From: Chloroflexota bacterium
GTDB lineage: Bacteria; Chloroflexota; Dehalococcoidia; UBA2979
Assembly (NCBI GenBank): GCA_947446155.1
Contig: CANFFZ010000001.1
Coordinates: 1-55,773, forward strand
Reading direction: 5' to 3'
Length of the DNA stretch: 55,773 bases
This document shows, one piece after another, positions 1 through 55,773 of this stretch; positions within the stretch are counted from its first letter, which is position 1; each line of letters opens with the position of its first letter. Below the pieces are notes generated by a model. It saw only the letters and a program-made list of their open reading frames with translations, had not been told where the DNA came from and made no database searches. The position numbers were made by a program, and so were the translations under genes.

Positions 1-9
1 GGAGGCTCA

Positions 10-168
10 ATGGCCGTCGTAAATGCGTACTGCGTGAAGTGCAAAGAAAAGCGCGACATGAACAACGCCGAGAACACCACCATGAAGAACGGCAAGCCCG
101 CCGTGAAGGGCGTCTGCCCCGTCTGCGGCACCGGCATGTTCAAGATCGGTGGCGTCGTCCCCGCCTAG
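10..168 (+). CDS. DUF5679 zinc-ribbon-like small protein
   Basis: A 52-residue protein with an ideal GGAGG ribosome site at the very left edge, 5 bases before the ATG. It has two Cys pairs, YCVKCK near residues 7-12 and VCPVCG near residues 38-43, which should form a small zinc ribbon. The arrangement (Cys pair, basic linker with KNGKPA, then CPVCG and GMFKIG) is that of the DUF5679 family, common in Chloroflexota and some archaea, whose role is unknown. A short GC hairpin overlaps its stop codon. The fit to the family is good; function is unknown. Confidence 0.85.
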   Translation: MAVVNAYCVKCKEKRDMNNAENTTMKNGKPAVKGVCPVCGTGMFKIGGVVPA

Positions 169-174
169 GCGGGG
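159..174. terminator. GC hairpin over the DUF5679 stop
   Basis: CCCCGCC and GGCGGGG flank the central TA of the stop codon, giving a compact stem. There is no T tract after it. A second hairpin follows at 268-304 (CCGTGCC/GGCACGG, loop 4, with outer GTGAG/CTCAC). Either could end the upstream transcript; neither is a classic intrinsic terminator. Confidence 0.35.
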
Positions 175-623
175 CGCACGGCTCGACCGCGCCCCGGCAC
201 CGCCGAGGCGCACACCCGCCCTCATCTCTTCCGGATTCCGTTCTCTCGAGCGAGCGGCCCCCGGAAGGTGAGGGCGATTCCGTGCCCCGCGGCACGGCAC
301 TCACTACGTGCGGTCCCGAGGTCGCGCGCACCTCCAACACCCAGGTGGCGCACGTCTAGAAAACAAACCCTTTCGCGGCGGACATCACCGCGAATCTGCG
401 GCTAGAAAGCATCTGTGTTCTAGCGCCCGCCCTCGATCGGCGCCCGCAGACTCCATGTTTTACGTGAAACATATGTTCTTATCCTTCACGCTGTTTTTTT
501 CGTGGTGGGGCGTCTGCGAAAAAACCTCGGGCGTCACGACGCAGAGACACCTACTCCAACCAATCGATCTGTAGCGGACGCAGCGCTCGACCTATCCTGT
601 TCTCGCACCGAAAGGAGCCTGCC
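169..623. other. 455-base gene-free region with parS-like site
   Basis: I find no convincing gene here. The region holds a terminator-like hairpin (268-304), a perfect 7-bp inverted repeat TTCGCGG/CCGCGAA (372-378 and 388-394), a parS-like palindrome (456-471) and a T run near 493-499. It is visibly more AT-rich between about 455 and 560 than its surroundings. The downstream gene at 624 is probably transcribed from here. Confidence 0.5.
456..471. promoter_or_regulatory. parS: parS-like ParB binding site
   Basis: The 16-mer TGTTTTACGTGAAACA differs at one position (T for C at base 6) from the conserved bacterial parS palindrome TGTTNCACGTGAAACA recognised by ParB/Spo0J. Known biology: ParB loads on parS near the replication origin and recruits SMC. 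It lies in a gene-free AT-rich pocket, as expected for a binding site, but no parAB or origin gene is in the window. Identification rests on this match alone. Confidence 0.5.
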
Positions 624-1154
624 ATGCAGGTTCTGCTCTCCTCCCCCAACATCACCTGTGAGCACTGCATCGAAACCATCCGAGGCGTTGTAGACGCCGT
701 CGAGGGTGCGCACCTCATCTCCGGAGACCCCGACGCCCGCAGCTACATCGTTGACCTCGCCTCCGGCGCGCTCCTCGACACCGTCGCCACACGCCTCGCC
801 GCCGCTGACTACCCCCTCGGCGACGTCTCCACCGAGGCCGCGCACCACGCAGGCACCTTCACCCCCGACTGGCGCCCCTCCGACTGGCGCATCGTGAAAA
901 CCGACGCCGGCGCGAACGTGAACTACGACTGCTACTGCGGTTGCGATGCCGGCTTCGCGCTCGACCGCGCCCAGGCTGACCAGCCCCTCGAATCGTGCTG
1001 CTGCGGCAACCAGATCCTCGTCGGCACGGACGCCGGCGCCCGCATCACCTCGAAACTCGACGGGTCTGCGGGCTACCGAGTCGACGTACAGCAGGTGACG
1101 ATGCCATGGGGCCAGCCGCTAGAGGTCGCCCTGGCCATCCCACTCGGGGGATAG
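624..1154 (+). CDS. heavy-metal-associated domain protein with Cys-rich tail
   Basis: A 176-residue protein with a clear AAAGGAG ribosome site. Residues 1-65 look like a heavy-metal-associated ferredoxin-like fold with the metal pair C12-x-x-C15 (ITCEHC), followed by the typical helix IRGVVDAV. The C-terminal half has two further Cys clusters: C103, C105 and C107, then C125-C127 in a CCCG stretch. In HMA domains the C-x-x-C pair binds Cu(I) or other soft metals. I infer a soluble cytoplasmic metal-binding or delivery protein; the C-terminal cluster is not a domain I can name. No efflux ATPase is adjacent. Confidence 0.7.
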   Translation: MQVLLSSPNITCEHCIETIRGVVDAVEGAHLISGDPDARSYIVDLASGALLDTVATRLAAADYPLGDVSTEAAHHAGTFTPDWRPSDWRIVKTDAGANVNYDCYCGCDAGFALDRAQADQPLESCCCGNQILVGTDAGARITSKLDGSAGYRVDVQQVTMPWGQPLEVALAIPLGG

Positions 1155-1161
1155 CCCTCGA

Positions 1162-3201
1162 CTACTCCGCGCTGAGCCCGATCTCCCGCAGGAACGCCGC
1201 GCTCGACGGCTCCCGGCCGAGGAACGACCGCACGAGGTCGGCGCCGTCCAGCGTCCCCCCGGCCTCGAGGATCGTGCGCCGGTAGTCGAGCCCCGCCGCC
1301 GCCTCGACCTCCGGCCCGCCCTCGAACCGCCCGTACATGTCGTCACCGAAGACCTGCGACCACAGGTAGCCGTAGTAGCCCGCGTCGTAGCCGAACAGGT
1401 GCCCGAAGCCGGCCTGGAAGTGCGTCCCGGCGGGGAACGGGAAACCCGTGATCCCGTGGAGCGCTTCCGCGAGCGCATCTGTGTCCTTAGAGGCCCCAGC
1501 GTCGTGGTAGGCGAGGTCCAGGCGCGCGAAGAAGATCTGGCGCAGGTAGTGGAGGCCGCTGCCGACGTTCTTCGCGGCCACTATCTGCGCCAGCAGCGCC
1601 TCCGGCAGTGGCTCGCCCGTCGTCACGTGCCGCGTGAACCCCCGTAGCACCGAGGGCTCCCACGTCCAGTGCTCCAGCATCTGCGAGGGCGCCTCGACGA
1701 AGTCGCGCTCCACGTTCGTCCCGGCGAAGCGGTTGTACGGCGAGCGCGTCATCACCTGGTGCAGGATGTGCCCGAACTCGTGGAAGAGCGTCTCCACCTC
1801 GGAGTGCCGTAGCAGGCTCGGCGACTCCGCCGAGGGCTTGGTAAAGTTGGCGACGATCGCCGCCGCGGTCGGCCCATACTTGTGGGGCCCAGTCGTGCCG
1901 TCCGCGAGCGTGCGCCCGGGCCGCAGCATGAACGCCGCGGCGTGTCCGTACTTGTCCGGCCTCGGGTGCAGGTCCATGTAGAAATGCCCGATGTATGCGC
2001 TCTCTGAGCCTTCGAGGGCATCGACGACTGCATACAGCCGCACGTCCTCGTGCCACGCCAGCGTCTCCGCCACCGGGACGAAGCGGACGCCCACGAGTCG
2101 CTGGTAGACCTCGAACAGGCCATCGAGGACGGCATCCATCGGGAAGTACTCGGCGACGGCGAACTGGTCGACCTGGTAGCGCTCTCGCATGACGCGCTGT
2201 TGGTAGTACCGCCAGTCCCAGATTTCGAGGCGTGCGTGCGGGTCCTCGAGGTGGCGGCGCTTCTCCGCCTGCAACTCCTCGATGTCCCGCTCCGCCTTCA
2301 CCCGCACCTGCCGCTCGAGGTCCACGAGGAAGTCGAGCGCGGTCTCCGGCGTCTTCACCATCTTCGTCTCGATCACGTAGGCGTCCCACGAGGGGTAACC
2401 CAGCGTCTCCGCGATCTCGTGGCGGATTCCGATCGCTTCGGCGAGCAGGGGGAGGTTGATGTCGGCAGCGCGGTTGTGGTTCTTCAGGAAGAGTTCCCGC
2501 CGTAGCGATTCGTCCTCAGCGGCCTCCAGGAACGGGTAGAACTCGGGGTAGTCGAGCGAGACGCGGTAGCGAGGCCCCTCGGGGGTCTCGACGGTCTGCA
2601 GCCGGTCGATATACGTGTTCGGCAGCCCGCGCAGGTCCTCCAGCTGGAGCAGCAACGCGTCCTCGAACTCATCGATGTTGCGGCGGAACTCCACGCCCAG
2701 CCGCACGAGGCGCTCCTTCAGCGTCTGCACCCGCCCTCGGCGTGGGGCGTCCAGATCGAAGCCGTTGCGACGCGTGTCCCGCAGCGTGTGCGCCAGCAGC
2801 CGCGCGTCGACGCCCTCGAGGGCGCGCGCCTCGTCGGTCGCCGCGTACGCGCGCACGGCGGCAGCGATGTCCTCGCGGAAGCCCACCGTGGTGCCGTACG
2901 TGTCGAGCCGCTGCTCCGCCTCGAGCGCCACGTCGCGCAGCGTGGCGTCCGCCGCGACGTAGGTGAGGAAGCCGTGCTCTCCGCTCGCCAGCGCCAGCAG
3001 ACTTGCCACCTCGTCGAGCGGCGCGACCGTGTTGGCGAACGTCCGCGCACCCTCGATCCGCGCGACGCCATCGAGGATCGCGTCGCAGCGCGCGATGGCT
3101 TCCTCGGTGCCTGCGCGGATGCGCTCGGGTGTCGCGAGCGTGAAGTCGAAGGGTGGCGTCGAGGCAAGGTCGGCGGAGCGGTCTGGCATGCCTCGAATCA
3201 T
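1162..3201 (-). CDS. M3 family metallopeptidase (oligopeptidase)
   Basis: A 679-residue zinc oligopeptidase of family M3 (oligopeptidase A/thimet type). The zinc motif H474-EFG-H478 sits in the catalytic helix. It is followed by NVERDFVEAPSQMLEHW, carrying the third zinc ligand Glu in the usual place, and GSGLHYLRQIFFARLDL downstream. The long N-terminal helical part and overall length match the family. It is expected to be cytoplasmic and to degrade short peptides. There is no signal peptide. An alternative start Met lies four codons in (MPDRSADL); neither start has a strong ribosome site. It converges on the preceding gene with only 7 bases between stops. Confidence 0.93.
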   Translation of the reverse strand: MIRGMPDRSADLASTPPFDFTLATPERIRAGTEEAIARCDAILDGVARIEGARTFANTVAPLDEVASLLALASGEHGFLTYVAADATLRDVALEAEQRLDTYGTTVGFREDIAAAVRAYAATDEARALEGVDARLLAHTLRDTRRNGFDLDAPRRGRVQTLKERLVRLGVEFRRNIDEFEDALLLQLEDLRGLPNTYIDRLQTVETPEGPRYRVSLDYPEFYPFLEAAEDESLRRELFLKNHNRAADINLPLLAEAIGIRHEIAETLGYPSWDAYVIETKMVKTPETALDFLVDLERQVRVKAERDIEELQAEKRRHLEDPHARLEIWDWRYYQQRVMRERYQVDQFAVAEYFPMDAVLDGLFEVYQRLVGVRFVPVAETLAWHEDVRLYAVVDALEGSESAYIGHFYMDLHPRPDKYGHAAAFMLRPGRTLADGTTGPHKYGPTAAAIVANFTKPSAESPSLLRHSEVETLFHEFGHILHQVMTRSPYNRFAGTNVERDFVEAPSQMLEHWTWEPSVLRGFTRHVTTGEPLPEALLAQIVAAKNVGSGLHYLRQIFFARLDLAYHDAGASKDTDALAEALHGITGFPFPAGTHFQAGFGHLFGYDAGYYGYLWSQVFGDDMYGRFEGGPEVEAAAGLDYRRTILEAGGTLDGADLVRSFLGREPSSAAFLREIGLSAE

Positions 3202-3221
3202 ACGGGTGGAAAATGAAGCGG

Positions 3222-3746
3222 CTAGATCGCCTCGTCGGGGTGCTGACGGGGGAGGCCGCTCAGGGCGAACGCGGCCTCGACGAGGTCAGTGGCGCCCTCG
3301 ATCTCCGACTCGATCGTCAGGAACTCCGTGTCGTGGTGGACCAGTTTGTAGCGTGAGTTGCCGAGGTACTCGACCTTCTCGATGCGCTGGAGGTCCCGCC
3401 ATGCCACCTCGTGGATCGGCTGGCCCAGGTGGAGCGCGGTGACGCCCTCGACCGTGAGCACGATCGCAGTGGCGGTGCCACGCCAGGTCAGCAGCACGAT
3501 GGGCACCATCAGCAGCGTGACCACTGCGGCGAAGAGCCCGAACCCCTTCGCCTCAGTCAGGTCGAGCGCGAATCCGAGCCCCAGCGCCACGACCGTGACG
3601 AGCAGCGGCAGCGCGAACGAGGCGTTCTGCCACCAGCGGTTGGGGTTGGCGAACACCCGCACGACCTGGTGCATGGTCGCCACGGCGCGTGCGTCCGAGG
3701 CGTGGAGGTCGGGCAGGGGGTGCTCGTCGGTCATGGGCGGAATCAT
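3222..3746 (-). CDS. membrane protein with PH-like domain
   Basis: A 174-residue protein with two hydrophobic helices (about residues 43-62 and 68-87), the second followed by a short TWRGTA turn. The C-terminal region (EGVTALHLGQPIHEVAWRDLQRIEKVEYLGNSRYKLVHH) reads like a bacterial PH-like/YcxB-type beta barrel. Probably an inner-membrane protein with a cytoplasmic PH-like domain; no partner is suggested by the neighbours. It sits 20 bases upstream of the M3 peptidase on the same strand. A later Met (MTDEHPLP) is an alternative start. Function is unknown. Confidence 0.7.
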   Translation of the reverse strand: MIPPMTDEHPLPDLHASDARAVATMHQVVRVFANPNRWWQNASFALPLLVTVVALGLGFALDLTEAKGFGLFAAVVTLLMVPIVLLTWRGTATAIVLTVEGVTALHLGQPIHEVAWRDLQRIEKVEYLGNSRYKLVHHDTEFLTIESEIEGATDLVEAAFALSGLPRQHPDEAI

Positions 3747-3798
3747 CGCTCGGCGTGGCGCGTAAGACGAGCCTGCGCCCCCACGCTGACGCAGGGGA

Positions 3799-3804
3799 TA
3801 GGAT
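3799..3804 (+). promoter_or_regulatory. possible -10 element (TAGGAT)
   Basis: TAGGAT lies 22 bases before the ATG of the luciferase-like monooxygenase. It fits a -10 box with a short leader. No good -35 is visible, so this is only a candidate. Confidence 0.25.
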
Positions 3805-3826
3805 CGAGGGGCGTGGGGAGCCCTCG

Positions 3827-4843
3827 ATGCCTGACCAGCCAGCCCGATCCGCCCTCCGACTGAGCGTCCTCGACCAGGCGCCGATCCGTGAGGGCGGCAC
3901 TGCTGCGCAGGCGCTGCGTGAGTCGATCCTGCTCGCCCAGGCCGTCGAGCGCTTCGGGTACTCCCGCTTCTGGCTCGCGGAGCACCACGCGAGCGGTGGC
4001 CTCGCCTGCGCCGCCCCCGAGGTCGTCATCCCCGCCGTCGCCGCGCAGACCTCGACCATCCGGGTGGGGTCGGGCGGCGTGATGCTGTCGCATTACGCGC
4101 CGCTGAAGGTCGCCGAGCAGTTCCGCGCGCTGGAAGCGCTGTTCCCCGGCCGCATCGACCTCGGCATCGGCCGCGCGCCGGGTAGCAGCATGCAGACGAA
4201 GCAAGCGCTGGAGCACGGCCCCGGCACCCTCCCGCTGGAGGCGTTTCCCGACCAGGTCGAGGACCTCCTCGGCTACCTCGACGATGCGCTGCCCGCGGAC
4301 CATCCGTTCTTCGGCATCCACGCGAGCCCGATGATCGACGGGACACCCGAGGTCTGGTGCCTCGGTTCCTCGCTGGACGGGGCGGCGATCGCCGCCGACC
4401 TCGGGCTGCCGTACTGCTTCGCGCAGTTCATCGCGCCCGAACTCGGCCCACGCGCGGTCGCGCTCTACAAGACGCGCTTCAAGCCCTCGAAGTGGGCGGC
4501 AGAGCCGCGCGTCTCCATCGGCGTGTCGGGCCTCTGCGCAGCCACCGACGAGGAGGCCGAGCGCCTCGCCCTCAGCCGCTACGTGTGGCGCTTCCGTCGC
4601 GGCGCCGTGCCCTCGCCCGCGACCGCTGCCGCATTCGAGATGACCCAGCCCGAGCGAGACTACGTCGCCTTCTCGATGTCGAAGGCGGCCGTCGGGTCGC
4701 CCTCGACCGTGCGAGCACGCCTCGAGTCGCTCGCGGACGAGTTCGGTGCGGAGGAGATCGTGCTGCTCACGATCACCTTCGACTTCGCTGACCGCGTCCG
4801 CTCCTACGAACTCGTCGCACGTGAATTCGGCCTCTTCGAGTAG
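3827..4843 (+). CDS. LLM class flavin-dependent monooxygenase
   Basis: A 338-residue luciferase-like (bacterial luciferase alpha/beta TIM-barrel) oxidoreductase. Hallmarks: LSVLDQAPIREGG at the N-terminus, RFWLAEHHA, VGSGGVMLSHYAPLKVAEQFRALEALFPGRIDLGIGRAPG, and VWCLGSSLDGA. Such enzymes use reduced FMN and O2 to oxidise an organic substrate. The start at MPDQPARS was chosen because GGGGAG lies just upstream and family members begin there; an open frame extends to 3689 but is not conserved-looking. A flavin reductase follows 10 bases downstream, so the two likely form a two-component monooxygenase. Substrate unknown. Confidence 0.9.
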   Translation: MPDQPARSALRLSVLDQAPIREGGTAAQALRESILLAQAVERFGYSRFWLAEHHASGGLACAAPEVVIPAVAAQTSTIRVGSGGVMLSHYAPLKVAEQFRALEALFPGRIDLGIGRAPGSSMQTKQALEHGPGTLPLEAFPDQVEDLLGYLDDALPADHPFFGIHASPMIDGTPEVWCLGSSLDGAAIAADLGLPYCFAQFIAPELGPRAVALYKTRFKPSKWAAEPRVSIGVSGLCAATDEEAERLALSRYVWRFRRGAVPSPATAAAFEMTQPERDYVAFSMSKAAVGSPSTVRARLESLADEFGAEEIVLLTITFDFADRVRSYELVAREFGLFE

Positions 4844-4853
4844 GGAGCCATCG

Positions 4854-5402
4854 ATGGTTGGTCGCAAGATCCAGAAGACCGAGGACGACTACATCAGCGA
4901 GGCGATGCACGAGCTGCCCTATGGCATCTACGTCATCGGCTCCACGCGTGACGGCAAGCCGAACGGGATGATCGCCGACTGGGTGATGCAGGTCTCGTTC
5001 AGCCCGCGTCTCGTCCTCGCCGCCTTCGAGCGCGACTCCTCTTCCCTCGCCCGCATCCGTGAGAACGGCTTCTACACCGTGAACCTGCTCCCGCAGAAGG
5101 ACGGCCTGCTCATCGCCCAGCGCTTCGTCCAGCCCTCAAACGCCGCCAAGGTGCGAGGCCGCAGCGACGAGGCAGCCGCGCAGCAGCACGACAAACTCGC
5201 GGGCACCGACTACCGGCTCTCCGAGCGCGCCCCCGGCTGCCCCATCCTCGACGACGCCATCGCCTACCTCGAGTGCGCCGCTGAGCAGTTCATCGAGGCC
5301 GGCGACCACATCGTGGTCACCGCGCGCGTCCTCTACGGCGAAGTCCAGCACAGCGGCGACCCGCTCACCTCGACGTACACCGGGTGGTCGTACTCGGGGT
5401 AG
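4854..5402 (+). CDS. flavin reductase family protein
   Basis: A 182-residue flavin reductase-like, FMN-binding split-barrel protein. Visible features: HELPYGIYVIGSTRDGKPNGMIADWVMQVSFSPRLVLAAFE (flavin-binding strand and loop) and GDHIVVTARVLYGEV near the C-terminus. It should supply reduced flavin to the adjacent luciferase-like monooxygenase, with which it is clearly co-transcribed (10-base gap, GGGAG ribosome site overlapping the upstream stop). An open frame extends upstream into the previous gene, so the ATG at 4854 is the sensible start. Confidence 0.88.
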   Translation: MVGRKIQKTEDDYISEAMHELPYGIYVIGSTRDGKPNGMIADWVMQVSFSPRLVLAAFERDSSSLARIRENGFYTVNLLPQKDGLLIAQRFVQPSNAAKVRGRSDEAAAQQHDKLAGTDYRLSERAPGCPILDDAIAYLECAAEQFIEAGDHIVVTARVLYGEVQHSGDPLTSTYTGWSYSG

Positions 5403-5407
5403 GTGGC

Positions 5408-5833
5408 ATGAGGACGGCCGCCCTCACGTTCCTCGGCGGGTGCCTGCTCGCGCTCGGGATCACGGCCATCGCGCTGAGGGAGCCCTCGGCGTTTCGAGGT
5501 GAGGTCCCGGGCCCAGCGTGCATCGTGCCGGTCGTTCACCCCGCGCCTCTACGGGCCACGGAAGTGCCCGCGCCGACGATCCCGTCCACGCCATGCACGC
5601 CGCCATTCGAGATCGTCGCGAGCAACCTGCCGGCGGTCCTCGGCGCTGCTCCCGGCCAGGGCAGCGTGACGGTGCGCGTCGCGCCGCTGCCCGAGGGCGA
5701 ACACGCCTTCGAGGTGGTGGTGCCCGTGGATATTGGGTTCGCAGGCGGCTCACTCGCTCCCAGCGGGCCTCGCATCACCGGCTTCGTGGCCGGACGCGCC
5801 CGTCCCACGTGGGGGCAGGAACCACCACCGTGA
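5408..5833 (+). CDS. membrane-anchored protein, frame-broken at a hairpin
   Basis: A 141-residue product with an N-terminal hydrophobic anchor (TAALTFLGGCLLALGITAIAL), then a Pro-rich extracytoplasmic region and beta-like stretches. The frame ends in a stop inside a perfect 20-bp inverted repeat. The -1 frame across the same point stays open to 6024 and continues in the same style (VNVTVVVPAASAPVEVDG to a Cys near the end). This suggests one ~205-residue protein split by a frameshift at the G5 run 5811-5815. Options are ribosomal slippage, a real mutation, or an indel error at the hairpin. I do not recognise the family. It lies 5 bases after the flavin reductase. Confidence 0.55.
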   Translation: MRTAALTFLGGCLLALGITAIALREPSAFRGEVPGPACIVPVVHPAPLRATEVPAPTIPSTPCTPPFEIVASNLPAVLGAAPGQGSVTVRVAPLPEGEHAFEVVVPVDIGFAGGSLAPSGPRITGFVAGRARPTWGQEPPP

Positions 5834-5856
5834 ATGTCACGGTGGTGGTTCCTGCC
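5814..5856. repeat. perfect 20-bp inverted repeat, 3-base spacer
   Basis: Bases 5814-5833 and 5837-5856 are exact reverse complements, separated by ATG. Both strands encode a similar TTTV-x-x-TVVVP stretch. There is no T tract and it lies inside a coding region, so a terminator role is unlikely. A stem this long and perfect is very rare by chance. Confidence 0.9.
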
Positions 5857-6040
5857 GCGAGCGCCCCGGTCGAGGTTGATGGCATCCCTCGGGGCTCACG
5901 TTGGGACGCCGTCATCGCGGTGCCACGCCTCGGGCCGCCGGTGGTGAAGGGGAGATCGACGCAGGGCGGGCGCGTGTTTCGCATCGACACGAACCAGCGT
6001 CCGCCGTGTGTGACCACTCCTTGACGACGCTCCCGCTCCC

Positions 6041-7189
6041 CTACGCCTGCTCCAACCGCACGAGGCGTCCCCCCGCCACCACAGCCCGCACGCGCGCCAA
6101 CGCGCCGAGGTCACGCGTTGGGTCGCCCTCTACCACGAGCAGGTCGGCGCGCTGGCCGGGGGCGATGGTGCCGCGGTCGGGGAGGCGCAGCAGGCGGGCG
6201 CTTGTGCTCGTCGCGAGGCGCAGCACCTCGATGGTGGTCTGGGCGGTCATCGCCTGCATCGTACGGAGCGCACGCACGAGGTCGTCGTGAGGCAGGCCGG
6301 GGATGCCGCAGTCGGTGCTCATGAAGATGTCGCACCCGGCCTCGAACAGCGCGCGCACGAGGTCGGCGCGCTGGGGGAAGCGGTCGGGCTGGTCGATCAG
6401 CCGTCCGGAGATCGTCGGCGAGACCAGGATGCCCTTCCGCGCGATCTCCGCGATGACGCCGAGGTCTTTCACGCTCCCCGCCGCCGTCTGGAACGAGCAG
6501 TGTTCGAGGACGTCCACGCCCGCCTCCACCGCCACCTCGATGCCGGCGACGCCGTGGGCGTGCGCGGCCACGCGACGGTCGAGGCGGTGGGCCTCGTCGA
6601 TGATCGCGCGCAGTTCGGCGACGGAGTACTGCGCGGCGAAGGGGTTGGAGCCCGGCGTCATGTTGCCGCCCGAGGCCATCACCTTGATCCAGTCGACCCC
6701 GGCCTTCACCCGCTCGCGTACGGCCACGCGCACGCCGAGTTCCCCGTTCGCCTCGCCGCCAATGAACCAGCAGTGGCCGCCAGTGGTCGTCACCGGCGCG
6801 CCTGCCACCAGTAGGTCCGGGCCGGTCACGAGGCCGCCTCGGATCGCCTCGCGGAGTGCGACAGCGAGGTCGGTCGGTGCGCCGAGGTCACGGACGGTGG
6901 TGATCCCGGCCCGCAGTGCCACCATCGCGTGGCCCTGCATCCGCAGCAGCATCCGGGCGGGGGTGTCGCCGTCGTAGACCGTGCGCCAGTCCGGCTGCGC
7001 GTTGAACGCGAGGTGCGTGTGCCCCTCGATCAGTCCGGGCAGCACCGTGCAGCCCGAGACATCGAGGACGCGCGCGCCCTCGGCCGCCTCACTCGTGACC
7101 ACGCCACCGTCGACGTGGACGTCTCCGGCAGCCGAGGCGCTGTCGAGCCCGTCCCAGACGCGCCCGCCCGCAAGCGTAAGTGCAGCCAT
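6041..7189 (-). CDS. amidohydrolase family protein
   Basis: A 382-residue metal-dependent hydrolase of the amidohydrolase superfamily (imidazolonepropionase/prolidase-like branch). Metal motifs in order: H57-T-H59 in LIEGHTHL after the VLPGL strand; a Lys in GVDWIKVMASGG that is usually carboxylated; His residues in VAAHAHG; an EHCSF stretch; and the Asp of MSTDCGIPG. The C-terminal APGQRADLLVVEGDP closes the small beta-sandwich. No signal peptide, so cytoplasmic. Third gene of an operon with an alpha/beta hydrolase and a 28-residue membrane peptide. Substrate not predictable. Confidence 0.9.
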   Translation of the reverse strand: MAALTLAGGRVWDGLDSASAAGDVHVDGGVVTSEAAEGARVLDVSGCTVLPGLIEGHTHLAFNAQPDWRTVYDGDTPARMLLRMQGHAMVALRAGITTVRDLGAPTDLAVALREAIRGGLVTGPDLLVAGAPVTTTGGHCWFIGGEANGELGVRVAVRERVKAGVDWIKVMASGGNMTPGSNPFAAQYSVAELRAIIDEAHRLDRRVAAHAHGVAGIEVAVEAGVDVLEHCSFQTAAGSVKDLGVIAEIARKGILVSPTISGRLIDQPDRFPQRADLVRALFEAGCDIFMSTDCGIPGLPHDDLVRALRTMQAMTAQTTIEVLRLATSTSARLLRLPDRGTIAPGQRADLLVVEGDPTRDLGALARVRAVVAGGRLVRLEQA

Positions 7190-7191
7190 CG

Positions 7192-7278
7192 CTACCGCGA
7201 GGACGCGATGTAGATCGCGGTCACGATGAAGATCGAGGCGATGCCTGCCAGCACCATGAACAGTCGTGGGCTTTCCAT
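7192..7278 (-). CDS. 28-residue single-helix membrane peptide
   Basis: A short frame beginning MESPRLFMVLAG and ending IASSR. It contains one continuous hydrophobic segment (about residues 6-25) with a basic tail. Its ATG overlaps the stop of the upstream hydrolase (ATGA), the standard sign of translational coupling, and its stop is 2 bases from the amidohydrolase start codon. It therefore neatly fills the gap between two clear genes. Probably a real small membrane protein; function unknown. Confidence 0.6.
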   Translation of the reverse strand: MESPRLFMVLAGIASIFIVTAIYIASSR

Positions 7279-8195
7279 CAGCGTGCTCCTGCCGTGACCC
7301 GCGCCCCGAGATGCTGCGCGAGGAAGGCCCGTGCCTCCTCGACCAGCGCGGCGGGCGAGTCTGCGTGATTGCTGTCGAACCAGTGGAGTGACTTCGGCTC
7401 GGCGAAGGCCGCCTGCAGCCGCTGGCCGCCTTCGGGGGTCACGAGCGTGTCCTTCAGGCCGTTCGCGATGAACTTCGGGATGTGGGAGGTGAGTGGCGCG
7501 AAGGTGATCGGATCGGTGAGGTCGAAGATCCGCTGCTCCTCCTCGGCGAGGTCAGCGAACGGTGTGCCCTCGATGACGAACCGCGAGTAGGCGGCGGTGC
7601 CCCCGACAAACAGTGAGGCCGCCTTGATCCGGTGATCGAGCGCGATTAGCGCTACGCCGAGGCGGCAGCCCATCGAGACGCCGTGGTAACCGATCGCGTC
7701 ACCGCGCACCTCGGGCCGCGTCAGCAGATAGTCGACCGTGCGCATGAGGTCCTGCACGCCTTGGATGCGGGCATCGCGAGTGCGGTACATGAGGTCGGGA
7801 CGGGTGGGCGTGAGGCGGCCACGGTTGTCCGCGCCCTCGCGCGACCCGAAACCGTAGGCGTCCACGGTGACCGCGACGAAGCCCGCCTTCGCCCAGCGCA
7901 CTGCGAGCGGTTCCGGGACAGCGGGTGTCGGCGTCATCATCGTGTGGCGGCCGGAGGCCGTCGAGCCGTGCTGTATGATCACCGCCGGATGCGGCCCACC
8001 CTCCGAGGGCATCGTCAGTGTGGCGACAACGCGCTCATCGTGCGTGGAGGTGAAGGTGACGCGCTCGCGGCGCAGGCCGGGGACGGCCTGGCGTGTCGCC
8101 GGGTTGGTGACCGGGTCGACTTCGCTGGTGGGTACCAGTGGCAGCGTGCGGTCGTAGGCGTAGAGGTGGCGCAGCAACGCCTCGTCGATGGCCAT
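7278..8195 (-). CDS. alpha/beta hydrolase (dienelactone hydrolase-like)
   Basis: A 305-residue alpha/beta-hydrolase. VIIQHGSTASG gives the oxyanion strand-turn, GVSMG the nucleophile elbow with catalytic Ser, FIANGLKDTLVTPEGG the acid loop, and DSNHADSPAALVEEA the catalytic His. A long insertion between HG and the elbow is typical of acetyl-xylan-esterase/dienelactone-type hydrolases. The start at MAIDEALL was chosen for its AGGAGG ribosome site; the open frame runs further upstream without one. First gene of the operon ending in the amidohydrolase. Confidence 0.85.
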   Translation of the reverse strand: MAIDEALLRHLYAYDRTLPLVPTSEVDPVTNPATRQAVPGLRRERVTFTSTHDERVVATLTMPSEGGPHPAVIIQHGSTASGRHTMMTPTPAVPEPLAVRWAKAGFVAVTVDAYGFGSREGADNRGRLTPTRPDLMYRTRDARIQGVQDLMRTVDYLLTRPEVRGDAIGYHGVSMGCRLGVALIALDHRIKAASLFVGGTAAYSRFVIEGTPFADLAEEEQRIFDLTDPITFAPLTSHIPKFIANGLKDTLVTPEGGQRLQAAFAEPKSLHWFDSNHADSPAALVEEARAFLAQHLGARVTAGAR

Positions 8196-8442
8196 CGTGG
8201 GCCTCCTTGTCCGTGCAGAACGTCCTCGACCGCCGCGCGTCCGAGGCGCGCGCACCATACCGCAGCCAGCATCCTGACGAAGCCTGCGTGCCCCGGTGTG
8301 CCAGATCGGCGTTGACACCACTCGGGTGCCGCCGGGGGATGGGTTCCCGCCTCGATCTGTGCCCACGGGCATGCCGAACCGACTCCGGGTTCAACGGACG
8401 TGTTTACGTTCGCGTTGCATCATGGGCGGGGTGAACTGCTGG

Positions 8443-8459
8443 CGCGGGTGTGACCCGCG
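8443..8459. promoter_or_regulatory. operator-like inverted repeat
   Basis: CGCGGGT and ACCCGCG are separated by 3 bases in the divergent gap (8196-8496) between the hydrolase operon and the DrrAB exporter, 37 bases before the exporter start. A second small repeat (GCACC/GGTGC, 8464-8479) follows. DrrAB-type exporters are often controlled by TetR repressors binding such sites; none is encoded nearby. I see nothing else in the remaining ~240 bases of this gap. Confidence 0.35.
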
Positions 8460-8496
8460 AAACGCACCCGGAGTGGTGCTGATCGGAAGGCACAAC

Positions 8497-9486
8497 ATGG
8501 TTCGCGCTGCTTCCGCCCCCGCGATCGTTGTGAAGGGGCTGACGAAGACATTCGGCAAAGTCGAGGCGCTGCGAGGCGTCGACCTGGAGGTCGAGCGCGG
8601 TGTCGTGTTCGGCCTGCTCGGGCCCAACGGCGCCGGCAAGTCCACGCTCGTCCGCATCCTCACCACGCTTCAGCAGCCGACCTCCGGCTCTGCGACCGTC
8701 GTGGGCATCGATGTCGTGCGTGATGGTGCGCGGCTGCGCCGGTCGATCGGCGTCGCTGGCCAGCAGGTGGCGGTGGACGACCAACTCACCGGCCTCGAGA
8801 ACCTCGAGGTCGTGGGGCGATTCCATCACCTCAGCAAAGAGGAGTCGAAGAAGCGGGCTCGGTCGCTGATCGAGCGGTTCGACCTCGAGGATGCGGCCGG
8901 CCGTCGGGCGAGCACGTACTCCGGCGGCATGCGCCGTCGCCTCGATGTCGCGGCGAGCCTCGTCGGTGACCCCGAGGTGCTGTTCCTGGACGAGCCGACG
9001 ACCGGCCTCGACCCGCGCAGTCGCCTCAGTGTCTGGGTGGCGATCGAGGAACTCGCGCGCGGCGGGACGACAGTGCTGCTGACGACGCAATACCTGGAGG
9101 AGGCGGACCGCCTCGCCTCGCAGATCGCCGTCGTGGATCACGGCCTCGTGATCGCACAGGGCACCGCGACCGAACTGAAGGAGCGCGTGGGCGGCAGCGT
9201 CCTCGTGGTCCAACTCTCCGACCACAACCGTCTGGAGGACGCCCGGGTCGTCCTGAGCCGGTACGGGACGAATCCCAAGGTTGACCCCTTCACGCAGGAG
9301 GTGAGCGTGCCAATGTCGGCGGGCGCAGGCGCGATCGCCGAGGTCGTGCGTGCGCTCGACACCGGCGGGATCACCCTCTCCAACTTGACGTTCCACCAGC
9401 CGAGCCTCGACGACGTGTTCTTCGCCCTCACCGGGCACGCGAGCGAAGTGGCAGTCGCCGAGGCGACCGGGAAGAGCAAGAAATGA
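8497..9486 (+). CDS. ABC transporter ATP-binding protein, DrrA type
   Basis: A 329-residue ABC ATPase. Walker A is GPNGAGKST (residues 42-50), the signature is YSGGMRRRL, Walker B is VLFLDEPTTGLD and the switch region is LLTTQYLEEAD. The extra C-terminal ~90 residues match the DrrA/NodI type accessory domain. It powers export of hydrophobic compounds together with the overlapping permease. The start at MVRAASAP has a GGAAGG ribosome site; the longer frame upstream is not supported. Confidence 0.92.
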   Translation: MVRAASAPAIVVKGLTKTFGKVEALRGVDLEVERGVVFGLLGPNGAGKSTLVRILTTLQQPTSGSATVVGIDVVRDGARLRRSIGVAGQQVAVDDQLTGLENLEVVGRFHHLSKEESKKRARSLIERFDLEDAAGRRASTYSGGMRRRLDVAASLVGDPEVLFLDEPTTGLDPRSRLSVWVAIEELARGGTTVLLTTQYLEEADRLASQIAVVDHGLVIAQGTATELKERVGGSVLVVQLSDHNRLEDARVVLSRYGTNPKVDPFTQEVSVPMSAGAGAIAEVVRALDTGGITLSNLTFHQPSLDDVFFALTGHASEVAVAEATGKSKK

Positions 9487-10295
9487 CCTCCAGTACGACA
9501 ACGCCCAGTCTCACCACGCCCAGTCTGATGACCCGCTTCCGCTGGGGATTGAGCGACACCATGGTGATGGTGGGGCGCAACCTGCTCCGCTACGTGCGCC
9601 TGCCCGAGAACATCGTGAACGTGACGGTGTCCCCGATCATGTTCTTGCTGCTGTTCACGTACGTCCTCGGCGGCGCGATCCGGACGAGTACGCCGGACTA
9701 CATCACCTTCGTACTGCCGGGCATCCTCGTGCAGACGTTGCTGTTCGGCGGCTTCGGCACCGCGCTGGGTCTCGCCCAGGACGTGCAGAGCGGGCTGTTC
9801 GACCGCTATCGGTCGCTGCCGATGTCGCGTTCAGCGGTCATCGTGGGGCGGCTCGTGGCTGACCTGCTCTCCAACATCTTCGTGGCGGTGCTGATGATCG
9901 GCATCGGGATGCTGATCGGCTTCCGCTTCGGCGGTAGTTTCCTTGAGTCCATAGGGTCGCCGGCGATCGGCATCCTGTTCGCGTTGCCGGCAGCGGCGAT
10001 CTTCGCCGCGGTCGGTCTGACCGTGCGGAGCGTCGAGGCGGTCAACGTGATCGGCTTCACGCTCATCTTCCCGATCACCTTCGTGTCGTCCGCCTTCGTC
10101 CCGGTCGAATCGATGCCGAGCTGGCTGCAGCCGGTCGCCGAGGCGAACCCGTTCTCGCTGGCTGTGAACGCCTCGCGCTCGCTCGCGCTGGGCGAGGACC
10201 CCGGCAGCAGTCTGGGTGGCGTCCTGATCTGGGTGGCGATACTCACGGCGATCGGCGTGCCGATGGCCGTGCGGGCCTACAGCCGCCGCAGTTAG
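9483..10295 (+). CDS. ABC-2 type permease, DrrB type
   Basis: A 270-residue permease with about six membrane helices. It contains the ABC-2 stretch YITFVLPGILVQTLLFGGFGTALGLAQDVQSGLFDRYRSLPMSRSAVIVGR and PITFVSSAFVPVESMPSWLQPVAEANPFSLAVNASR, both typical of DrrB/ABC-2 exporters. It overlaps the ATPase gene by 4 bases (ATGA), so the two are translated together and form one drug or lipid exporter. Confidence 0.92.
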   Translation: MTSSTTTPSLTTPSLMTRFRWGLSDTMVMVGRNLLRYVRLPENIVNVTVSPIMFLLLFTYVLGGAIRTSTPDYITFVLPGILVQTLLFGGFGTALGLAQDVQSGLFDRYRSLPMSRSAVIVGRLVADLLSNIFVAVLMIGIGMLIGFRFGGSFLESIGSPAIGILFALPAAAIFAAVGLTVRSVEAVNVIGFTLIFPITFVSSAFVPVESMPSWLQPVAEANPFSLAVNASRSLALGEDPGSSLGGVLIWVAILTAIGVPMAVRAYSRRS

Positions 10296-10318
10296 GCGAT
10301 CGAGGCTCACCAATACCG

Positions 10319-10340
10319 AGGGCGCCCACGGGGGCGCCCT
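10319..10340 (+). terminator. hairpin after the DrrAB operon
   Basis: AGGGCGCCC (10319-10327) pairs with GGGCGCCCT (10332-10340) over a 4-base loop, 24 bases after the permease stop. There is only a short TTG tail. It also lies between two convergent genes, so it may act on both strands. Confidence 0.55.
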
Positions 10341-10364
10341 TGTCGATCTCGCTGGAGTGCCGGG

Positions 10365-10559
10365 CTACCAGAAGCCCGCTTTGAACTTCTCTTCCCCGTG
10401 GGCATAGCCCTTCGGGCCGGCCTTCTGGACACGCACCATGTGCTTGCCGCACAGCAAGATGGTCAGTCGCGACCGATCCTCAGGATCGGTCGTCCATGAC
10501 GACACCGCGAGTTCGCGGAGCGGGGTGGCGGTGCAGAAGGCGCAACGGGCGGTTGACAT
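10365..10559 (-). CDS. small Cys-rich (zinc-binding) protein
   Basis: A 64-residue protein. CAFC near residues 6-9 and LCGKH near residues 37-40 form a plausible C2-CH zinc site, with a basic C-terminus ending in W. Such short proteins occur widely in Chloroflexota with no known role. It converges on the DrrAB operon and is divergent from the TauE/SafE gene. No clear ribosome site is visible. I cannot assign a function. Confidence 0.5.
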   Translation of the reverse strand: MSTARCAFCTATPLRELAVSSWTTDPEDRSRLTILLCGKHMVRVQKAGPKGYAHGEEKFKAGFW

Positions 10560-10624
10560 GACTCGATGGTAGCCTCAGGGCTTAGCGGCGTCAGTCGCGA
10601 CCTAACCACCTGACCGGAGCCCTC

Positions 10625-11398
10625 ATGAGCGTGAGCAACGACACGACATTCTACGTCGTCGCCTCGATCGCGGTCCTGCTGGTCGGGATCGGGAAGGGCG
10701 GCTTCGGGGGCGGGCTGGGGTCGGTGGGCGTGCCGGTCATGGCCCTCGCCATCTCCCCGACCCAGGCGGCCGCGATTCTCCTGCCGGTGCTGTGCCTGAT
10801 GGACCTCGTCGGCATCATTACCTACCGGAAGCGGTTCGACCGCCGCATGATGCGGATGCTGTTCCCCGGCGCCGTCCTCGGCATCACGCTGGGGGCGGCC
10901 ACCTTCGCCATTACCTCAGATCAGGTCGTGGGCCTGATCGTGGGGCTGCTGGCGGTCGGGTTCACGCTCGACCGGTGGCTCGGGCCACGATTCCGCCGCA
11001 TCGAGCCGGTGGCGACACAGCCGGGGCCGGTGAAGGCGGCATTCTGGTCCAGCGTCGCTGGATACACCTCGTTCGTCGCGCACGCGGGCGGTCCGCCGCT
11101 CAACGTGCTGCTGCTGCCGCAGCGCCTCGATAAGAGTGTGTACGTGGGGACGACGGTGATGTTCTTCGCGTTGGCGAACTACGTGAAGTTGATCCCGTAC
11201 GCGATCATCGGCCAGTTCGACGGATCGAACCTCGGGACGTCGCTCCTGCTGGCGCCGCTGGCGCCGGTGGGGTTCGGGCTGGGGTACGTGCTCAACCAGC
11301 GGGTCAACGAGGTGGTGTTCTACCGCCTCGCCTACAGCGCGCTGTTTCTGACGGGCCTGAAGTTGTTGTGGGATGGGCGCTCGGCCCTCGGTCTGTGA
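10625..11398 (+). CDS. sulfite exporter TauE/SafE family permease
   Basis: A 257-residue TSUP-family membrane protein with about eight helices. The N-terminal GIGKGGFGGGLGSVGVPVMAL and central GYTSFVAHAGGPPLNVLLLPQRLDKSVYVGTTVMFFA are the two diagnostic repeats of the family. Members export sulfite, sulfoacetate or related small organic anions. A GGAGCC ribosome site precedes the ATG. No sulfur-metabolism gene is nearby, so the substrate is unknown. Confidence 0.9.
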   Translation: MSVSNDTTFYVVASIAVLLVGIGKGGFGGGLGSVGVPVMALAISPTQAAAILLPVLCLMDLVGIITYRKRFDRRMMRMLFPGAVLGITLGAATFAITSDQVVGLIVGLLAVGFTLDRWLGPRFRRIEPVATQPGPVKAAFWSSVAGYTSFVAHAGGPPLNVLLLPQRLDKSVYVGTTVMFFALANYVKLIPYAIIGQFDGSNLGTSLLLAPLAPVGFGLGYVLNQRVNEVVFYRLAYSALFLTGLKLLWDGRSALGL

Positions 11399-11432
11399 CC
11401 GGAGCCTGGAGGTTCGCCCGGACGGTGAGTGC

Positions 11433-11600
11433 CTAGCGGCGCTTGGCGGCGGAGCGGAGAACCCAGCCCCCGCCGGAGGAGTTCGAGAACTGCTTCTCGG
11501 CTCCGCAGTTCTTACAGGTGCCAACGCTGGTGAGTCCACCCGGCGCGGGCAGCATCCAGTGGTGCCCGGTGCAGGACGCGGTGACGCTGGACTCGCTCAC
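11433..11600 (-). CDS. small zinc-binding protein
   Basis: A 55-residue protein starting with GTG, chosen for its excellent GGGGAGG ribosome site. Features: TASCTGHHWMLPAPGG, then GTCKNCGAEKQFSNS, giving Cys and His ligands for one zinc and an aromatic FSNS turn. The pattern is common in small actinobacterial and chloroflexotal proteins of unknown role. It converges on the TauE/SafE gene with a 34-base gap. Confidence 0.65.
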   Translation of the reverse strand: MSESSVTASCTGHHWMLPAPGGLTSVGTCKNCGAEKQFSNSSGGGWVLRSAAKRR

Positions 11601-11704
11601 GTGGAACCTCCCCCGCCATGGCCGCCTCAAAATCCCCATACCGAGGCGACTCGCGCACCATATCAGATTCGCAATACCCCCGTAACAAATACGTGAGGGT
11701 CAGG

Positions 11705-11731
11705 GGGCGCGCCCGGATGAGCCGGGCGCCC
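11705..11731. terminator. GC-rich hairpin between small protein and EamA gene
   Basis: GCCCGG/CCGGGC around ATGAG extends outward, past a two-base bulge, by GGGC/GCCC. It lies just beyond the stop of the leftward EamA gene. A second small hairpin, GGGGCG/CGCCCC (11743-11756), is adjacent. No strong T tract follows. Confidence 0.4.
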
Positions 11732-11761
11732 TCAAATCTGCTGGGGCGACCGCCCCGAGGG

Positions 11762-12688
11762 CTAGGTTGCGAGGACGGCGAGCGTCCCGGCCACGCACAG
11801 CAGCGTGCCGATGCCGATCCGCCCCGTCGGCCGCTCGCGCAGCACGAACATCGAAAGCGGCAGCGCGAGGAGCGGCGAGATGGAGTTCAGGATCACCGCA
11901 CGCGCCGCGCCCGCCTCCGCCACCGAGAAGATGTAAAGCACCGAGCCCATCCCGGTCCCCACTACGCCCACGGCGCAGATCAGCGCGAGGTCGCGCCCTC
12001 GAGGCAGCCGCCCGAAGACCGCCCCTCGTGTCGCTGCGGACATCACGAGGCCAATCGCGAGGCCGCCGGCCGGGATCCGCACAAATCCTGCGGCTGCGGC
12101 GCCGAGGTCGCCTCGACCGCCTGCGAGCACGAGGGTGGCGACCGTCCATGCCGTCGCCACCGCGCAGATCGCGAGCACGGCACCAGGGGTGCTCCACGAG
12201 GGGGTGACGGTGCCGTCGGTGGCGGCCGCGAGTGCCTCGATGGCGCGCGCCGAGACGGTCTCCGCGGACTGCGCCACGATGAACCAGGTGCCCGCGATCA
12301 CGAGCGCCCCGCCCAGGATGAGGCCCCACGAGAACGGTTCGTCCAGGAGCCAGATGCCGCCGGCGGCGGAGAGCGCGACCCACAGCGCGGTGGTGGGCGG
12401 TGCCATCCGCTGCACCCCGATCCGCCCCATCGCTCGGATGTATGCGGTGTCGCCGATGCCGTAGCCGACGAGTCCGCTCGCCACCATCGCGAACAGCACG
12501 AGCCATGAGGCCTCCCGCAGTTCGGAGACCGATCCCGTCACGAGGACGAGTACGAGCAAGAACGGTGTGGCTGCCAGCAGGCGGAGCGACGAGAGGACCG
12601 GCGCCTCATAGCGCCCACCGAGGCACGCGAGCACCACGCTCGTGCCCGCCCAGGTCACGGCAGAAGCCAGCGCAGCCGCCTCGCCCAT
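11762..12688 (-). CDS. EamA/DMT family transporter
   Basis: A 308-residue protein with ten predicted membrane helices in two EamA repeats. The first begins at MGEAAALASAVTWAGTSVVLA and ends near ALSAAGGIWLLDEPFSWGLILGGALVIAGTWFIV; the second ends at LSMFVLRERPTGRIGIGTLLCVAGTLAVL. This is the drug/metabolite transporter superfamily, covering efflux of amino acids, nucleotides and other small metabolites. The substrate cannot be predicted. It is followed on the same strand by hairpins that probably end its transcript. Confidence 0.9.
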   Translation of the reverse strand: MGEAAALASAVTWAGTSVVLACLGGRYEAPVLSSLRLLAATPFLLVLVLVTGSVSELREASWLVLFAMVASGLVGYGIGDTAYIRAMGRIGVQRMAPPTTALWVALSAAGGIWLLDEPFSWGLILGGALVIAGTWFIVAQSAETVSARAIEALAAATDGTVTPSWSTPGAVLAICAVATAWTVATLVLAGGRGDLGAAAAGFVRIPAGGLAIGLVMSAATRGAVFGRLPRGRDLALICAVGVVGTGMGSVLYIFSVAEAGAARAVILNSISPLLALPLSMFVLRERPTGRIGIGTLLCVAGTLAVLAT

Positions 12689-12734
12689 TTCGTGTGCCCC
12701 TCGGAAGTATCATCCGCGCGGAAGCGTCGAGGGG

Positions 12735-13583
12735 CTAGCCGCGCTGCTGCTGCACCGGCTCCCACGCCACGATGCCGAAGAAGCCGCGCGCCTGAGGCAG
12801 GCGCACGCCACCCGGCACGCTCCACCACTGTTCGACGAGCGCCCGCGCCTGCCGATCTTTTTCGGAGTCCGCCGTGAGCCACAGCAGGCGCCGCGCGAAC
12901 GTCGCCGCGTCATCCAGCGAGGTGACCTCGGCCGGCTCACCGGAGACGGTGGTGACTTCGAAGCGCCGGTTCCGTGCCGACAGCAGCGCGACAAACTCGC
13001 GCAGGCCGGGGAGCGGTGCGAACGGCTCGCCGTGGACTGCCTCGAACAGTGGGGCGAGGTGTGCACCTCTCGGCTGGTCCGCGAGGATCGCAATGCACGT
13101 TCGACGCGAGTGCGCCTCCATCGCGTCGAGGAACGGGACGATCTCGCGGACGTCGTAGATCGAGTGCGCGGCGAACGAGACATCGACGTCACCGGCCCAG
13201 GCGAGGCTGGGCCAGTACAGGTCGCGCACCTCGATGTTCGGGCGGGCGCCTGACCGGATCGCGTCACGCAGGACGTCACGCATCGCCTCGGATGGCTCGA
13301 CGGCGATCACACGTGCCACGTGCTCGCTCAGCGGGAGTGCGAAGCGCCCGCCCCCAGCGCCGATGTCGAGCCAGGTGTCGCCTGGCTCCGCGTGCGTCAG
13401 AAGCGGCGGTAATTCGATCGACGGCCGTGCCCCCGGTCGGAAGCGAGGTGCGATCGAGCCATAGAAGTCGCCCGCAGGTTCTGGTTCGCGCACGCGTGCG
13501 ACCTGCTCCGCGTCCGCGTCCACCATCGCCGCCCACGCCGCGACGGCAGCGGCCTCCGAGGGACGAAGCGCTTCGCCTGCCAC
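12735..13583 (-). CDS. class I SAM-dependent methyltransferase
   Basis: A 282-residue methyltransferase. Motif I is TWLDIGAGGGRFALPL, followed by the acidic strand end RVIAVEPSEAM, VRDLYWPSLAWAGDVDVSFAAHSIYDVREIVPFLDAME (motifs II-III) and a C-terminal LWLTADSEKDRQARA. The substrate is unknown. It starts with GTG one base after the stop of the DinB-like gene, so the two are co-translated. The tail WWSVPGGVRLPQARGFFGIVAWEPV is typical of a small chloroflexotal/actinobacterial methyltransferase group. Confidence 0.88.
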   Translation of the reverse strand: MAGEALRPSEAAAVAAWAAMVDADAEQVARVREPEPAGDFYGSIAPRFRPGARPSIELPPLLTHAEPGDTWLDIGAGGGRFALPLSEHVARVIAVEPSEAMRDVLRDAIRSGARPNIEVRDLYWPSLAWAGDVDVSFAAHSIYDVREIVPFLDAMEAHSRRTCIAILADQPRGAHLAPLFEAVHGEPFAPLPGLREFVALLSARNRRFEVTTVSGEPAEVTSLDDAATFARRLLWLTADSEKDRQARALVEQWWSVPGGVRLPQARGFFGIVAWEPVQQQRG

Positions 13584-13584
13584 G

Positions 13585-14058
13585 CTAGGAGAGCGCTGCC
13601 TCGACCTGGTCGATGTGGTTGTTGTCGTGGCCGGGCCCGCCGCGCAGCATCATGTCGCTCGCGGGCATCTCGCCCGGGCGGATGCCCATCGACAGCGGAT
13701 GGTCGAGGATGGCCTGGTCGACCGTGCCGATCGCAGCGATGGCGGCTGCGTGCCCGGTCGCGATCTCGTCGAGCAATTCGGCCACGCTCTTGGAGGAACG
13801 CTTGGCCACCTGGTCAGCGTTGATGTCGTCGATGTTGGCGGGCGGTGGCGTCGGCGTCCCGGCCTGGGCCGCAGCGACACGACCGGCGACCCGGCCGACG
13901 CCGTTCGCGCGGGCAGCGAGGTGCGAGAGCGCCTCGCGGACCTTCCATGTGCCTTCCTTCAGCGGGGCGTCGCCCTGCGCCAGGATGCGCGTCTTCGGCG
14001 TTGCCAGCCGTGCGTCCACGGCCTGGATCGCTGCGACGACTTCTTCTCGAGTTGCCAT
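13585..14058 (-). CDS. DinB/maleylpyruvate isomerase-like protein
   Basis: A 157-residue helical-bundle protein of the DinB type. WKVREALSHLA supplies the first conserved His and GGPGHDNNHIDQVEAAL the C-terminal His pair that would bind a divalent metal. DinB relatives include thiol-dependent transferases and isomerases. The N-terminus MATREEVVAAIQAVDARL closely resembles the broken gene at 53825-54330, so the window holds two paralogues. First gene of an operon with the methyltransferase. Confidence 0.7.
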   Translation of the reverse strand: MATREEVVAAIQAVDARLATPKTRILAQGDAPLKEGTWKVREALSHLAARANGVGRVAGRVAAAQAGTPTPPPANIDDINADQVAKRSSKSVAELLDEIATGHAAAIAAIGTVDQAILDHPLSMGIRPGEMPASDMMLRGGPGHDNNHIDQVEAALS

Positions 14059-14132
14059 GTGGGGCTCCAGTCTGACCGGGTAGTGCGGATCGAGGCCCGA
14101 GTCTAACAGCGTCTCGGGACCGGGGAATCGCG

Positions 14133-16328
14133 CTACGCGCGCCGCCCCGTGAATGTGCCGTTCCCCATGGTGCCGAGGGCCACCTCGCCGGCGAAGGCGT
14201 CGCCCTGCACCACTGCCTCGAACCGCATCGTCATCTCGCCCATCGGGCCGGCAGAGCGCACCGACCAGCGGAGGCGGTCGCCGTCCTGTTTGCCGTCGAT
14301 CAGCGGCGTGGCGCCACCCATGGGGCTATCCCACGTGCCGTGGAGCGCGCCGTTGGAGGACTCGATCGCGAGGGTCGCCTCGCGGGTACCCCGAGGGGTG
14401 GTGAGGGTGACGTTCCATTGGCCGGTGATGGTTGGGGCGGCTGGACCGTCCGCTGTCAGGCTGTCGGAGAGCACGCCGTCTTCGCCGGTGGTGGCGTACG
14501 CCATCTTGTAGAGGCGCGCGTAGATGCCTTCGTGGTCCAGCAGTTGCTGGTGCGTCCCGATCTCGGCGATTTGGCCGCGCTCGAGTACCACGATGCGCGA
14601 GGCGTCACGGATCGTCGACAGGCGGTGCGCAATCACGAAGGACGTGCGACCGCGCAGCAGTTCCCGCAGTGCGCGCTGGATGATCACCTCGGTCTGCGTG
14701 TCCACGTTCGCCGTCGCCTCGTCGAGGACGAGGATGCGAGGCCGTGAGAGGACGGCGCGTGCGAACGAGATCAGCTGGCGCTGGCCCACGGACAGGTTGT
14801 GCGCGCGCTCGGCCAGGACGGTGTCGTAGCCACTTTCCAGCCGGCGGATGAATTCGTTCGCGCCGACGAGCCGCGCCGCCTCCTCGATCTCCGCGTCGGT
14901 CGCGTCGAGGCGGCCGTAGCGGATGTTCTCGCGCACGGTGCCGGAGAAGAGGAACGGTTCCTGCAGCACGACGCCCATCTGCTCGTGCAGGTTGGCGATG
15001 CGGATGTCGCGGACATCGACGCCGTCGATGCGGATCGCGCCTTCGGTCACGTCGTAGTAGCGGCCGATGAGGTTGATCATCGTGCTCTTGCCGGCGCCGG
15101 TCTGCCCAACGAAGGCGATCGTCTCGCCCGGCTCCACGTGCAGGCTGATGTCGTGCAGGACGGGCCGACCTTCGAGGTACGCGAACGTCACGTGATCGAA
15201 GTCAACCCGACCTTGTACCTCGATGGTGCGGGCGTCCGGGCGGTCGACGACATCTGGCTTGGTGTCCAGCACCTCGACGATGCGGAGGCCGCCAGCCATC
15301 GCGCGCTGGATCTGCGTGTACTGCAAGACCAGGTCGCGCACCGGTTCGAAGAAGCGCTGGATGTAGAGCACGAACGACACCACGATGCCGACGGTGACGG
15401 CATCCTCGGCGACTCGGACGCCACCCACCACCAGCACGATGGCCGTCGAGAGTGCGACGACGCCCTCGACGATGGGGAGGACGGCGGCGGAGATGCGGCC
15501 GGCGTTGACGTTGGCGCGCAGGTTCTCACGGTTGATCTGGTCGAAGCGTCGGGAGTTCTCGTCCTCGCGGGAGAGGGACTGGATCACTCGGATGCCTGAG
15601 ACGTTCTCGTTCAGTGTCGCGTTCACCGTCGAGATTGCCTGGCGCACCTCGACGAATGCGCTGCGGGCACGACGCTGCCACACGATCATCACGACGACAA
15701 GGATCGGTACGGCGATGAACGTCACCAGCGCGAGTTCGAAATCGAGCTGCAAGAGCGCGAACACCACCACCCCCAGGACGAGGATGTCCGAGAAGATCGT
15801 GAGCGCGCCGGACGTCAGCAGTTCTTGCATCGAGGTCACGTCGCTCGTGACGCGCGACATGATGCGACCGACCTCGTGCCGGTCGATAAACGAGAGCGAG
15901 AGTGAGTGAATGTGGTCGAACATCTGCGTGCGCAGGCGGTAGAGGACGCGGTGGCCGATGTAGCCGGTCTGCGTCAGCTGGAGGTACTGGAACCCCCACG
16001 CGACGAACACCAGCACGGCGAGCCAGATGCCGATCCGCGCGATGCCATCGACGTCGCCCGCGATCGCGCGGTTAACCGCGAGGCCGATGAGGAACGGCTG
16101 CAGCGTGGACGTGACCGCGAACCCGAGGACACCAAGGACAGCGAGGACAGCCCGAAGCCGGTACGGGCGCAGGTAAGGGATCAGGCGCGAGACGACGCGG
16201 CCGTCGTAGACCTTGCCCAGGTCGTCGTCGTTCCAGCCGTCCATCCCGCGACGGGCGTTGGGGCCCATCGAGGTGCCGCTGTTGCTCCAGCCCCCGGCAG
16301 CACCGCCGCCAAAGCCGCCACCCATCAT
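14133..16328 (-). CDS. ABC exporter half-transporter (canonical NBD) with C-terminal extension
   Basis: A 731-residue fused membrane/ATPase protein. A Gly-rich N-terminus (GGGFGGGAAGG) is followed by six helices and an NBD with Walker A VGQTGAGKST, signature LSVGQRQL, Walker B ILVLDEATANVD and H-loop FVIAHRLST. The last ~105 residues, after the usual YARLYKMAY end, form a separate beta-rich module (ITGQWNVTLTTPRGTREATLAIE to GTMGNGTFTGRRA) that is not normal for these exporters. It pairs with the next gene (28-base gap) to form a heterodimeric exporter and carries the intact catalytic Glu and His. Confidence 0.92.
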   Translation of the reverse strand: MMGGGFGGGAAGGWSNSGTSMGPNARRGMDGWNDDDLGKVYDGRVVSRLIPYLRPYRLRAVLAVLGVLGFAVTSTLQPFLIGLAVNRAIAGDVDGIARIGIWLAVLVFVAWGFQYLQLTQTGYIGHRVLYRLRTQMFDHIHSLSLSFIDRHEVGRIMSRVTSDVTSMQELLTSGALTIFSDILVLGVVVFALLQLDFELALVTFIAVPILVVVMIVWQRRARSAFVEVRQAISTVNATLNENVSGIRVIQSLSREDENSRRFDQINRENLRANVNAGRISAAVLPIVEGVVALSTAIVLVVGGVRVAEDAVTVGIVVSFVLYIQRFFEPVRDLVLQYTQIQRAMAGGLRIVEVLDTKPDVVDRPDARTIEVQGRVDFDHVTFAYLEGRPVLHDISLHVEPGETIAFVGQTGAGKSTMINLIGRYYDVTEGAIRIDGVDVRDIRIANLHEQMGVVLQEPFLFSGTVRENIRYGRLDATDAEIEEAARLVGANEFIRRLESGYDTVLAERAHNLSVGQRQLISFARAVLSRPRILVLDEATANVDTQTEVIIQRALRELLRGRTSFVIAHRLSTIRDASRIVVLERGQIAEIGTHQQLLDHEGIYARLYKMAYATTGEDGVLSDSLTADGPAAPTITGQWNVTLTTPRGTREATLAIESSNGALHGTWDSPMGGATPLIDGKQDGDRLRWSVRSAGPMGEMTMRFEAVVQGDAFAGEVALGTMGNGTFTGRRA

Positions 16329-16356
16329 GGTCGTGTCCCCCAGACGGCTCGAGGCG

Positions 16357-18141
16357 TCACAGGCCGGCGACCGCAGCGGCGTCCGCCCCGTGGAACGCCG
16401 CTTCCTGGTCGCGCAGTTCGAGTTCGTAGATCTTCTGGTACAGCCCGTCGGTGTGGATCAACTGGTCGTGCGTGCCACGCTCGACGACCACGCCTCGGTC
16501 CAGCACGAGGATCGCGTCGGCGCTCTTCACCGTGCGCAGGCGCTGGGCGATGACGAAGGTCGTACGGCCACGCATCAGCTCGGCGAGCGCCTGTTGGATG
16601 AGGTACTCGGTCTCCATGTCCACGCTCGAGGTGGAGTCGTCGAAGATCAGGATCGCCGGGTCCATCAAGAGGGTGCGCGCGATCGAGATGCGCTGCTTCT
16701 GGCCACCCGAGAGCGTCACGCCTCGCTCTCCCACCCACGTGTCGTAGCCGTCCGGCATCGTCAGGATGAAGTCGTGGATGCGGGCGGCCTTCGCGGCCTG
16801 TTCCACATCTTCGTCGGTCGCGCCCTGCCGGCCGTAGCGGATGTTCTCCCGGATCGTGTCGATGAACAGGAACACGTCCTGCTGCACGATGCCGATGTTC
16901 CGTCGCAGCGAGCTGATCGTGGCATCGCGGACATCGACGCCATCGATGCGCACTGCGCCCGCCGTCACGTCGTAGAACCTCGGCATGAGGTTCACCAGCG
17001 AGGACTTGCCGGAGCCGGTGGGACCGACGAGGGCGAAGACCTGCCCGGGCTCCGCCTGCAGGCTGACGTCCACGATGATCGGCCGGGACGACTGGTAACC
17101 GAATGCCACATGGTCGAACTCGACCCGCCCGTCCGCGCGAGGCAGGACGACGGCGTCTGGCTTCTCGGTGACGGCACTCTCGGCATCGAGGATCTCGAAG
17201 ATGCGCTGACCGGCGCTGACGGTGCGGCTGAGGATGTTGGCGATCATCCCGAGCATGCGCACGGGCGACTGGAGCAGGTAGAGGTAGCCGAGGAAGGCCG
17301 TCAGCTCGCCCGTCGTCAGCGTCCCTGCGGCGACCTGACGTCCGCCGATCCAGGTGGTCGCAACGAGTGCGGCCGCGTTCAGGGCGGTGAGCAGCGGCTG
17401 GCTGAACGCTTGGACTTGGTTCGTCGCGTATGAGTTGCGGAACTGTTCCGTTGCTTCGAGGTCGAACTTCTGGCTTTCGAACGCCTCGCGGCTGAACGCC
17501 TTCACCACACGGACGCCCGAGAGGCTTTCTTGCAGCGCCGTGCTCAGACGTCCCTGGCTTTCTTGCACGGCGAGCCACAACGGACGCAGTCGCATGCTCA
17601 TCGCGACGGAGATCACCGCGATCACCGGCAGGAAGCCCCAGGACACGAGCGCCAACGTCACGTTGGCCTGCAGCATCAGGTAGAGCGCGCCCGCCAGCAG
17701 GATCAGGATGTAGCCCACACGGATGATGCCGAAGTTGATGTACATGCGGACGCCTTCGACGTCCTGCGTGGCCCTCGACATGATCTGGCCGATCTCGGCC
17801 TGGTCGTGGTAGGCGAAGGAGAGCCGCTGGAGGCGGTTGTAGATCGCGTTGCGGATCGAATAGGCCACGGACTGCGAGAGGTTCTCGCCGAAGTACTGCT
17901 GCGTGTACGCGAACAGTCCGCGCAAGAGCGCCGCGCCGAGGATCAACAAGGCCGCTCGGATCAGCGGCGTCCACGCCACCTCGCCGTTTTGCTGGGCCTT
18001 CAGCTCCGTGTCCAGCGTGTGCCCGACGATCGTGGGGACCGCGAGGGCGAAGAGACTCGCGCCGATCATGGAGCCGACGGTGTATGCCAACTGACGCTTG
18101 TAGGGGAACGTGAACCGGAGCAGCCGGACGAGAATGCGCAT
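16357..18141 (-). CDS. ABC exporter half-transporter with degenerate ATP site
   Basis: A 594-residue fused TMD-NBD protein. Walker A is VGPTGSGKSS and the signature LSGGQKQRIS is intact. Walker B reads ILIFDDSTSSVD (catalytic Glu replaced by Asp) and the H-loop reads FVIAQRLRT (His replaced by Gln). These changes mark the degenerate subunit of heterodimeric exporters such as TM287/288 or BmrCD. The partner encoded next has LSVGQ instead of LSGGQ, which completes the same degenerate site. First gene of the two-gene operon. Likely substrate: lipids or hydrophobic drugs. Confidence 0.93.
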   Translation of the reverse strand: MRILVRLLRFTFPYKRQLAYTVGSMIGASLFALAVPTIVGHTLDTELKAQQNGEVAWTPLIRAALLILGAALLRGLFAYTQQYFGENLSQSVAYSIRNAIYNRLQRLSFAYHDQAEIGQIMSRATQDVEGVRMYINFGIIRVGYILILLAGALYLMLQANVTLALVSWGFLPVIAVISVAMSMRLRPLWLAVQESQGRLSTALQESLSGVRVVKAFSREAFESQKFDLEATEQFRNSYATNQVQAFSQPLLTALNAAALVATTWIGGRQVAAGTLTTGELTAFLGYLYLLQSPVRMLGMIANILSRTVSAGQRIFEILDAESAVTEKPDAVVLPRADGRVEFDHVAFGYQSSRPIIVDVSLQAEPGQVFALVGPTGSGKSSLVNLMPRFYDVTAGAVRIDGVDVRDATISSLRRNIGIVQQDVFLFIDTIRENIRYGRQGATDEDVEQAAKAARIHDFILTMPDGYDTWVGERGVTLSGGQKQRISIARTLLMDPAILIFDDSTSSVDMETEYLIQQALAELMRGRTTFVIAQRLRTVKSADAILVLDRGVVVERGTHDQLIHTDGLYQKIYELELRDQEAAFHGADAAAVAGL

Positions 18142-18323
18142 GACGGCCGAACCCCCGGGAGGGCGCGTTCAGCGCTCTCGTACTCTCAACACTAACGCGC
18201 GCGTGAGGTATGTGCCAGTGGCGATCGATCGCCCGCTTCGCAGGCTTCTCGGAGTGCCGTTTCCCCCTCGGCGCTGCTTCGGGGCGGTCGTAACGTGCGG
18301 CCCTCATGGGAGGGAGGGCCACG

Positions 18324-18545
18324 ATGGCTGAGACACCCTTGGGCCGTCCGATCGGCACGGTGCGAGCGTATCTCGCAATGGCGATCGTGGCCGTGTTCCT
18401 CGCCGGGCATCTGGCAGGCGCCATCTGGCTGCTGACTCAGAGCGAGGTGGAGAGCGCGCTCGCCCTCCTCGGCGCGGTCAGCCTCGAGGCAGGGACGGTG
18501 ACCGGGTTCTACTTCGGCGCCCGCGGAGCGCAGCGGGCTGCGTAA
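18324..18545 (+). CDS. small two-helix membrane protein
   Basis: A 73-residue protein. One helix spans about residues 15-37 (VRAYLAMAIVAVFLAGHLAGAIWLL). A second, weaker one spans residues 43-63 (ALALLGAVSLEAGTVTGFYFG), with a short basic tail. The start at MAETPLGRP was chosen for the GGGAGGG ribosome site. Similar short proteins occur beside phage-like holins and as lone membrane proteins; no lysis gene is nearby. Function unknown. Confidence 0.6.
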   Translation: MAETPLGRPIGTVRAYLAMAIVAVFLAGHLAGAIWLLTQSEVESALALLGAVSLEAGTVTGFYFGARGAQRAA

Positions 18546-18553
18546 TGGTCTAG

Positions 18554-19306
18554 CTAGATCGCGATCGTGCGGCCCCACTCGCGGAGCCGCGTTCGGCGCT
18601 CCCGGTAGTCGGGCATCGCCTGCCCCACGGCACGCCAGAAGGCAGGCCCGTGGTGTGGGTGCCAGAGGTGGGCCAGTTCGTGTACCACAACGTAGTCGAG
18701 GAGCGCCGGCGTGCCGAGGATGAGCCGCCAGTTGAAGCGCAGGATGCCGTCCGGGCCGCAGGAGCCCCAGCGCTGCTTCTGCTCTTTCACGATGACTCGA
18801 CTCGGCTGGCAGCCCATCGCCTTCGCCCAGGCGTCCACGCGGAGCGGGATCACCTCGGCGGCACGCGCGCGGTACCAGCTGAGGACGGCGGCACGCACGG
18901 CGGCCTGCCGCCCCGCGCCTTCGAGGCGTGGCGGCACAGAGACGCGCAGGTTGAAGAAATCGAGGGCAGCACGCGCACGGCCTGGGCGCTCGCTGATCAG
19001 CAGCGGCGTGGCGCGGCCCATGAATGTGAGTGGCTCACCGTCCTCGTAAGTCGCTACGCGAGGGATCTCGCGCGGGGCAGCGAGGTGGCGGCGGATCCAA
19101 GTCGCGCGCTCACGGACGGTCGCCTCAATCTCGGCATTGGGTGTGCGCATCGGCGCGGCCACTCGCACGCCGTCTGGCTTGATGGTGATCTCGATGGTGC
19201 GGCGGCGACGGCTGCTGCGGACCAGGCGGTAGGTGATGGCCCCGCCGTCGCAGGCAAGCGAGCGCTGCTCCGTGGTCCTCGTGCGCGGGGTCGCAGTGCG
19301 AACCAC
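18554..19306 (-). CDS. YgjP-like metallopeptidase (DUF45)
   Basis: A zinc-peptidase-like protein of about 250 residues. The C-terminal catalytic block has VVVHELAHLWHPHHGPAFWRAVGQAMPDYRERRTRL, giving HExxH plus a third His in the W-HPHHG-x-x-FW pattern of the YgjP/DUF45 group. It is preceded by KEQKQRWGSCGPDGILRFNWRLI, the other family signature. The start is uncertain: the GTG at 19306 has a GAGAGG site 6 bases upstream and avoids overlapping the next gene, whereas the frame is open to 19414. Confidence 0.85.
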   Translation of the reverse strand: MVRTATPRTRTTEQRSLACDGGAITYRLVRSSRRRRTIEITIKPDGVRVAAPMRTPNAEIEATVRERATWIRRHLAAPREIPRVATYEDGEPLTFMGRATPLLISERPGRARAALDFFNLRVSVPPRLEGAGRQAAVRAAVLSWYRARAAEVIPLRVDAWAKAMGCQPSRVIVKEQKQRWGSCGPDGILRFNWRLILGTPALLDYVVVHELAHLWHPHHGPAFWRAVGQAMPDYRERRTRLREWGRTIAI

Positions 19307-19361
19307 GGTCGCCCTCTCGGCCCCCGCCGTCGCGCGTTCACCCAGCAGCCACAGGATACGC

Positions 19362-20180
19362 CTAAGGCCGCCGTGAGTTCGCGACGCTGCAGACGCTCGC
19401 GCGTCCGAACGCACCTTCGAGGTCGTACAGGACGCATTCCCCGACCGCGATGCCCTCGGAGGCGTTGTGCCCCACGACTTCGACGCCGATCCAGTCGCCC
19501 ACCGGGTTGCGGTGGAGGTACAGCGAGGCGTCCGCGTTCACGTAGTTCAGCCCTCGGTCACCGGAGTTGGCGAACGGGTTCGCGAAGTCCGAGACCATGG
19601 CGGCGCGCACCAGCGGGCTTGGTCGCTCATCCTCGACGAAGTTCACGATGTCGCGGATCCAGGCGCGCTTCTGCACGGGCGGCTCGGCAGGACCGGGTCC
19701 CATCCGGCCAGTGATCGAGCGCGTCTCCCACATTGGGGGACCGAACTCGGTCGGTGGGGGCGGCGGGAGTGGCAGGGTGTCGGGGTGCGGCACGTCCCAC
19801 GCAGGTGCACTCCACACAGTGCCCTCGGGCGGCGCGGCGCGGCGGAGCATGACCACGCTTGTCCGCGCGATTTCGAGGCCGTCCTCGAGCTGCAGGGAGG
19901 CGTCCGCCACGCGGATGCGGTTGCCGTCCCGCACGACGTTGGTGACGACATTGATGGGTTTCATCGGCGCGACGCGGAACATGTCGACCGTCACCCGGGC
20001 GACTTGGAACGCCGGGTCGAGGTGCTCACGCTCGACCTCGTACAGCAGCAGGCCGGCAATCACGCGGCCGTGGAGCGAGTTCGGATCCCACGGGCCGCGC
20101 GTACGAGGAGTGGGGTGGAACAGCGCGCCTTCGCGGTGGAAGAAGGTCGTGTCTGGCGCAATGCCTTCGTTGGTGGTCAT
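19362..20180 (-). CDS. acyl-CoA thioesterase family protein (double hotdog)
   Basis: A 272-residue protein of the TesB-like thioesterase family. The first hotdog has GPWDPNSLHGRVIAGLLLYEVE and VDMFRVAPMKPINVVTNVVRDGNRIRVADASLQ. The second ends at NYVNADASLYLHRNPVGDWIGVEVVGHNASEGIAVGECVLYDLEG. Such enzymes hydrolyse acyl-CoAs; the linker is Pro-rich (PLPPPPPTEFG). It is followed at once by the YgjP-like gene on the same strand. It fits the acyl-CoA theme of the CoA-transferase and hydratases further right. Confidence 0.85.
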   Translation of the reverse strand: MTTNEGIAPDTTFFHREGALFHPTPRTRGPWDPNSLHGRVIAGLLLYEVEREHLDPAFQVARVTVDMFRVAPMKPINVVTNVVRDGNRIRVADASLQLEDGLEIARTSVVMLRRAAPPEGTVWSAPAWDVPHPDTLPLPPPPPTEFGPPMWETRSITGRMGPGPAEPPVQKRAWIRDIVNFVEDERPSPLVRAAMVSDFANPFANSGDRGLNYVNADASLYLHRNPVGDWIGVEVVGHNASEGIAVGECVLYDLEGAFGRASVCSVANSRRP

Positions 20181-20222
20181 GAGAACACTCTAGGTGTGCC
20201 CCCAGACACGAGGAAGTGCGGC

Positions 20223-20828
20223 CTAATCGAGATGCTGGCCCCGCCGCAGTTTGTGGATCTCAGCAGCGATCACGCCCTCGTGGATGTCGAGTGTCGCGAA
20301 CGTGCCCACGTCCCCGGGGGAGTGGCGCATGCCGGGGCGGCTGGGGCTGCCGGGGTTGAGGAACAGCACGCCTTGATACCAGCCGATGTATTCGTCGTGG
20401 GTGTCGCCGAAGCAGACCACGTCCACCTCGGTACCAAAGCGTGGGCGCAGCTGGTCCTGCACCGGCCCCGGTGGGAAGCCGAGCGTGTGCGTGAACGTGA
20501 ACGGGAGCGGCCAGCGCGGGTCGTGCACCATCCCGATGCGGATGCCCTCCACCTCCACCACGCGCAGGACATTCGCGAGGCGATCGCCTTCCTCGACAGG
20601 GTCGGGGTAGCCCCGAACGGCGAGGACGGGCGCGACGGTCTCAAGGTGGTCGAGCACGCCGAGGGAGTCCAGGTCGCCGCAATGCAGGATCAGGTCCACA
20701 CCTCGAAGCGCGTGGAGCAACTCGGGCGGGGAGTCCCAGCCATCACCCTGGGCATGCGTATCGGAGACGACGGCGATGCGCTTCCCGCCGAGGCGGACGC
20801 GCCCGGGACGAGCGGACGGTGGGAGCAT
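20223..20828 (-). CDS. calcineurin-like phosphoesterase, divergent (YfcE-like)
   Basis: A 201-residue phosphoesterase-fold protein. The first motif (VVSDTHAQG) and second (LILHCGDLDS) are canonical. The third reads VRGYPD where relatives have GN(C/D)D, and the last reads FGDTHDE where relatives have GHTH, so two usual metal ligands (Asn and the first His) appear substituted. It may be a YfcE/MJ0936-type phosphodiesterase with altered metal binding, or inactive. The start at MLPPSARP has a GGAAGG-like site; the longer open frame overlaps the upstream leader region. Confidence 0.75.
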   Translation of the reverse strand: MLPPSARPGRVRLGGKRIAVVSDTHAQGDGWDSPPELLHALRGVDLILHCGDLDSLGVLDHLETVAPVLAVRGYPDPVEEGDRLANVLRVVEVEGIRIGMVHDPRWPLPFTFTHTLGFPPGPVQDQLRPRFGTEVDVVCFGDTHDEYIGWYQGVLFLNPGSPSRPGMRHSPGDVGTFATLDIHEGVIAAEIHKLRRGQHLD

Positions 20829-20882
20829 CACAGACAGGCCTTCCTCTTCCTGTGGGATGTTAGGGCCTCGTAGATTTGTACG

Positions 20883-20975
20883 TTGCCTTGAGCGAACGCC
20901 CGCTGGAGACGGTCGCCTCGGAGCTGGCCGGGTAGGCGGGAGCCAGCAGCGGCTTACCGACAGCCGTCGTGGCAA
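20883..20975 (+). promoter_or_regulatory. possible c-di-AMP (ydaO/yuaA) riboswitch
   Basis: The leader of the KimA-like gene contains elements reminiscent of the ydaO class. There is an outer pairing TTGCC (20883-20887)/GGCAA (20971-20975), a GTAGG element near 20932, and ACCGACAGC (20956-20964) just before the closing strand, as in the conserved ACCCGACAGC segment. Known biology: ydaO riboswitches switch off K+ importers such as KimA when c-di-AMP is high. The upstream half matches poorly, so this is a tentative call. Confidence 0.4.
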
Positions 20976-21030
20976 ACGGCCGAACGCTTGCAGTCTGGGC
21001 ACGCGGGAAGTTTGATCAGGTGGATGCGCG

Positions 21031-21048
21031 CCTCCCCGGCGCCGGAGG
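21031..21048 (+). promoter_or_regulatory. hairpin masking the ribosome site of the KimA-like gene
   Basis: CCTCC (21031-21035) pairs with the GGAGG ribosome site (21044-21048) four bases before the ATG. This would block initiation unless another structure frees it, as expected for translational control by the leader above. Confidence 0.45.
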
Positions 21049-21052
21049 TGTC

Positions 21053-23122
21053 ATGACGGTTCCCAGCGATGGTGATCTCTCCTCAGGGGAAGACACGCCC
21101 AGCCCACGCCCCGTGACCCGCGCTGGTCGAGTGCTCCCCGGCAGTCGTCTGGGGTCGCGCCGCGTCCGCATCGGGCGGGCGCTGCATCCGACGGATGACG
21201 GGCACCTCGTGGCGACGGAAGCCGCAGACCGGCCGACAACTCAGGGTGGCGCGTGGGCTCACCGCCTGCGCAACGGGTTGTTCGGGCCGCCGCTCTCGTC
21301 CGAAGGAGAAGCTGGCGAGCGCCTGAACAAGGTGCGTGCACTCGCGATCTTCGCCTCGGACGCGCTGTCGTCCTCCGCGTATGCGACGGAGGAAATTCTC
21401 TTAGTGCTGGTGACGGCTGGAGCGGTCGCGCTCAGCCTCGGCTTGCCCATCTCGATCGGGATCGCGATCTTGCTGGCGATGGTGACGATGTCGTATATGC
21501 AGACGGTGCGCGCCTATCCGAACGGCGGTGGGGCGTACTCGGTGGCCCGGGAGAACATCGGCCCCTGGGCGGGGCTGATCGCCGCCGCGGCACTGCTGAC
21601 TGACTACGTCCTCACGGTCGCCGTGAGTATCTCGGCTGGATCGCTCGCGGTGATCTCAGCCATCCCGGCGCTGGCGGACTACCGCGTGCAGATCGCGTTG
21701 GTCTCGCTCGTGCTGCTGACGCTGGGCAACCTTCGAGGTGTCCGCGAGTCTGGCACCGTGTTCGCGGTGCCGACGTATCTCTTCATCTTCTCCTTCGCTG
21801 CCATGATCGTCGTCGGTGGCGTGCGCCTCGCGATCGGGCTCGATGGTGCGACGCTGACGACGACTGCGGCACCCCAGCACACGCTGGAGGCGACAGCTGG
21901 CGTGGGGCTCATCCTCGTTCTGCGGGCGTTCGCGTCCGGCTCGACGGCGCTGACCGGTGTCGAGGCGATCGCGAACGGCGTGACCGCGTTCCAGGAGCCC
22001 GCGCCGAAGAATGCGCGCATCACGATGGGGCTGATGGGTGGCATCCTGGCGTTCTTCTTTGTCGGTGCGACCTTCCTCGCCTGGCGGTTGGGTGTCGTGC
22101 CGATCCACGACGAGTCGGTGATCTCGCAGATCGGACGGTCGGTCTTCGGCACCGGCAGCGTGGCGTATTACTTCCTCCAGGCGACGACTGCGACGGTGCT
22201 GATCCTGGCGGCGAACACGGCATACAACGGCTTTCCGCGTTTGGCCTCGATCCTCGCCGAGGACCGCTACATGCCTCGTCAGTTCGCGTACATCGGTGAC
22301 CGGCTGACGTTCGTCACGGGGATTGTGGCGCTGACCCTCGTGTCCGGGGTGGTCATCGTGCTGTTCCAAGCGGACACCCACCGGCTGATCCCGCTGTATG
22401 CCATCGGGGTGTTTGCGGCGTTCACGCTGTCCCAGATCGGCATGTTCCGTCACTGGCGGTCGAGCGGTGAGCGCGGTTGGTGGCGGCCAGCGATCGTGAA
22501 CGGCACCGGTGCGGTGATGACTGGCGTGGTGATGGTGGTGGTCGCGGGCACGAAGTTCACACACGGCGCCTGGTTCGTGCTGATCCTGGTGCCAGTGATG
22601 GTCTGGCTCCTGGGCGGCATTCACGCTCACTACACCGAGGTCGCCCGGATCTCTCTGATGCCAGACGAGGATGCACGACCGTTCCCTCGCCCTTCGGGGA
22701 TTGGCGCGGAGCCGGTGGTAGTCACCGTGCGCGACTTGAATCGCGTGTCGTGGCGGGCTGTGCAGTACGGGCGACGGCTGTCGTCGAATGTCACGGGGGT
22801 CTACGTCGCGCGCGGCGGGCATGACGACATCGAAGCGTTCCAACGCCGCTGGGCGAGACTCGTCCCGGACGTGCCATTGGTGGTGGTGGAGTCGCCGTAC
22901 CGCACGTTCGTCGGGCCGCTGCTGGCTTACGTAGACCGCGTCGCCCTCGACCCTCGCGACCCGGTGTTGGTGCTGGTGCCTGAGTTCCGGCCGAGGCACT
23001 GGTGGGCGCGCATTCTGCACAACCGGACGACAGAGCAGATCCAGGTCGCGGCGGAGCAGAGCCCCAACTTGCTGGTCGTGCAGGTCACCGTGCATCAGGA
23101 CACGCTGCGCGAACTCGCGTAG
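21053..23122 (+). CDS. KimA-like APC-superfamily potassium transporter
   Basis: A 689-residue protein with a ~100-residue cytoplasmic N-terminus, about twelve membrane helices and a ~190-residue cytoplasmic C-terminal domain. The membrane core has RALAIFASDALSSSAYATEEIL, VRAYPNGGGAYSVARENIG and VLRAFASGSTALTGVEAIANGV, which match the KimA (YdaO) type K+/H+ symporters of the APC superfamily. The C-terminal domain (EPVVVTVRDLNRVSWRAVQYGRRLSSNVTGVYVARG) is USP-like, as in KimA. The start was chosen for GGAGG at 21044. The alternative is a generic amino-acid permease. Confidence 0.85.
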   Translation: MTVPSDGDLSSGEDTPSPRPVTRAGRVLPGSRLGSRRVRIGRALHPTDDGHLVATEAADRPTTQGGAWAHRLRNGLFGPPLSSEGEAGERLNKVRALAIFASDALSSSAYATEEILLVLVTAGAVALSLGLPISIGIAILLAMVTMSYMQTVRAYPNGGGAYSVARENIGPWAGLIAAAALLTDYVLTVAVSISAGSLAVISAIPALADYRVQIALVSLVLLTLGNLRGVRESGTVFAVPTYLFIFSFAAMIVVGGVRLAIGLDGATLTTTAAPQHTLEATAGVGLILVLRAFASGSTALTGVEAIANGVTAFQEPAPKNARITMGLMGGILAFFFVGATFLAWRLGVVPIHDESVISQIGRSVFGTGSVAYYFLQATTATVLILAANTAYNGFPRLASILAEDRYMPRQFAYIGDRLTFVTGIVALTLVSGVVIVLFQADTHRLIPLYAIGVFAAFTLSQIGMFRHWRSSGERGWWRPAIVNGTGAVMTGVVMVVVAGTKFTHGAWFVLILVPVMVWLLGGIHAHYTEVARISLMPDEDARPFPRPSGIGAEPVVVTVRDLNRVSWRAVQYGRRLSSNVTGVYVARGGHDDIEAFQRRWARLVPDVPLVVVESPYRTFVGPLLAYVDRVALDPRDPVLVLVPEFRPRHWWARILHNRTTEQIQVAAEQSPNLLVVQVTVHQDTLRELA

Positions 23123-23148
23123 GCCCGCCCTCGATACCGCTGGACGCC

Positions 23149-23178
23149 GTGAGAGCGCCCAGGGGAAGGCGCTCTCAC
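23149..23178 (+). terminator. terminator hairpin after the KimA-like gene
   Basis: GTGAGAGCGCC (23149-23159) and GGCGCTCTCAC (23168-23178) form an 11-bp perfect stem with an 8-base loop, 26 bases after the stop. No T run follows. It lies between convergent genes. Confidence 0.65.
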
Positions 23179-23246
23179 GAGGGGGGTGCGAGTGGGGCCA
23201 GGGCTCGAGTTCGCGCGGCTGCGCGACCCGACCACCCCGCTGAGGG

Positions 23247-24107
23247 CTAGGCGGGCTTGCCAGCCGGACGAGCCTTGAGGGCCCGTTCCAGCGCCGGCTT
23301 CTTCAGCTCGCGCTTCTCGTCTTTCTTGTCGTCCCTCTTCTCGTCGCGCTTCTTGTCGCCGTCGTCCTTCTTCTCCTGAAGGAGCGCGCGAATGCGCTTG
23401 ATCACGCTCTCTTTCGCGTCCCCACCTAGGTTGAATCGGGCGAGGGCTTCGTCAGCCTGAGCCTGCGTGAGGATGTTGGCGCCAACCAGGCGCTTGAGTA
23501 TCTGAGTGAAGCCCTGTTCGGCCTTTTCCTCCTGAAGGAGCGTCCGCAGGCGCTTCAGGACGGTCTCCTTGGCTTCACCGCCGAGGTTGTACTGGGTCAT
23601 GATCTCGTCGGCCTGGGTTCGCGTGATAACCCCGGCGCCGACGAGACGCGTCAGCACCTGGGCGAAATGCTCCTTCGCCTTTGCGTCAGCAGCAGCGCAG
23701 CGCTCGTCACTCTTCGCGCCGGTGTCGGCCTTGACCTTCGCCTGGGCTACGTTCAGCGCATCCACGGTGATGCCGAGTTGCTTCGCGAGGGCGGCCTCGA
23801 TGGCGGCGGCGTGCGCCTTGCGGGCGGCCTCGTTCTTCTTCAGTTCGGGGGCCATAGCAGGGACTGTCGCGTGGGCAGCCTTCGTGGCAGCCGCGAGCAC
23901 TTCCGGCGTGATGCCGAGGGCGGTCGCGAGCGGGTTGCCGCGCACCTTCTCCGGCTTCCGCTCCGGCTTCCGCTCCGGCTTCGCGGCTCGCTCCGTCGCG
24001 GGCGCGTCGGCTGGTTCGTTTGCTGAGACGACCATTGGGAGGGCCATGGAGCCGAGGACGGCGACAGCCGTGATGGCGGAGAACCAGGTGGTTTTGTTGA
24101 GGTTCAA
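23247..24107 (-). CDS. secreted LGI-repeat helical protein A
   Basis: About 286 residues. A TTG start is proposed because AAGGA lies 7 bases upstream and it gives a clean signal peptide (KTTWFSAITAVAVLGSMALPMVVSA); an ATG 13 codons upstream has no ribosome site. After a Lys/Glu/Pro tract come two LGI units (PLATALGITPEVLAAATKAA and ALAKQLGITVDALNVAQAKV). Two near-identical ~50-residue helical units follow (LTRLVGAGVITRTQADEIM and LKRLVGANILTQAQADEAL), then a very charged KRDEKRDDKK tail. Exported; function unknown. Paralogue of the next gene. Confidence 0.75.
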   Translation of the reverse strand: MNLNKTTWFSAITAVAVLGSMALPMVVSANEPADAPATERAAKPERKPERKPEKVRGNPLATALGITPEVLAAATKAAHATVPAMAPELKKNEAARKAHAAAIEAALAKQLGITVDALNVAQAKVKADTGAKSDERCAAADAKAKEHFAQVLTRLVGAGVITRTQADEIMTQYNLGGEAKETVLKRLRTLLQEEKAEQGFTQILKRLVGANILTQAQADEALARFNLGGDAKESVIKRIRALLQEKKDDGDKKRDEKRDDKKDEKRELKKPALERALKARPAGKPA

Positions 24108-24193
24108 GTTGGTGTCCTTCGAGTGGGCCCGGTAGGGCGGCGTCATGAATGGAACGAGCAGGGCCGGAGGACGTTCGCTTCCTCACAGAAATG

Positions 24194-24221
24194 AGGAGGG
24201 CGCCCACATGGGCGCCCTCCT
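24194..24221 (-). terminator. strong terminator after LGI-repeat protein B
   Basis: A 13-bp perfect stem (24194-24206 with 24209-24221) and a minimal loop, just beyond the stop of the leftward gene. On that strand it is followed by TCATTTCTG, only moderately T-rich. It should uncouple the two paralogous genes. Confidence 0.75.
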
Positions 24222-24251
24222 GAGCGTGGGTGATGGAATCTCGACCGGTGC

Positions 24252-25169
24252 TTACGCGGAGGGCGTCGCTGCCTTCGCCGGGCCGCCGAAGCCACGGCCA
24301 CCGGGGCCACCGGGGCCGCGCTGCGGGCGGTCGCCGCCGCCGAGGAGCGTCCGTAGGGTCTCGCGAGCGGCCTTCGCCGCGTCGCCGCCCTGGGCGACCT
24401 GTGCCTTGATCTCGTCGGCCTTCGCCTGCGTGATCTTGCCGTCGGTCACCGCCTTGGCGAGGACTGTCGCTAGCATTTGCGTTTCGCGGGCCTGGTGGGC
24501 CGCGGCGAACTCCGCCTTCACTTTGGCCTGGGCAGCGTTGAGGGCGTCCACAGAGATGCCCAACTTGGCGGCGAGGGCCGTGGCGTGCTGCGCCTTCAGG
24601 GCGTCCAGCGTGGGCTGATCAGGACGCGTGCCCGGCGTGAACGCCGGCTTCGGCAGGCTTTCGCGGACGGCCTTCTCAGCCGCTGTCAGTGTCGCGATGT
24701 CGATCCCGAGGGCCTTCGCGAGTGCCTCGTTACCGAAGGCTCGGAGCTCGCCAGGGCCGTGGCTACCCGGGCCCTTGCGGTCGCCGGGGGCGGGTCTGAC
24801 GGAGGTCTGAGCCGTCTGCAGCTTCTCGACCGTGATGCCGAGCTTGGTCGCGAGTGCGGCCTGATAGGCCGTCTGATTCGCCTCGCGGGCGGCCTTGTCC
24901 TTCATCTGGTCAGCGGTCAGTTTCGGGGTGGTCGCGCGGGCCGCCTCTATCGCTACCTTCAACGCCTCGGGCGTGATGCCGAGCGCCGTCGCGAGTGCGG
25001 TACCGCCTCGAGGGCCGCCGTGCTCAGGCGCAGTCGCTGGGGCAGTGGTGCCGGGGGTGCCGCTCTGCTGCGCAGAGGCCACGAACGGCACTGCGGCGGA
25101 GCCGACGACGGCGATTGTCGCCAGGCCAGTCAGGATCTTGGTCTTACCGATCATCTTCAGGTTCTCCAT
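24252..25169 (-). CDS. secreted LGI-repeat helical protein B
   Basis: 305 residues with an N-terminal signal peptide (ILTGLATIAVVGSAAVPFVASAQ). Four repeats follow the pattern ALA-x-x-LGI-x-x-x-x-L-x-x-A: ALATALGITPEALKVAIEAA, ALATKLGITVEKLQTAQTSV, ALAKALGIDIATLTAAEKAV and ALAAKLGISVDALNAAQAKV. Then a DGKITQAKADEIKAQVAQGG hairpin and a Gly/Pro/Arg-rich tail. A second Met (MIGKTKIL) is an alternative start. Similar LGI repeats are scattered in exported proteins of Chloroflexota and Actinomycetota. Function unknown. Confidence 0.75.
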   Translation of the reverse strand: MENLKMIGKTKILTGLATIAVVGSAAVPFVASAQQSGTPGTTAPATAPEHGGPRGGTALATALGITPEALKVAIEAARATTPKLTADQMKDKAAREANQTAYQAALATKLGITVEKLQTAQTSVRPAPGDRKGPGSHGPGELRAFGNEALAKALGIDIATLTAAEKAVRESLPKPAFTPGTRPDQPTLDALKAQHATALAAKLGISVDALNAAQAKVKAEFAAAHQARETQMLATVLAKAVTDGKITQAKADEIKAQVAQGGDAAKAARETLRTLLGGGDRPQRGPGGPGGRGFGGPAKAATPSA

Positions 25170-25310
25170 CCGAGCTGCTTGTGGGAGCCGCTCTCGATGT
25201 CCTGAAGACTACGAGTCACGCGTTTGGGAACTCTGTGCCTGTGATTCCGAATTCTTTGGACTCGATGCTAGCCTCCGAGGACCGTCAGGGGACGTGTGAA
25301 GGAGCCGCGT

Positions 25311-25778
25311 GTGACGCCAGCGGTGGATGCGGCGAAGGCGGCTGGATGCGTCTTCGAACTGTTGTCGTATGAGCACGACCCTCGCGCACCGGCGTACGGC
25401 GTGGAGGCTGCGGAGATCCTTGGCCTCGACCCGGCGTCCGTCTTCAAGACCCTCGTCGCGAAGGTGGATGGACGCCTCGTCGTCGGCGTCGTGCCGGTGG
25501 CGCTGCACCTCGACTTGAAGGCGCTCGCGGCGGCCTCGGGTGGCCGGAAGGCTGAGATGGCACCACCCGCCGAAGCCGAACGCGCCACCGGCTACGTGGT
25601 CGGTGGCATCAGCCCGCTCGGCCAGAAGCGACGCCTCCCCGCGATCATCGATGAGTCGGTGCTGCTGCTGGCGACCGTACACGTGAGCGCCGGACGTCGC
25701 GGCCTGGAGATCGCGTTGGCGCCCGCCGACCTCGTGCGGCTGGCGGGTGCGACGGTTGCCGCGATCGCGCGCGAGTAG
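25311..25778 (+). CDS. ybaK: Cys-tRNA(Pro) deacylase, YbaK/EbsC family
   Basis: 155 residues. The GTG start is placed 6 bases after AAGGAG; a GTG at 25296 is upstream of that site. Family marks: N-terminal TPAVDAAKAAGCVFELLSYEHDP, GLDPASVFKTLVAKVDGRLVVGVVP, the catalytic-site Lys in HLDLKALAAASGGRKAEMA, GYVVGGISPLGQKRRLPAIIDESV and AGRRGLEIALAPADLV. YbaK hydrolyses Cys mischarged on tRNA-Pro in trans. It stands alone. Confidence 0.93.
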   Translation: MTPAVDAAKAAGCVFELLSYEHDPRAPAYGVEAAEILGLDPASVFKTLVAKVDGRLVVGVVPVALHLDLKALAAASGGRKAEMAPPAEAERATGYVVGGISPLGQKRRLPAIIDESVLLLATVHVSAGRRGLEIALAPADLVRLAGATVAAIARE

Positions 25779-25795
25779 TCGAGGTAGATGCCGGA

Positions 25796-26377
25796 CTAGT
25801 GCGGAGTACGGCGCTGCTCGCGGAGGAGATGAATCAGCGGGATGAACGACAACAGGATCACCACGGCGATCAGGGCGTACTCGAACTTCTCCGCCGCCTC
25901 GCCGATGAAGTAGCCCGCGTAGGTCATCGAAAACACCCAGAGGATTCCCCCGGCGACGTTGTACGCAGTGAAGCGGCGGTATGGCATCCCGGCGGCCCCA
26001 GCGACCGAGGGCACGAACGACCGGATGATAGCCATGAAGCGGGAGATCGTGATCGCCTTGCCCCCATGCCGTTCGAAGAAGACGCGAGCCTGCTCTACAT
26101 AGCGTCGCTTGAAGAACCGCGCGTCCTCGCGGGCGAACAGCAGCGGGCCTGCCTTCCGTCCGATCGCGTAGCCAGTGGCGTCGCCCGTGATGGCGGCGAT
26201 GATGAGGAGTGGAATGAGGATCTTCAGGTCGAGGTGTCCGCGCTGCGCCGCGACCCCGGCGGCGATGAGCAGCGAATCCCCCGGCAGCACGAACCCGATG
26301 AACAGCCCACTCTCCGCGAAGACGATGGCGATGAGGACGGTGTAACCGCCCCACTCGATCAGCCGCTCGAGGTCCAT
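25796..26377 (-). CDS. DedA family membrane protein
   Basis: 193 residues with four to five helices and the DedA core: FAESGLFIGFVLPGDSLLIAAGVAA, GDATGYAIGRKAGPLLF, and FFERHGGKAITISRFMAIIRSFVPSVAGAAGMPYRRFTAYNVAGGILW, which has the conserved E, GD, R and FxP residues. DedA proteins are undecaprenyl-phosphate or phospholipid flippases and support envelope and pH homeostasis. It converges on ybaK with a 17-base gap. Confidence 0.93.
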   Translation of the reverse strand: MDLERLIEWGGYTVLIAIVFAESGLFIGFVLPGDSLLIAAGVAAQRGHLDLKILIPLLIIAAITGDATGYAIGRKAGPLLFAREDARFFKRRYVEQARVFFERHGGKAITISRFMAIIRSFVPSVAGAAGMPYRRFTAYNVAGGILWVFSMTYAGYFIGEAAEKFEYALIAVVILLSFIPLIHLLREQRRTPH

Positions 26378-26431
26378 GCTGCCGCCTTCCGGACGTCTCT
26401 CCCCGTCGAGACTATCGCAGAACGAGGCTCG

Positions 26432-26926
26432 CTATCCCTCGACGGAGTGAAGGCGGCCGGTGGTGACGTCGTAGGTGAAGCCGAGTACCTGATAGTCGGG
26501 CGGGAGGTATGGGCAGGCGCGGAGGAGCGCGACGTCCTCGCTCACGCTGGAAACGACGTCGCTGATCGGGAGGAAGTCGATGTTGGGCCGGACGCCGGTG
26601 ACGGTCTCCACGCGGGCCTGGAGATCCTCGTTTGTCACACCGAGCAGGCCGCAGTCGGTGTGGTGGATGACGACGCACCAGCGGGTGCCGAGGGCGGTGG
26701 AGGAGAGGACGAGCGATCGGACGGCGTCTTCCGAGGCCCGTCCACCAGCGTTGCGGATCACGTGGGCGTCGCCGAGTTGCATGCCCAGTACGCCCTGCGC
26801 CGTGAAGCGGGAGTCCATGCAGGTCAGGATGGCGATCTGACGCAGGGGACGGACGCGCAGTGCCCCGGCGGAGAAATCAGCGGCGTACCGCGCGTTGTTG
26901 GCGAGCAACTCGTCGTGGAGGTTCAT
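26432..26926 (-). CDS. beta-class carbonic anhydrase
   Basis: 164 residues. Zinc ligands are C36 (in ILTCMDSR), H89 and C92 (in VVIHHTDCG), with the D38/R40 dyad intact. DAHVIRNAGGRASEDAVRSLV is the substrate-channel segment. It interconverts CO2 and bicarbonate in the cytoplasm. The start MNLHDELL is where family members begin; the open frame to 27001 runs into the pseudogene. No partner is nearby. Confidence 0.93.
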   Translation of the reverse strand: MNLHDELLANNARYAADFSAGALRVRPLRQIAILTCMDSRFTAQGVLGMQLGDAHVIRNAGGRASEDAVRSLVLSSTALGTRWCVVIHHTDCGLLGVTNEDLQARVETVTGVRPNIDFLPISDVVSSVSEDVALLRACPYLPPDYQVLGFTYDVTTGRLHSVEG

Positions 26927-26967
26927 GTCTCGATAGTCACCCGCAACGCCGCTGAAGTCGAGCCCGC

Positions 26968-27729
26968 CTAGAGGGCCTGGGCGAGGAAGCGCCAGGTGCA
27001 CTCCTCACGAGGGCTCCCGAGCACTTGTGCCGGCGGGCCCTGCTCCACGATCTGGCCCTCGTCGAAGAAGAGGACACGGTCCGCCACCTCGCGGGCGAAG
27101 CCCATTTCATGGGTGGCGATGACGATGGTCATGCCCTCACCCGCCAATTCACGGACGACGGCCAGCGCCTCCCGCGTCATCTCCGGGTCGAGGGCGGAGG
27201 TTGGCTCGTCGAAGAGCATCGCCTTCGGCGACATCGCGAGGGCGCGGGCGATCGCGACCCGCTGCTGCTGCCCGCCGGAGAGTTCCGAGGGGAAGGAGTT
27301 GATCTTGTTGTCTAGCCCAACGCGTTCGAGCAGCGACACGCGCGAGGGCGTCCGCCTTGGCGGCCGGCATCTTCCGCACCTGCCGGGGTGCGAGTGTGAC
27401 GTTGTCGCTCGCGGAGAGGTGCGGGAACAGGTTGTACTGCTGGAACACCATCCCGATCTCAGCGCGCACGCGATGGATCTTCGGGGTGTGCGCATCGAGC
27501 CGGACGCCGTCGATCCAGATCTCACCGGAGGTGTGTGGTTCTAGGCGGTTCAGCGCACGGAGGAAGGTGGACTTGGCGGAGCCCGAGGGCCTCACGACCA
27601 CCACGACTTCGCCCGCCTCGATACTGACGGTGATGCCCCGGAGCGCGTGGTACGTGCCGTACCACTTGTGGACGTCTGTTACGTGATCATCTGGTGTGCG
27701 GCCTCGGCGGTTGGTGTGGCGTCCGTCAT
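26968..27729 (-). pseudogene. broken amino-acid ABC transporter ATPase (GlnQ-like)
   Basis: Read across frames, this is a full-length polar amino-acid ATPase from the ATG at 27729 (MTDATPTAEAAHQMI). One frameshift comes before VTDVHKWYGTYHALRG and a second around 27340, after KMPAAKADALA; the rest runs [33 protein letters not shown] to the end. Walker A reads RPSGSAKST instead of GPSGSGKST. The start overlaps the stop of the permease remnant (ATGA), so the two once formed an operon. Two frameshifts plus a lost P-loop Gly make a functional product very unlikely. Confidence 0.88.
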
Positions 27730-27938
27730 CAGCGTTCTCCGATTCCAGAACCACCCGAGAGGCGGCGTTCGAGGCGGCGCGAGAGCCGCGACAGTGTGAA
27801 GGCTACGATCCAGAAAAGCAGCCCGACGAAGAGCAGCACTTCCTTCTGCCGCCCGAAGAAGGCGGGCTGCTCGGTGGTCGCGCGGGCCGCCGCCAGCATC
27901 TCGGTCAGCCCCAGTACCGAGATGAGCGTGGACGACAT
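27729..27938 (-). pseudogene. C-terminal remnant of an amino-acid ABC permease
   Basis: About 69 residues. LISVLGLTEMLAAARATTEQPAFFGRQKEVLLFVGLLFWIVAFTLSRLSRRLERRL is the end of a HisM/GlnP-type permease, including the last membrane helix and the distal part of the coupling region. The first ~150 residues are absent, and upstream sequence belongs to a different broken gene. I read this as a deletion junction near 27940. Confidence 0.8.
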
Positions 27939-27946
27939 GAGGAGGT

Positions 27947-28681
27947 CTAGGACGCGGCGTCCGGCGGCAACGCGCCATCGACGTCGAGCACCACACCGAG
28001 GCCAGCGACAGTCGCCTCGCGGACGATGGCCTGCCCGCCTCTTTCGCCTCGGGTGGGGCGGTCACCAGGAAGCGGCGGGCAGCGGTGGAGCGGTAGGCGA
28101 CACGCAGGCGGGAAGCGCGGTCGCCGCCGGAGACGATGGTGAACATCGCGCCTTCGCCCGTCGCCTCGACGGGGCGTTCGATGTGCGCGCGCGGAGGGAG
28201 GGCCGGGTCGGTGGTGTCGGCGCTGCGGAGTGCCCACGAGACGCGGTCGTGCAGCGCGATCGGACGCCCGGCCCATGCGCCCTCGGCGTCCACGCTCACG
28301 AGGCCGGCTGAGACGAGGCGAGCACCCGGTGCCAGTGCGCGCACACCGAGGTGGGGGGCCGTGTCCAGCGTGTCCAGCCACGGCCGCGTCGCGCTCGCGT
28401 GGTTCTGTGCGTAGGCGAGCACCTCCGCCTCGTCGGTCGTGAGGCGCGCGTTTCGGGCGACATCGCGACTCCGCGGTCGCGTCATCCTCGGGGAGGTCGA
28501 GGTCGGGGAGGGTGGTGAGGAGGCGGTCGACCTCGGCGTCCTCGATGATGACGAGACCGGCGAAGTCGCGCGGGACGACGCCTCCGAGGCGGCGCAGCAA
28601 GGCTTGGACCTGCAAGAGGCCAGCGCCCCGCTCCTAGGGCTCCAGCGTCCGCTGCATCCCGTCCCCCGTCAGCACCGTCAT
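27947..28681 (-). pseudogene. broken gene of unrecognised family
   Basis: From the ATG at 28681 (MTVLTGDGMQRTLEP) a TAG at 28634-28636 interrupts the frame. The same frame resumes as LLQVQALLRRLGGVVPRDFAGLVIIEDAEVDRLLTTLPD. It shifts near 28490 to LTTDEAEVLAYAQNHASATRPWLDTLDTAPHLGVRAL, and shifts back near 28045 to IVREATVAGLGVVLDVDGALPPDA before a stop. One nonsense change and two compensating frameshifts indicate decay. It could be the N-terminal part of a large ATPase, but I cannot name the family. Confidence 0.7.
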
Positions 28682-28773
28682 GGTACGTGGTGTTGCTCGG
28701 GAGGGTCAGGCGGCAAAATGCAACGCAAACCAAGCGATCTTAAGATAAATATGCTTGCGTGGAGGGGGGTGGT

Positions 28774-30783
28774 ATGGCTCGATTCGGCGAGGTGAGTGGC
28801 ATTGTCGGTGGTGGTAGCCGCCGCGCCCTTCGGCTGCTTCTGCTGGGTGCCGTGACAGTCGGCGTTGTTGGCGGAGGGGGCTGGTACTTCTTTGGCCGGA
28901 GCAAGGCTGCAGCGCCCCCGGCGGTGGAGACGGCGCAGGTCACGCGTGGCACCCTCGCGACAACGGTCACGCTCCCCATTACAGCATCGTCGATCTCGTC
29001 GGTCGGCCTCACCTTCTCGGCGGCGGGCAAAGTCACCGAGGTCAACGCGGTGATCGGTCAGGTCGTGAAGGCTGGCGATCAGCTGGCGCGCGTGGACGCC
29101 ACCGACGCTCGACAGTCGCTGCAGATTGCCCAGAACAATTTTGGGGTGGCGCAGCTACGGCTGGCCCAACTGGTGGCCCCGGCGAAGCCGGAGGACGCCC
29201 AGTCGGCGCGGCAGGCCGTCGTCTCGGCCGAGACTGCGGTGCAGAACGCGCAGATCACGCTCGAACGTCTCACGCGGCCTCCGACGGCGACGGACATCTC
29301 TGCCGCAGATGCGGCCATCCTGCAGGCGCAGACATCGCTGGATACCGTACAGCGGGCCGTCGAGACGACGTTCAGCACCCTGCGCTCGGCGCAGAACACC
29401 TACTGCGCTCAGATGGGCGGAATACTCTCCGCCGCGCCCTGCGCTCCCGGCGCGTTTCCCCTTGTGCCCGATGTGATCACTCAGATGCAGTCGGTCCTTG
29501 GTCCGCCGTACTTCCTACCGCCAGCGTATGCGAATCTGGCGACCACGCTCCTTTCTGCGAATGCGGCGTACGCCAACGCGCTGCAGAATGTCACGGCGTC
29601 GAAGTCGTCACTTGAGCAGGCGAAGCTGAAGCGCGCCAAGCTTGACGAGCCGGACAACCTCGACGTCTTCGCGGCGCGACTCGCGCTGAACAATGCGCAG
29701 GAGGCGCGTAAGTCCGCTGTCGCACGGGAGGTTGCACTGCAGCGCGGGCCGGACCCGCTCGACGTGCAGGCGCAGCAGCTCGCGGTGCGATCACAGGAGA
29801 TCGCGTTTGCGAGCGCGCAGCAAAAGGTCGTGGACACGGTGCTTCTCGCGCCGTTCGCAGGGACGGTCGGGGCGGTCCCGCTGATCGTCGGACAGCAGGT
29901 CGGTACGGCGACGGCCGCGGTCACGCTGACCGACACGGGGACGATCCAGGTCAAGATGACCATCTCCGAGTCCGACCTGCCGCAGGTCCGTGCCAGCCAG
30001 CTTGGCCTCGCCACCTTCGACGCGCTGGCGGGCCAGGCGTTCGTGGTACGCGTGATCGGGGTGAGTCCGATCCCGACCGTCACCCAGGGCGTCGTGACCT
30101 ATGCAGCGCAGGCAGCGATCCTCCGAGGCCCCGATCTCGTCGCCATCCAGCCCGAGCTGGAGAAGCTCGCCGCGGCGCTTTTATCCGGGGCGGCGCGCAC
30201 CGGTGGGATCCAGCTCTCCGGTCTGTTTGGCGCCGGGGCCGCTGCCGCCGGAACGGCGGGGTCCCAGTTCTCGGCGACGGGAACCGCGACCGCGGCGACG
30301 ACGGCGACTGCCAAAGGCACGGGCCTTCCCGGCGGCGCGCAGCGCCCGCAGGGTGCCGGTCAGGGCGGACAGGGTGCGAGTGCGGGCCCGGCGGCCGGCG
30401 CTACCGGCGGGGGACAGCGTCCCCCGGGTGTCGGGGCCGCTGGTGCTGGTGGAACGGCCGGACAGCGACTCCCGACGGAAGGGATGAGCGGCTCGGTGAT
30501 CCTCGTCCAGTCGGTGAGTGAGAACGTGCTGCTGGTGCCCTCGGGCGCGGTGCGGCGCGAGAACCGTCAGTCCGTTGTGCTCGTCCCGGACGGGAGCGGT
30601 GGGTCGCAATCGAGGCCGGTGGTAGTCGGAGGGACGGATGGGGCACGCACGATCATTACGAGCGGCCTGAACGAAGGCGACACCGTCATCACCAGCGCGG
30701 TGCGCGGCACAGCGACCGCGACCGCGACGGCGCGCCCCGGGCAGGCCAACCCGGCGGGCGGCGGCGGGAACGTCATCCGGTGA
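28774..30783 (+). CDS. HlyD/MacA-like efflux adaptor protein
   Basis: 669 residues. A membrane anchor lies near residues 22-42 (LLLLGAVTVGVVGGGGWYFF), followed by the lipoyl-like half-motif VGLTFSAAGKVTEVNAVIGQVVKAGDQLARVD and a long coiled-coil hairpin (about residues 110-340). The second lipoyl half is DTVLLAPFAGTVGAVPLIVGQQVG, then beta-barrel domains. A ~110-residue Gly/Ala/Gln-rich insert (near residues 490-560) precedes GMSGSVILVQSVSENVLLVPSGAVRRE. The start has GGAGGGGGG. It overlaps the ATPase gene and forms the adaptor of a MacAB-like exporter. The large disordered insert is unusual. Confidence 0.88.
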   Translation: MARFGEVSGIVGGGSRRALRLLLLGAVTVGVVGGGGWYFFGRSKAAAPPAVETAQVTRGTLATTVTLPITASSISSVGLTFSAAGKVTEVNAVIGQVVKAGDQLARVDATDARQSLQIAQNNFGVAQLRLAQLVAPAKPEDAQSARQAVVSAETAVQNAQITLERLTRPPTATDISAADAAILQAQTSLDTVQRAVETTFSTLRSAQNTYCAQMGGILSAAPCAPGAFPLVPDVITQMQSVLGPPYFLPPAYANLATTLLSANAAYANALQNVTASKSSLEQAKLKRAKLDEPDNLDVFAARLALNNAQEARKSAVAREVALQRGPDPLDVQAQQLAVRSQEIAFASAQQKVVDTVLLAPFAGTVGAVPLIVGQQVGTATAAVTLTDTGTIQVKMTISESDLPQVRASQLGLATFDALAGQAFVVRVIGVSPIPTVTQGVVTYAAQAAILRGPDLVAIQPELEKLAAALLSGAARTGGIQLSGLFGAGAAAAGTAGSQFSATGTATAATTATAKGTGLPGGAQRPQGAGQGGQGASAGPAAGATGGGQRPPGVGAAGAGGTAGQRLPTEGMSGSVILVQSVSENVLLVPSGAVRRENRQSVVLVPDGSGGSQSRPVVVGGTDGARTIITSGLNEGDTVITSAVRGTATATATARPGQANPAGGGGNVIR

Positions 30784-31526
30784 TCCGCCTTGAAGAGATC
30801 GAGAAGGTGTACCGCACGGACGCGGGTGAGGTCCGTGCGCTGGACGGCGTCTCGCTGAACGTCGATGCGGGAGAGTTCATCGCGATCATGGGGACGAGTG
30901 GCTCGGGCAAGAGCACGATGATGAACATCATCGGCCTGCTGGACGATCCCACAGCCGGTCGGTACTTCCTCGATGGCGCGGACGTCTCGAAACTCGACGA
31001 TGACACGCGCTCGAAGTTGCGTGGGCGGCTCTTTGGCTTCGTCTTCCAGTCCTACAACTTGGTGCCGCGGATGACCGCGATCGAGCAGGTGGAGCTTCCG
31101 CTGCTCTACCAGCGCCGGTCAAACCGGCGGCAGATGGCGATAGAGGCGCTGGACCGCGTTGGACTCGCAGACCGCGCCAACCACCACCCGAACCAGCTGT
31201 CCGGTGGCCAGCAGCAGCGGGTCGCGATTGCACGGTCGCTGGTCGTCCACCCCAATGTGATCCTGGCGGACGAGCCCACGGGCGCGCTGGACACGAGAAC
31301 GAGCCAAGAGGTCATGGGTATCTTCGCTGACCTTGCTCAAGAGCAGCAGATTACCGTCGTCGTGGTCACGCACGAGGCGAGCATCGCGGACTTCACCGAC
31401 CGCACGGTGCGGATGCGGGATGGCCGTATCATTTCTGACCAGCGACGGGCCCATCCGGGCGATCCGATCGACGAGGCGTCAGCGACCCCGAGGTCGGATT
31501 CTCCCCTGAGCGAGGTGACCCGGTGA
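30780..31526 (+). CDS. ABC transporter ATP-binding protein, MacB/LolD type
   Basis: 248 residues. Walker A is [11 protein letters not shown], the Q-loop region is [24 protein letters not shown], the signature is [15 protein letters not shown] and Walker B is [12 protein letters not shown]; the switch is [10 protein letters not shown]. This is the LolD/MacB-type ATPase of mechanotransmission ABC systems. The GTG start overlaps the upstream TGA (GTGA) and its own stop overlaps the permease start, so the three proteins are translated as one set. Confidence 0.93.
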
Positions 31527-32773
31527 GCATCTTGGACTCCATCCGGACGGCGCTCCGGGCGATCGGGGCGAACCGACTTCGCAGCGGTCTAACGGCGCTG
31601 GGACTGGTCATCGGCGTCGCGTCCGTGATCGTCCTGATCGCCGTGGGGCAAGGCGCACAGCAGGGCGTGCAGGACCGCATTCGAGGGCTAGGGTCGGACC
31701 TGATCTTCGTGAAGCCAGCGGCGCAGACCGACCGCACCACGGGGGCCCGCGGCGCCCAGGGCGGTGGCATCACACTGACCGCTGCAGATGCCGATGCCAT
31801 CATCGCAGCGAACATCCCCGGGGTGATGGGGGTCGCGCCGCAGCTGTCGTTCAACGCGCAGGCGATTGCACAGAGCCAGAACCTGGGCGTGACGGTGATC
31901 GGCACCACACCGGCCTACACAGATGTGCGCGATGCGAAGGTGGTGCAGGGCGACTTCATTGGCCCGGAGGACATTGATCGCCGCGCCCTGACGGTCGTCT
32001 TGGGTTCCGCCGTCGCGGAGTCGCTGTACCCAGACGGGGACGCGATCGGACAGCAGGTGCGCCTTGCGCTGGGGCCACAGGGCTTCAATTTCCGGGTGAT
32101 CGGGGTGATGGCGACGCGCGGCGGCACCGGCGAGCAGGACAACTATGTCTTCATCCCCGTGCCCTCACTCTCCTCGCGGATTGGATTCCTTCGCAATCCA
32201 AGAGGTGATGTCTCCGTCAACCAGATCAACATCCGTGCGGTGCCGGGGGCGAACCAGGACGCGATCAAGACGGCGCTCATGGACCTCCTTGTGCAGCGGC
32301 ATCAGGTCGTTGCACCCGACTTCACGCTCCAGAGTCAGAACGACCTGGTGGGTGCCGCAGCCGAGGTCAGCCGCACGCTATCGATCCTCCTGGGGAGCAT
32401 CGCCGGCATCTCACTCATCGTGGGTGGCATTGGGACGATGAACATCATGCTGGTATCGGTGACTGAGCGGACGCGGGAGATCGGCATCCGTCGTGCAGTT
32501 GGGGCACGTGGGGTCGACGTGATGCGTCAGTTCGTGACCGAGGCGATCGCCCTGAGCCTGGTCGGAGGCCTGATCGGCGTCGGGATTGGTGTCGCCGCGG
32601 CCGTGGGGATCGACGGACGTGATATTTCCGGTACCGCCATGCAGACCGCGATCCAGACGTGGAGCATTGTGCTGGCGTTCGGCGTGGCGCTGCTCGTCGG
32701 GCTGATCAGCGGCTCGTACCCGGCGTTCCGTGCCGCGAGACTCGATCCCATCCTCGCTCTCCGCAGCGAGTAG
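31523..32773 (+). CDS. MacB-like ABC permease (FtsX type)
   Basis: 416 residues. N-terminal helix in RLRSGLTALGLVIGVASVIVLIAVGQGAQ, an extracytoplasmic MacB_PCD domain (about residues 45-270), then three helices of the FtsX domain. These include LLGSIAGISLIVGGIGTMNIMLVSVTERTREIGIRRAVGARGVDVMRQFVTEA, and the protein ends SGSYPAFRAARLDPILALRSE. Start GTG overlapping the ATPase stop. With the adaptor it should expel peptides, lipids or drugs across the cytoplasmic membrane; no TolC-like partner exists in the window. Confidence 0.93.
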   Translation: MSILDSIRTALRAIGANRLRSGLTALGLVIGVASVIVLIAVGQGAQQGVQDRIRGLGSDLIFVKPAAQTDRTTGARGAQGGGITLTAADADAIIAANIPGVMGVAPQLSFNAQAIAQSQNLGVTVIGTTPAYTDVRDAKVVQGDFIGPEDIDRRALTVVLGSAVAESLYPDGDAIGQQVRLALGPQGFNFRVIGVMATRGGTGEQDNYVFIPVPSLSSRIGFLRNPRGDVSVNQINIRAVPGANQDAIKTALMDLLVQRHQVVAPDFTLQSQNDLVGAAAEVSRTLSILLGSIAGISLIVGGIGTMNIMLVSVTERTREIGIRRAVGARGVDVMRQFVTEAIALSLVGGLIGVGIGVAAAVGIDGRDISGTAMQTAIQTWSIVLAFGVALLVGLISGSYPAFRAARLDPILALRSE

Positions 32774-32797
32774 CCCGCACACGTCCCTTGTCGCCCC

Positions 32798-32803
32798 TAC
32801 GAT
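32798..32803 (+). promoter_or_regulatory. possible -10 element (TACGAT)
   Basis: TACGAT lies 20 bases before the glycosyltransferase ATG, in the 50-base gap after the permease. It would allow separate transcription. No clear -35. Confidence 0.2.
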
Positions 32804-32823
32804 GCGCGTGCATCGGAGGTGGC

Positions 32824-34668
32824 ATGCGAGCAGTACTGCGATCCTGGCGACCTCAAGGTTTGCGCGAGTTCTGGCGTACTTATGCGCTGGAGGCTGCCGG
32901 CCTTGCCACCGCACTCGGCATCGCTGCCGGGCTCCGGTTCGTCGCGCTGGGTGAGGCCGGCCTCGGCAACCTCTTCTACGCATCGACGGTGCGCTCGATG
33001 GGCCAGTCATGGGGCCACTTCTGGTACGCGGCGTACGACCCCGCCGCCACGCTCACGGTCGACAAGCCGCCACTTGCGCTGTGGTTTCAGGTGCTGGCCG
33101 TGCGCATCGGTGGCTTCGATGGCATCTCGCTGATCGGGCCGATGGCGGTCGCTGGCGTTTTCGCCGTCGGCCTGACCTGGGGGGCAATGAGGCGCACGGC
33201 AGGCCCGCTCGCGGCACTGGTGGCGGCACTGGCGCTGGGGGTGTTCCCCGAGTCAGTCGCGACTTCACGAGACTCGACGATGGACGCGATGCTCGCAGCC
33301 TTCCTCGCCGGCGCCGCGTGGTTATTGATCGTCGCGGTCGAGACGCCGAGGCCGCGCCTCCTGCTGGTGTGGGCGCTGGTGATAGGCTTGCTGTTTAACG
33401 TGAAGTTCTTCGAAGGCTTTTTGGTGATGCCGGCGGCTGTGCTGTACGTCGGCCTGCGCTGGCGGCGCGATGTCATCACGCGCTGGCGGCCGATCGCTGG
33501 TGCGGGCGCGGTACTGGTGCTGGTGAGCGTCGCGTGGGTCGCCTCCGTTGAACTGACACCCGCCGAACACCGACCGAGGATCATGAATGACCGCTCGAAC
33601 AGCGCGATCGGCCTCGTGTTGCGCTATAACGGCTTCGAGCGAGTCCTGCCCGGCGAGGTCACGATCTTCGCGCCGGTTCCGGGTGGGTCGGCGGATACGA
33701 ACGCGCAGATCCGCGCGTCGGCGCTCGCCTTTGGTGTGGGCGACGCCGGCCCTGGGCGCCTCGTCACCGGATCCAACGGGCCGCTGCTCGGTGCGACGGT
33801 GCTCCTCGCGCTGGCGGGTATCGCGCTGGTCGTGCGGGAGCCGAGGCGGTTCCTGGCGAGTCCAGCCCTGTTCTGGGCTGCTTGGGCCATCACCGGCATC
33901 GTGCTGTTCACCGTCTCCAATCGTGCCGCCGCGCAGTACACGGAGTCGTACGCGCCAGCCCTCGCTGCCCTCGTGGGGCTCGCCGCAGCCGAGGTGGTGC
34001 GACTGCGAGGTTGGCCCGGCGCCGTCGTGACCGTCGCGGTGGTGCTGGGTGTCGCGGTGTATGCGAGGTGGGCGGTCCGAGGCCACCCGCCGCTGATCCA
34101 CGCGACCACGATTGCCGTGGTGTTGGTTGTGTTCGCGGCTGCGCTCGTGCTGTTGGCATGGTCGCGTCGGCACGCCTCGCTGTACCGGGGGCTCGCGTTG
34201 GTTGCGGTGCTGGCGGTGCCGGCGGCGGCTTCGATCTGGATCGCGACAGAGACGCCGCACGGCGGACAGATCACACGCCCGAACCCGCTCGTCTACGCCG
34301 CGAAACGACCGCCGGCGCCCGGCGCTCGAGTCATCCCGATCGACAACGTGCTGACGGCGTTCCCAGATCAGGGGACGAAGTACCGCTTCGGCGTCGATGG
34401 CGTGAACAACGCCGGGGAGGCCGTGGCCTACGGCAACGTCTCCGTGCTTCCTGTCTGGAACGAGTACCAGCGGACTGGCATGTTGCCTCCAGAGGAACTC
34501 GATGAGTTGCTGGCAAGCGGACAGGTGCCTGGCCTCATCCTCGGTCTGGGGCGGCTGCGAGGCGGGTTGATCGGGCGCGATGTCATGGACGTGGTGATGA
34601 AGCGCTGCCGGCTCGATCCGCGGGCGCGTGTCGGCCAGGAGTGGTCGGTCTGGCGCTGTGTGCCCTAG
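32824..34668 (+). CDS. GT39-like membrane glycosyltransferase (ArnT/PMT superfamily)
   Basis: 614 residues with about twelve helices. The first extracytoplasmic loop has the family signature SWGHFWYAAYDPAATLTVDKPPLALWFQ (D80-KPP), and SRDSTMDAMLAAFLAGAAW is the second conserved motif. It transfers a sugar from a polyprenyl-phosphate donor to lipid or protein on the outer face. The start is set by GGAGG 7 bases upstream. The soluble C-terminal ~120 residues (KYRFGVDGVNNAGEAVAYGNVSVLPVWNEY) match the ArnT-like group of Gram-positive and chloroflexotal bacteria. Confidence 0.88.
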   Translation: MRAVLRSWRPQGLREFWRTYALEAAGLATALGIAAGLRFVALGEAGLGNLFYASTVRSMGQSWGHFWYAAYDPAATLTVDKPPLALWFQVLAVRIGGFDGISLIGPMAVAGVFAVGLTWGAMRRTAGPLAALVAALALGVFPESVATSRDSTMDAMLAAFLAGAAWLLIVAVETPRPRLLLVWALVIGLLFNVKFFEGFLVMPAAVLYVGLRWRRDVITRWRPIAGAGAVLVLVSVAWVASVELTPAEHRPRIMNDRSNSAIGLVLRYNGFERVLPGEVTIFAPVPGGSADTNAQIRASALAFGVGDAGPGRLVTGSNGPLLGATVLLALAGIALVVREPRRFLASPALFWAAWAITGIVLFTVSNRAAAQYTESYAPALAALVGLAAAEVVRLRGWPGAVVTVAVVLGVAVYARWAVRGHPPLIHATTIAVVLVVFAAALVLLAWSRRHASLYRGLALVAVLAVPAAASIWIATETPHGGQITRPNPLVYAAKRPPAPGARVIPIDNVLTAFPDQGTKYRFGVDGVNNAGEAVAYGNVSVLPVWNEYQRTGMLPPEELDELLASGQVPGLILGLGRLRGGLIGRDVMDVVMKRCRLDPRARVGQEWSVWRCVP

Positions 34669-34678
34669 CGCTTGGGCG

Positions 34679-35545
34679 CTACCTCGACTTCAGGAAGTCG
34701 AGGATCCCCCAGGCGAGGCCTTGCGCGATGGTGTCCCGCGCTCGATCGTCCTTGAGCAGGGCGACGTCATCGGTATTCGAGATGAAGAGTAGTTCCACGA
34801 GTACGCCCGGCATCAGCGCGGGCACCTTCGCCTGAGCGCTCCCGCCGAGGGTGGTCTGGCCACCCGGTGAGAGCACGAAGAGGCCGACACAGCGTCCAGC
34901 CCCACCTCGCCAGCACGAGGAGTCGATGATGCCGCGGTCGTGGATGCCGTATCCGGCGCGGTCCGTGCTCTCAATCATGCGGTCCTGCACCGTGCGCGCG
35001 AGACGCTTGTTCTCGCCAGCAAACTCGCGGCGGCTCTCCCAGTAGACCTCGATGCCACGCGCGCTGGAGTCGGCCGATCCGTTGGAGTGGATCGAGACGA
35101 ACACGTCTGAGTTGGCCGCGTTCGCCAGCCTGACCCGTTCGGCGAGCGAAGCCCGCGAACCATCCCGGCCGGTGCCGCCGCCACCCGGTGGGTAGTTCGT
35201 GTCGCGTCGGGTGACGACGACCTCGACGCCTTGCTGCTGGAGGTAGCGCTCGACGCGGAGCGCGAAGTCAACGTTCGAATCCTTCTCCACGACGCCGTAG
35301 GCGGCCGCACCAGACTCGTCGCCACCGTGCCCGGGGTCGAGGGTGACGATGTACTTGCCATCGAGCGCTGCGGTGGCGGACATCGGCGTGGCGAGTGGCT
35401 TCGCGTCGACCGTTTCCGGTGCGGCGTTGACCTCGACAGCGGGTGTCGATGTCGTGGCCGCCGCGGGCGCACGGACATCAGCGCCGCACGCCGCGAGCGA
35501 GAGTGCGAGCGCACTGGTGATCGCTGCGATCAGTCGAATCCGCAT
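34679..35545 (-). CDS. N-acetylmuramoyl-L-alanine amidase lipoprotein (Amidase_3)
   Basis: 288 residues. N-terminal lipoprotein signal with lipobox LAAC (Cys20), a short Thr/Pro/Ala linker, then Amidase_3. IVTLDPGHGGDESGA carries the first zinc His, FALRVERYL the Glu, VFVSIHSNGSADS the second His, and VLVELLFISNTDD the catalytic Glu. It cleaves the amide bond between MurNAc and the stem peptide. The start has GGAG 7 bases upstream. A cell-wall amidase argues for peptidoglycan in this organism, which some Dehalococcoidia lack. It converges on the glycosyltransferase. Confidence 0.92.
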   Translation of the reverse strand: MRIRLIAAITSALALSLAACGADVRAPAAATTSTPAVEVNAAPETVDAKPLATPMSATAALDGKYIVTLDPGHGGDESGAAAYGVVEKDSNVDFALRVERYLQQQGVEVVVTRRDTNYPPGGGGTGRDGSRASLAERVRLANAANSDVFVSIHSNGSADSSARGIEVYWESRREFAGENKRLARTVQDRMIESTDRAGYGIHDRGIIDSSCWRGGAGRCVGLFVLSPGGQTTLGGSAQAKVPALMPGVLVELLFISNTDDVALLKDDRARDTIAQGLAWGILDFLKSR

Positions 35546-35724
35546 CGATGGGCTCCGGTCACCTCGGTGGGAGGTTGCATCGATGGTACCGGAATCGAAG
35601 ATCAGGGGCTGCTGGGTGGGTGACCTCGGCGGGTGGTAGCAGTCGAGCGTCTCGAGGCGAGCGATGCGGCTCGCGGAGCTCAAAGAATCACCGAGCCACC
35701 TCACTCTGGCCCACTGCGCCGCAC

Positions 35725-35730
35725 TACACT
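35725..35730 (+). promoter_or_regulatory. possible -10 element (TACACT)
   Basis: TACACT is 44 bases before the CoA-transferase start, in a 229-base gap that otherwise shows only the repeated word GACCTCGGYGGG. No convincing -35. Confidence 0.25.
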
Positions 35731-35774
35731 GCGCGAGCTTCGACCACCGGTCGGGCGGTGTTGAGGAGGGTGCT

Positions 35775-38063
35775 ATGGCTGGTGCGCTGGCTGGCGTTCG
35801 GGTGATCGACTTCGGGCAGTACATCGCGGGGCCCCTCGCGGCACAGTTGCTGGGTGACCAGGGCGCCGAGGTGATCCGCATCGACCCGCCGGGCGGCCCG
35901 CTCTGGGACACCCCTGCCAACGCCACGTGGAACCGCGGCAAGCGCTCGATCGTGCTCGACCTCAAGGCCGATGCCGGACTGGGCGCTGCGCGTGCGCTGA
36001 TCGCCAGCGCGGATGTCGTCGTGGAGAACTTCCGGCCGGGCGTGATGGACCGCCTGGGCCTCGGCGCGGTCGCGATGACCGAGGCGAACCCTCGGCTGAT
36101 CTATTGCTCGCTGCCTGGCTTCGCTTCGGACGACCCTCGCGTCGGGATGCCGGCCTGGGAGGGCATCGTCGCCGCCGCCGCCGGGATGTACCGCGCCGCT
36201 CGCGGTGGGACACCCACGAACGGCCGTCCGATCTATAGCGCGATCCCGCTGCCATCTTCGTACGCCGCGATCCAGACGGCGGTCGCTGTCGCGATGGCCC
36301 TCGGCGTGCGGGAGCGCGACGGCGTCGGGCAGATCGTGCAGGTGCCGCTCTTCGACGCGATGTTCGGCGCGATCGGCTACGACGGCCTGCGTGTCCACAC
36401 CGGCGACCTGCCGCCGATGGGTGCCGGGGTCTCGCTGACGACACAGTTCGAGTGCTCAGACGGCCGTTGGATCATGTTCCACACGGGGAACGGCAAAACC
36501 CAGGAAGTCCTTGATGCCGCGGGCGTCGGGAACTGGGTGAAGGACGGCCTGCTCGACCGTGAGCGGCTGGCGAAGAACCCCGAACTCGCGCGCGAGATGA
36601 TCGAGAAAGCGCGCGTGCTGTTCAAGACGCGTCCGGCCGCCGAGTGGGAAGCGCTCGTCAACGCCGCCGGTGGCGAGTGCGCCGTCTGCCGCCCGAGCGC
36701 CGAGTGGCTCACCCACGAGCACGCGCTCGGTTCCGGCACGATCGTCGAGGTGGACGACCCGATCCTCGGCAAGATGCGCGTCCCGGGCGTATCCGCCCGC
36801 CTCACGCTGACACCGGGTGCTGTCGGTGCGCCGCGCCGCCCGCTCGACGCCGACCACGCTGAGGTGATGGCACTCGCGATGGCAGCCCGTGGGGCAGCGC
36901 CGACCGCGGCCGCGCCCGAAGGGCTGCTGCGCAGCGCCATCGATGGTGTGCGCGTCCTCGACCTCTGCATCGTACTGGCGGGCCCGACGTGTGGGCGCAC
37001 GCTGGGTGAGTACGGTGCCGACGTCATCAAGATCGAGGCGCCCATGCGGCCTCCGGGCTTCGCGTTCCACGGCGACGTCAACCGAGGCAAGCGCTCGATC
37101 GTGCTCGACCTGAAGACGCCGGAGGGCCAGGAGGTCTTCTGGAAGTTGGTCGAAACCGCTGACGTCGTCGTGCAGAACTTCCGCAAGGACGTCGCCCAGA
37201 AGTTGGGGATCTCCTACGAGCAGGTGAAGGCGAAGAAACCGGACATCGTCTACGCCTCGCTCAACACCTACGGGCACGTCGGTCCCTACGCCGGACGCGC
37301 GGGCCACGAGCAGATCGCCCAGGCGGCGACCGGCATGCAGGAGCGCTTCGGTGGCACGGGCCAGCCGCAACTGCAGAAGTACGCCGTGAACGACTACGGT
37401 ACGGGCTTCCTCGGTGCGTACTCCGTCGCGCTCGCGATGTTGCACCGGCGGAAGACGGGCGAGGGCCAGCATGTCGATGTCGCACTCGCCTACACCGCGA
37501 CGCTTCTGCAGGGCGCTTACATGCAGGACTTCGCCGGCAAGACGTGGGACGAGGCGCGCGGCCAGGACTCCGTCGGCAGCGGCCCGCTCAACCGCGCCTA
37601 CGAGGCCATCGACATCTGGCTCTTCCTCGCCGCACCGACTGTCGCCGCCCTCGCCAGCGTCGATGGCCTCGGCAGTATCGAGTCGCTCTCCGGTGCCGCG
37701 CTGGAGGCGGAACTGGAGCGGCGCATCAAGATGGCGCCGCTTGCGACGTGGCAGAAGCGCGTGGCCGGCATCGATGGCGTCGCGGTGCATCGAGTGGTGC
37801 AGGGGACGCGCGAGCTGATGGACCACCCGTGGGTGCGCGAGCACGGCCTGGCGGTCGCGCGCGAGCACGACGACATGGGCATGGTCACGACCATCGGTCC
37901 TGCGGCGCGCCTGTCGAGGACGCCGCTTCGCGCTGGTGTCCCCGCACCCGCCCTCGGCCGGCAGACCCGCGAAATCCTCGCGGACGTGGGCCTCGGCGAG
38001 CGCGCGGACGTGCTGATCGCCTCGGACGGCGTCCGAGACTCGATGGGGATCGCGATGCGGTAG
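35775..38063 (+). CDS. tandem CaiB/BaiF CoA-transferase (two fused domains)
   Basis: 762 residues made of two full class III CoA-transferase domains (about 1-370 and 385-762). Each begins with VRVIDFGQYIAGPLAAQLLGDQGAEVIRID or VRVLDLCIVLAGPTCGRTLGEYGADVIKIE, followed by NRGKRSIVLDLK. In domain 2 the catalytic Asp is present (D540 in VNDYGTG). In domain 1 the aligned residue is Ser (S161 in PLPSSYAA), so only one half looks catalytic. The start has GAGGAGGG. It moves CoA between carboxylic acids; the enoyl-CoA hydratase follows 64 bases downstream. Confidence 0.92.
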   Translation: MAGALAGVRVIDFGQYIAGPLAAQLLGDQGAEVIRIDPPGGPLWDTPANATWNRGKRSIVLDLKADAGLGAARALIASADVVVENFRPGVMDRLGLGAVAMTEANPRLIYCSLPGFASDDPRVGMPAWEGIVAAAAGMYRAARGGTPTNGRPIYSAIPLPSSYAAIQTAVAVAMALGVRERDGVGQIVQVPLFDAMFGAIGYDGLRVHTGDLPPMGAGVSLTTQFECSDGRWIMFHTGNGKTQEVLDAAGVGNWVKDGLLDRERLAKNPELAREMIEKARVLFKTRPAAEWEALVNAAGGECAVCRPSAEWLTHEHALGSGTIVEVDDPILGKMRVPGVSARLTLTPGAVGAPRRPLDADHAEVMALAMAARGAAPTAAAPEGLLRSAIDGVRVLDLCIVLAGPTCGRTLGEYGADVIKIEAPMRPPGFAFHGDVNRGKRSIVLDLKTPEGQEVFWKLVETADVVVQNFRKDVAQKLGISYEQVKAKKPDIVYASLNTYGHVGPYAGRAGHEQIAQAATGMQERFGGTGQPQLQKYAVNDYGTGFLGAYSVALAMLHRRKTGEGQHVDVALAYTATLLQGAYMQDFAGKTWDEARGQDSVGSGPLNRAYEAIDIWLFLAAPTVAALASVDGLGSIESLSGAALEAELERRIKMAPLATWQKRVAGIDGVAVHRVVQGTRELMDHPWVREHGLAVAREHDDMGMVTTIGPAARLSRTPLRAGVPAPALGRQTREILADVGLGERADVLIASDGVRDSMGIAMR

Positions 38064-38075
38064 CGAGCGTGCTGC

Positions 38076-38081
38076 TATCCT
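38076..38081 (+). promoter_or_regulatory. possible -10 element (TATCCT)
   Basis: TATCCT lies 46 bases before the enoyl-CoA hydratase ATG, within the gap after the CoA-transferase. It could give the hydratase its own promoter. Confidence 0.25.
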
Positions 38082-38127
38082 CCGGCGGCTCAGTGCGGTC
38101 CATAGCGGACGTCGAGAGGGGTGCGCC

Positions 38128-38925
38128 ATGGGTGACATCGAGGGATTGGTCCAGACACGCGACGGTGGGGTCGTCACGCTGCGGCTCAACCGGCCAGAGC
38201 GGCTGAACGCGATCACCTGGGACATGGTGACCGGCATCACTGATGCTGTGTTCGAGGCCGGCCGCGACCCGGACGCGCGGGTCATCGTCATCACCGGTAC
38301 CGGGCGCGCGTTCTCCTCGGGCGACGACATCGTCAGCGGCATGGGCACGATGCCGGACGGCTACGAGCGCAATGGCCTGCACGCCGAGCGAGGGCCGCAC
38401 TTCGACCTCGTGAAGACCCTCCTCAGCACGCCGAAGCCGATTGTCGCCGCACTCAACGGCCTGACGCACGGCGCGGGCTGGGTGACGGCGCTGTCGAGCG
38501 ACTTCCGCGTCGCGCGCTCCGACATCGTGATCGGCGACATCCGAGCCGGCAAGGCGATCTTCGCCAATCAGGGTGTGGGACTGCTGCTCCCCGCACTCAT
38601 CGGCAAGTCGCGCGCGATGGACTTGCTGATGACTGGTCGGGTGATCACGGCCGTGGAGGCGGAGCGCTACGGCATCATTAACCGCCTGTGGGAACCCGAG
38701 ACCTTCGACGCGGACCTCGCCGCATTCGTCGGGGAACTCGCCGAGGGCCCGACGAAGAACTACGCCGCCTGGAAGGCGAGTGTGAACCGCGCCGTGCTCC
38801 AGGACTTTGAGGAGTACAACGACCACGAGCGCTGGCTCAACCTGCTGCTCACAGACTCCGTCGACCGCACTGAAGGCGTGCAGGCGTTCCGCGAAAAGCG
38901 CCCGCCGAAGTTCACCGGGCGGTAG
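38128..38925 (+). CDS. enoyl-CoA hydratase/isomerase family protein
   Basis: 265 residues of crotonase fold. LRLNRPERLNAITWDM and ITGTGRAFSSGDDI give the first oxyanion loop. KPIVAALNGLTHGAGWVTALSSDFRVARSD gives the second, with H-G-A-G in place of the more usual GGG. LLMTGRVITAVEAERYGIINRLWE follows. The region where hydratases carry the second catalytic Glu reads AIFANQGVGLLLP, without a Glu, so the reaction may differ from hydration. Probably co-transcribed with the CoA-transferase. Confidence 0.88.
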   Translation: MGDIEGLVQTRDGGVVTLRLNRPERLNAITWDMVTGITDAVFEAGRDPDARVIVITGTGRAFSSGDDIVSGMGTMPDGYERNGLHAERGPHFDLVKTLLSTPKPIVAALNGLTHGAGWVTALSSDFRVARSDIVIGDIRAGKAIFANQGVGLLLPALIGKSRAMDLLMTGRVITAVEAERYGIINRLWEPETFDADLAAFVGELAEGPTKNYAAWKASVNRAVLQDFEEYNDHERWLNLLLTDSVDRTEGVQAFREKRPPKFTGR

Positions 38926-39064
38926 TCCTCGCGCGACTGATCCGAAGTTGATACGGCGCAATTCGCTGGGTTGATTCGACTCTTACGGCGTGCGAGAGAA
39001 CCTCTCGATGCGGCACTTCTCGCCGCGTATGCCGCGCGACGCGGCTCGAGAGGACACAGCCCCC

Positions 39065-39571
39065 ATGGCACGAGCATCCAAGGAGATCGTCGTCGAGGCG
39101 CCGCTTCGATCGGTCTACAACCAGTGGACCCAGTTCGAAGAGTTCCCGCGCTTCATGGACGGCGTCAGCGAAGTGAAGCAACTCGACGACCGCCGCCTCG
39201 CGTGACGCGCCAGCATCGGCGGGCACGAGGTGGAGTGGGAAGCCGAGATCCAGGAGCAGGTGCCGGACGAGAAGATCATCTGGCGCTCCATCTCAGGCGA
39301 GGCCAATGCGGGCCTCGTCTCCTTCCGCCCGGCCGGTGACGGCCGCACCGAGGTCCACCTCGAGATGTCGTACGAGCCGCAGGGTCTGGCCGAGGAGGTC
39401 GGCTCTGCACTCGGACTCGTCGAGGGCAAGGTGGAGGGCGACCTCAAGCGCTTCAAGGACTTCATCGAGGAGCGCGGTGGTCACGAGACCGGTGGCTGGC
39501 GCGGTGAGATCGCCAACGGCAACGTCTCGGGCGGCCACACCGGCGATGTGGGTCAGACCCGCGAGCGCTAG
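39065..39571 (+). pseudogene. SRPBCC (polyketide cyclase-like) gene with in-frame TGA
   Basis: One continuous frame of 168 residues interrupted only by TGA at 39203-39205 (codon 47). Before it: EIVVEAPLRSVYNQWTQFEEFPRFMDGVSEVKQLDDRRLA. After it: RASIGGHEVEWEAEIQEQVPDEKIIWRSISG and EGDLKRFKDFIEERGGHETGGWRGE. This is the SRPBCC protein that normally has RLHW-R/V-A at this spot, so the stop replaces a conserved Trp (TGG to TGA). The remainder is undamaged. It is a recent nonsense mutation, a sequence error, or readthrough (the stop context is TGAC). Confidence 0.8.
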
Positions 39572-39592
39572 CCTCGACTCCATTCGGCAAGC

Positions 39593-39622
39593 AAGGCGCG
39601 CATCCGCAAGAGTGCGCGCCTT
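39593..39622 (+). terminator. terminator after the SRPBCC gene
   Basis: AAGGCGCGCA (39593-39602) and TGCGCGCCTT (39613-39622) form a 10-bp stem with a 10-base loop, 21 bases after the stop. A short T tract (CCTTTGG) follows. A convincing intrinsic terminator for this genome. Confidence 0.7.
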
Positions 39623-39670
39623 TGGTGTCGCTGCGATAGCGGAGGGCAACTTATCGCGCGCGCGTGCCGG

Positions 39671-40189
39671 TCACCAGGTCTGAAAGACGGCCCGCCATCC
39701 CTCAGTCAGTCGAAGCGGGGGCAAGCGACGTTCCGTCTCGACGACTTCGAGCAGCGATCGGGTGACGCTCAGTGCCTCGATCACGATGGCGCCGGCATCT
39801 GGGATGGAGGCACGACCCACCCCGTGCCCAGCGCCGGGAGTCCGGTTCCTGCTCACATAGAGGGTGGTCATCCGCACTCCGAGTTCCTCGGTGATTCGAT
39901 CGGCTGTCCGAAGCGCGTGCACAGCGTGATCAAATTTCTTCGATCGGTCACCTGAGATAGCGCCTGCGATCTCCTCGATGATCGAAACGGCGCTGTGGAT
40001 CGCAGCCGCCGACTCCCAGGGAAACCAACCGCGATGTGACTCGGTGTGTAGCCGAGTCAGCCGTGCGCCCACGTGGCGGAACCCGGCTCTGTCGAGGCGT
40101 CGTGCAATGCGTCCCGGGCGTCCAAGGCCGAACTGAATGTGGTCAGTTGCTCGGTTCATGTTCGTTACAAAGATGATTTTGATGATCAC
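39671..40189 (-). CDS. hypothetical protein, atypical composition
   Basis: 172 residues with no motif I recognise. It is helix-rich and polar (IHSAVSIIEEIAGAISGDRSKKFDHAVHALRTADRITEELGVRMTTLYVSR), with an AT-richer N-terminal coding stretch (MIIKIIFVTNMNRATDHIQ). A second Met (MNRATDH) is a possible start. Codon use is less biased than its neighbours. It lies 55 bases downstream of the nuclease gene on the same strand and may be co-transcribed with it. It could be recently acquired. Confidence 0.5.
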   Translation of the reverse strand: MIIKIIFVTNMNRATDHIQFGLGRPGRIARRLDRAGFRHVGARLTRLHTESHRGWFPWESAAAIHSAVSIIEEIAGAISGDRSKKFDHAVHALRTADRITEELGVRMTTLYVSRNRTPGAGHGVGRASIPDAGAIVIEALSVTRSLLEVVETERRLPPLRLTEGWRAVFQTW

Positions 40190-40244
40190 AAACCAAACCT
40201 GCGCCCATGGCAGACCGCGCTACCATCGCGCAAGCCCGCGCATT

Positions 40245-42083
40245 TTACTTCAACTCCCTGACCGCGCAGACCACTTCCCACATCGACTTACAGTCGACCT
40301 CGTTGTAGTCGACGATCTGTTGCATCAGGTCGAGCGACATCACCGGGACGCTGGCGCGGAGTGCCTCGTCGTAACACCACCAGCCGCCCATCATCGCGCC
40401 GAGGCCGTCCGTGGGACCGTCGCCCCAGAGGGTCTGGAGCATGCCGTGGCTGTGCAGGGCGCGGGCGACCACTTTCAGGCCAAAGCCCATCGCGCCGCGG
40501 ATGACCACCGGCTCTTTGCGTACGACCTGCGTGAGGAAGTCGAACCAGTTCGGTGACGGCCAGCCTTTCTCCGGGTGGCGTGCCTTCGCGGAGTTGAACG
40601 CCGTCTCGAATGTCACCTTCTCGGCGTGTGACCAGTGCGTGACACGTGGGGCCTCGAAGGTGGGCGCGAGACGCTGGCGGACGGTCGCCATGTGTTCGAG
40701 CCAGGCGTCGATTATGCGCGCCTCGGCCTCCTCAGTTTCGGCGTCAGCGACGAAGCAGCGGAACTGCCACTCGCCGTCCTCGATGTGGCCGCTGCCGATC
40801 ATGAAGATGAGGGTCTGGCCGCCGCGCTCAGGGAACGTGTGGAAGTGGTCGCGCAGGTCGCCGAAGGTCTCGAAGTCGGCGAAGAACTCAAGGGGCGGGA
40901 GGGAGCGCCATGCGGCAGGATCTGTCCCGTGGCCTCGATGCACGGGAGGGCCATCGGTCGTGCGGTTGATGTCCAGCAGGGCGGAGAACGGCCCGTAGTA
41001 CGTGCTCTGCGGCTTGATGCTGACGTGCTCGGGCGTGAGGAGCGGGTCCGTCCAACGCGTGATGCCCGTGCCGTGCGCGTCGTTGCGCTTCTCGACGCCG
41101 ACCTGCCAGAGCAGTGTCAGTTCTTCGATCTCGTGCGCGATCTGGCGTTTCGCGGCATGCCACGGGCCGTCCTGGGCGTTCCCGGCGTCCGGGTACAACT
41201 CGCGCGTGGAGGGCACCGGCGTTGCCTGCCACGAAGCACCCTCGGTACGTAGGTGGCGCACCCAATGGAGCGCGCCCGCAGCCGTCGAGGCGGTTGAGCG
41301 ACTTTGGGCGGTCTCGCCCGACTGTGGGAGGGATGCGGCGATATCGAGGGCGCTGTCGCCTCGATAGTCGACGCCCTTCTGGGTCCGCTCCCACGACCGG
41401 CCGATGAGGTGAGTGGCGGGTGGCTCGTAACCCTGGATGCGGCCGAGCGCCCGGTTGTAGAGGAACAGTTGCGTCTTGTAGGCGGGCATCGATCCGCCGT
41501 TGGTGAGATCAGTGCCGGCGGCGTTGAGGTGCAGCGTGGAGAACTTCACGTCTACCACCCGGTAGTGCCATTTGCCACCGAGGTCGGGTGCGGCGACCGC
41601 GATCGCCTTCGCGTCGAGCGTGCCGGGGAAGAGTCGTTCGAGGATATCGGCGCGGACGAGGAGGTCGGGCGCACCGAAGGCGCCGTGCTCGGCGTCCCAC
41701 AGGACGCCCTGATAGAAGACGGGGATGCCCTCGCGCATCGCAGCGAGAGTGCGCTCGGCGGCATCGAGGCTACGTGTCTGGAGGTGGTCGTTGATGATGG
41801 TGCGCACGTCGGTCTCGCGCCGGAGGTGGGCGATGACGCGGGCCTCGAACTCGCGGCCCTGCGCGAAGAGGAACTCACGGAAGTCGGTACGCAGGTCATA
41901 GCCCGGCAGCGCATCGTCGCGGACGTATCCCTGCGCTTCGCCGTACATCTCCAGCCAGTCGAGGATGGGGTCGCCCAGGGCGTAGTTCCGCGTCGATGAC
42001 GCGCTGACCCACTCGTCCCAACCCTCGATGGTGGGGTCGCGAAGCGTGCCGTCGTCCCGGTGTGTGAGTGCCTCGATGCCCAA
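40245..42083 (-). CDS. RecB-like PD-(D/E)XK nuclease fused to DEDD exonuclease domain (TM0106-like)
   Basis: About 612 residues. The N-terminal half has a RecB-family nuclease core: E78/E80 in FAQGREFEARVIAHL, D140 in GAPDLLVRAD, then D178-x-K180 in YRVVDVKFSTLH. The C-terminal half is a YprB/RNase H-like DEDD domain with D403-x-E405 (EFFADFETFGD) and Y593-N-x-x-D597 (DYNEVDCKSM). This is the layout of the poorly understood TM0106 family of predicted nucleases. There is no helicase domain and no Cys cluster. The start is uncertain: TTG at 42083 is the furthest in-frame start, and an ATG at 42093 is out of frame. Confidence 0.82.
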   Translation of the reverse strand: MGIEALTHRDDGTLRDPTIEGWDEWVSASSTRNYALGDPILDWLEMYGEAQGYVRDDALPGYDLRTDFREFLFAQGREFEARVIAHLRRETDVRTIINDHLQTRSLDAAERTLAAMREGIPVFYQGVLWDAEHGAFGAPDLLVRADILERLFPGTLDAKAIAVAAPDLGGKWHYRVVDVKFSTLHLNAAGTDLTNGGSMPAYKTQLFLYNRALGRIQGYEPPATHLIGRSWERTQKGVDYRGDSALDIAASLPQSGETAQSRSTASTAAGALHWVRHLRTEGASWQATPVPSTRELYPDAGNAQDGPWHAAKRQIAHEIEELTLLWQVGVEKRNDAHGTGITRWTDPLLTPEHVSIKPQSTYYGPFSALLDINRTTDGPPVHRGHGTDPAAWRSLPPLEFFADFETFGDLRDHFHTFPERGGQTLIFMIGSGHIEDGEWQFRCFVADAETEEAEARIIDAWLEHMATVRQRLAPTFEAPRVTHWSHAEKVTFETAFNSAKARHPEKGWPSPNWFDFLTQVVRKEPVVIRGAMGFGLKVVARALHSHGMLQTLWGDGPTDGLGAMMGGWWCYDEALRASVPVMSLDLMQQIVDYNEVDCKSMWEVVCAVRELK

Positions 42084-42197
42084 CCGCCGCCATCTTCCGC
42101 GTGAGGATTGATGGTAACGGTGAGGATTCCGCAGGGTGTGCCAGCCGAGGCGCGACCGTACCCTCGATGGTGGATCGTCAGGTTGCGAGGAGCGCCT

Positions 42198-42764
42198 ATG
42201 TCGGCATTTCTTCTCTCCACCCTCGTCATCTTCGTGGCTGAACTGGGCGACAAGTCCCAGTTAGTCGCGCTGTGGTTCGCCACGCGTTACCGCTGGTGGA
42301 CGGTCCTTGCCGGTGTGACGGCGGCGACGCTGGTCGTACACCTCGGATCCGTCGCGGCGGGGCGCGCGCTCGATGGCTTCGTGCCGGAAGCGGTGCTGCG
42401 AGTCGTCGTCGGGCTGTCGTTCCTCGGCTTCGCGTGGTGGAGCATCCGAGGCGACTCGCTGGACGAAGACGACGAGCGGGTGCGCTTCGGATGGGCGGGC
42501 GCGTTCGGTGTTGTGACCATCTCCTTCTTCCTCTCGGAACTTGGTGACAAGACACAACTTGCGACGGTCTCGCTGGCGAGTCGGGAGGAGTCGTTCACGG
42601 GCGTGTGGCTCGGCTCGACGGTGGGGATGGTCGCGGCGGACGCCCTCGCGGTCGGGATCGGACTGGTCGCGGGGAAGCGGTTGCCGCAACGGACGGTAGG
42701 CCTCATCGCAGCGGCGTTGTTCGTCTTCTTCGGCGTCGTGACGATCGTGAGTGCGTTCGTCTAG
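42198..42764 (+). CDS. TMEM165/GDT1 family manganese/calcium transporter
   Basis: 188 residues, six helices. The two family signatures E-L-G-D-K-S/T are at residues 15-20 (VAELGDKSQL) and 114-119 (SELGDKTQL), each starting a three-helix repeat. Bacterial members (MneA/MntX-like) export Mn2+. The start has AGGAG at a good distance. I looked for a yybP-ykoY manganese riboswitch upstream and found none. Confidence 0.92.
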   Translation: MSAFLLSTLVIFVAELGDKSQLVALWFATRYRWWTVLAGVTAATLVVHLGSVAAGRALDGFVPEAVLRVVVGLSFLGFAWWSIRGDSLDEDDERVRFGWAGAFGVVTISFFLSELGDKTQLATVSLASREESFTGVWLGSTVGMVAADALAVGIGLVAGKRLPQRTVGLIAAALFVFFGVVTIVSAFV

Positions 42765-42767
42765 TGG

Positions 42768-44114
42768 TCAGCGCCGCGTCGAGGCGAGTGCCATCAGCGC
42801 ACGGACATTCGGCGCCTCGTCCAGCGCCCAGGCGGCACGGAGCAACGCTTCGGCGGCCGGCTCGCCGAGAATCGGCGTGGCGAGCGCGCGGTACTTCTCT
42901 TCGAGGTGCGCGTCCGACATCGGGTTCTCCGGCGAGCCGGTCGCGTGCTCGATGTGCGTGGTTAGCGCGCGTCCGTCGGTGAGACGGATCGTGACGTACA
43001 CCTCGTCCTCACCAACCGTGGCGTCGGGCGTCGCGTGGACGAGGGCACGGAGCGCGGCGATCTGCGGATCGCGTGCGCGCTCGTCGTGGAACTGCGCCTC
43101 GTGCCCCGCACCGTCGATGAGGGCGGCGGCGGCGCAGTGCTGATGCGAGAATTTGGCCTGCAGGCCGGTCTCCGGCTGCGCGCGTCCCATCAGTTCGGGG
43201 ACCAGCGGATGGACGCGCGCCTCGATGGTCACGACGTCGCTCGCGACGATCGAGTGCTGATTGCGCAGTTCGATGACCGCGTCTTGCAGTGGGTGCGAAA
43301 CAACGCCGTTCGCGTACGGCTTCAGTCCGTTGTTCTGCAGTTCCCAACGCGCGCCTGTGGTTATGAGGTCGCTGATGGCCTCGATCGTTGCGGGGTTGTG
43401 GCCTTTCGGTGAGAGCACGGCCCAGAAGCCGCGCCGCCCCTCGAGGATGGCGTCCGGGCCGGAGAAGCCGCCCGCCACCAGCGAGGCCGCGCGCAGCCCG
43501 CTCGATGCCGCGTGGCCGGCGTGCAGTGCTTTGCCGTTGGTGCCGAAGGCGTCGCGGACACCGGCAGCGTGCGTGCCGGCGAGTCCGAGGGCCTGCGTCG
43601 TACGCACCTCGTCTAGGCCGAACAGGCGAGCGGCGCCGGCTGCCGCGCCGAAGCCACCGACCGTGCCGGTGATGTGCCAGCCCGCGTCGTAGTGCCAGGG
43701 GTGAGTGGAGAGTGCGACGCGGCACGCGACCTCGCAGCCGATCGCGAAGGCGGCGAGCGTCTCTGCGCCCGAGGCACCGGTGCGCTCCGCAGCCGCGAGG
43801 ACGGCGGGCCACGTCGGCGCGCTGGGGTGGAGGACGGTCGGGAAGTGGGTGTCGTCGTAGTCCTGGAGGTGGGCGAGGTAGCCGTTGACGAGTGCCGCCT
43901 GCACCTCGCTCGCCTTCCCGCGACCGAAGACGCTCGTCGAGCCCTCCCGCCCACCCCACGCCTCGAGGGCGTCGACGGAGGGATCGTCCGAGGCGGCCAG
44001 CGCGACGGCGAGGACGTTGATGAGTGTGCGATTCGCCTCGTGGAGCACGTGCGCGGGGATTGCCGCGCGGTCCGTCTGCACGATGAACTGTGCGAGTTCC
44101 GCGGTCGGGCCCAT
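42768..44114 (-). CDS. MmgE/PrpD family protein
   Basis: 448 residues. Family features: LINVLAVALAASDDPSVDALEAWGG, AALVNGYLAHLQDYDDTHFPTVLHPSAPTWPAVLAAAE, HYDAGWHITGTVGGFGAAAGAARLFGLDE and GTNGKALHAGHAASSGLRAASLVAGGFSGP. The last part is the C-terminal alpha/beta domain. PrpD is 2-methylcitrate dehydratase, but most relatives are uncharacterised dehydratases or isomerases. The start MGPTAELAQF is the conserved one; the long N-terminal extension to 44279 looks non-coding. Divergent from a crotonase gene. Confidence 0.9.
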   Translation of the reverse strand: MGPTAELAQFIVQTDRAAIPAHVLHEANRTLINVLAVALAASDDPSVDALEAWGGREGSTSVFGRGKASEVQAALVNGYLAHLQDYDDTHFPTVLHPSAPTWPAVLAAAERTGASGAETLAAFAIGCEVACRVALSTHPWHYDAGWHITGTVGGFGAAAGAARLFGLDEVRTTQALGLAGTHAAGVRDAFGTNGKALHAGHAASSGLRAASLVAGGFSGPDAILEGRRGFWAVLSPKGHNPATIEAISDLITTGARWELQNNGLKPYANGVVSHPLQDAVIELRNQHSIVASDVVTIEARVHPLVPELMGRAQPETGLQAKFSHQHCAAAALIDGAGHEAQFHDERARDPQIAALRALVHATPDATVGEDEVYVTIRLTDGRALTTHIEHATGSPENPMSDAHLEEKYRALATPILGEPAAEALLRAAWALDEAPNVRALMALASTRR

Positions 44115-44195
44115 CGATTGCCATCCATCCTGTGAATCGGGCGGTCCGGGTCTGGCCCCGTGGAGCCTAGCGCAGCCTTCCGGTTGAGGCGTGGC

Positions 44196-44201
44196 TATAC
44201 T
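44196..44201 (+). promoter_or_regulatory. probable -10 element (TATACT)
   Basis: TATACT is 32 bases before the crotonase ATG, inside the 119-base divergent gap. It is the best -10 match among the gaps I examined; no matching -35 was evident. Confidence 0.4.
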
Positions 44202-44233
44202 CGCGCTGACCGTCGAGCCGCCAGGAGGCCCCC

Positions 44234-45100
44234 ATGCCCGTGCCGTACGAGCCCGCGAAATCGATGGACTACCGGACAATCGAGGTGGAGCGCGAAGGCC
44301 GCGTCGGCATCGTGCGCTGGAACCGCCCCGACCGCCTCAACGCGATGAACGGCACGATGTACGCCGAGTGGATCGAGGCGTACGACGCGTTCAACGCCGA
44401 CCCGAGTATCGGCGCGGTGGTGACGACGGGGAACGGCCGCGCCTATAGTGCGGGCGCGGACATCGGTGGGTTTGAGCGCTCGTTCACGGGTGGCGAGGCG
44501 CCCGTCGAGAAGAAGGCGCCACACGCGCCGTTCGCGCCGTGGTACATGGCGGACGGGAAGCCGGCGATCGCTGCGGTGAACGGTGTCGCGGTCGGCATCG
44601 GGTTCACCTCGATCCTTTGGTACGACGTGATCCTGGCGTCGACGGAGGCGAGGTTCTCCGCACGGTTCGCCGCGATCGGGTTGACGCCGGAACTCAACTC
44701 CTCGTGGATGCTGCCGAAGTTAATCGGCGTGCAGCGTGCGAAGGAGATGATGCTCACCGGCCGCATCTGGACCGCCGAGCAGACGTGCGACCTCGGCCTC
44801 GTGCGCGAGGTGGTGGCGCCCGAAGACCTGATGCCAAGGGCGATTGCACTCGCCTCGGAGATCGCGAACAACCCGACGTCCACGCTGAGCGTGATCAAGC
44901 GGATGGTGATGGAAGACCTGCTGACGGATGACCTCAGCACGATCGACCGGCGCTCGTCGAAGAACTTCGCGGACGCCCGTAAGACAGCCGAGCACCGCGA
45001 GGCGCTCTTCGCCCTCCGTGACCGCCGCGATCCCCGCTACCACGACGAGGCCTACATGGCCGACCTCGCCGCGCGGGTGGAGCGTGGCGAGGCGACCTAG
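44234..45100 (+). CDS. enoyl-CoA hydratase/isomerase family protein
   Basis: 288 residues, crotonase fold. IVRWNRPDRLNAMNGTMYAEW and TTGNGRAYSAGADIGGFERSF give the first oxyanion loop. KPAIAAVNGVAVGIGFTSILWYDVILASTEARFSARFAAIGLTPELNSSWMLPKLIG gives the second loop plus a Glu at the position of a catalytic acid. MLTGRIWTAEQTCDLGLVREVV completes it. AGGAGG ribosome site. It is paired divergently with MmgE/PrpD, hinting at a shared catabolic role. Confidence 0.9.
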   Translation: MPVPYEPAKSMDYRTIEVEREGRVGIVRWNRPDRLNAMNGTMYAEWIEAYDAFNADPSIGAVVTTGNGRAYSAGADIGGFERSFTGGEAPVEKKAPHAPFAPWYMADGKPAIAAVNGVAVGIGFTSILWYDVILASTEARFSARFAAIGLTPELNSSWMLPKLIGVQRAKEMMLTGRIWTAEQTCDLGLVREVVAPEDLMPRAIALASEIANNPTSTLSVIKRMVMEDLLTDDLSTIDRRSSKNFADARKTAEHREALFALRDRRDPRYHDEAYMADLAARVERGEAT

Positions 45101-45112
45101 AGCGGACGAGTC

Positions 45113-45475
45113 TTAGACGGTCGCGAAGGTCTTCGCGGCGGCTTCGAGTTGCTCTTGGTCGCGCCTGTTAAAGAGGGTGCGCTTACCGGAGACGCAGTGG
45201 GCGCGACCGGACTCGGTCAGCGTGTACTTGCCATCGGCGTGCGTGACGATCGCCTTCTCTTCAAGCGACTTGAGGGCACCGGCGACGGCCTCCGGGTCGA
45301 CGCCAGCCGCCATCGGCGCGAAGAGCGGGACGGATGTGGCGAGGCCCTCAAACATCTTGGCGAGGCGCGTGGCGTCGTCGGTGAACGTGTCCTGCTCGAC
45401 GCTGGCGAGCATGCCCTGAAGCACCTCGTTGAGCGTGAACTTCATCGAATTCGAACCATGGCTAGCGGTGGTCAT
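45113..45475 (-). CDS. small protein with winged-helix-like C-terminus
   Basis: 120 residues. The start at MTTASHGSN is fixed by AGGAGGGAG. The C-terminal part (AVAGALKSLEEKAIVTHADGKYTLTESGRAHCVSGKRTLFN) resembles the recognition helix and wing of a small winged-helix regulator; the N-terminal part is helical (FTLNEVLQGMLASVEQDTFTDDATRLAKMFEGL). No sensor domain. It could be a DNA-binding or protein-interaction module. It converges with the crotonase gene at a 12-base gap. Confidence 0.6.
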   Translation of the reverse strand: MTTASHGSNSMKFTLNEVLQGMLASVEQDTFTDDATRLAKMFEGLATSVPLFAPMAAGVDPEAVAGALKSLEEKAIVTHADGKYTLTESGRAHCVSGKRTLFNRRDQEQLEAAAKTFATV

Positions 45476-45632
45476 TGGCCGCTCCCTCCTGTGGCGCCGG
45501 CGCGCGCAACCCCGGATCGTGGCCTGATGGGCAACTCCCCGATGTGTAATCGGGTGCCTTAGGGTAACAGCACGCTCCCGCTGACCTGTGATCAAAGTGC
45601 TTCAGGTGAAGCAGTCGGGGCTTGCTCGACGG

Positions 45633-46232
45633 TTACTCAGCGCCGTCAGGCGTCGCCACACCCGCGGGGACCGCGTACGGCACCGGACCGTAGTAGTTGC
45701 ACGGCTGGCTCAAAGAGAACTGTCCGACGTCGGTCTTCTGGCCTTCGGTGAGGAAGACGTTGGGCCGCGATGCCACAGCGCCATTCAGCTTGGCCACCGG
45801 ACCGACTGCCACGGTCAGGTATTGGCCGGCCGGGACGCCTTCGATGACGAAGCGGCCATCTTCGCCAGTGCGCGCGCTCAGGCTGGTGCCCTGGACAGCG
45901 ACGAGGACCACGCCGGCGGGAATCAGGCGGGGGATGGGGATCGGACGAAACGGGGGAGCGATCACGGGCGTCACGCCGGGCTTGGTTTCGGCGGTCGGCG
46001 GGACGGGGTCGATCGAGGTGGTGGGGAACGAGGGCGGCACCGCGCCGCTCTCGGCGGTGCCGGGGACGCCCATGAGGTACGGCAGCGGGGAGTACCAGAC
46101 CACCTGGCCGGTGATCGTGCCGCCCGAGGCGGCGGAGGCAGGGCTGAGGCCCCGGGCGACGGCGAACACGCCGCCGGCAGCGAGGAGGCCCAAGGCCGCG
46201 AGCATCACACGTGAACCGATGCGCGTCGTCAT
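45633..46232 (-). CDS. exported protein with carboxypeptidase-regulatory-like domain
   Basis: 199 residues. Signal peptide VMLAALGLLAAGGVFAVARGLSPASA, then a Pro-rich linker (about residues 65-100). A CarboxypepD_reg-like beta-sandwich follows: GVVLVAVQGTSLSARTGEDGRFVIEGVPAGQYLTVAVGP. It ends in a Cys/Tyr/Pro-rich tail (QPCNYYGPVPYAVP). Such domains are structural modules of surface proteins. GGAAGG ribosome site. Its leader contains two mutually exclusive hairpins (46285-46341). Confidence 0.7.
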   Translation of the reverse strand: MTTRIGSRVMLAALGLLAAGGVFAVARGLSPASAASGGTITGQVVWYSPLPYLMGVPGTAESGAVPPSFPTTSIDPVPPTAETKPGVTPVIAPPFRPIPIPRLIPAGVVLVAVQGTSLSARTGEDGRFVIEGVPAGQYLTVAVGPVAKLNGAVASRPNVFLTEGQKTDVGQFSLSQPCNYYGPVPYAVPAGVATPDGAE

Positions 46233-46284
46233 CCGTCGCCTTCCATACCTGTTTCGGGTGTATGGGAGGTGAACGCCGGCGGGT

Positions 46285-46341
46285 GCGGTCTCGTTCCCGC
46301 GCCCGGAAACGAGACCGCCCGGCAGATGCGCCGGGCGGTCT
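46285..46341 (-). promoter_or_regulatory. overlapping hairpins (attenuator-like)
   Basis: AGACCGCCCGG (46312-46322) pairs with CCGGGCGGTCT (46331-46341). Its AGACCGC part can instead pair within AACGAGACCGC (46308-46318) and GCGGTCTCGTT (46285-46295). Both stems are 11 bp and perfect, and they cannot form together. They lie between the 35-residue protein and the exported protein, on the strand of both. At minimum a terminator; possibly an attenuator. Confidence 0.5.
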
Positions 46342-46349
46342 TCGGTCGT

Positions 46350-46457
46350 CTAGCGCACCGGCTTCGCGGCCGGCGTTGCATTCGGGCGCGCACCACCCTT
46401 GACCGGCTTCTGGCTCTGCTTCTTCTTGTTCTTGTCTTTCGGGCTCTTGTCACCCAT
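46350..46457 (-). CDS. 35-residue basic protein (MGDKSPKDK family)
   Basis: Begins MGDKSPKDKNKKKQSQKPVK and ends in KPVR. This very short Lys-rich protein with the invariant MGDKSPKDK start is widespread in bacteria and has no known function. GGGAGGAA ribosome site 5 bases upstream. It is followed by a hairpin. Its near-perfect match to the family pattern makes it a real gene despite its length. Confidence 0.8.
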   Translation of the reverse strand: MGDKSPKDKNKKKQSQKPVKGGARPNATPAAKPVR

Positions 46458-46538
46458 GGCGGTTCCTCCCGTGAGCGTTCAGGTGGGCTCTCACCCTACC
46501 ACTGCCCGGTATCAGTGTTCGAGGAGCCCGAGGTAGCC

Positions 46539-47756
46539 CTACCAGGCGGCCTCGAGCAGCCGGACCGCATCCTCGATCTGGTCACCCTCGGAGCGCGCGC
46601 CCGCGTTGGCGTTGAAGTTCTTCACCGTCTCTCGCGCGATGAGCGGCAGGTCATCCTTCGGGATCTCCAGCTGCCGCAGGCGCGTCGGCACGCCCGCTCG
46701 CTCGTAGAGCGCCTCGACGGCATCCGCGATTGCGAGGGTGGCCTCTCGGGCGTCCATCCCCTCGCGCCAGAGCCCGAGGGCCTGGGCGACGTTGCGTGCG
46801 GAGGCCTCGGGTGGCGCGGGGTGGAGCCGCATCGTCGTGCCCGCGACGACCGAGGTGGACTCGCCCTGGCCGACGTGCGGGTAGCGGACGTGGAGCGCCG
46901 TCGAGACCGCGTAGTGGCCGGCGAACGGCGCTGGCGCCCGCCCTCGACGGCCGTCGTCCTCAGCGCGGTTCTGGAGGAGTGCGGCAGCGCAGAGGTCGAA
47001 ACGCGGCGCTGGGTCATCGAGTGCTTCGACGACACGCGGGTAGGCGCCGTATGCAAGGCGGAAGGCGTGCTGGCGGTCGGCGTCGACGAGCGGGTTCACA
47101 TCGGTCTCCGCCATGCCCGCGATGGTGCTGGCGAACACCGTGGTGGCCGTCGAGCGGATGAGGTCAGGCGGTGCTGACATCAGCGCGCCGGTGTCCCAGA
47201 AGATCGCCTGAGGCCGCGTCTTCGGATCGAAGTACTCCATGCGGCGATCGAGGTCGGGGTTCTTCAGCCCGGTGCCAGCACGGTTCATCGCGCTCGTCGG
47301 CGTGGTGGGCACATTGAGGATCGGCGGCTTAGGCGCGAGCAGGCGAGGGCTGAAGGCAGGCTTCCCCTCGGGGTACTGGGTCATCACCTCGAAGGGGCTC
47401 GCCTGTTCGGCCATGAAGATCGCGACCGCACGCGTGGCGACGATGACGCTCCCGCCGCCGACGGCGATCAGCAGGTCCGCCCCCGCTTCGACGGCCGCCG
47501 CAGTCGCCGCGCTGACCGAGGCGTAGGTGGAGTCCTTCTCGATACCGTCGAAGACGCCGGCGTAGCGCGAGCCGAGGGCGTCCGCGATCCGCGCCGCCAC
47601 CGTCGTCCGCCGAGTGATCGAGGGCGAACAGACCACGAACGCCCGCCGCGCGCCCGCCCGCTCGACCTCGCTGGCGAGGTGCTGCTCGATGACCTCGTCG
47701 CCGCTGTACAGCCGCCACGCCACGGAGGATGCCCGGAACGCCTCGGTCGCCATCAT
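46539..47756 (-). CDS. iron-containing alcohol dehydrogenase-like (maleylacetate reductase-like)
   Basis: 405 residues. The nucleotide-binding GGGS loop (LLIAVGGGSVIVATRAVAI), LNVPTTPTSAMNRAGTG and the PQAIFWDTGALMSAPPDLIRSTATTVFASTIAG segment give the family. The usual metal ligands of iron ADHs (an Asp and three His) are only partly visible. The helix that normally reads D-x-x-x-H reads TVFASTIAGMAE, while later His residues occur in FAGHYAVSTALHVRYPHVGQG. It may use no metal, as in some maleylacetate reductases. The second Met (47753) fits the GGAGG spacing slightly better. Confidence 0.82.
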   Translation of the reverse strand: MMATEAFRASSVAWRLYSGDEVIEQHLASEVERAGARRAFVVCSPSITRRTTVAARIADALGSRYAGVFDGIEKDSTYASVSAATAAAVEAGADLLIAVGGGSVIVATRAVAIFMAEQASPFEVMTQYPEGKPAFSPRLLAPKPPILNVPTTPTSAMNRAGTGLKNPDLDRRMEYFDPKTRPQAIFWDTGALMSAPPDLIRSTATTVFASTIAGMAETDVNPLVDADRQHAFRLAYGAYPRVVEALDDPAPRFDLCAAALLQNRAEDDGRRGRAPAPFAGHYAVSTALHVRYPHVGQGESTSVVAGTTMRLHPAPPEASARNVAQALGLWREGMDAREATLAIADAVEALYERAGVPTRLRQLEIPKDDLPLIARETVKNFNANAGARSEGDQIEDAVRLLEAAW

Positions 47757-47847
47757 GGGCCTCCAATGGCCTCCCGCCAGTCGGGACGCCCGAATGCTAG
47801 TGGTGTCTCACTCTGATAGGTTGCTCGCCAACGCGGAAGAAGGCCCT

Positions 47848-48441
47848 ATGTTCCAACGTGCCCGCTGGTTATTGGTGCCCGTGCTGGTGGCGGCTTTGAT
47901 CCCATTCGTGTCGCCTCGTCCGGCGACCGCGCAGACCATCGCCGCATGCCCGACAGGCGCGACGCTGACTATTACGGCCCCGACGGCGGCCGCACCAACG
48001 ACGGTGAACGTCACCGTGACACCCGCGCAGAACATCAAGGCCGCCGCGGTGGCGGACACGACGTCGCTCCACCTTCATTACTTCATCGACACGCCGGCGA
48101 CCGCCGCAGGCGCGACGATTCCGAGTGGTGACCCGAAGGTCATCCACAGCGGCGTGACGACCCAAGACTTGGGCACGCTCGCTGCGGGCTCTCACACGGT
48201 CATCGCCGTCCTTGGCCAACTGAACCACACCGCGTGTGACACCCGCGCCACGGTCACGTTCACCACCGCCGCGGCGGCCGCGACCACGACCGCGGCCCCC
48301 GCAGCCGCCCCCGCCAAAACCGGTAACGCCGGCCTCGCTCAGGATGGCAGCGCCTCGATGCTGCTCGTGGGTTCGTTGGTCGGTGCGGCGTTCGTGCTCA
48401 CCGTCGGCGCCCGCAAGGCGTCCGGTCGCAGTCGGTCGTAA
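47848..48441 (+). CDS. exported protein with DUF4399-like domain and C-terminal anchor
   Basis: 197 residues. Signal peptide LLVPVLVAALIPFVSPRPATA. The core TSLHLHYFIDTPATAAGATIPSGDPKVIHSG plus LAAGSHTVIAVLGQLNHTACD resembles DUF4399, whose conserved His residues (H-x-H-x-F and GxH...H) may bind metal. A Thr/Ala linker follows, then a C-terminal helix (ASMLLVGSLVGAAFVLTVGA) with a basic tail, like a membrane or wall anchor. GAAGAAGG ribosome site. Followed by a strong terminator. Domain call is tentative. Confidence 0.65.
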   Translation: MFQRARWLLVPVLVAALIPFVSPRPATAQTIAACPTGATLTITAPTAAAPTTVNVTVTPAQNIKAAAVADTTSLHLHYFIDTPATAAGATIPSGDPKVIHSGVTTQDLGTLAAGSHTVIAVLGQLNHTACDTRATVTFTTAAAAATTTAAPAAAPAKTGNAGLAQDGSASMLLVGSLVGAAFVLTVGARKASGRSRS

Positions 48442-48463
48442 CGGCCGACTGAGGTTCTCCGTC

Positions 48464-48491
48464 GGAGGCCCCGCTACTCGGCGGGGCCTCC
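48464..48491 (+). terminator. intrinsic terminator
   Basis: An 11-bp perfect stem (48464-48474 with 48481-48491), loop of 6, followed by GTTCTTTCT. The clearest rho-independent terminator in the window, 22 bases after the exported-protein stop. Confidence 0.85.
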
Positions 48492-48512
48492 GTTCTTTCT
48501 GAGGAGTCGAGC

Positions 48513-48878
48513 ATGAATGCTGCGAAGCCACTCACCGCACTGCTCGTCCTCTGGGACCTCTCGGAGGGCAGCGGGGCGACGTTTGATGAACTGCGCGACT
48601 ACCTCCGCGAGCGCTCGATCCCGCGGTTCGAACAACTCGAAGGCCTGCGTCAGAAGACTTGGATCTCCAGCCCGGCGTCAGGGAGGTGGGGCGCGCTCTA
48701 TCTGTTCGAGGAGCGCGATCAGGCGCAGGCGGTCATCGAACACCTTGCAGAGAGCCCCGTCGTCACGCTGACCGGAAGGCATCCCACCGCCGAGATCTTC
48801 GACGTGGAGGCCGTCGTCGAAGGCCAGCACTCCGGCCTCGACTTGCTGATGGCCGGGCTCGCACGACTTAGCGGATAG
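48513..48878 (+). CDS. dimeric alpha/beta barrel (YdhR-like monooxygenase) protein
   Basis: 121 residues. ALLVLWDLSEGSGATFDELRDYLRERSIPRFEQLEGLRQKTWISSPASGRWGALYLFEERDQAQAVIEHL has the strand-helix-strand pattern and the RQKTW...GALYLFE core of the YdhR-like antibiotic-monooxygenase superfamily. These small barrels bind or oxidise aromatic ligands; function here is unknown. TGAGGAG ribosome site. Its 3' end overlaps the convergent FKBP gene by 11 bases. Confidence 0.7.
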   Translation: MNAAKPLTALLVLWDLSEGSGATFDELRDYLRERSIPRFEQLEGLRQKTWISSPASGRWGALYLFEERDQAQAVIEHLAESPVVTLTGRHPTAEIFDVEAVVEGQHSGLDLLMAGLARLSG

Positions 48879-49212
48879 CGATTAGTTCGAGTTCGAAGAT
48901 CAGGTCGGCGTTCGCGGGGATCGGGCCGGTGCCGCGCGGGCCGTAGCCGAGGTCGGATGGAATGTAGACGGTGCGCTTGCCGCCGACCTTCATCGTGGAC
49001 AGGCCCTCGGAAAAGCCCTTGATCACGCCGTTCATCGGGAACGTCGCGGGCTCGCCGCGGTCGACGGAACTGTCGAATTTGCGGTCGTTCGCGGCCAGCT
49101 TGCCGGTGTAGTGGACGGTGACCTGCTGGTCCATGCGCGGCGACTCACCCGTACCGACCTCGTGGTCGACGTACTTCAGGCCGCTCTCGGTCACGGTGGC
49201 GTTGTCCATCAT
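48868..49212 (-). CDS. FKBP-type peptidyl-prolyl isomerase
   Basis: 114 residues, a single cytoplasmic FKBP domain. VTVHYTGKLAANDRKFDSSVDRGEPATFPMNGVIKGFSEGLSTMKVGGKRTVYIPSDLGYGPRGTGPIPANADLIFELELI contains the usual active-site residues (Y of HYTG, D of FDSS, the VI of GVIKG, Y of GYG, F of FELEL). The start MMDNATVT has AAGGA 7 bases upstream; no signal peptide. It catalyses prolyl isomerisation in folding. Confidence 0.93.
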   Translation of the reverse strand: MMDNATVTESGLKYVDHEVGTGESPRMDQQVTVHYTGKLAANDRKFDSSVDRGEPATFPMNGVIKGFSEGLSTMKVGGKRTVYIPSDLGYGPRGTGPIPANADLIFELELIAIR

Positions 49213-49303
49213 CGGGGTGTCCTTCTCGCTGCGCTCGTGGCCTGCTTCCCCTCCAGTTGACGCGATCGGAGGCCTCCGTGGCAACCCTCGATGCCTCCCG
49301 GGG

Positions 49304-49915
49304 CTAGTGCGCCCGCACGAACGCGACCGCCTCGGCCGCCGCGGTGTGCAGGTGCCCCTCGTACGTGTGGCCCGAGGCCTTTCGAGGTTTGAACGAATGG
49401 TCGCCGTCACCCAGCCACTCGATCCGGATCGCCGGGGACAGCGCGTAGCCCTGGACCTCGGCGCGTGTACCGAACGGATCGCGCTCGCCCTGCACGAACA
49501 ACGCGGGCGTCCGCAGGCCCTCGAGGTGTGCGGTGCGCAGGTTGTTCGGTGTCCCCGTCGGATGGGACGGATAGCCGAGACAGACCAGCCCGCGCACCCC
49601 CGCCTCGTCCGCGACCATCGAGGCGATGCGCCCGTCCATCGACTTCCCGCCGGTCACCACGTTCGAGCCGCCGCCCAGCGCCTCGATCACTTCCAGCCAG
49701 GTGCGCCGCAGAGCGGGCTCGCGGTCAGGCGGACGTCGTGAGCCGGTCCGGCGCGCCGCCATGTATGGGAACTCGAAGCGCACCACGCGGATGCTCCCGG
49801 CAGCAACGAGCCCGGCGAACTGCACCATGAACGGGCTGTCCATCCCCGTGCCTGCGCCGTGCGCGAGGACAAGGGCGGGGACGCCATCCTTCGGTCCATC
49901 GGTGAGCAGGTTCAT
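49304..49915 (-). CDS. alpha/beta hydrolase (KANL3/Tex30 type)
   Basis: 203 residues. ALVLAHGAGTGMDSPFMVQFA starts the fold, VTGGKSMDGRIASMVADE is the nucleophile elbow (G-K-S-M-D-G in place of the usual G-K-S-M-G-G), GLVCLGYPSHPTGTPNNLR and FVQGERDPFGTR carry the acid, and GDGDHSFKPRK the His. This matches the Tex30/KANL3 hydrolase family of unknown substrate. Its ATG overlaps the stop of the DCC protein, so they are coupled. Confidence 0.85.
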   Translation of the reverse strand: MNLLTDGPKDGVPALVLAHGAGTGMDSPFMVQFAGLVAAGSIRVVRFEFPYMAARRTGSRRPPDREPALRRTWLEVIEALGGGSNVVTGGKSMDGRIASMVADEAGVRGLVCLGYPSHPTGTPNNLRTAHLEGLRTPALFVQGERDPFGTRAEVQGYALSPAIRIEWLGDGDHSFKPRKASGHTYEGHLHTAAAEAVAFVRAH

Positions 49916-50268
49916 GCTGCCCGCCAGTCGATGACCCTCGACAGCACGCCCCGCGATCGGACGGTGAGCGCGTAGCCGGCGTCACGCGCGATGTTTACGA
50001 GCGGCAGGTCGAGGATTCTCCCGACCACCGCGAATCTCGTCAGGCGGAGTGCAGCCGTCGATGCCGCTCCGCCATGGTACTCGACGCCACCGGGTGTGAT
50101 CAGGTGCGCCTGCCGCAGCACCTCCGCTTCCGACAACGATGTCAGCCACGCCTCGCGCGGCACGGCGTCGAAGGCGACAGTCGTCACCGGCACGCGCGCC
50201 CTCGATGCCGCCCACGCGGCGATGCGCGTGCAGAAACGGCAGCCGCCGTCGTAGACGATGACGAACAT
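49912..50268 (-). CDS. DUF393 / thiol-disulfide oxidoreductase DCC family protein
   Basis: 118 residues beginning MFVIVYDGGCRFCTRIAAWA. The YDG-x-C-x-F-C core, with Gly in place of the usual Asp, gives a CxxC pair in a thioredoxin-like fold. Further family marks: FDAVPREAWL, AHLITPGGVEYHGGAASTAALRL. A redox role is assumed for the family but not shown. An in-frame Met 14 codons upstream (50310) is an alternative start; neither has a clear ribosome site. Coupled by ATGA to the next gene. Confidence 0.8.
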   Translation of the reverse strand: MFVIVYDGGCRFCTRIAAWAASRARVPVTTVAFDAVPREAWLTSLSEAEVLRQAHLITPGGVEYHGGAASTAALRLTRFAVVGRILDLPLVNIARDAGYALTVRSRGVLSRVIDWRAA

Positions 50269-50319
50269 CGAGGGCGGTTGGGCGGAGTGGGTGGGGGTGA
50301 GGGAGCGCATTCCCGGAGG

Positions 50320-51606
50320 CTAGCGCACCGGCGGCTTCGGGCGGGCGGCGAGGGCAAAGAAGATGGATCCCACGGCGGCGAAGGCGGCGAGCAGATCGAA
50401 GCCGACGCGGTAGTTGCCGGTGGTGTCGTACACGTAGCCCGCCAGCAGCGGCCCGGCGATGGCTCCGAGGATCACCACCATGTTCGAGATCCCCATGATC
50501 TTCCCGAAGGAGGTGCGCCCGAAGTAGTCAGCACGGAGCGCAGCCATCTGCGGCCCTCGCATCCCCCAGGCGGTGCCGTGGATCACGACGAACGCGCCCA
50601 CCATGAGGGCAGTCGAGGCGTGCGACAGCAGCAGCATCCCCACCGCGTGCATCCCCATGCACCCGAAGGCGAGCATCCGCTTGCTCGCGCGGTCGCCCAC
50701 CCAGCCACCGACCAGCGTCCCGATCATGAACATCAGCGTCACCATCGAGTACACGCCGGCAGCCTTGCCGAGCGAGTAGCCCAGCGTCTCGTTCAGGTGC
50801 GACACCATGTGCACGTTCACCGCACCCACGATGAACAGCGCGGACGCATGCCCGAGCGAGATCCACCAGAACGAGGGCGCGTGGAGCGCCTCGCGGAGGG
50901 TGAAGTCGGACGAGGGGACGAGCGGCGCGCCATCGAGATCCGGTGGGACGAACAGCGCTCCATCAGGTGCGAAGCCCATCGCCGCTGGGTCGGCACGCAG
51001 GACCTGCGTGATCGGCAGCCCGACGAGCAAGACGATGATGCCCGACGCGAACGCTGTGGTGCGCCATCCGAACGCCTCGAGTGCCAGCACCGTCGTCACC
51101 GGCAGGATGACGCCGCCGAAGGCACCGCCGAGGCTCATCAGGGCCAGCGCAGTCGATCGACGTCGCTCGAACCACTGCACGACGGTGTGCGTGAGGGTGA
51201 GATACCCCATCAGGCTCGCGCCAAGCGACATGACGAGGAATGCCCCGTAGAACGTGGCCGGTGAGTTGATCCGGCTGAACAGCATGAAGCCAATCGCGAG
51301 CGTGATCATGCCCGCGCGCGCGACGGCTCGAGGCCCGACGCGGTCGAGCAGCCACCCCTGTACCGGCCCGAAGATGCCGCTCTCCATCTCGCGCACCGCA
51401 GACGCGCCGGAGAGAATCGTGCGGCTCCAGCCAAAGTCTCGATGCAGGACGACGACGTAGGAGCCGTACGCCTGCCCGAGCAGCGTCCCCTGCAGCAACT
51501 GCATCCCCGCGCCCGCAGCCACGATCCACCAGCCATAGAACACGCCGCGACCGAGCGGGCGAGCGCGTCGCTCGGTCGGCGGAGGCGTCAGGTCAGGCTG
51601 AGACAA
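50320..51606 (-). CDS. MFS transporter
   Basis: 428 residues with twelve helices. It starts RGVFYGWWIVAAGAGMQLLQG; loop 2-3 has GPVQGWLLDRVGPRAVARAGM (MFS motif A), and the second half has LVGGWVGDRASKRMLAFG. This is the oxalate/formate- and monocarboxylate-transporter-like branch (FYGWWIV opening). Substrate likely a small organic acid. The first start in frame is TTG; GTG at the RGVFYGWW codon is an alternative. Convergent arrangement is absent: it follows the broken kinase on the same strand. Confidence 0.9.
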   Translation of the reverse strand: MSQPDLTPPPTERRARPLGRGVFYGWWIVAAGAGMQLLQGTLLGQAYGSYVVVLHRDFGWSRTILSGASAVREMESGIFGPVQGWLLDRVGPRAVARAGMITLAIGFMLFSRINSPATFYGAFLVMSLGASLMGYLTLTHTVVQWFERRRSTALALMSLGGAFGGVILPVTTVLALEAFGWRTTAFASGIIVLLVGLPITQVLRADPAAMGFAPDGALFVPPDLDGAPLVPSSDFTLREALHAPSFWWISLGHASALFIVGAVNVHMVSHLNETLGYSLGKAAGVYSMVTLMFMIGTLVGGWVGDRASKRMLAFGCMGMHAVGMLLLSHASTALMVGAFVVIHGTAWGMRGPQMAALRADYFGRTSFGKIMGISNMVVILGAIAGPLLAGYVYDTTGNYRVGFDLLAAFAAVGSIFFALAARPKPPVR

Positions 51607-51666
51607 GGAGGGCGCTCGTTCCGTCGAGGGCGGCGGGCATCACAGCGATGATAGGTGCGACCGCCG

Positions 51667-52582
51667 CTACGGCCTCGGCGCCCGCCCCTGCCGAGTCGCT
51701 GCCGCCGCCCGTGCCCCAAGGGAGCGGCGCGACCACTCCACCCACTCCGGCCACTCCCTCCGGATCGCCGTATCCAGGGCTTCCAGTCCATCGAAATCCC
51801 GGTAGCACTGCGCCCGCACGAGGAACCCGTCGTCCAGGCGGCCTCGATACGTGCTCAGCACCATCGAGGCGAACGCGGGGTTCCAGTTCTGGATCAGCCG
51901 CGAGAAGTCGCGCGCGGGGTCGGAGACCTGGGCGCCCTCGAAGTCGAGGACGGCGAGGATGCGCTGCTCACCGTCGACTAGCACGTGCTCCGGCTTCAGG
52001 TCGGCGTGGATCAGCGTCAGCGGCGGCATCGTGCGCGAGGCATGTTCGAGGCGTGCGCCCGTCGCTCGTACCCAGGCCGCCGTCGGCGCACTCAGCGTAG
52101 GGGCGCACCGCTCGATCATCGGCTGGTAGGCGTCGCGCCACGGGATCGAGGGTGTTGCGCCGCAGCGTTCGCCGATCGCTGGGTCGAGCGTGTGCAACGT
52201 CGTCAGGAACGCAGCGATCGAGATGGCGAGTCGCTGCCGTGCCGCCCGCCCGGACACACGCGCGACCTCGCCGTCCACGAACCGATACAGGCCCGCCACG
52301 ACCGTTCCGTCTGCGCCCCGCAGCAGTCGAGGTTCGCGTGGCATCGGCAGGCCAGTCCGATCGAGGGCTACCGCGAGCCGGTGCTGCGCCTCGATGGTTG
52401 GTCGTGCCTCGGCCAGTCGAGGCACGCGCAGGAGCCAGTCGCCGTCGTGCGCCGGCACCCGCCGCGATGACATCCCAGCCGTTGCCGGCGATCGTGGCAC
52501 GCGATGTGTCGGCATTCTGAAGGGCGGTGCGCATGGCCTCGATGACGTCGAGGGCGAGAAGGGCGCTGGGCGGCAAGGTCAT
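51667..52582 (-). pseudogene. APH-like phosphotransferase broken by one frameshift
   Basis: The N-terminus (MTLPPSALLALDVIEAMRTALQNADTSRATIAGNGWDVIAA) reads in one frame from 52582. The rest (HDGDWLLRVPRLAEARPTIEAQHRLAVAL onward) is in another, with the switch near 52455. The catalytic loop HADLKPEHVLVDG and metal loop VLDFEGAQVSDPARDF are intact. This is an aminoglycoside-phosphotransferase-fold kinase of unknown substrate. Only one indel is needed to restore ~305 residues, so either a recent mutation or a sequence error. Confidence 0.8.
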
Positions 52583-52634
52583 GCCGCGTAGTGTCCTCGA
52601 ACGTGTCGAGCCCCGCAGTCAAGAGCCGCGTAGC

Positions 52635-52724
52635 GCGTCGCCCCCGGCGGCCGGTCCTACTTCAGCCGCGATGCATCAGGGAAAGTAGGAAAACCTGGCA
52701 TCCCGGCGGCGCCGGGGGCGACGC
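52635..52724. repeat. 90-base structured inverted repeat
   Basis: Three nested pairings: a perfect 15-bp outer stem (52635-52649 with 52710-52724), GCCGG/CCGGC (52650-52654 with 52703-52707) and TCCTACTT/AAGTAGGA (52655-52662 with 52683-52690), with a 20-base apical loop and a 12-base internal bulge. It lies in the 317-base gap between divergent genes (52583-52899). I see no other feature in that gap. Confidence 0.75.
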
Positions 52725-52899
52725 CCTTTGATCGTGCCACAGCCCGCCGAGGTTGGGTGCCCTCCGAGCGCGATTGATAGCAACTCGCAATGTCGCCTAT
52801 CTGAGGCACGGTCGGGCATGGTCGAGGCGCATTCGGGCACGCTTGCCGGGACGCGGATAATCCTCGGGCCACACCTCGAAGGGCAGCGGAGGGCTCACC

Positions 52900-53772
52900 A
52901 TGCCGACCACACCGATCAACGGCACCGACATCTACTACGAGACGTACGGCAGCGGCTTCCCGCTCGTGTTTGCACATGGTGGTTTCGGCGGTCTCGGGAC
53001 CGGCGCGGGCGGCAACGTCGCCCCGTGGGTCGAGCGCTTCGCGAAGCACTTCCAGGTCATCCTCCCTGACCGCCGCTCCTCCGGCCGCTCCGGCTTCCCG
53101 GACGTCCCTCACACGATGTCGCTCTTCGCCAGCGACATCCGAGGCCTCCTCCAGCACCTCGGTCACGACCGTGCCTTCGTCTGGGGCACCTCCGCCGGCG
53201 GCCCCATCGCCACCACCTTCGGCCTCGAACACCCCGAGGCCGCCGCGGGCATCGTCATCGCCGAGACCGCCCCGTGGCTCTCGCGCGACCCCGACCTCCT
53301 CGGCAAACTGCGCGACCGCATCGGGGTCCTCAACACGCGCGGCGTGGACGCGGCCTACGAGGCACGTCGGGAGGGTGGCACGGTCGGCCTCAATCTCTTC
53401 GCCGCGCAGCGTCCCGCAGCGACTGAGGAGGAGCAGCGCTCTCGCGACGCACGTCGCGCCGCGATCCAGGCGCAACTCGCGCTGGTGCCGAAGGAGGAGC
53501 GCGTCTCGAAGTACGGCGCAGAACTCCGCACCTACGCCGCGCACCTCGGCTTTGACGCTTCGAAGCGCATCCGCGAACTGAAGATGCCCGTGCTCGTCGT
53601 CTACGGCACCGGCGACACCGTGTACCCCGAGGTCCCGTGGACCGACCTCACCGCCGGCATGCCCAACGTCGAGGTCCGCCTGTTCGAGGGCCAGGAGCAC
53701 GGCGCCGCCAGCAACACCCCCGAGGGCGAAGCGGCCATCCTCGACTTCCTGCGGAAGCACGCGCCGAAGTAG
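52900..53772 (+). CDS. alpha/beta hydrolase
   Basis: 290 residues. INGTDIYYETYGSGFPLVFAHGGFGG starts the fold, FVWGTSAGGPIATTFGLEHPE is the elbow with the nucleophilic Ser, VLVVYGTGDTVYPEVPW carries the acid, and LFEGQEHGAASNTPEGEAAILDFLRKH the His. A typical esterase/lactonase/epoxide-hydrolase-like member of unknown substrate. GGAGGG ribosome site. A long antisense open frame on the other strand is a codon-bias shadow. Confidence 0.9.
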   Translation: MPTTPINGTDIYYETYGSGFPLVFAHGGFGGLGTGAGGNVAPWVERFAKHFQVILPDRRSSGRSGFPDVPHTMSLFASDIRGLLQHLGHDRAFVWGTSAGGPIATTFGLEHPEAAAGIVIAETAPWLSRDPDLLGKLRDRIGVLNTRGVDAAYEARREGGTVGLNLFAAQRPAATEEEQRSRDARRAAIQAQLALVPKEERVSKYGAELRTYAAHLGFDASKRIRELKMPVLVVYGTGDTVYPEVPWTDLTAGMPNVEVRLFEGQEHGAASNTPEGEAAILDFLRKHAPK

Positions 53773-53824
53773 GGCGAGAGGCCGGAACGCCACCGCGCAT
53801 GGGGACACCGAGGAGGAGAAAGCA

Positions 53825-54330
53825 ATGACCACTCGACAGGAACTGCAGAGGCGATCACGGCAGCCGATGCTCGGCTGGACCGCCTGCAAGCGCTCATCGA
53901 GCAATATCAGCACGACGCGTTGCTGGACGACGGTGGCAAGTGGAGCGTCCGCGACTGTCTGAGTCACGTGGCTGCGTCGGCGCGAGTGTCGATGGCGGGA
54001 CGCCGCGCTCTCGACAGCGTCCGCGGTGAGGCGCGTCCGGCCGCTGCTGGCGGACCGTCGATCGACGAACGCACGGCTCAACAGGTCACCGAGCGCAAGG
54101 ACAAGTCGATTGCGGACCTGATCGCGGAGACGAAGCAGGCACACGCCGCGGCGCTCCAGGATCTCGCCGCGATGACCGACGCCGATCTGGCGACCGCGGT
54201 ACCGGCGCCTGCCCCAGACCGTCCCGGCAGCAGCGTGGCAGGGGCGACACTTCGCATGTTGGAGTTCCACGAGGGCGGTCAGGTCGATCGCATTGAGAAC
54301 GCGCTACGACTGCGGACCCGTTGGACCTAG
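53825..54330 (+). pseudogene. DinB-like gene with an early frameshift
   Basis: Starts with a strong GGAGGAG site and MTTRQELQ, then the frame shifts near 53848 and continues as EAITAADARLDRLQALIEQYQHDALLDDGGKWSVRDCLSHVAASARVSMAG to a C-terminal LRMLEFHEGGQVDRIENAL. Restoring one G in CAGAGGCG would give MTTRQELQEAITAADARL, matching the paralogue at 13585-14058. The conserved His residues of DinB proteins are present, so the lesion is a single deletion, possibly a sequence error. Confidence 0.8.
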
Positions 54331-54388
54331 CGGCAGGTGCCGGTTCGGCAGCGTCGAGTGCCGCCAGCGACTACTCGGGTCTCGCAGG

Positions 54389-54613
54389 CTAGCGAGGCCG
54401 AGGCGGCGGTGGCCCTGCTGGAGCGATCGGCATACCCGGTAGAAACGGGGGTGGGCCACGGTGCTTGGTGCTGTCTCCGATGATCTCGTCGCCGGGCTGA
54501 CAGTGCGCTTCGCTATCTCCAGAGACGAAGCAGTAGGTCCGGTCGTCGAAGAAGATCCGGCCGTTACCGTCTGGCCAAACGTCACGAACTCCGGGGATCG
54601 ATGCCGCCAGCAC
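54389..54613 (-). CDS. hypothetical protein, possibly frame-broken at its start
   Basis: A GTG-started frame of 74 residues: ASIPGVRDVWPDGNGRIFFDDRTYCFVSGDSEAHCQPGDEIIGD, then a Pro-rich tail. The same frame upstream encodes an evident membrane helix (LLTIWLLAATAAWVASFTIAIV) but has no start codon. An ATG at 54704 (MSNRA) would join it if one base were removed in the TAAAAG run. I read it as a single-helix exported protein whose first codons are displaced by an indel. Two Cys residues may form a disulfide. Confidence 0.4.
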   Translation of the reverse strand: MLAASIPGVRDVWPDGNGRIFFDDRTYCFVSGDSEAHCQPGDEIIGDSTKHRGPPPFLPGMPIAPAGPPPPRPR

Positions 54614-54735
54614 AATCGCGATGGTGAACGAGGCGACCCAGGCCGCGGTTGCCGCGAGTAACCAGATGGTGAGCAGTCCTGCCCTTTTACGCGCGGTTCG
54701 ACATTTTCGAGGAATCTCCGACCGACCGTCTGCAC

Positions 54736-55141
54736 CTCTTCGTATTGATGAAAGACCTCAGGGAAGAATTAGAGCGTGCGAGCGTCTGAGAATCCCAAAG
54801 CTTCGTCGCCGGCTAAGCATGTCGTAAAGCAGAGAGAACGACGTTCCCAGGCGACGGGGCAGAGCGGGTCAAGGCTCGCCGGAGGCGACCGCGAAGCGGC
54901 TGTGGCCTTGAATCGCGGGTCAGTCGAGCGAGCCTGACCCTAGGGGCAGCGTTCACGGAGTGGGCGCGGCCCGTTCCATGCGTCGGACGGGTAGCCGGTC
55001 GGTGTGACCGCTTCCCTGCGTGAGGCACAGAGGACGGGCGGCATTCCCGTTGGAGGACGAGTGGCATCAACCCAGGGCGCGCGGTTCTGCGGCATAGTGC
55101 AGGAGCTGCCGGGGCACCCGCCCGGATGCGATCGTGGACAC
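54736..55141. other. gene-free region left of tRNA-Asp
   Basis: I find no gene. Elements seen: a hairpin GGGTCAG/CTGACCC (54917-54923 with 54934-54940), two copies of the word GCGGGTCA about 50 bases apart, and a short 10-base match to the conserved CTAAGCATGT of tmRNA at about 54816, without the rest of that molecule. Reading frames on either strand look like shadows. Confidence 0.4.
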
Positions 55142-55170
55142 GACAACGCCGCCCGAAGGGCGGCGTTGTC
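55142..55170 (-). terminator. tRNA-Asp terminator with UUCG loop
   Basis: A 13-bp perfect stem (55142-55154 with 55158-55170) closes on C-UUCG-G when read on the tRNA strand, 12 bases beyond the tRNA 3' end. UUCG-capped stems are common in terminators. No T tract. Confidence 0.7.
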
Positions 55171-55181
55171 TTGAGCGAAAT

Positions 55182-55259
55182 GGCGACCCCGATCGGATTC
55201 GAACCGACGGTCTCCACCGTGACAGGGTGGCGTGTTAGGCCTCTACACCACGGGGCCGC
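55182..55259 (-). tRNA. tRNA-Asp (anticodon GTC)
   Basis: A full cloverleaf on the minus strand. Acceptor GCGGCCC pairs with GGGTCGC (one G-U), the D arm is present, anticodon stem CCACC/GGTGG holds loop CTGTCAC (anticodon GTC), and the T arm is GTCGG-TTCGAAT-CCGAT. The 3' CCA is not encoded. Strong identification. Confidence 0.95.
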
Positions 55260-55366
55260 GAAAGCAGAACCTACCGTAGCGACGCCCGTTCCCGTGGTCA
55301 ATGTCGAGTCGGCTCGGGGAAGCGTCGGAGGGGCGGGCTGAGCGTGCGCCCTCGGTGGGTGGGCCG

Positions 55367-55372
55367 TAGAAT
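55367..55372 (+). promoter_or_regulatory. possible -10 element (TAGAAT)
   Basis: TAGAAT is 21 bases before the ATG of the small membrane protein, implying a very short leader. No clear -35. Confidence 0.3.
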
Positions 55373-55393
55373 CGAGGGTGAAAGAGGCACCGT

Positions 55394-55636
55394 ATGCCCA
55401 GCACCCCGCCCCGCCGTCGACTGACCCGTGTCGCCCCGCCTCGGCCGACCTACGACGGCGCTCCGCTGCCCGTGGCGGCAGCGTCCGAGCACACCTCACG
55501 GCAGGCGCTGCGGCCGACGGCCTACGTCGCCCGTGAGGCGGTCAACGTGAAGATGGAACTCCGGCGCGTCGCCGGGGTGACCGCGACCTGCTTCGGGCTG
55601 CTCGCGATCCTCGCCATCATCGACCGAGTGCAGTAG
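55394..55636 (+). CDS. small membrane protein with C-terminal anchor
   Basis: 80 residues. A basic, Pro-rich cytoplasmic N-terminus (about 55 residues) with a conserved-looking RPTAYVAREAVNVKMELRRV stretch precedes a single C-terminal helix (VAGVTATCFGLLAILAIIDRV). A tail-anchored small protein; function unknown. The preceding tRNA is on the other strand. Confidence 0.6.
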   Translation: MPSTPPRRRLTRVAPPRPTYDGAPLPVAAASEHTSRQALRPTAYVAREAVNVKMELRRVAGVTATCFGLLAILAIIDRVQ

Positions 55637-55683
55637 AGAATCGACCGGGTGTAGTAGGCACCCTTCCGCGCAGGCCTCGAAGG

Positions 55684-55773
55684 TCAGCGCAGGCGGTTTG
55701 ACACCGTACTCACCGCGATCAGCAGCAGGAAGATCCCGGCGAAGTCGCGGATCAGCGTCGTCGAGTCGCCACC
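55684..55773 (-). CDS. C-terminal end of a membrane protein (partial)
   Basis: Open from the right edge to a TGA at 55684-55686, 29 residues visible: GGDSTTLIRDFAGIFLLLIAV then STVSNRLR. It shows one hydrophobic helix and a short basic tail. Too little remains to name a family; the start lies outside the window. Confidence 0.5.
   Translation of the reverse strand, partial: GGDSTTLIRDFAGIFLLLIAVSTVSNRLR

Follow-up and report, generated by a model that had tools for sequence, protein, structure and literature searches.

The genome from which this stretch of DNA derives appears, like several of its relatives, to have a lineage-specific preference for the pentamer CCTCG and its complement CGAGG. 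The preference is graded and is present on both strands, in genes and in the gaps between them, and in nearly all longer genes. It is probably the product of a lineage-specific bias towards a short word, due to mutation, repair or weak selection and acting on top of codon use. At the DNA level, the process behind it would be mutation, repair or fixation biased by sequence context so that CCTCG changes less often. The same kind of bias would give other genomes their own top word. Inside genes, codon use amplifies the preference. The most likely reading, in which we infer the mutational step itself, involves no dedicated signal. The case shows, for a lineage known from metagenomes, how a word preference at the DNA level can be told apart from codon use; it also identifies the correct unit and lists genomes with and without the preference.

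The window, meaning the whole stretch analyzed, comprises 55,773 bases at 68% GC and is a fragment of a Dehalococcoidia chromosome. The M3 peptidase that it encodes shares 92% identity with that of L004 (genome G004, contig CAMBFG010000005.1) and 81–87% with those of four more MAGs (L001, L002, L003 and L005; Dehalococcoidia or Chloroflexi). Contig 5 of G004 is co-linear with positions 1–20000 of the window at 90–94%, and G004 is the closest relative of the window; the word counts for this genome come from a 200 kb sample. The L004 record is labelled Dehalococcoides mccartyi, a species of low GC content. This label looks wrong, given the 67% GC of L004 and the grouping of its M3 peptidase with those of high-GC Dehalococcoidia/Chloroflexi MAGs.

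The preliminary description reported a massive repetition of the hexamer CCTCGA/TCGAGG, with about 40 copies in the first 5 kb, and about thirty copies of the octamer CCTCGATG/CATCGAGG against roughly two expected. The counts are borne out. The first 5 kb contains 39 hexamers, and the whole window contains 228 (121 CCTCGA and 107 TCGAGG) as well as 38 octamers (25 CCTCGATG and 13 CATCGAGG). The expectations from base composition are also reproduced, at 38.1 hexamers and 2.1 octamers for the window. The size of the effect, in contrast, was overstated, because short-word composition and codon use account for most of it. The expected number of hexamers rises to 61 with dinucleotides, 100 with trinucleotides, 165.9 with a third-order Markov model and 204.6 with a fourth-order model; for the octamer, the corresponding values are 4.0, 7.8, 14.1 and 19.2, followed by 35.7 at maximal order. 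From the third order upward, the excess is 1.1–1.4x for the hexamer and 1.1–2.7x for the octamer. The third-order model is the one that had been proposed as a check. The maximal-order model was dropped as the sole null because it absorbs the signal into the word's own subwords. Base composition is the wrong yardstick, being too simple a null, and a warning is in order that expectations based on it exaggerate the excess of a word several-fold when the genome is rich in GC.

Successive 5-kb bins (n = 11) contain 39, 29, 19, 21, 9, 15, 5, 18, 25, 19 and 27 hexamers. The first 5 kb is the densest bin and therefore overstates the mean density about twofold. The word is present at all eight positions that had been given as examples of copies in gaps, and five of these lie in strict gaps, defined as intergenic stretches from which any in-frame extension has been removed; the other three (14090, 42162 and 49286) do not. 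Dispersed repeats carrying the word were rejected as a source, since the copies shown share no longer common sequence; the repeat families are short and diverged (20 of 49 shown).

Table 1. Copies and density of the word in the window.
Feature	Position	Strand	Basis
Core pentamer CCTCG/CGAGG, 658 copies	1..55773	both	counts
Highest density, 39 hexamers, against an average of about 20 per 5 kb over the window	1..5000		5-kb bins
Poorest stretch, 29 hexamers in 15 kb	20001..35000		5-kb bins
CCTCGA copy, strict intergenic gap	431..436	+	position check
CCTCGA copy, strict intergenic gap	10300..10305	-	position check
CCTCGA copy, strict intergenic gap	23129..23134	+	position check
CCTCGA copy, strict intergenic gap	55372..55377	-	position check
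CCTCGA copy, strict intergenic gap	55675..55680	+	position check
CCTCGA copy; possible N-terminal extension of a called gene	14090..14095	-	strict gap definition
CCTCGATG copy; possible N-terminal extensions of two called genes	42162..42169	+	strict gap definition
CCTCGATG copy; possible N-terminal extension of a called gene	49286..49293	+	strict gap definition

The unit of the preference is neither the hexamer nor the octamer, as had been supposed, but the pentamer, to which A and ATG are weak extensions. Against 287 copies of CCTCG/CGAGG expected from dinucleotides, the window contains 658; 228 of these are part of CCTCGA/TCGAGG and 38 of the octamer. Among all 5-mers, CCTCG/CGAGG ranks first against dinucleotides in the window and in the 200 kb of G004, and it also does so in gaps (98 seen, 49 expected in the window; 267 and 111 in G004) and in strict gaps (62 and 30; 152 and 66). 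It ranks first again in a synonymous shuffle, in which codons are permuted inside each gene while the protein and the codon counts of each gene are kept (557 seen, 364 shuffled, 1.53x, z 10 in the window; 2537 and 1684, z 21 in G004); within positions 20–40 kb of the window, CAGCG takes first place in this test. The one-mismatch neighbors of CCTCG are not enriched (0.98x in the window, 0.97–1.03 over the genomes compared), while those of the longer words are (1.5x for CCTCGA and 2.8x for CCTCGATG in the window). The hexamer and the octamer are the pentamer plus ordinary neighboring biases. Judged against dinucleotides, the octamer heads the 8-mers in all five genomes studied in depth (the window, G004, G017, G018 and G026); by synonymous shuffle, it does so in none of the five. 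The choice of leucine codon follows the same context, with the share of CTC among CTC and CTG in G004 being 86% in C_G, 75% in A_G, 59% in G_G and 37% in C_C. The interaction of C and G in this choice has z values of 4.0 in the window, 7.8 in G004 and 5.8 in G017; G_C scores 4.2 in the window. As a separate observation, pairs of CCTCG/CGAGG sites are slightly over-common at a spacing of 18 bp, at 2.55x of the shuffle in the genes of the window and G004 and 2.22x in those of G017, with most other multiples of three showing a pair excess of about 1.6–2.0x; within each set, three of the four orientation classes show the 18-bp excess.

Genes were delimited with a simple ORF caller, and a comparison by eye showed its calls to agree in strand with the 34 ORFs that have Pfam matches. 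The genes of the window contain 184 hexamers compared with 125 (sd 8.4) after synonymous shuffling, and 30 octamers compared with 14; the corresponding numbers for the G004 sample (200 kb) are 833 and 564 (sd 15.7), and 126 and 72. Nearly every gene of at least 450 bp exceeds the mean of its shuffles; the window has 40 of 42 such genes, G004 173 of 176 and G017 127 of 138. Codon use, with leucine CTC before G and glutamate GAG between C and G, gives about two thirds of the genic copies. Outside genes, hexamer density is about equal to that inside them (42 in 10.0 kb of gaps, 184 in 45.8 kb of genes in the window). In strict gaps, CCTCG is seen 62 times in the window against 30.2±5.4 in 300 exact dinucleotide shuffles and 45.2±5.1 in 300 trinucleotide shuffles; for G004 the count is 164 against 75.5±8.7 and 111.6±8.2. 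No shuffle reaches these pentamer counts, the trinucleotide maxima being 59 and 136, while the octamer counts in strict gaps (3 in the window, 7 in G004) are reached by trinucleotide shuffles (maxima 4 and 7). The earlier statement that codon choice alone is not enough holds, since gaps, both strands and every frame all show the excess.

Relatives were surveyed with one script in 26 genomes, a set outside which stand the window and the two AT-rich genomes G020 and G022. CCTCG comes first against dinucleotides in 13 of the 26 and first in the shuffle test in ten; it is first in both in nine (G001, G003, G004, G005, G009, G017, G018, G023 and G026), with gap ratios of 1.2–3.0, the excess in gaps being weak (1.2x) in G001 and G003. 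These nine form the later CCTCG-rich list; the window, which also ranks CCTCG first, joins them. An earlier set of ten (G001–G005, G009, G017, G018, G023 and G029) had been chosen from small samples and closeness to G004; with larger samples, G002 went down to 1.22x and G026 went up. Intermediate values in the shuffle test, 1.22–1.26, are found in G002, G015, G019, G021, G025 and G032. Genomes of similar GC content can be low (G006, G008, G016, G024 and G030, at 1.08–1.12), the lowest value is 0.86 in G010, and four AT-richer genomes range from 0.86 to 1.22 on small counts. Among 20 further samples across the phylum (L077–L096), none has CCTCG as its top word, and other words take its place. 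Such words reach a similar size, as with CCTGC (3.0x over dinucleotides, 2.3x over shuffle) and ATCGA (3.7x and 1.9x). Per 20 kb, the dinucleotide z of CCTCG is 9–25, in the upper part of the sampled range, with other lineages reaching 18; the value of 25 comes from a 17-kb sample of G017 and becomes about 17 once the 211-kb sample (z 55.7) is scaled. On a RecA tree, which lacks G001, G002, G005, G024 and G030 (no usable row), the label changes 8 times compared with 10.2 after shuffling, and 16 of 200 shuffles are as low, so that clustering is weak. The sharing of CCTCG by several diverged genomes counts against a short-word bias, as a drifting bias need not produce it. One contig of G002 departs from its genome: L058 (contig 1, 20 kb) has little CCTCG preference (1.35x against 1.87x in other sampled G002 DNA) and little avoidance of AGCT (0.87 against 0.49), and could belong to a mobile region or have been binned wrongly.

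This distribution resembles that of lineage-specific over-represented oligonucleotides, or a genomic signature, as treated in PMC2843746 and PMC3757466. The word greatly exceeds the expectation from base composition in every frame, both inside and outside coding DNA; its excess goes beyond both the dinucleotide and the codon nulls, and it is shared by relatives and replaced elsewhere. In PMC3757466, residual structure beyond codon order is reported for all 906 chromosomes studied. The over-represented words described in PMC2843746 are A-rich and homopurine or homopyrimidine, whereas CCTCG is a specific pentamer of mixed sequence with a clear codon component. No description of a CCTCG word in Dehalococcoidia was found among the open-licence papers listed.

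Conservation was judged against an expectation set by codon and codon position. Between the window and G004, CCTCG ranks first among 345 5-mers in conservation (498 of 607 copies kept, 418.7 expected). It also ranks first against G001 and G005, 12th of 314 against G003 and 17th of 266 against G002; pooled over the five relatives, it is first of 340 (z 10.8). In gaps, 54 of 61 copies are kept relative to G004 where 41.5 are expected, and the other four relatives are near expectation (4 against 4.0, 3 against 2.5, 8 against 7.6 and 4 against 2.3). Conservation suggests that the bias is current. An enriched word is conserved anyway at equilibrium, and conservation therefore does not separate selection from mutation; top conservation, which could equally mean selection on sites, is a point against the short-word bias. 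A rough polarized count gives CCTCG 37 gains and 89 losses (70th of 87 words by gain/loss, 18th lowest loss rate), a poor fit to a steady state by a biased count. Little weight was placed on it, given outgroups diverged by 20%, 5605 unpolarized windows, and 576 C to T compared with 109 T to C changes.

Unlikely, though worth keeping in view, is the alternative that CCTCG is a site recognized by a nucleoid protein, by a factor of repair or replication, or by a modification enzyme that escaped notice, with weak purifying selection preserving it at thousands of loci. Its standing as the most conserved 5-mer beyond the codon expectation would agree with this, as would its presence in gaps and all frames, the interaction of C and G in leucine codons and the slight excess of 18-bp spacing described above for both gene sets. 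Relative to G004, change is reduced at all five positions (0.42–0.88 of expected), not at one, and at both flanking bases, and is near normal two bases out. In the four distant relatives pooled, however, it is reduced at only four of the five positions (0.81–0.94), and the first C is unprotected (1.03). The word is also graded and not sharp, words of similar size occur in other genomes, clustering on the RecA tree is weak, none of the five enzyme families tested is common to all ten CCTCG-rich genomes, and the sole widely shared methylase is Dam-like and is present in five of six CCTCG-poor genomes as well. It seems quite doubtful that some widely acting chromosome protein of Dehalococcoidia binds or modifies CGAGG as a degenerate site, selected at 12–15 sites per kb, which would make the word a non-palindromic counterpart of HIP1 hidden by its likeness to codon bias. 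A conserved site, if real, would suggest that a DNA-binding or modification system acts across the whole chromosome, and to our knowledge none is known in Dehalococcoidia.

Codon and amino-acid use alone would produce the word from Leu-Asp/Glu (CTC GA.) and Ile/Val/Leu/Phe-Glu (.TC GAG G) pairs, given preferred CTC, GAG and C-ending codons. Two codon-friendly frames, C|CTC|GA and TC|GAG|G, indeed hold 144 of the 184 coding hexamers of the window, and the shuffle predicts 125 coding hexamers in all. The 1.5x residue over the shuffle speaks against this account. In G004, the two friendly frames contain 708 hexamers compared with 529 shuffled (1.34x), and the four frames that need rarer codons contain 125 compared with 34 (3.7x). 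A small excess in friendly frames and a large one in the others is the pattern of a DNA-level preference filtered through codons. With gap density close to gene density and CCTCG first in gaps, codon use is improbable as the sole cause; it is refuted as a full account and stands as the larger part.

It is very improbable that the word is a by-product of avoided neighbors (CCWGG, GGAGG/CCTCC, AGCT and palindromes such as CTCGAG) that steer codon choice to CCTCG/CGAGG. In G004 genes, CCTGG, CCTCC and AGCT do fall to 0.53, 0.57 and 0.18 of the shuffle. In pooled strict gaps, however, CCTCC is not avoided (108 seen, 92 expected) and CCTGG only mildly (49 and 67), yet CCTCG is seen 265 times against 124; AGCT avoidance is also absent in G017 and G018, both strong in CCTCG. 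AGCT avoidance is striking in its own right, with 43 copies in the window (about 0.28 of the dinucleotide expectation), 0.16 in G004 and strong avoidance also in the samples of G001, G015, G016 and G025. It extends to gaps (6 seen, 27.5 expected in the window; 16 and 70.6 in G004). As AGCT is normal in G017 and G018, the trait is separate from the CCTCG preference. GGWCC, CCWGG and several palindromes (e.g., CTCGAG and CCGCGG) are below expectation in the window and G004, which could reflect restriction avoidance.

A methylation-linked ratchet of the HIP1 type, or a bias from Vsr-type very-short-patch repair, is barely credible here. HIP1 (GCGATCGC) of cyanobacteria is palindromic and linked to methylases according to PMC4390886. 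Like HIP1, the word is dense and genome-wide in genes and gaps, and its octamer reaches a similar density (38 in 55.8 kb, compared with 32 and 26 in 50 kb of two cyanobacterial control plasmids). In these plasmids, HIP1 is 136–150x over dinucleotides and 13–15x over shuffle, with bases 0.64–1.00 determined. CCTCGATG, in contrast, is 9.6x over dinucleotides and 1.8–2.2x over shuffle, with the bases outside the central CG 0.35–0.67 determined. CCTCG is non-palindromic, ranges from 2.3x (pentamer) to 9.6x (octamer) and has no matching enzyme in the tested families. A sharp word of the HIP1 kind, with few variants and near-fixed bases, is ruled out by this gradation, and the parallel with HIP1 drawn in the preliminary description fails with it; G017 looked sharper in 17 kb but not in 211 kb. 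Change relative to G004 is furthermore reduced at every position, not at one C to T step.

Most of the enzyme-screened genomes are fragmented assemblies, in which single absences mean little. Vsr was matched in none of the ten CCTCG-rich genomes, three of 28 overall and none of the later nine. C5 methylases were matched in three of the ten and two of the nine, N6/N4 methylases in six of the ten and six of the nine, type I methylases in four of the ten (one below cut-off) and two of the nine, and PDDEXK_1 (PF12705, the AddAB/RecB nuclease) in three of the ten (one below cut-off) and four of the nine. No methylase tracks the word among the four families tested. A Dam-family methylase, whose best solved relative is the DpnII adenine methylase 2dpm, occurs in nine of the ten, in five of six CCTCG-poor genomes and in all of the later nine. 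Its presence in nearly all these genomes would suit a methylation-linked origin, but the word does not contain GATC, whose counts show no enrichment relative to trinucleotides (0.84–1.01). Of the 17 high-GC relatives sampled, 15 had this adenine methylase, mostly as a single copy (L257–L271; e.g., L265:5264-6169 and L269:384-1382). The G004 copy has matched neighbors that include a GlnD-like protein, a response regulator, a histidine kinase and dehydrogenase/aldolase genes, and a small PDDEXK_11 protein lies about 2.3 kb away.

KOPS and Chi are polar words, short, abundant and non-palindromic. CCTCG is likewise short, abundant and non-palindromic, as are the AIMS, also polar words, described in PMC5993296. 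It would differ from AIMS, KOPS and Chi in showing no strong strand bias along one 200-kb stretch of a G004 contig with unplaced origin and terminus. The CGAGG share there is 0.47–0.58 in ten 20-kb bins over a GC skew of +0.08 to -0.06, slightly higher at positive skew, as for any G-rich word. A Chi reading calls for an AddAB/RecBCD-type nuclease-helicase in the same genomes, and PF12705 is unmatched in seven of the ten. DNA uptake words are over-represented in genes and gaps. CCTCG differs from them in being graded, without intergenic concentration and without inverted pairing in gaps, and the parallel with uptake words that had been suggested loses its ground. Pairs within 35 bp of gap number 6 (CCTCG..CGAGG) against 4 (CGAGG..CCTCG) in the window and 9 against 11 in G004, and this lack of a pairing excess speaks against hairpins and terminators. 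CGAGG as a Shine-Dalgarno element was rejected as well, since the co-directional gaps of G004 have no orientation bias (CCTCG/CGAGG 18/15 in ++ and 32/36 in --); those of the window lean towards such an element in ++ (4/10) and against it in -- (3/9).

Two further features of the window were observed. Positions 23247–25169 encode two adjacent proteins without a Pfam match and contain a diverged 44-nt repeat with two copy pairs 141 bp apart. At 35664–38063, a single gene contains two CoA-transferase III stretches, and a 36-nt segment is 94% identical between its halves.
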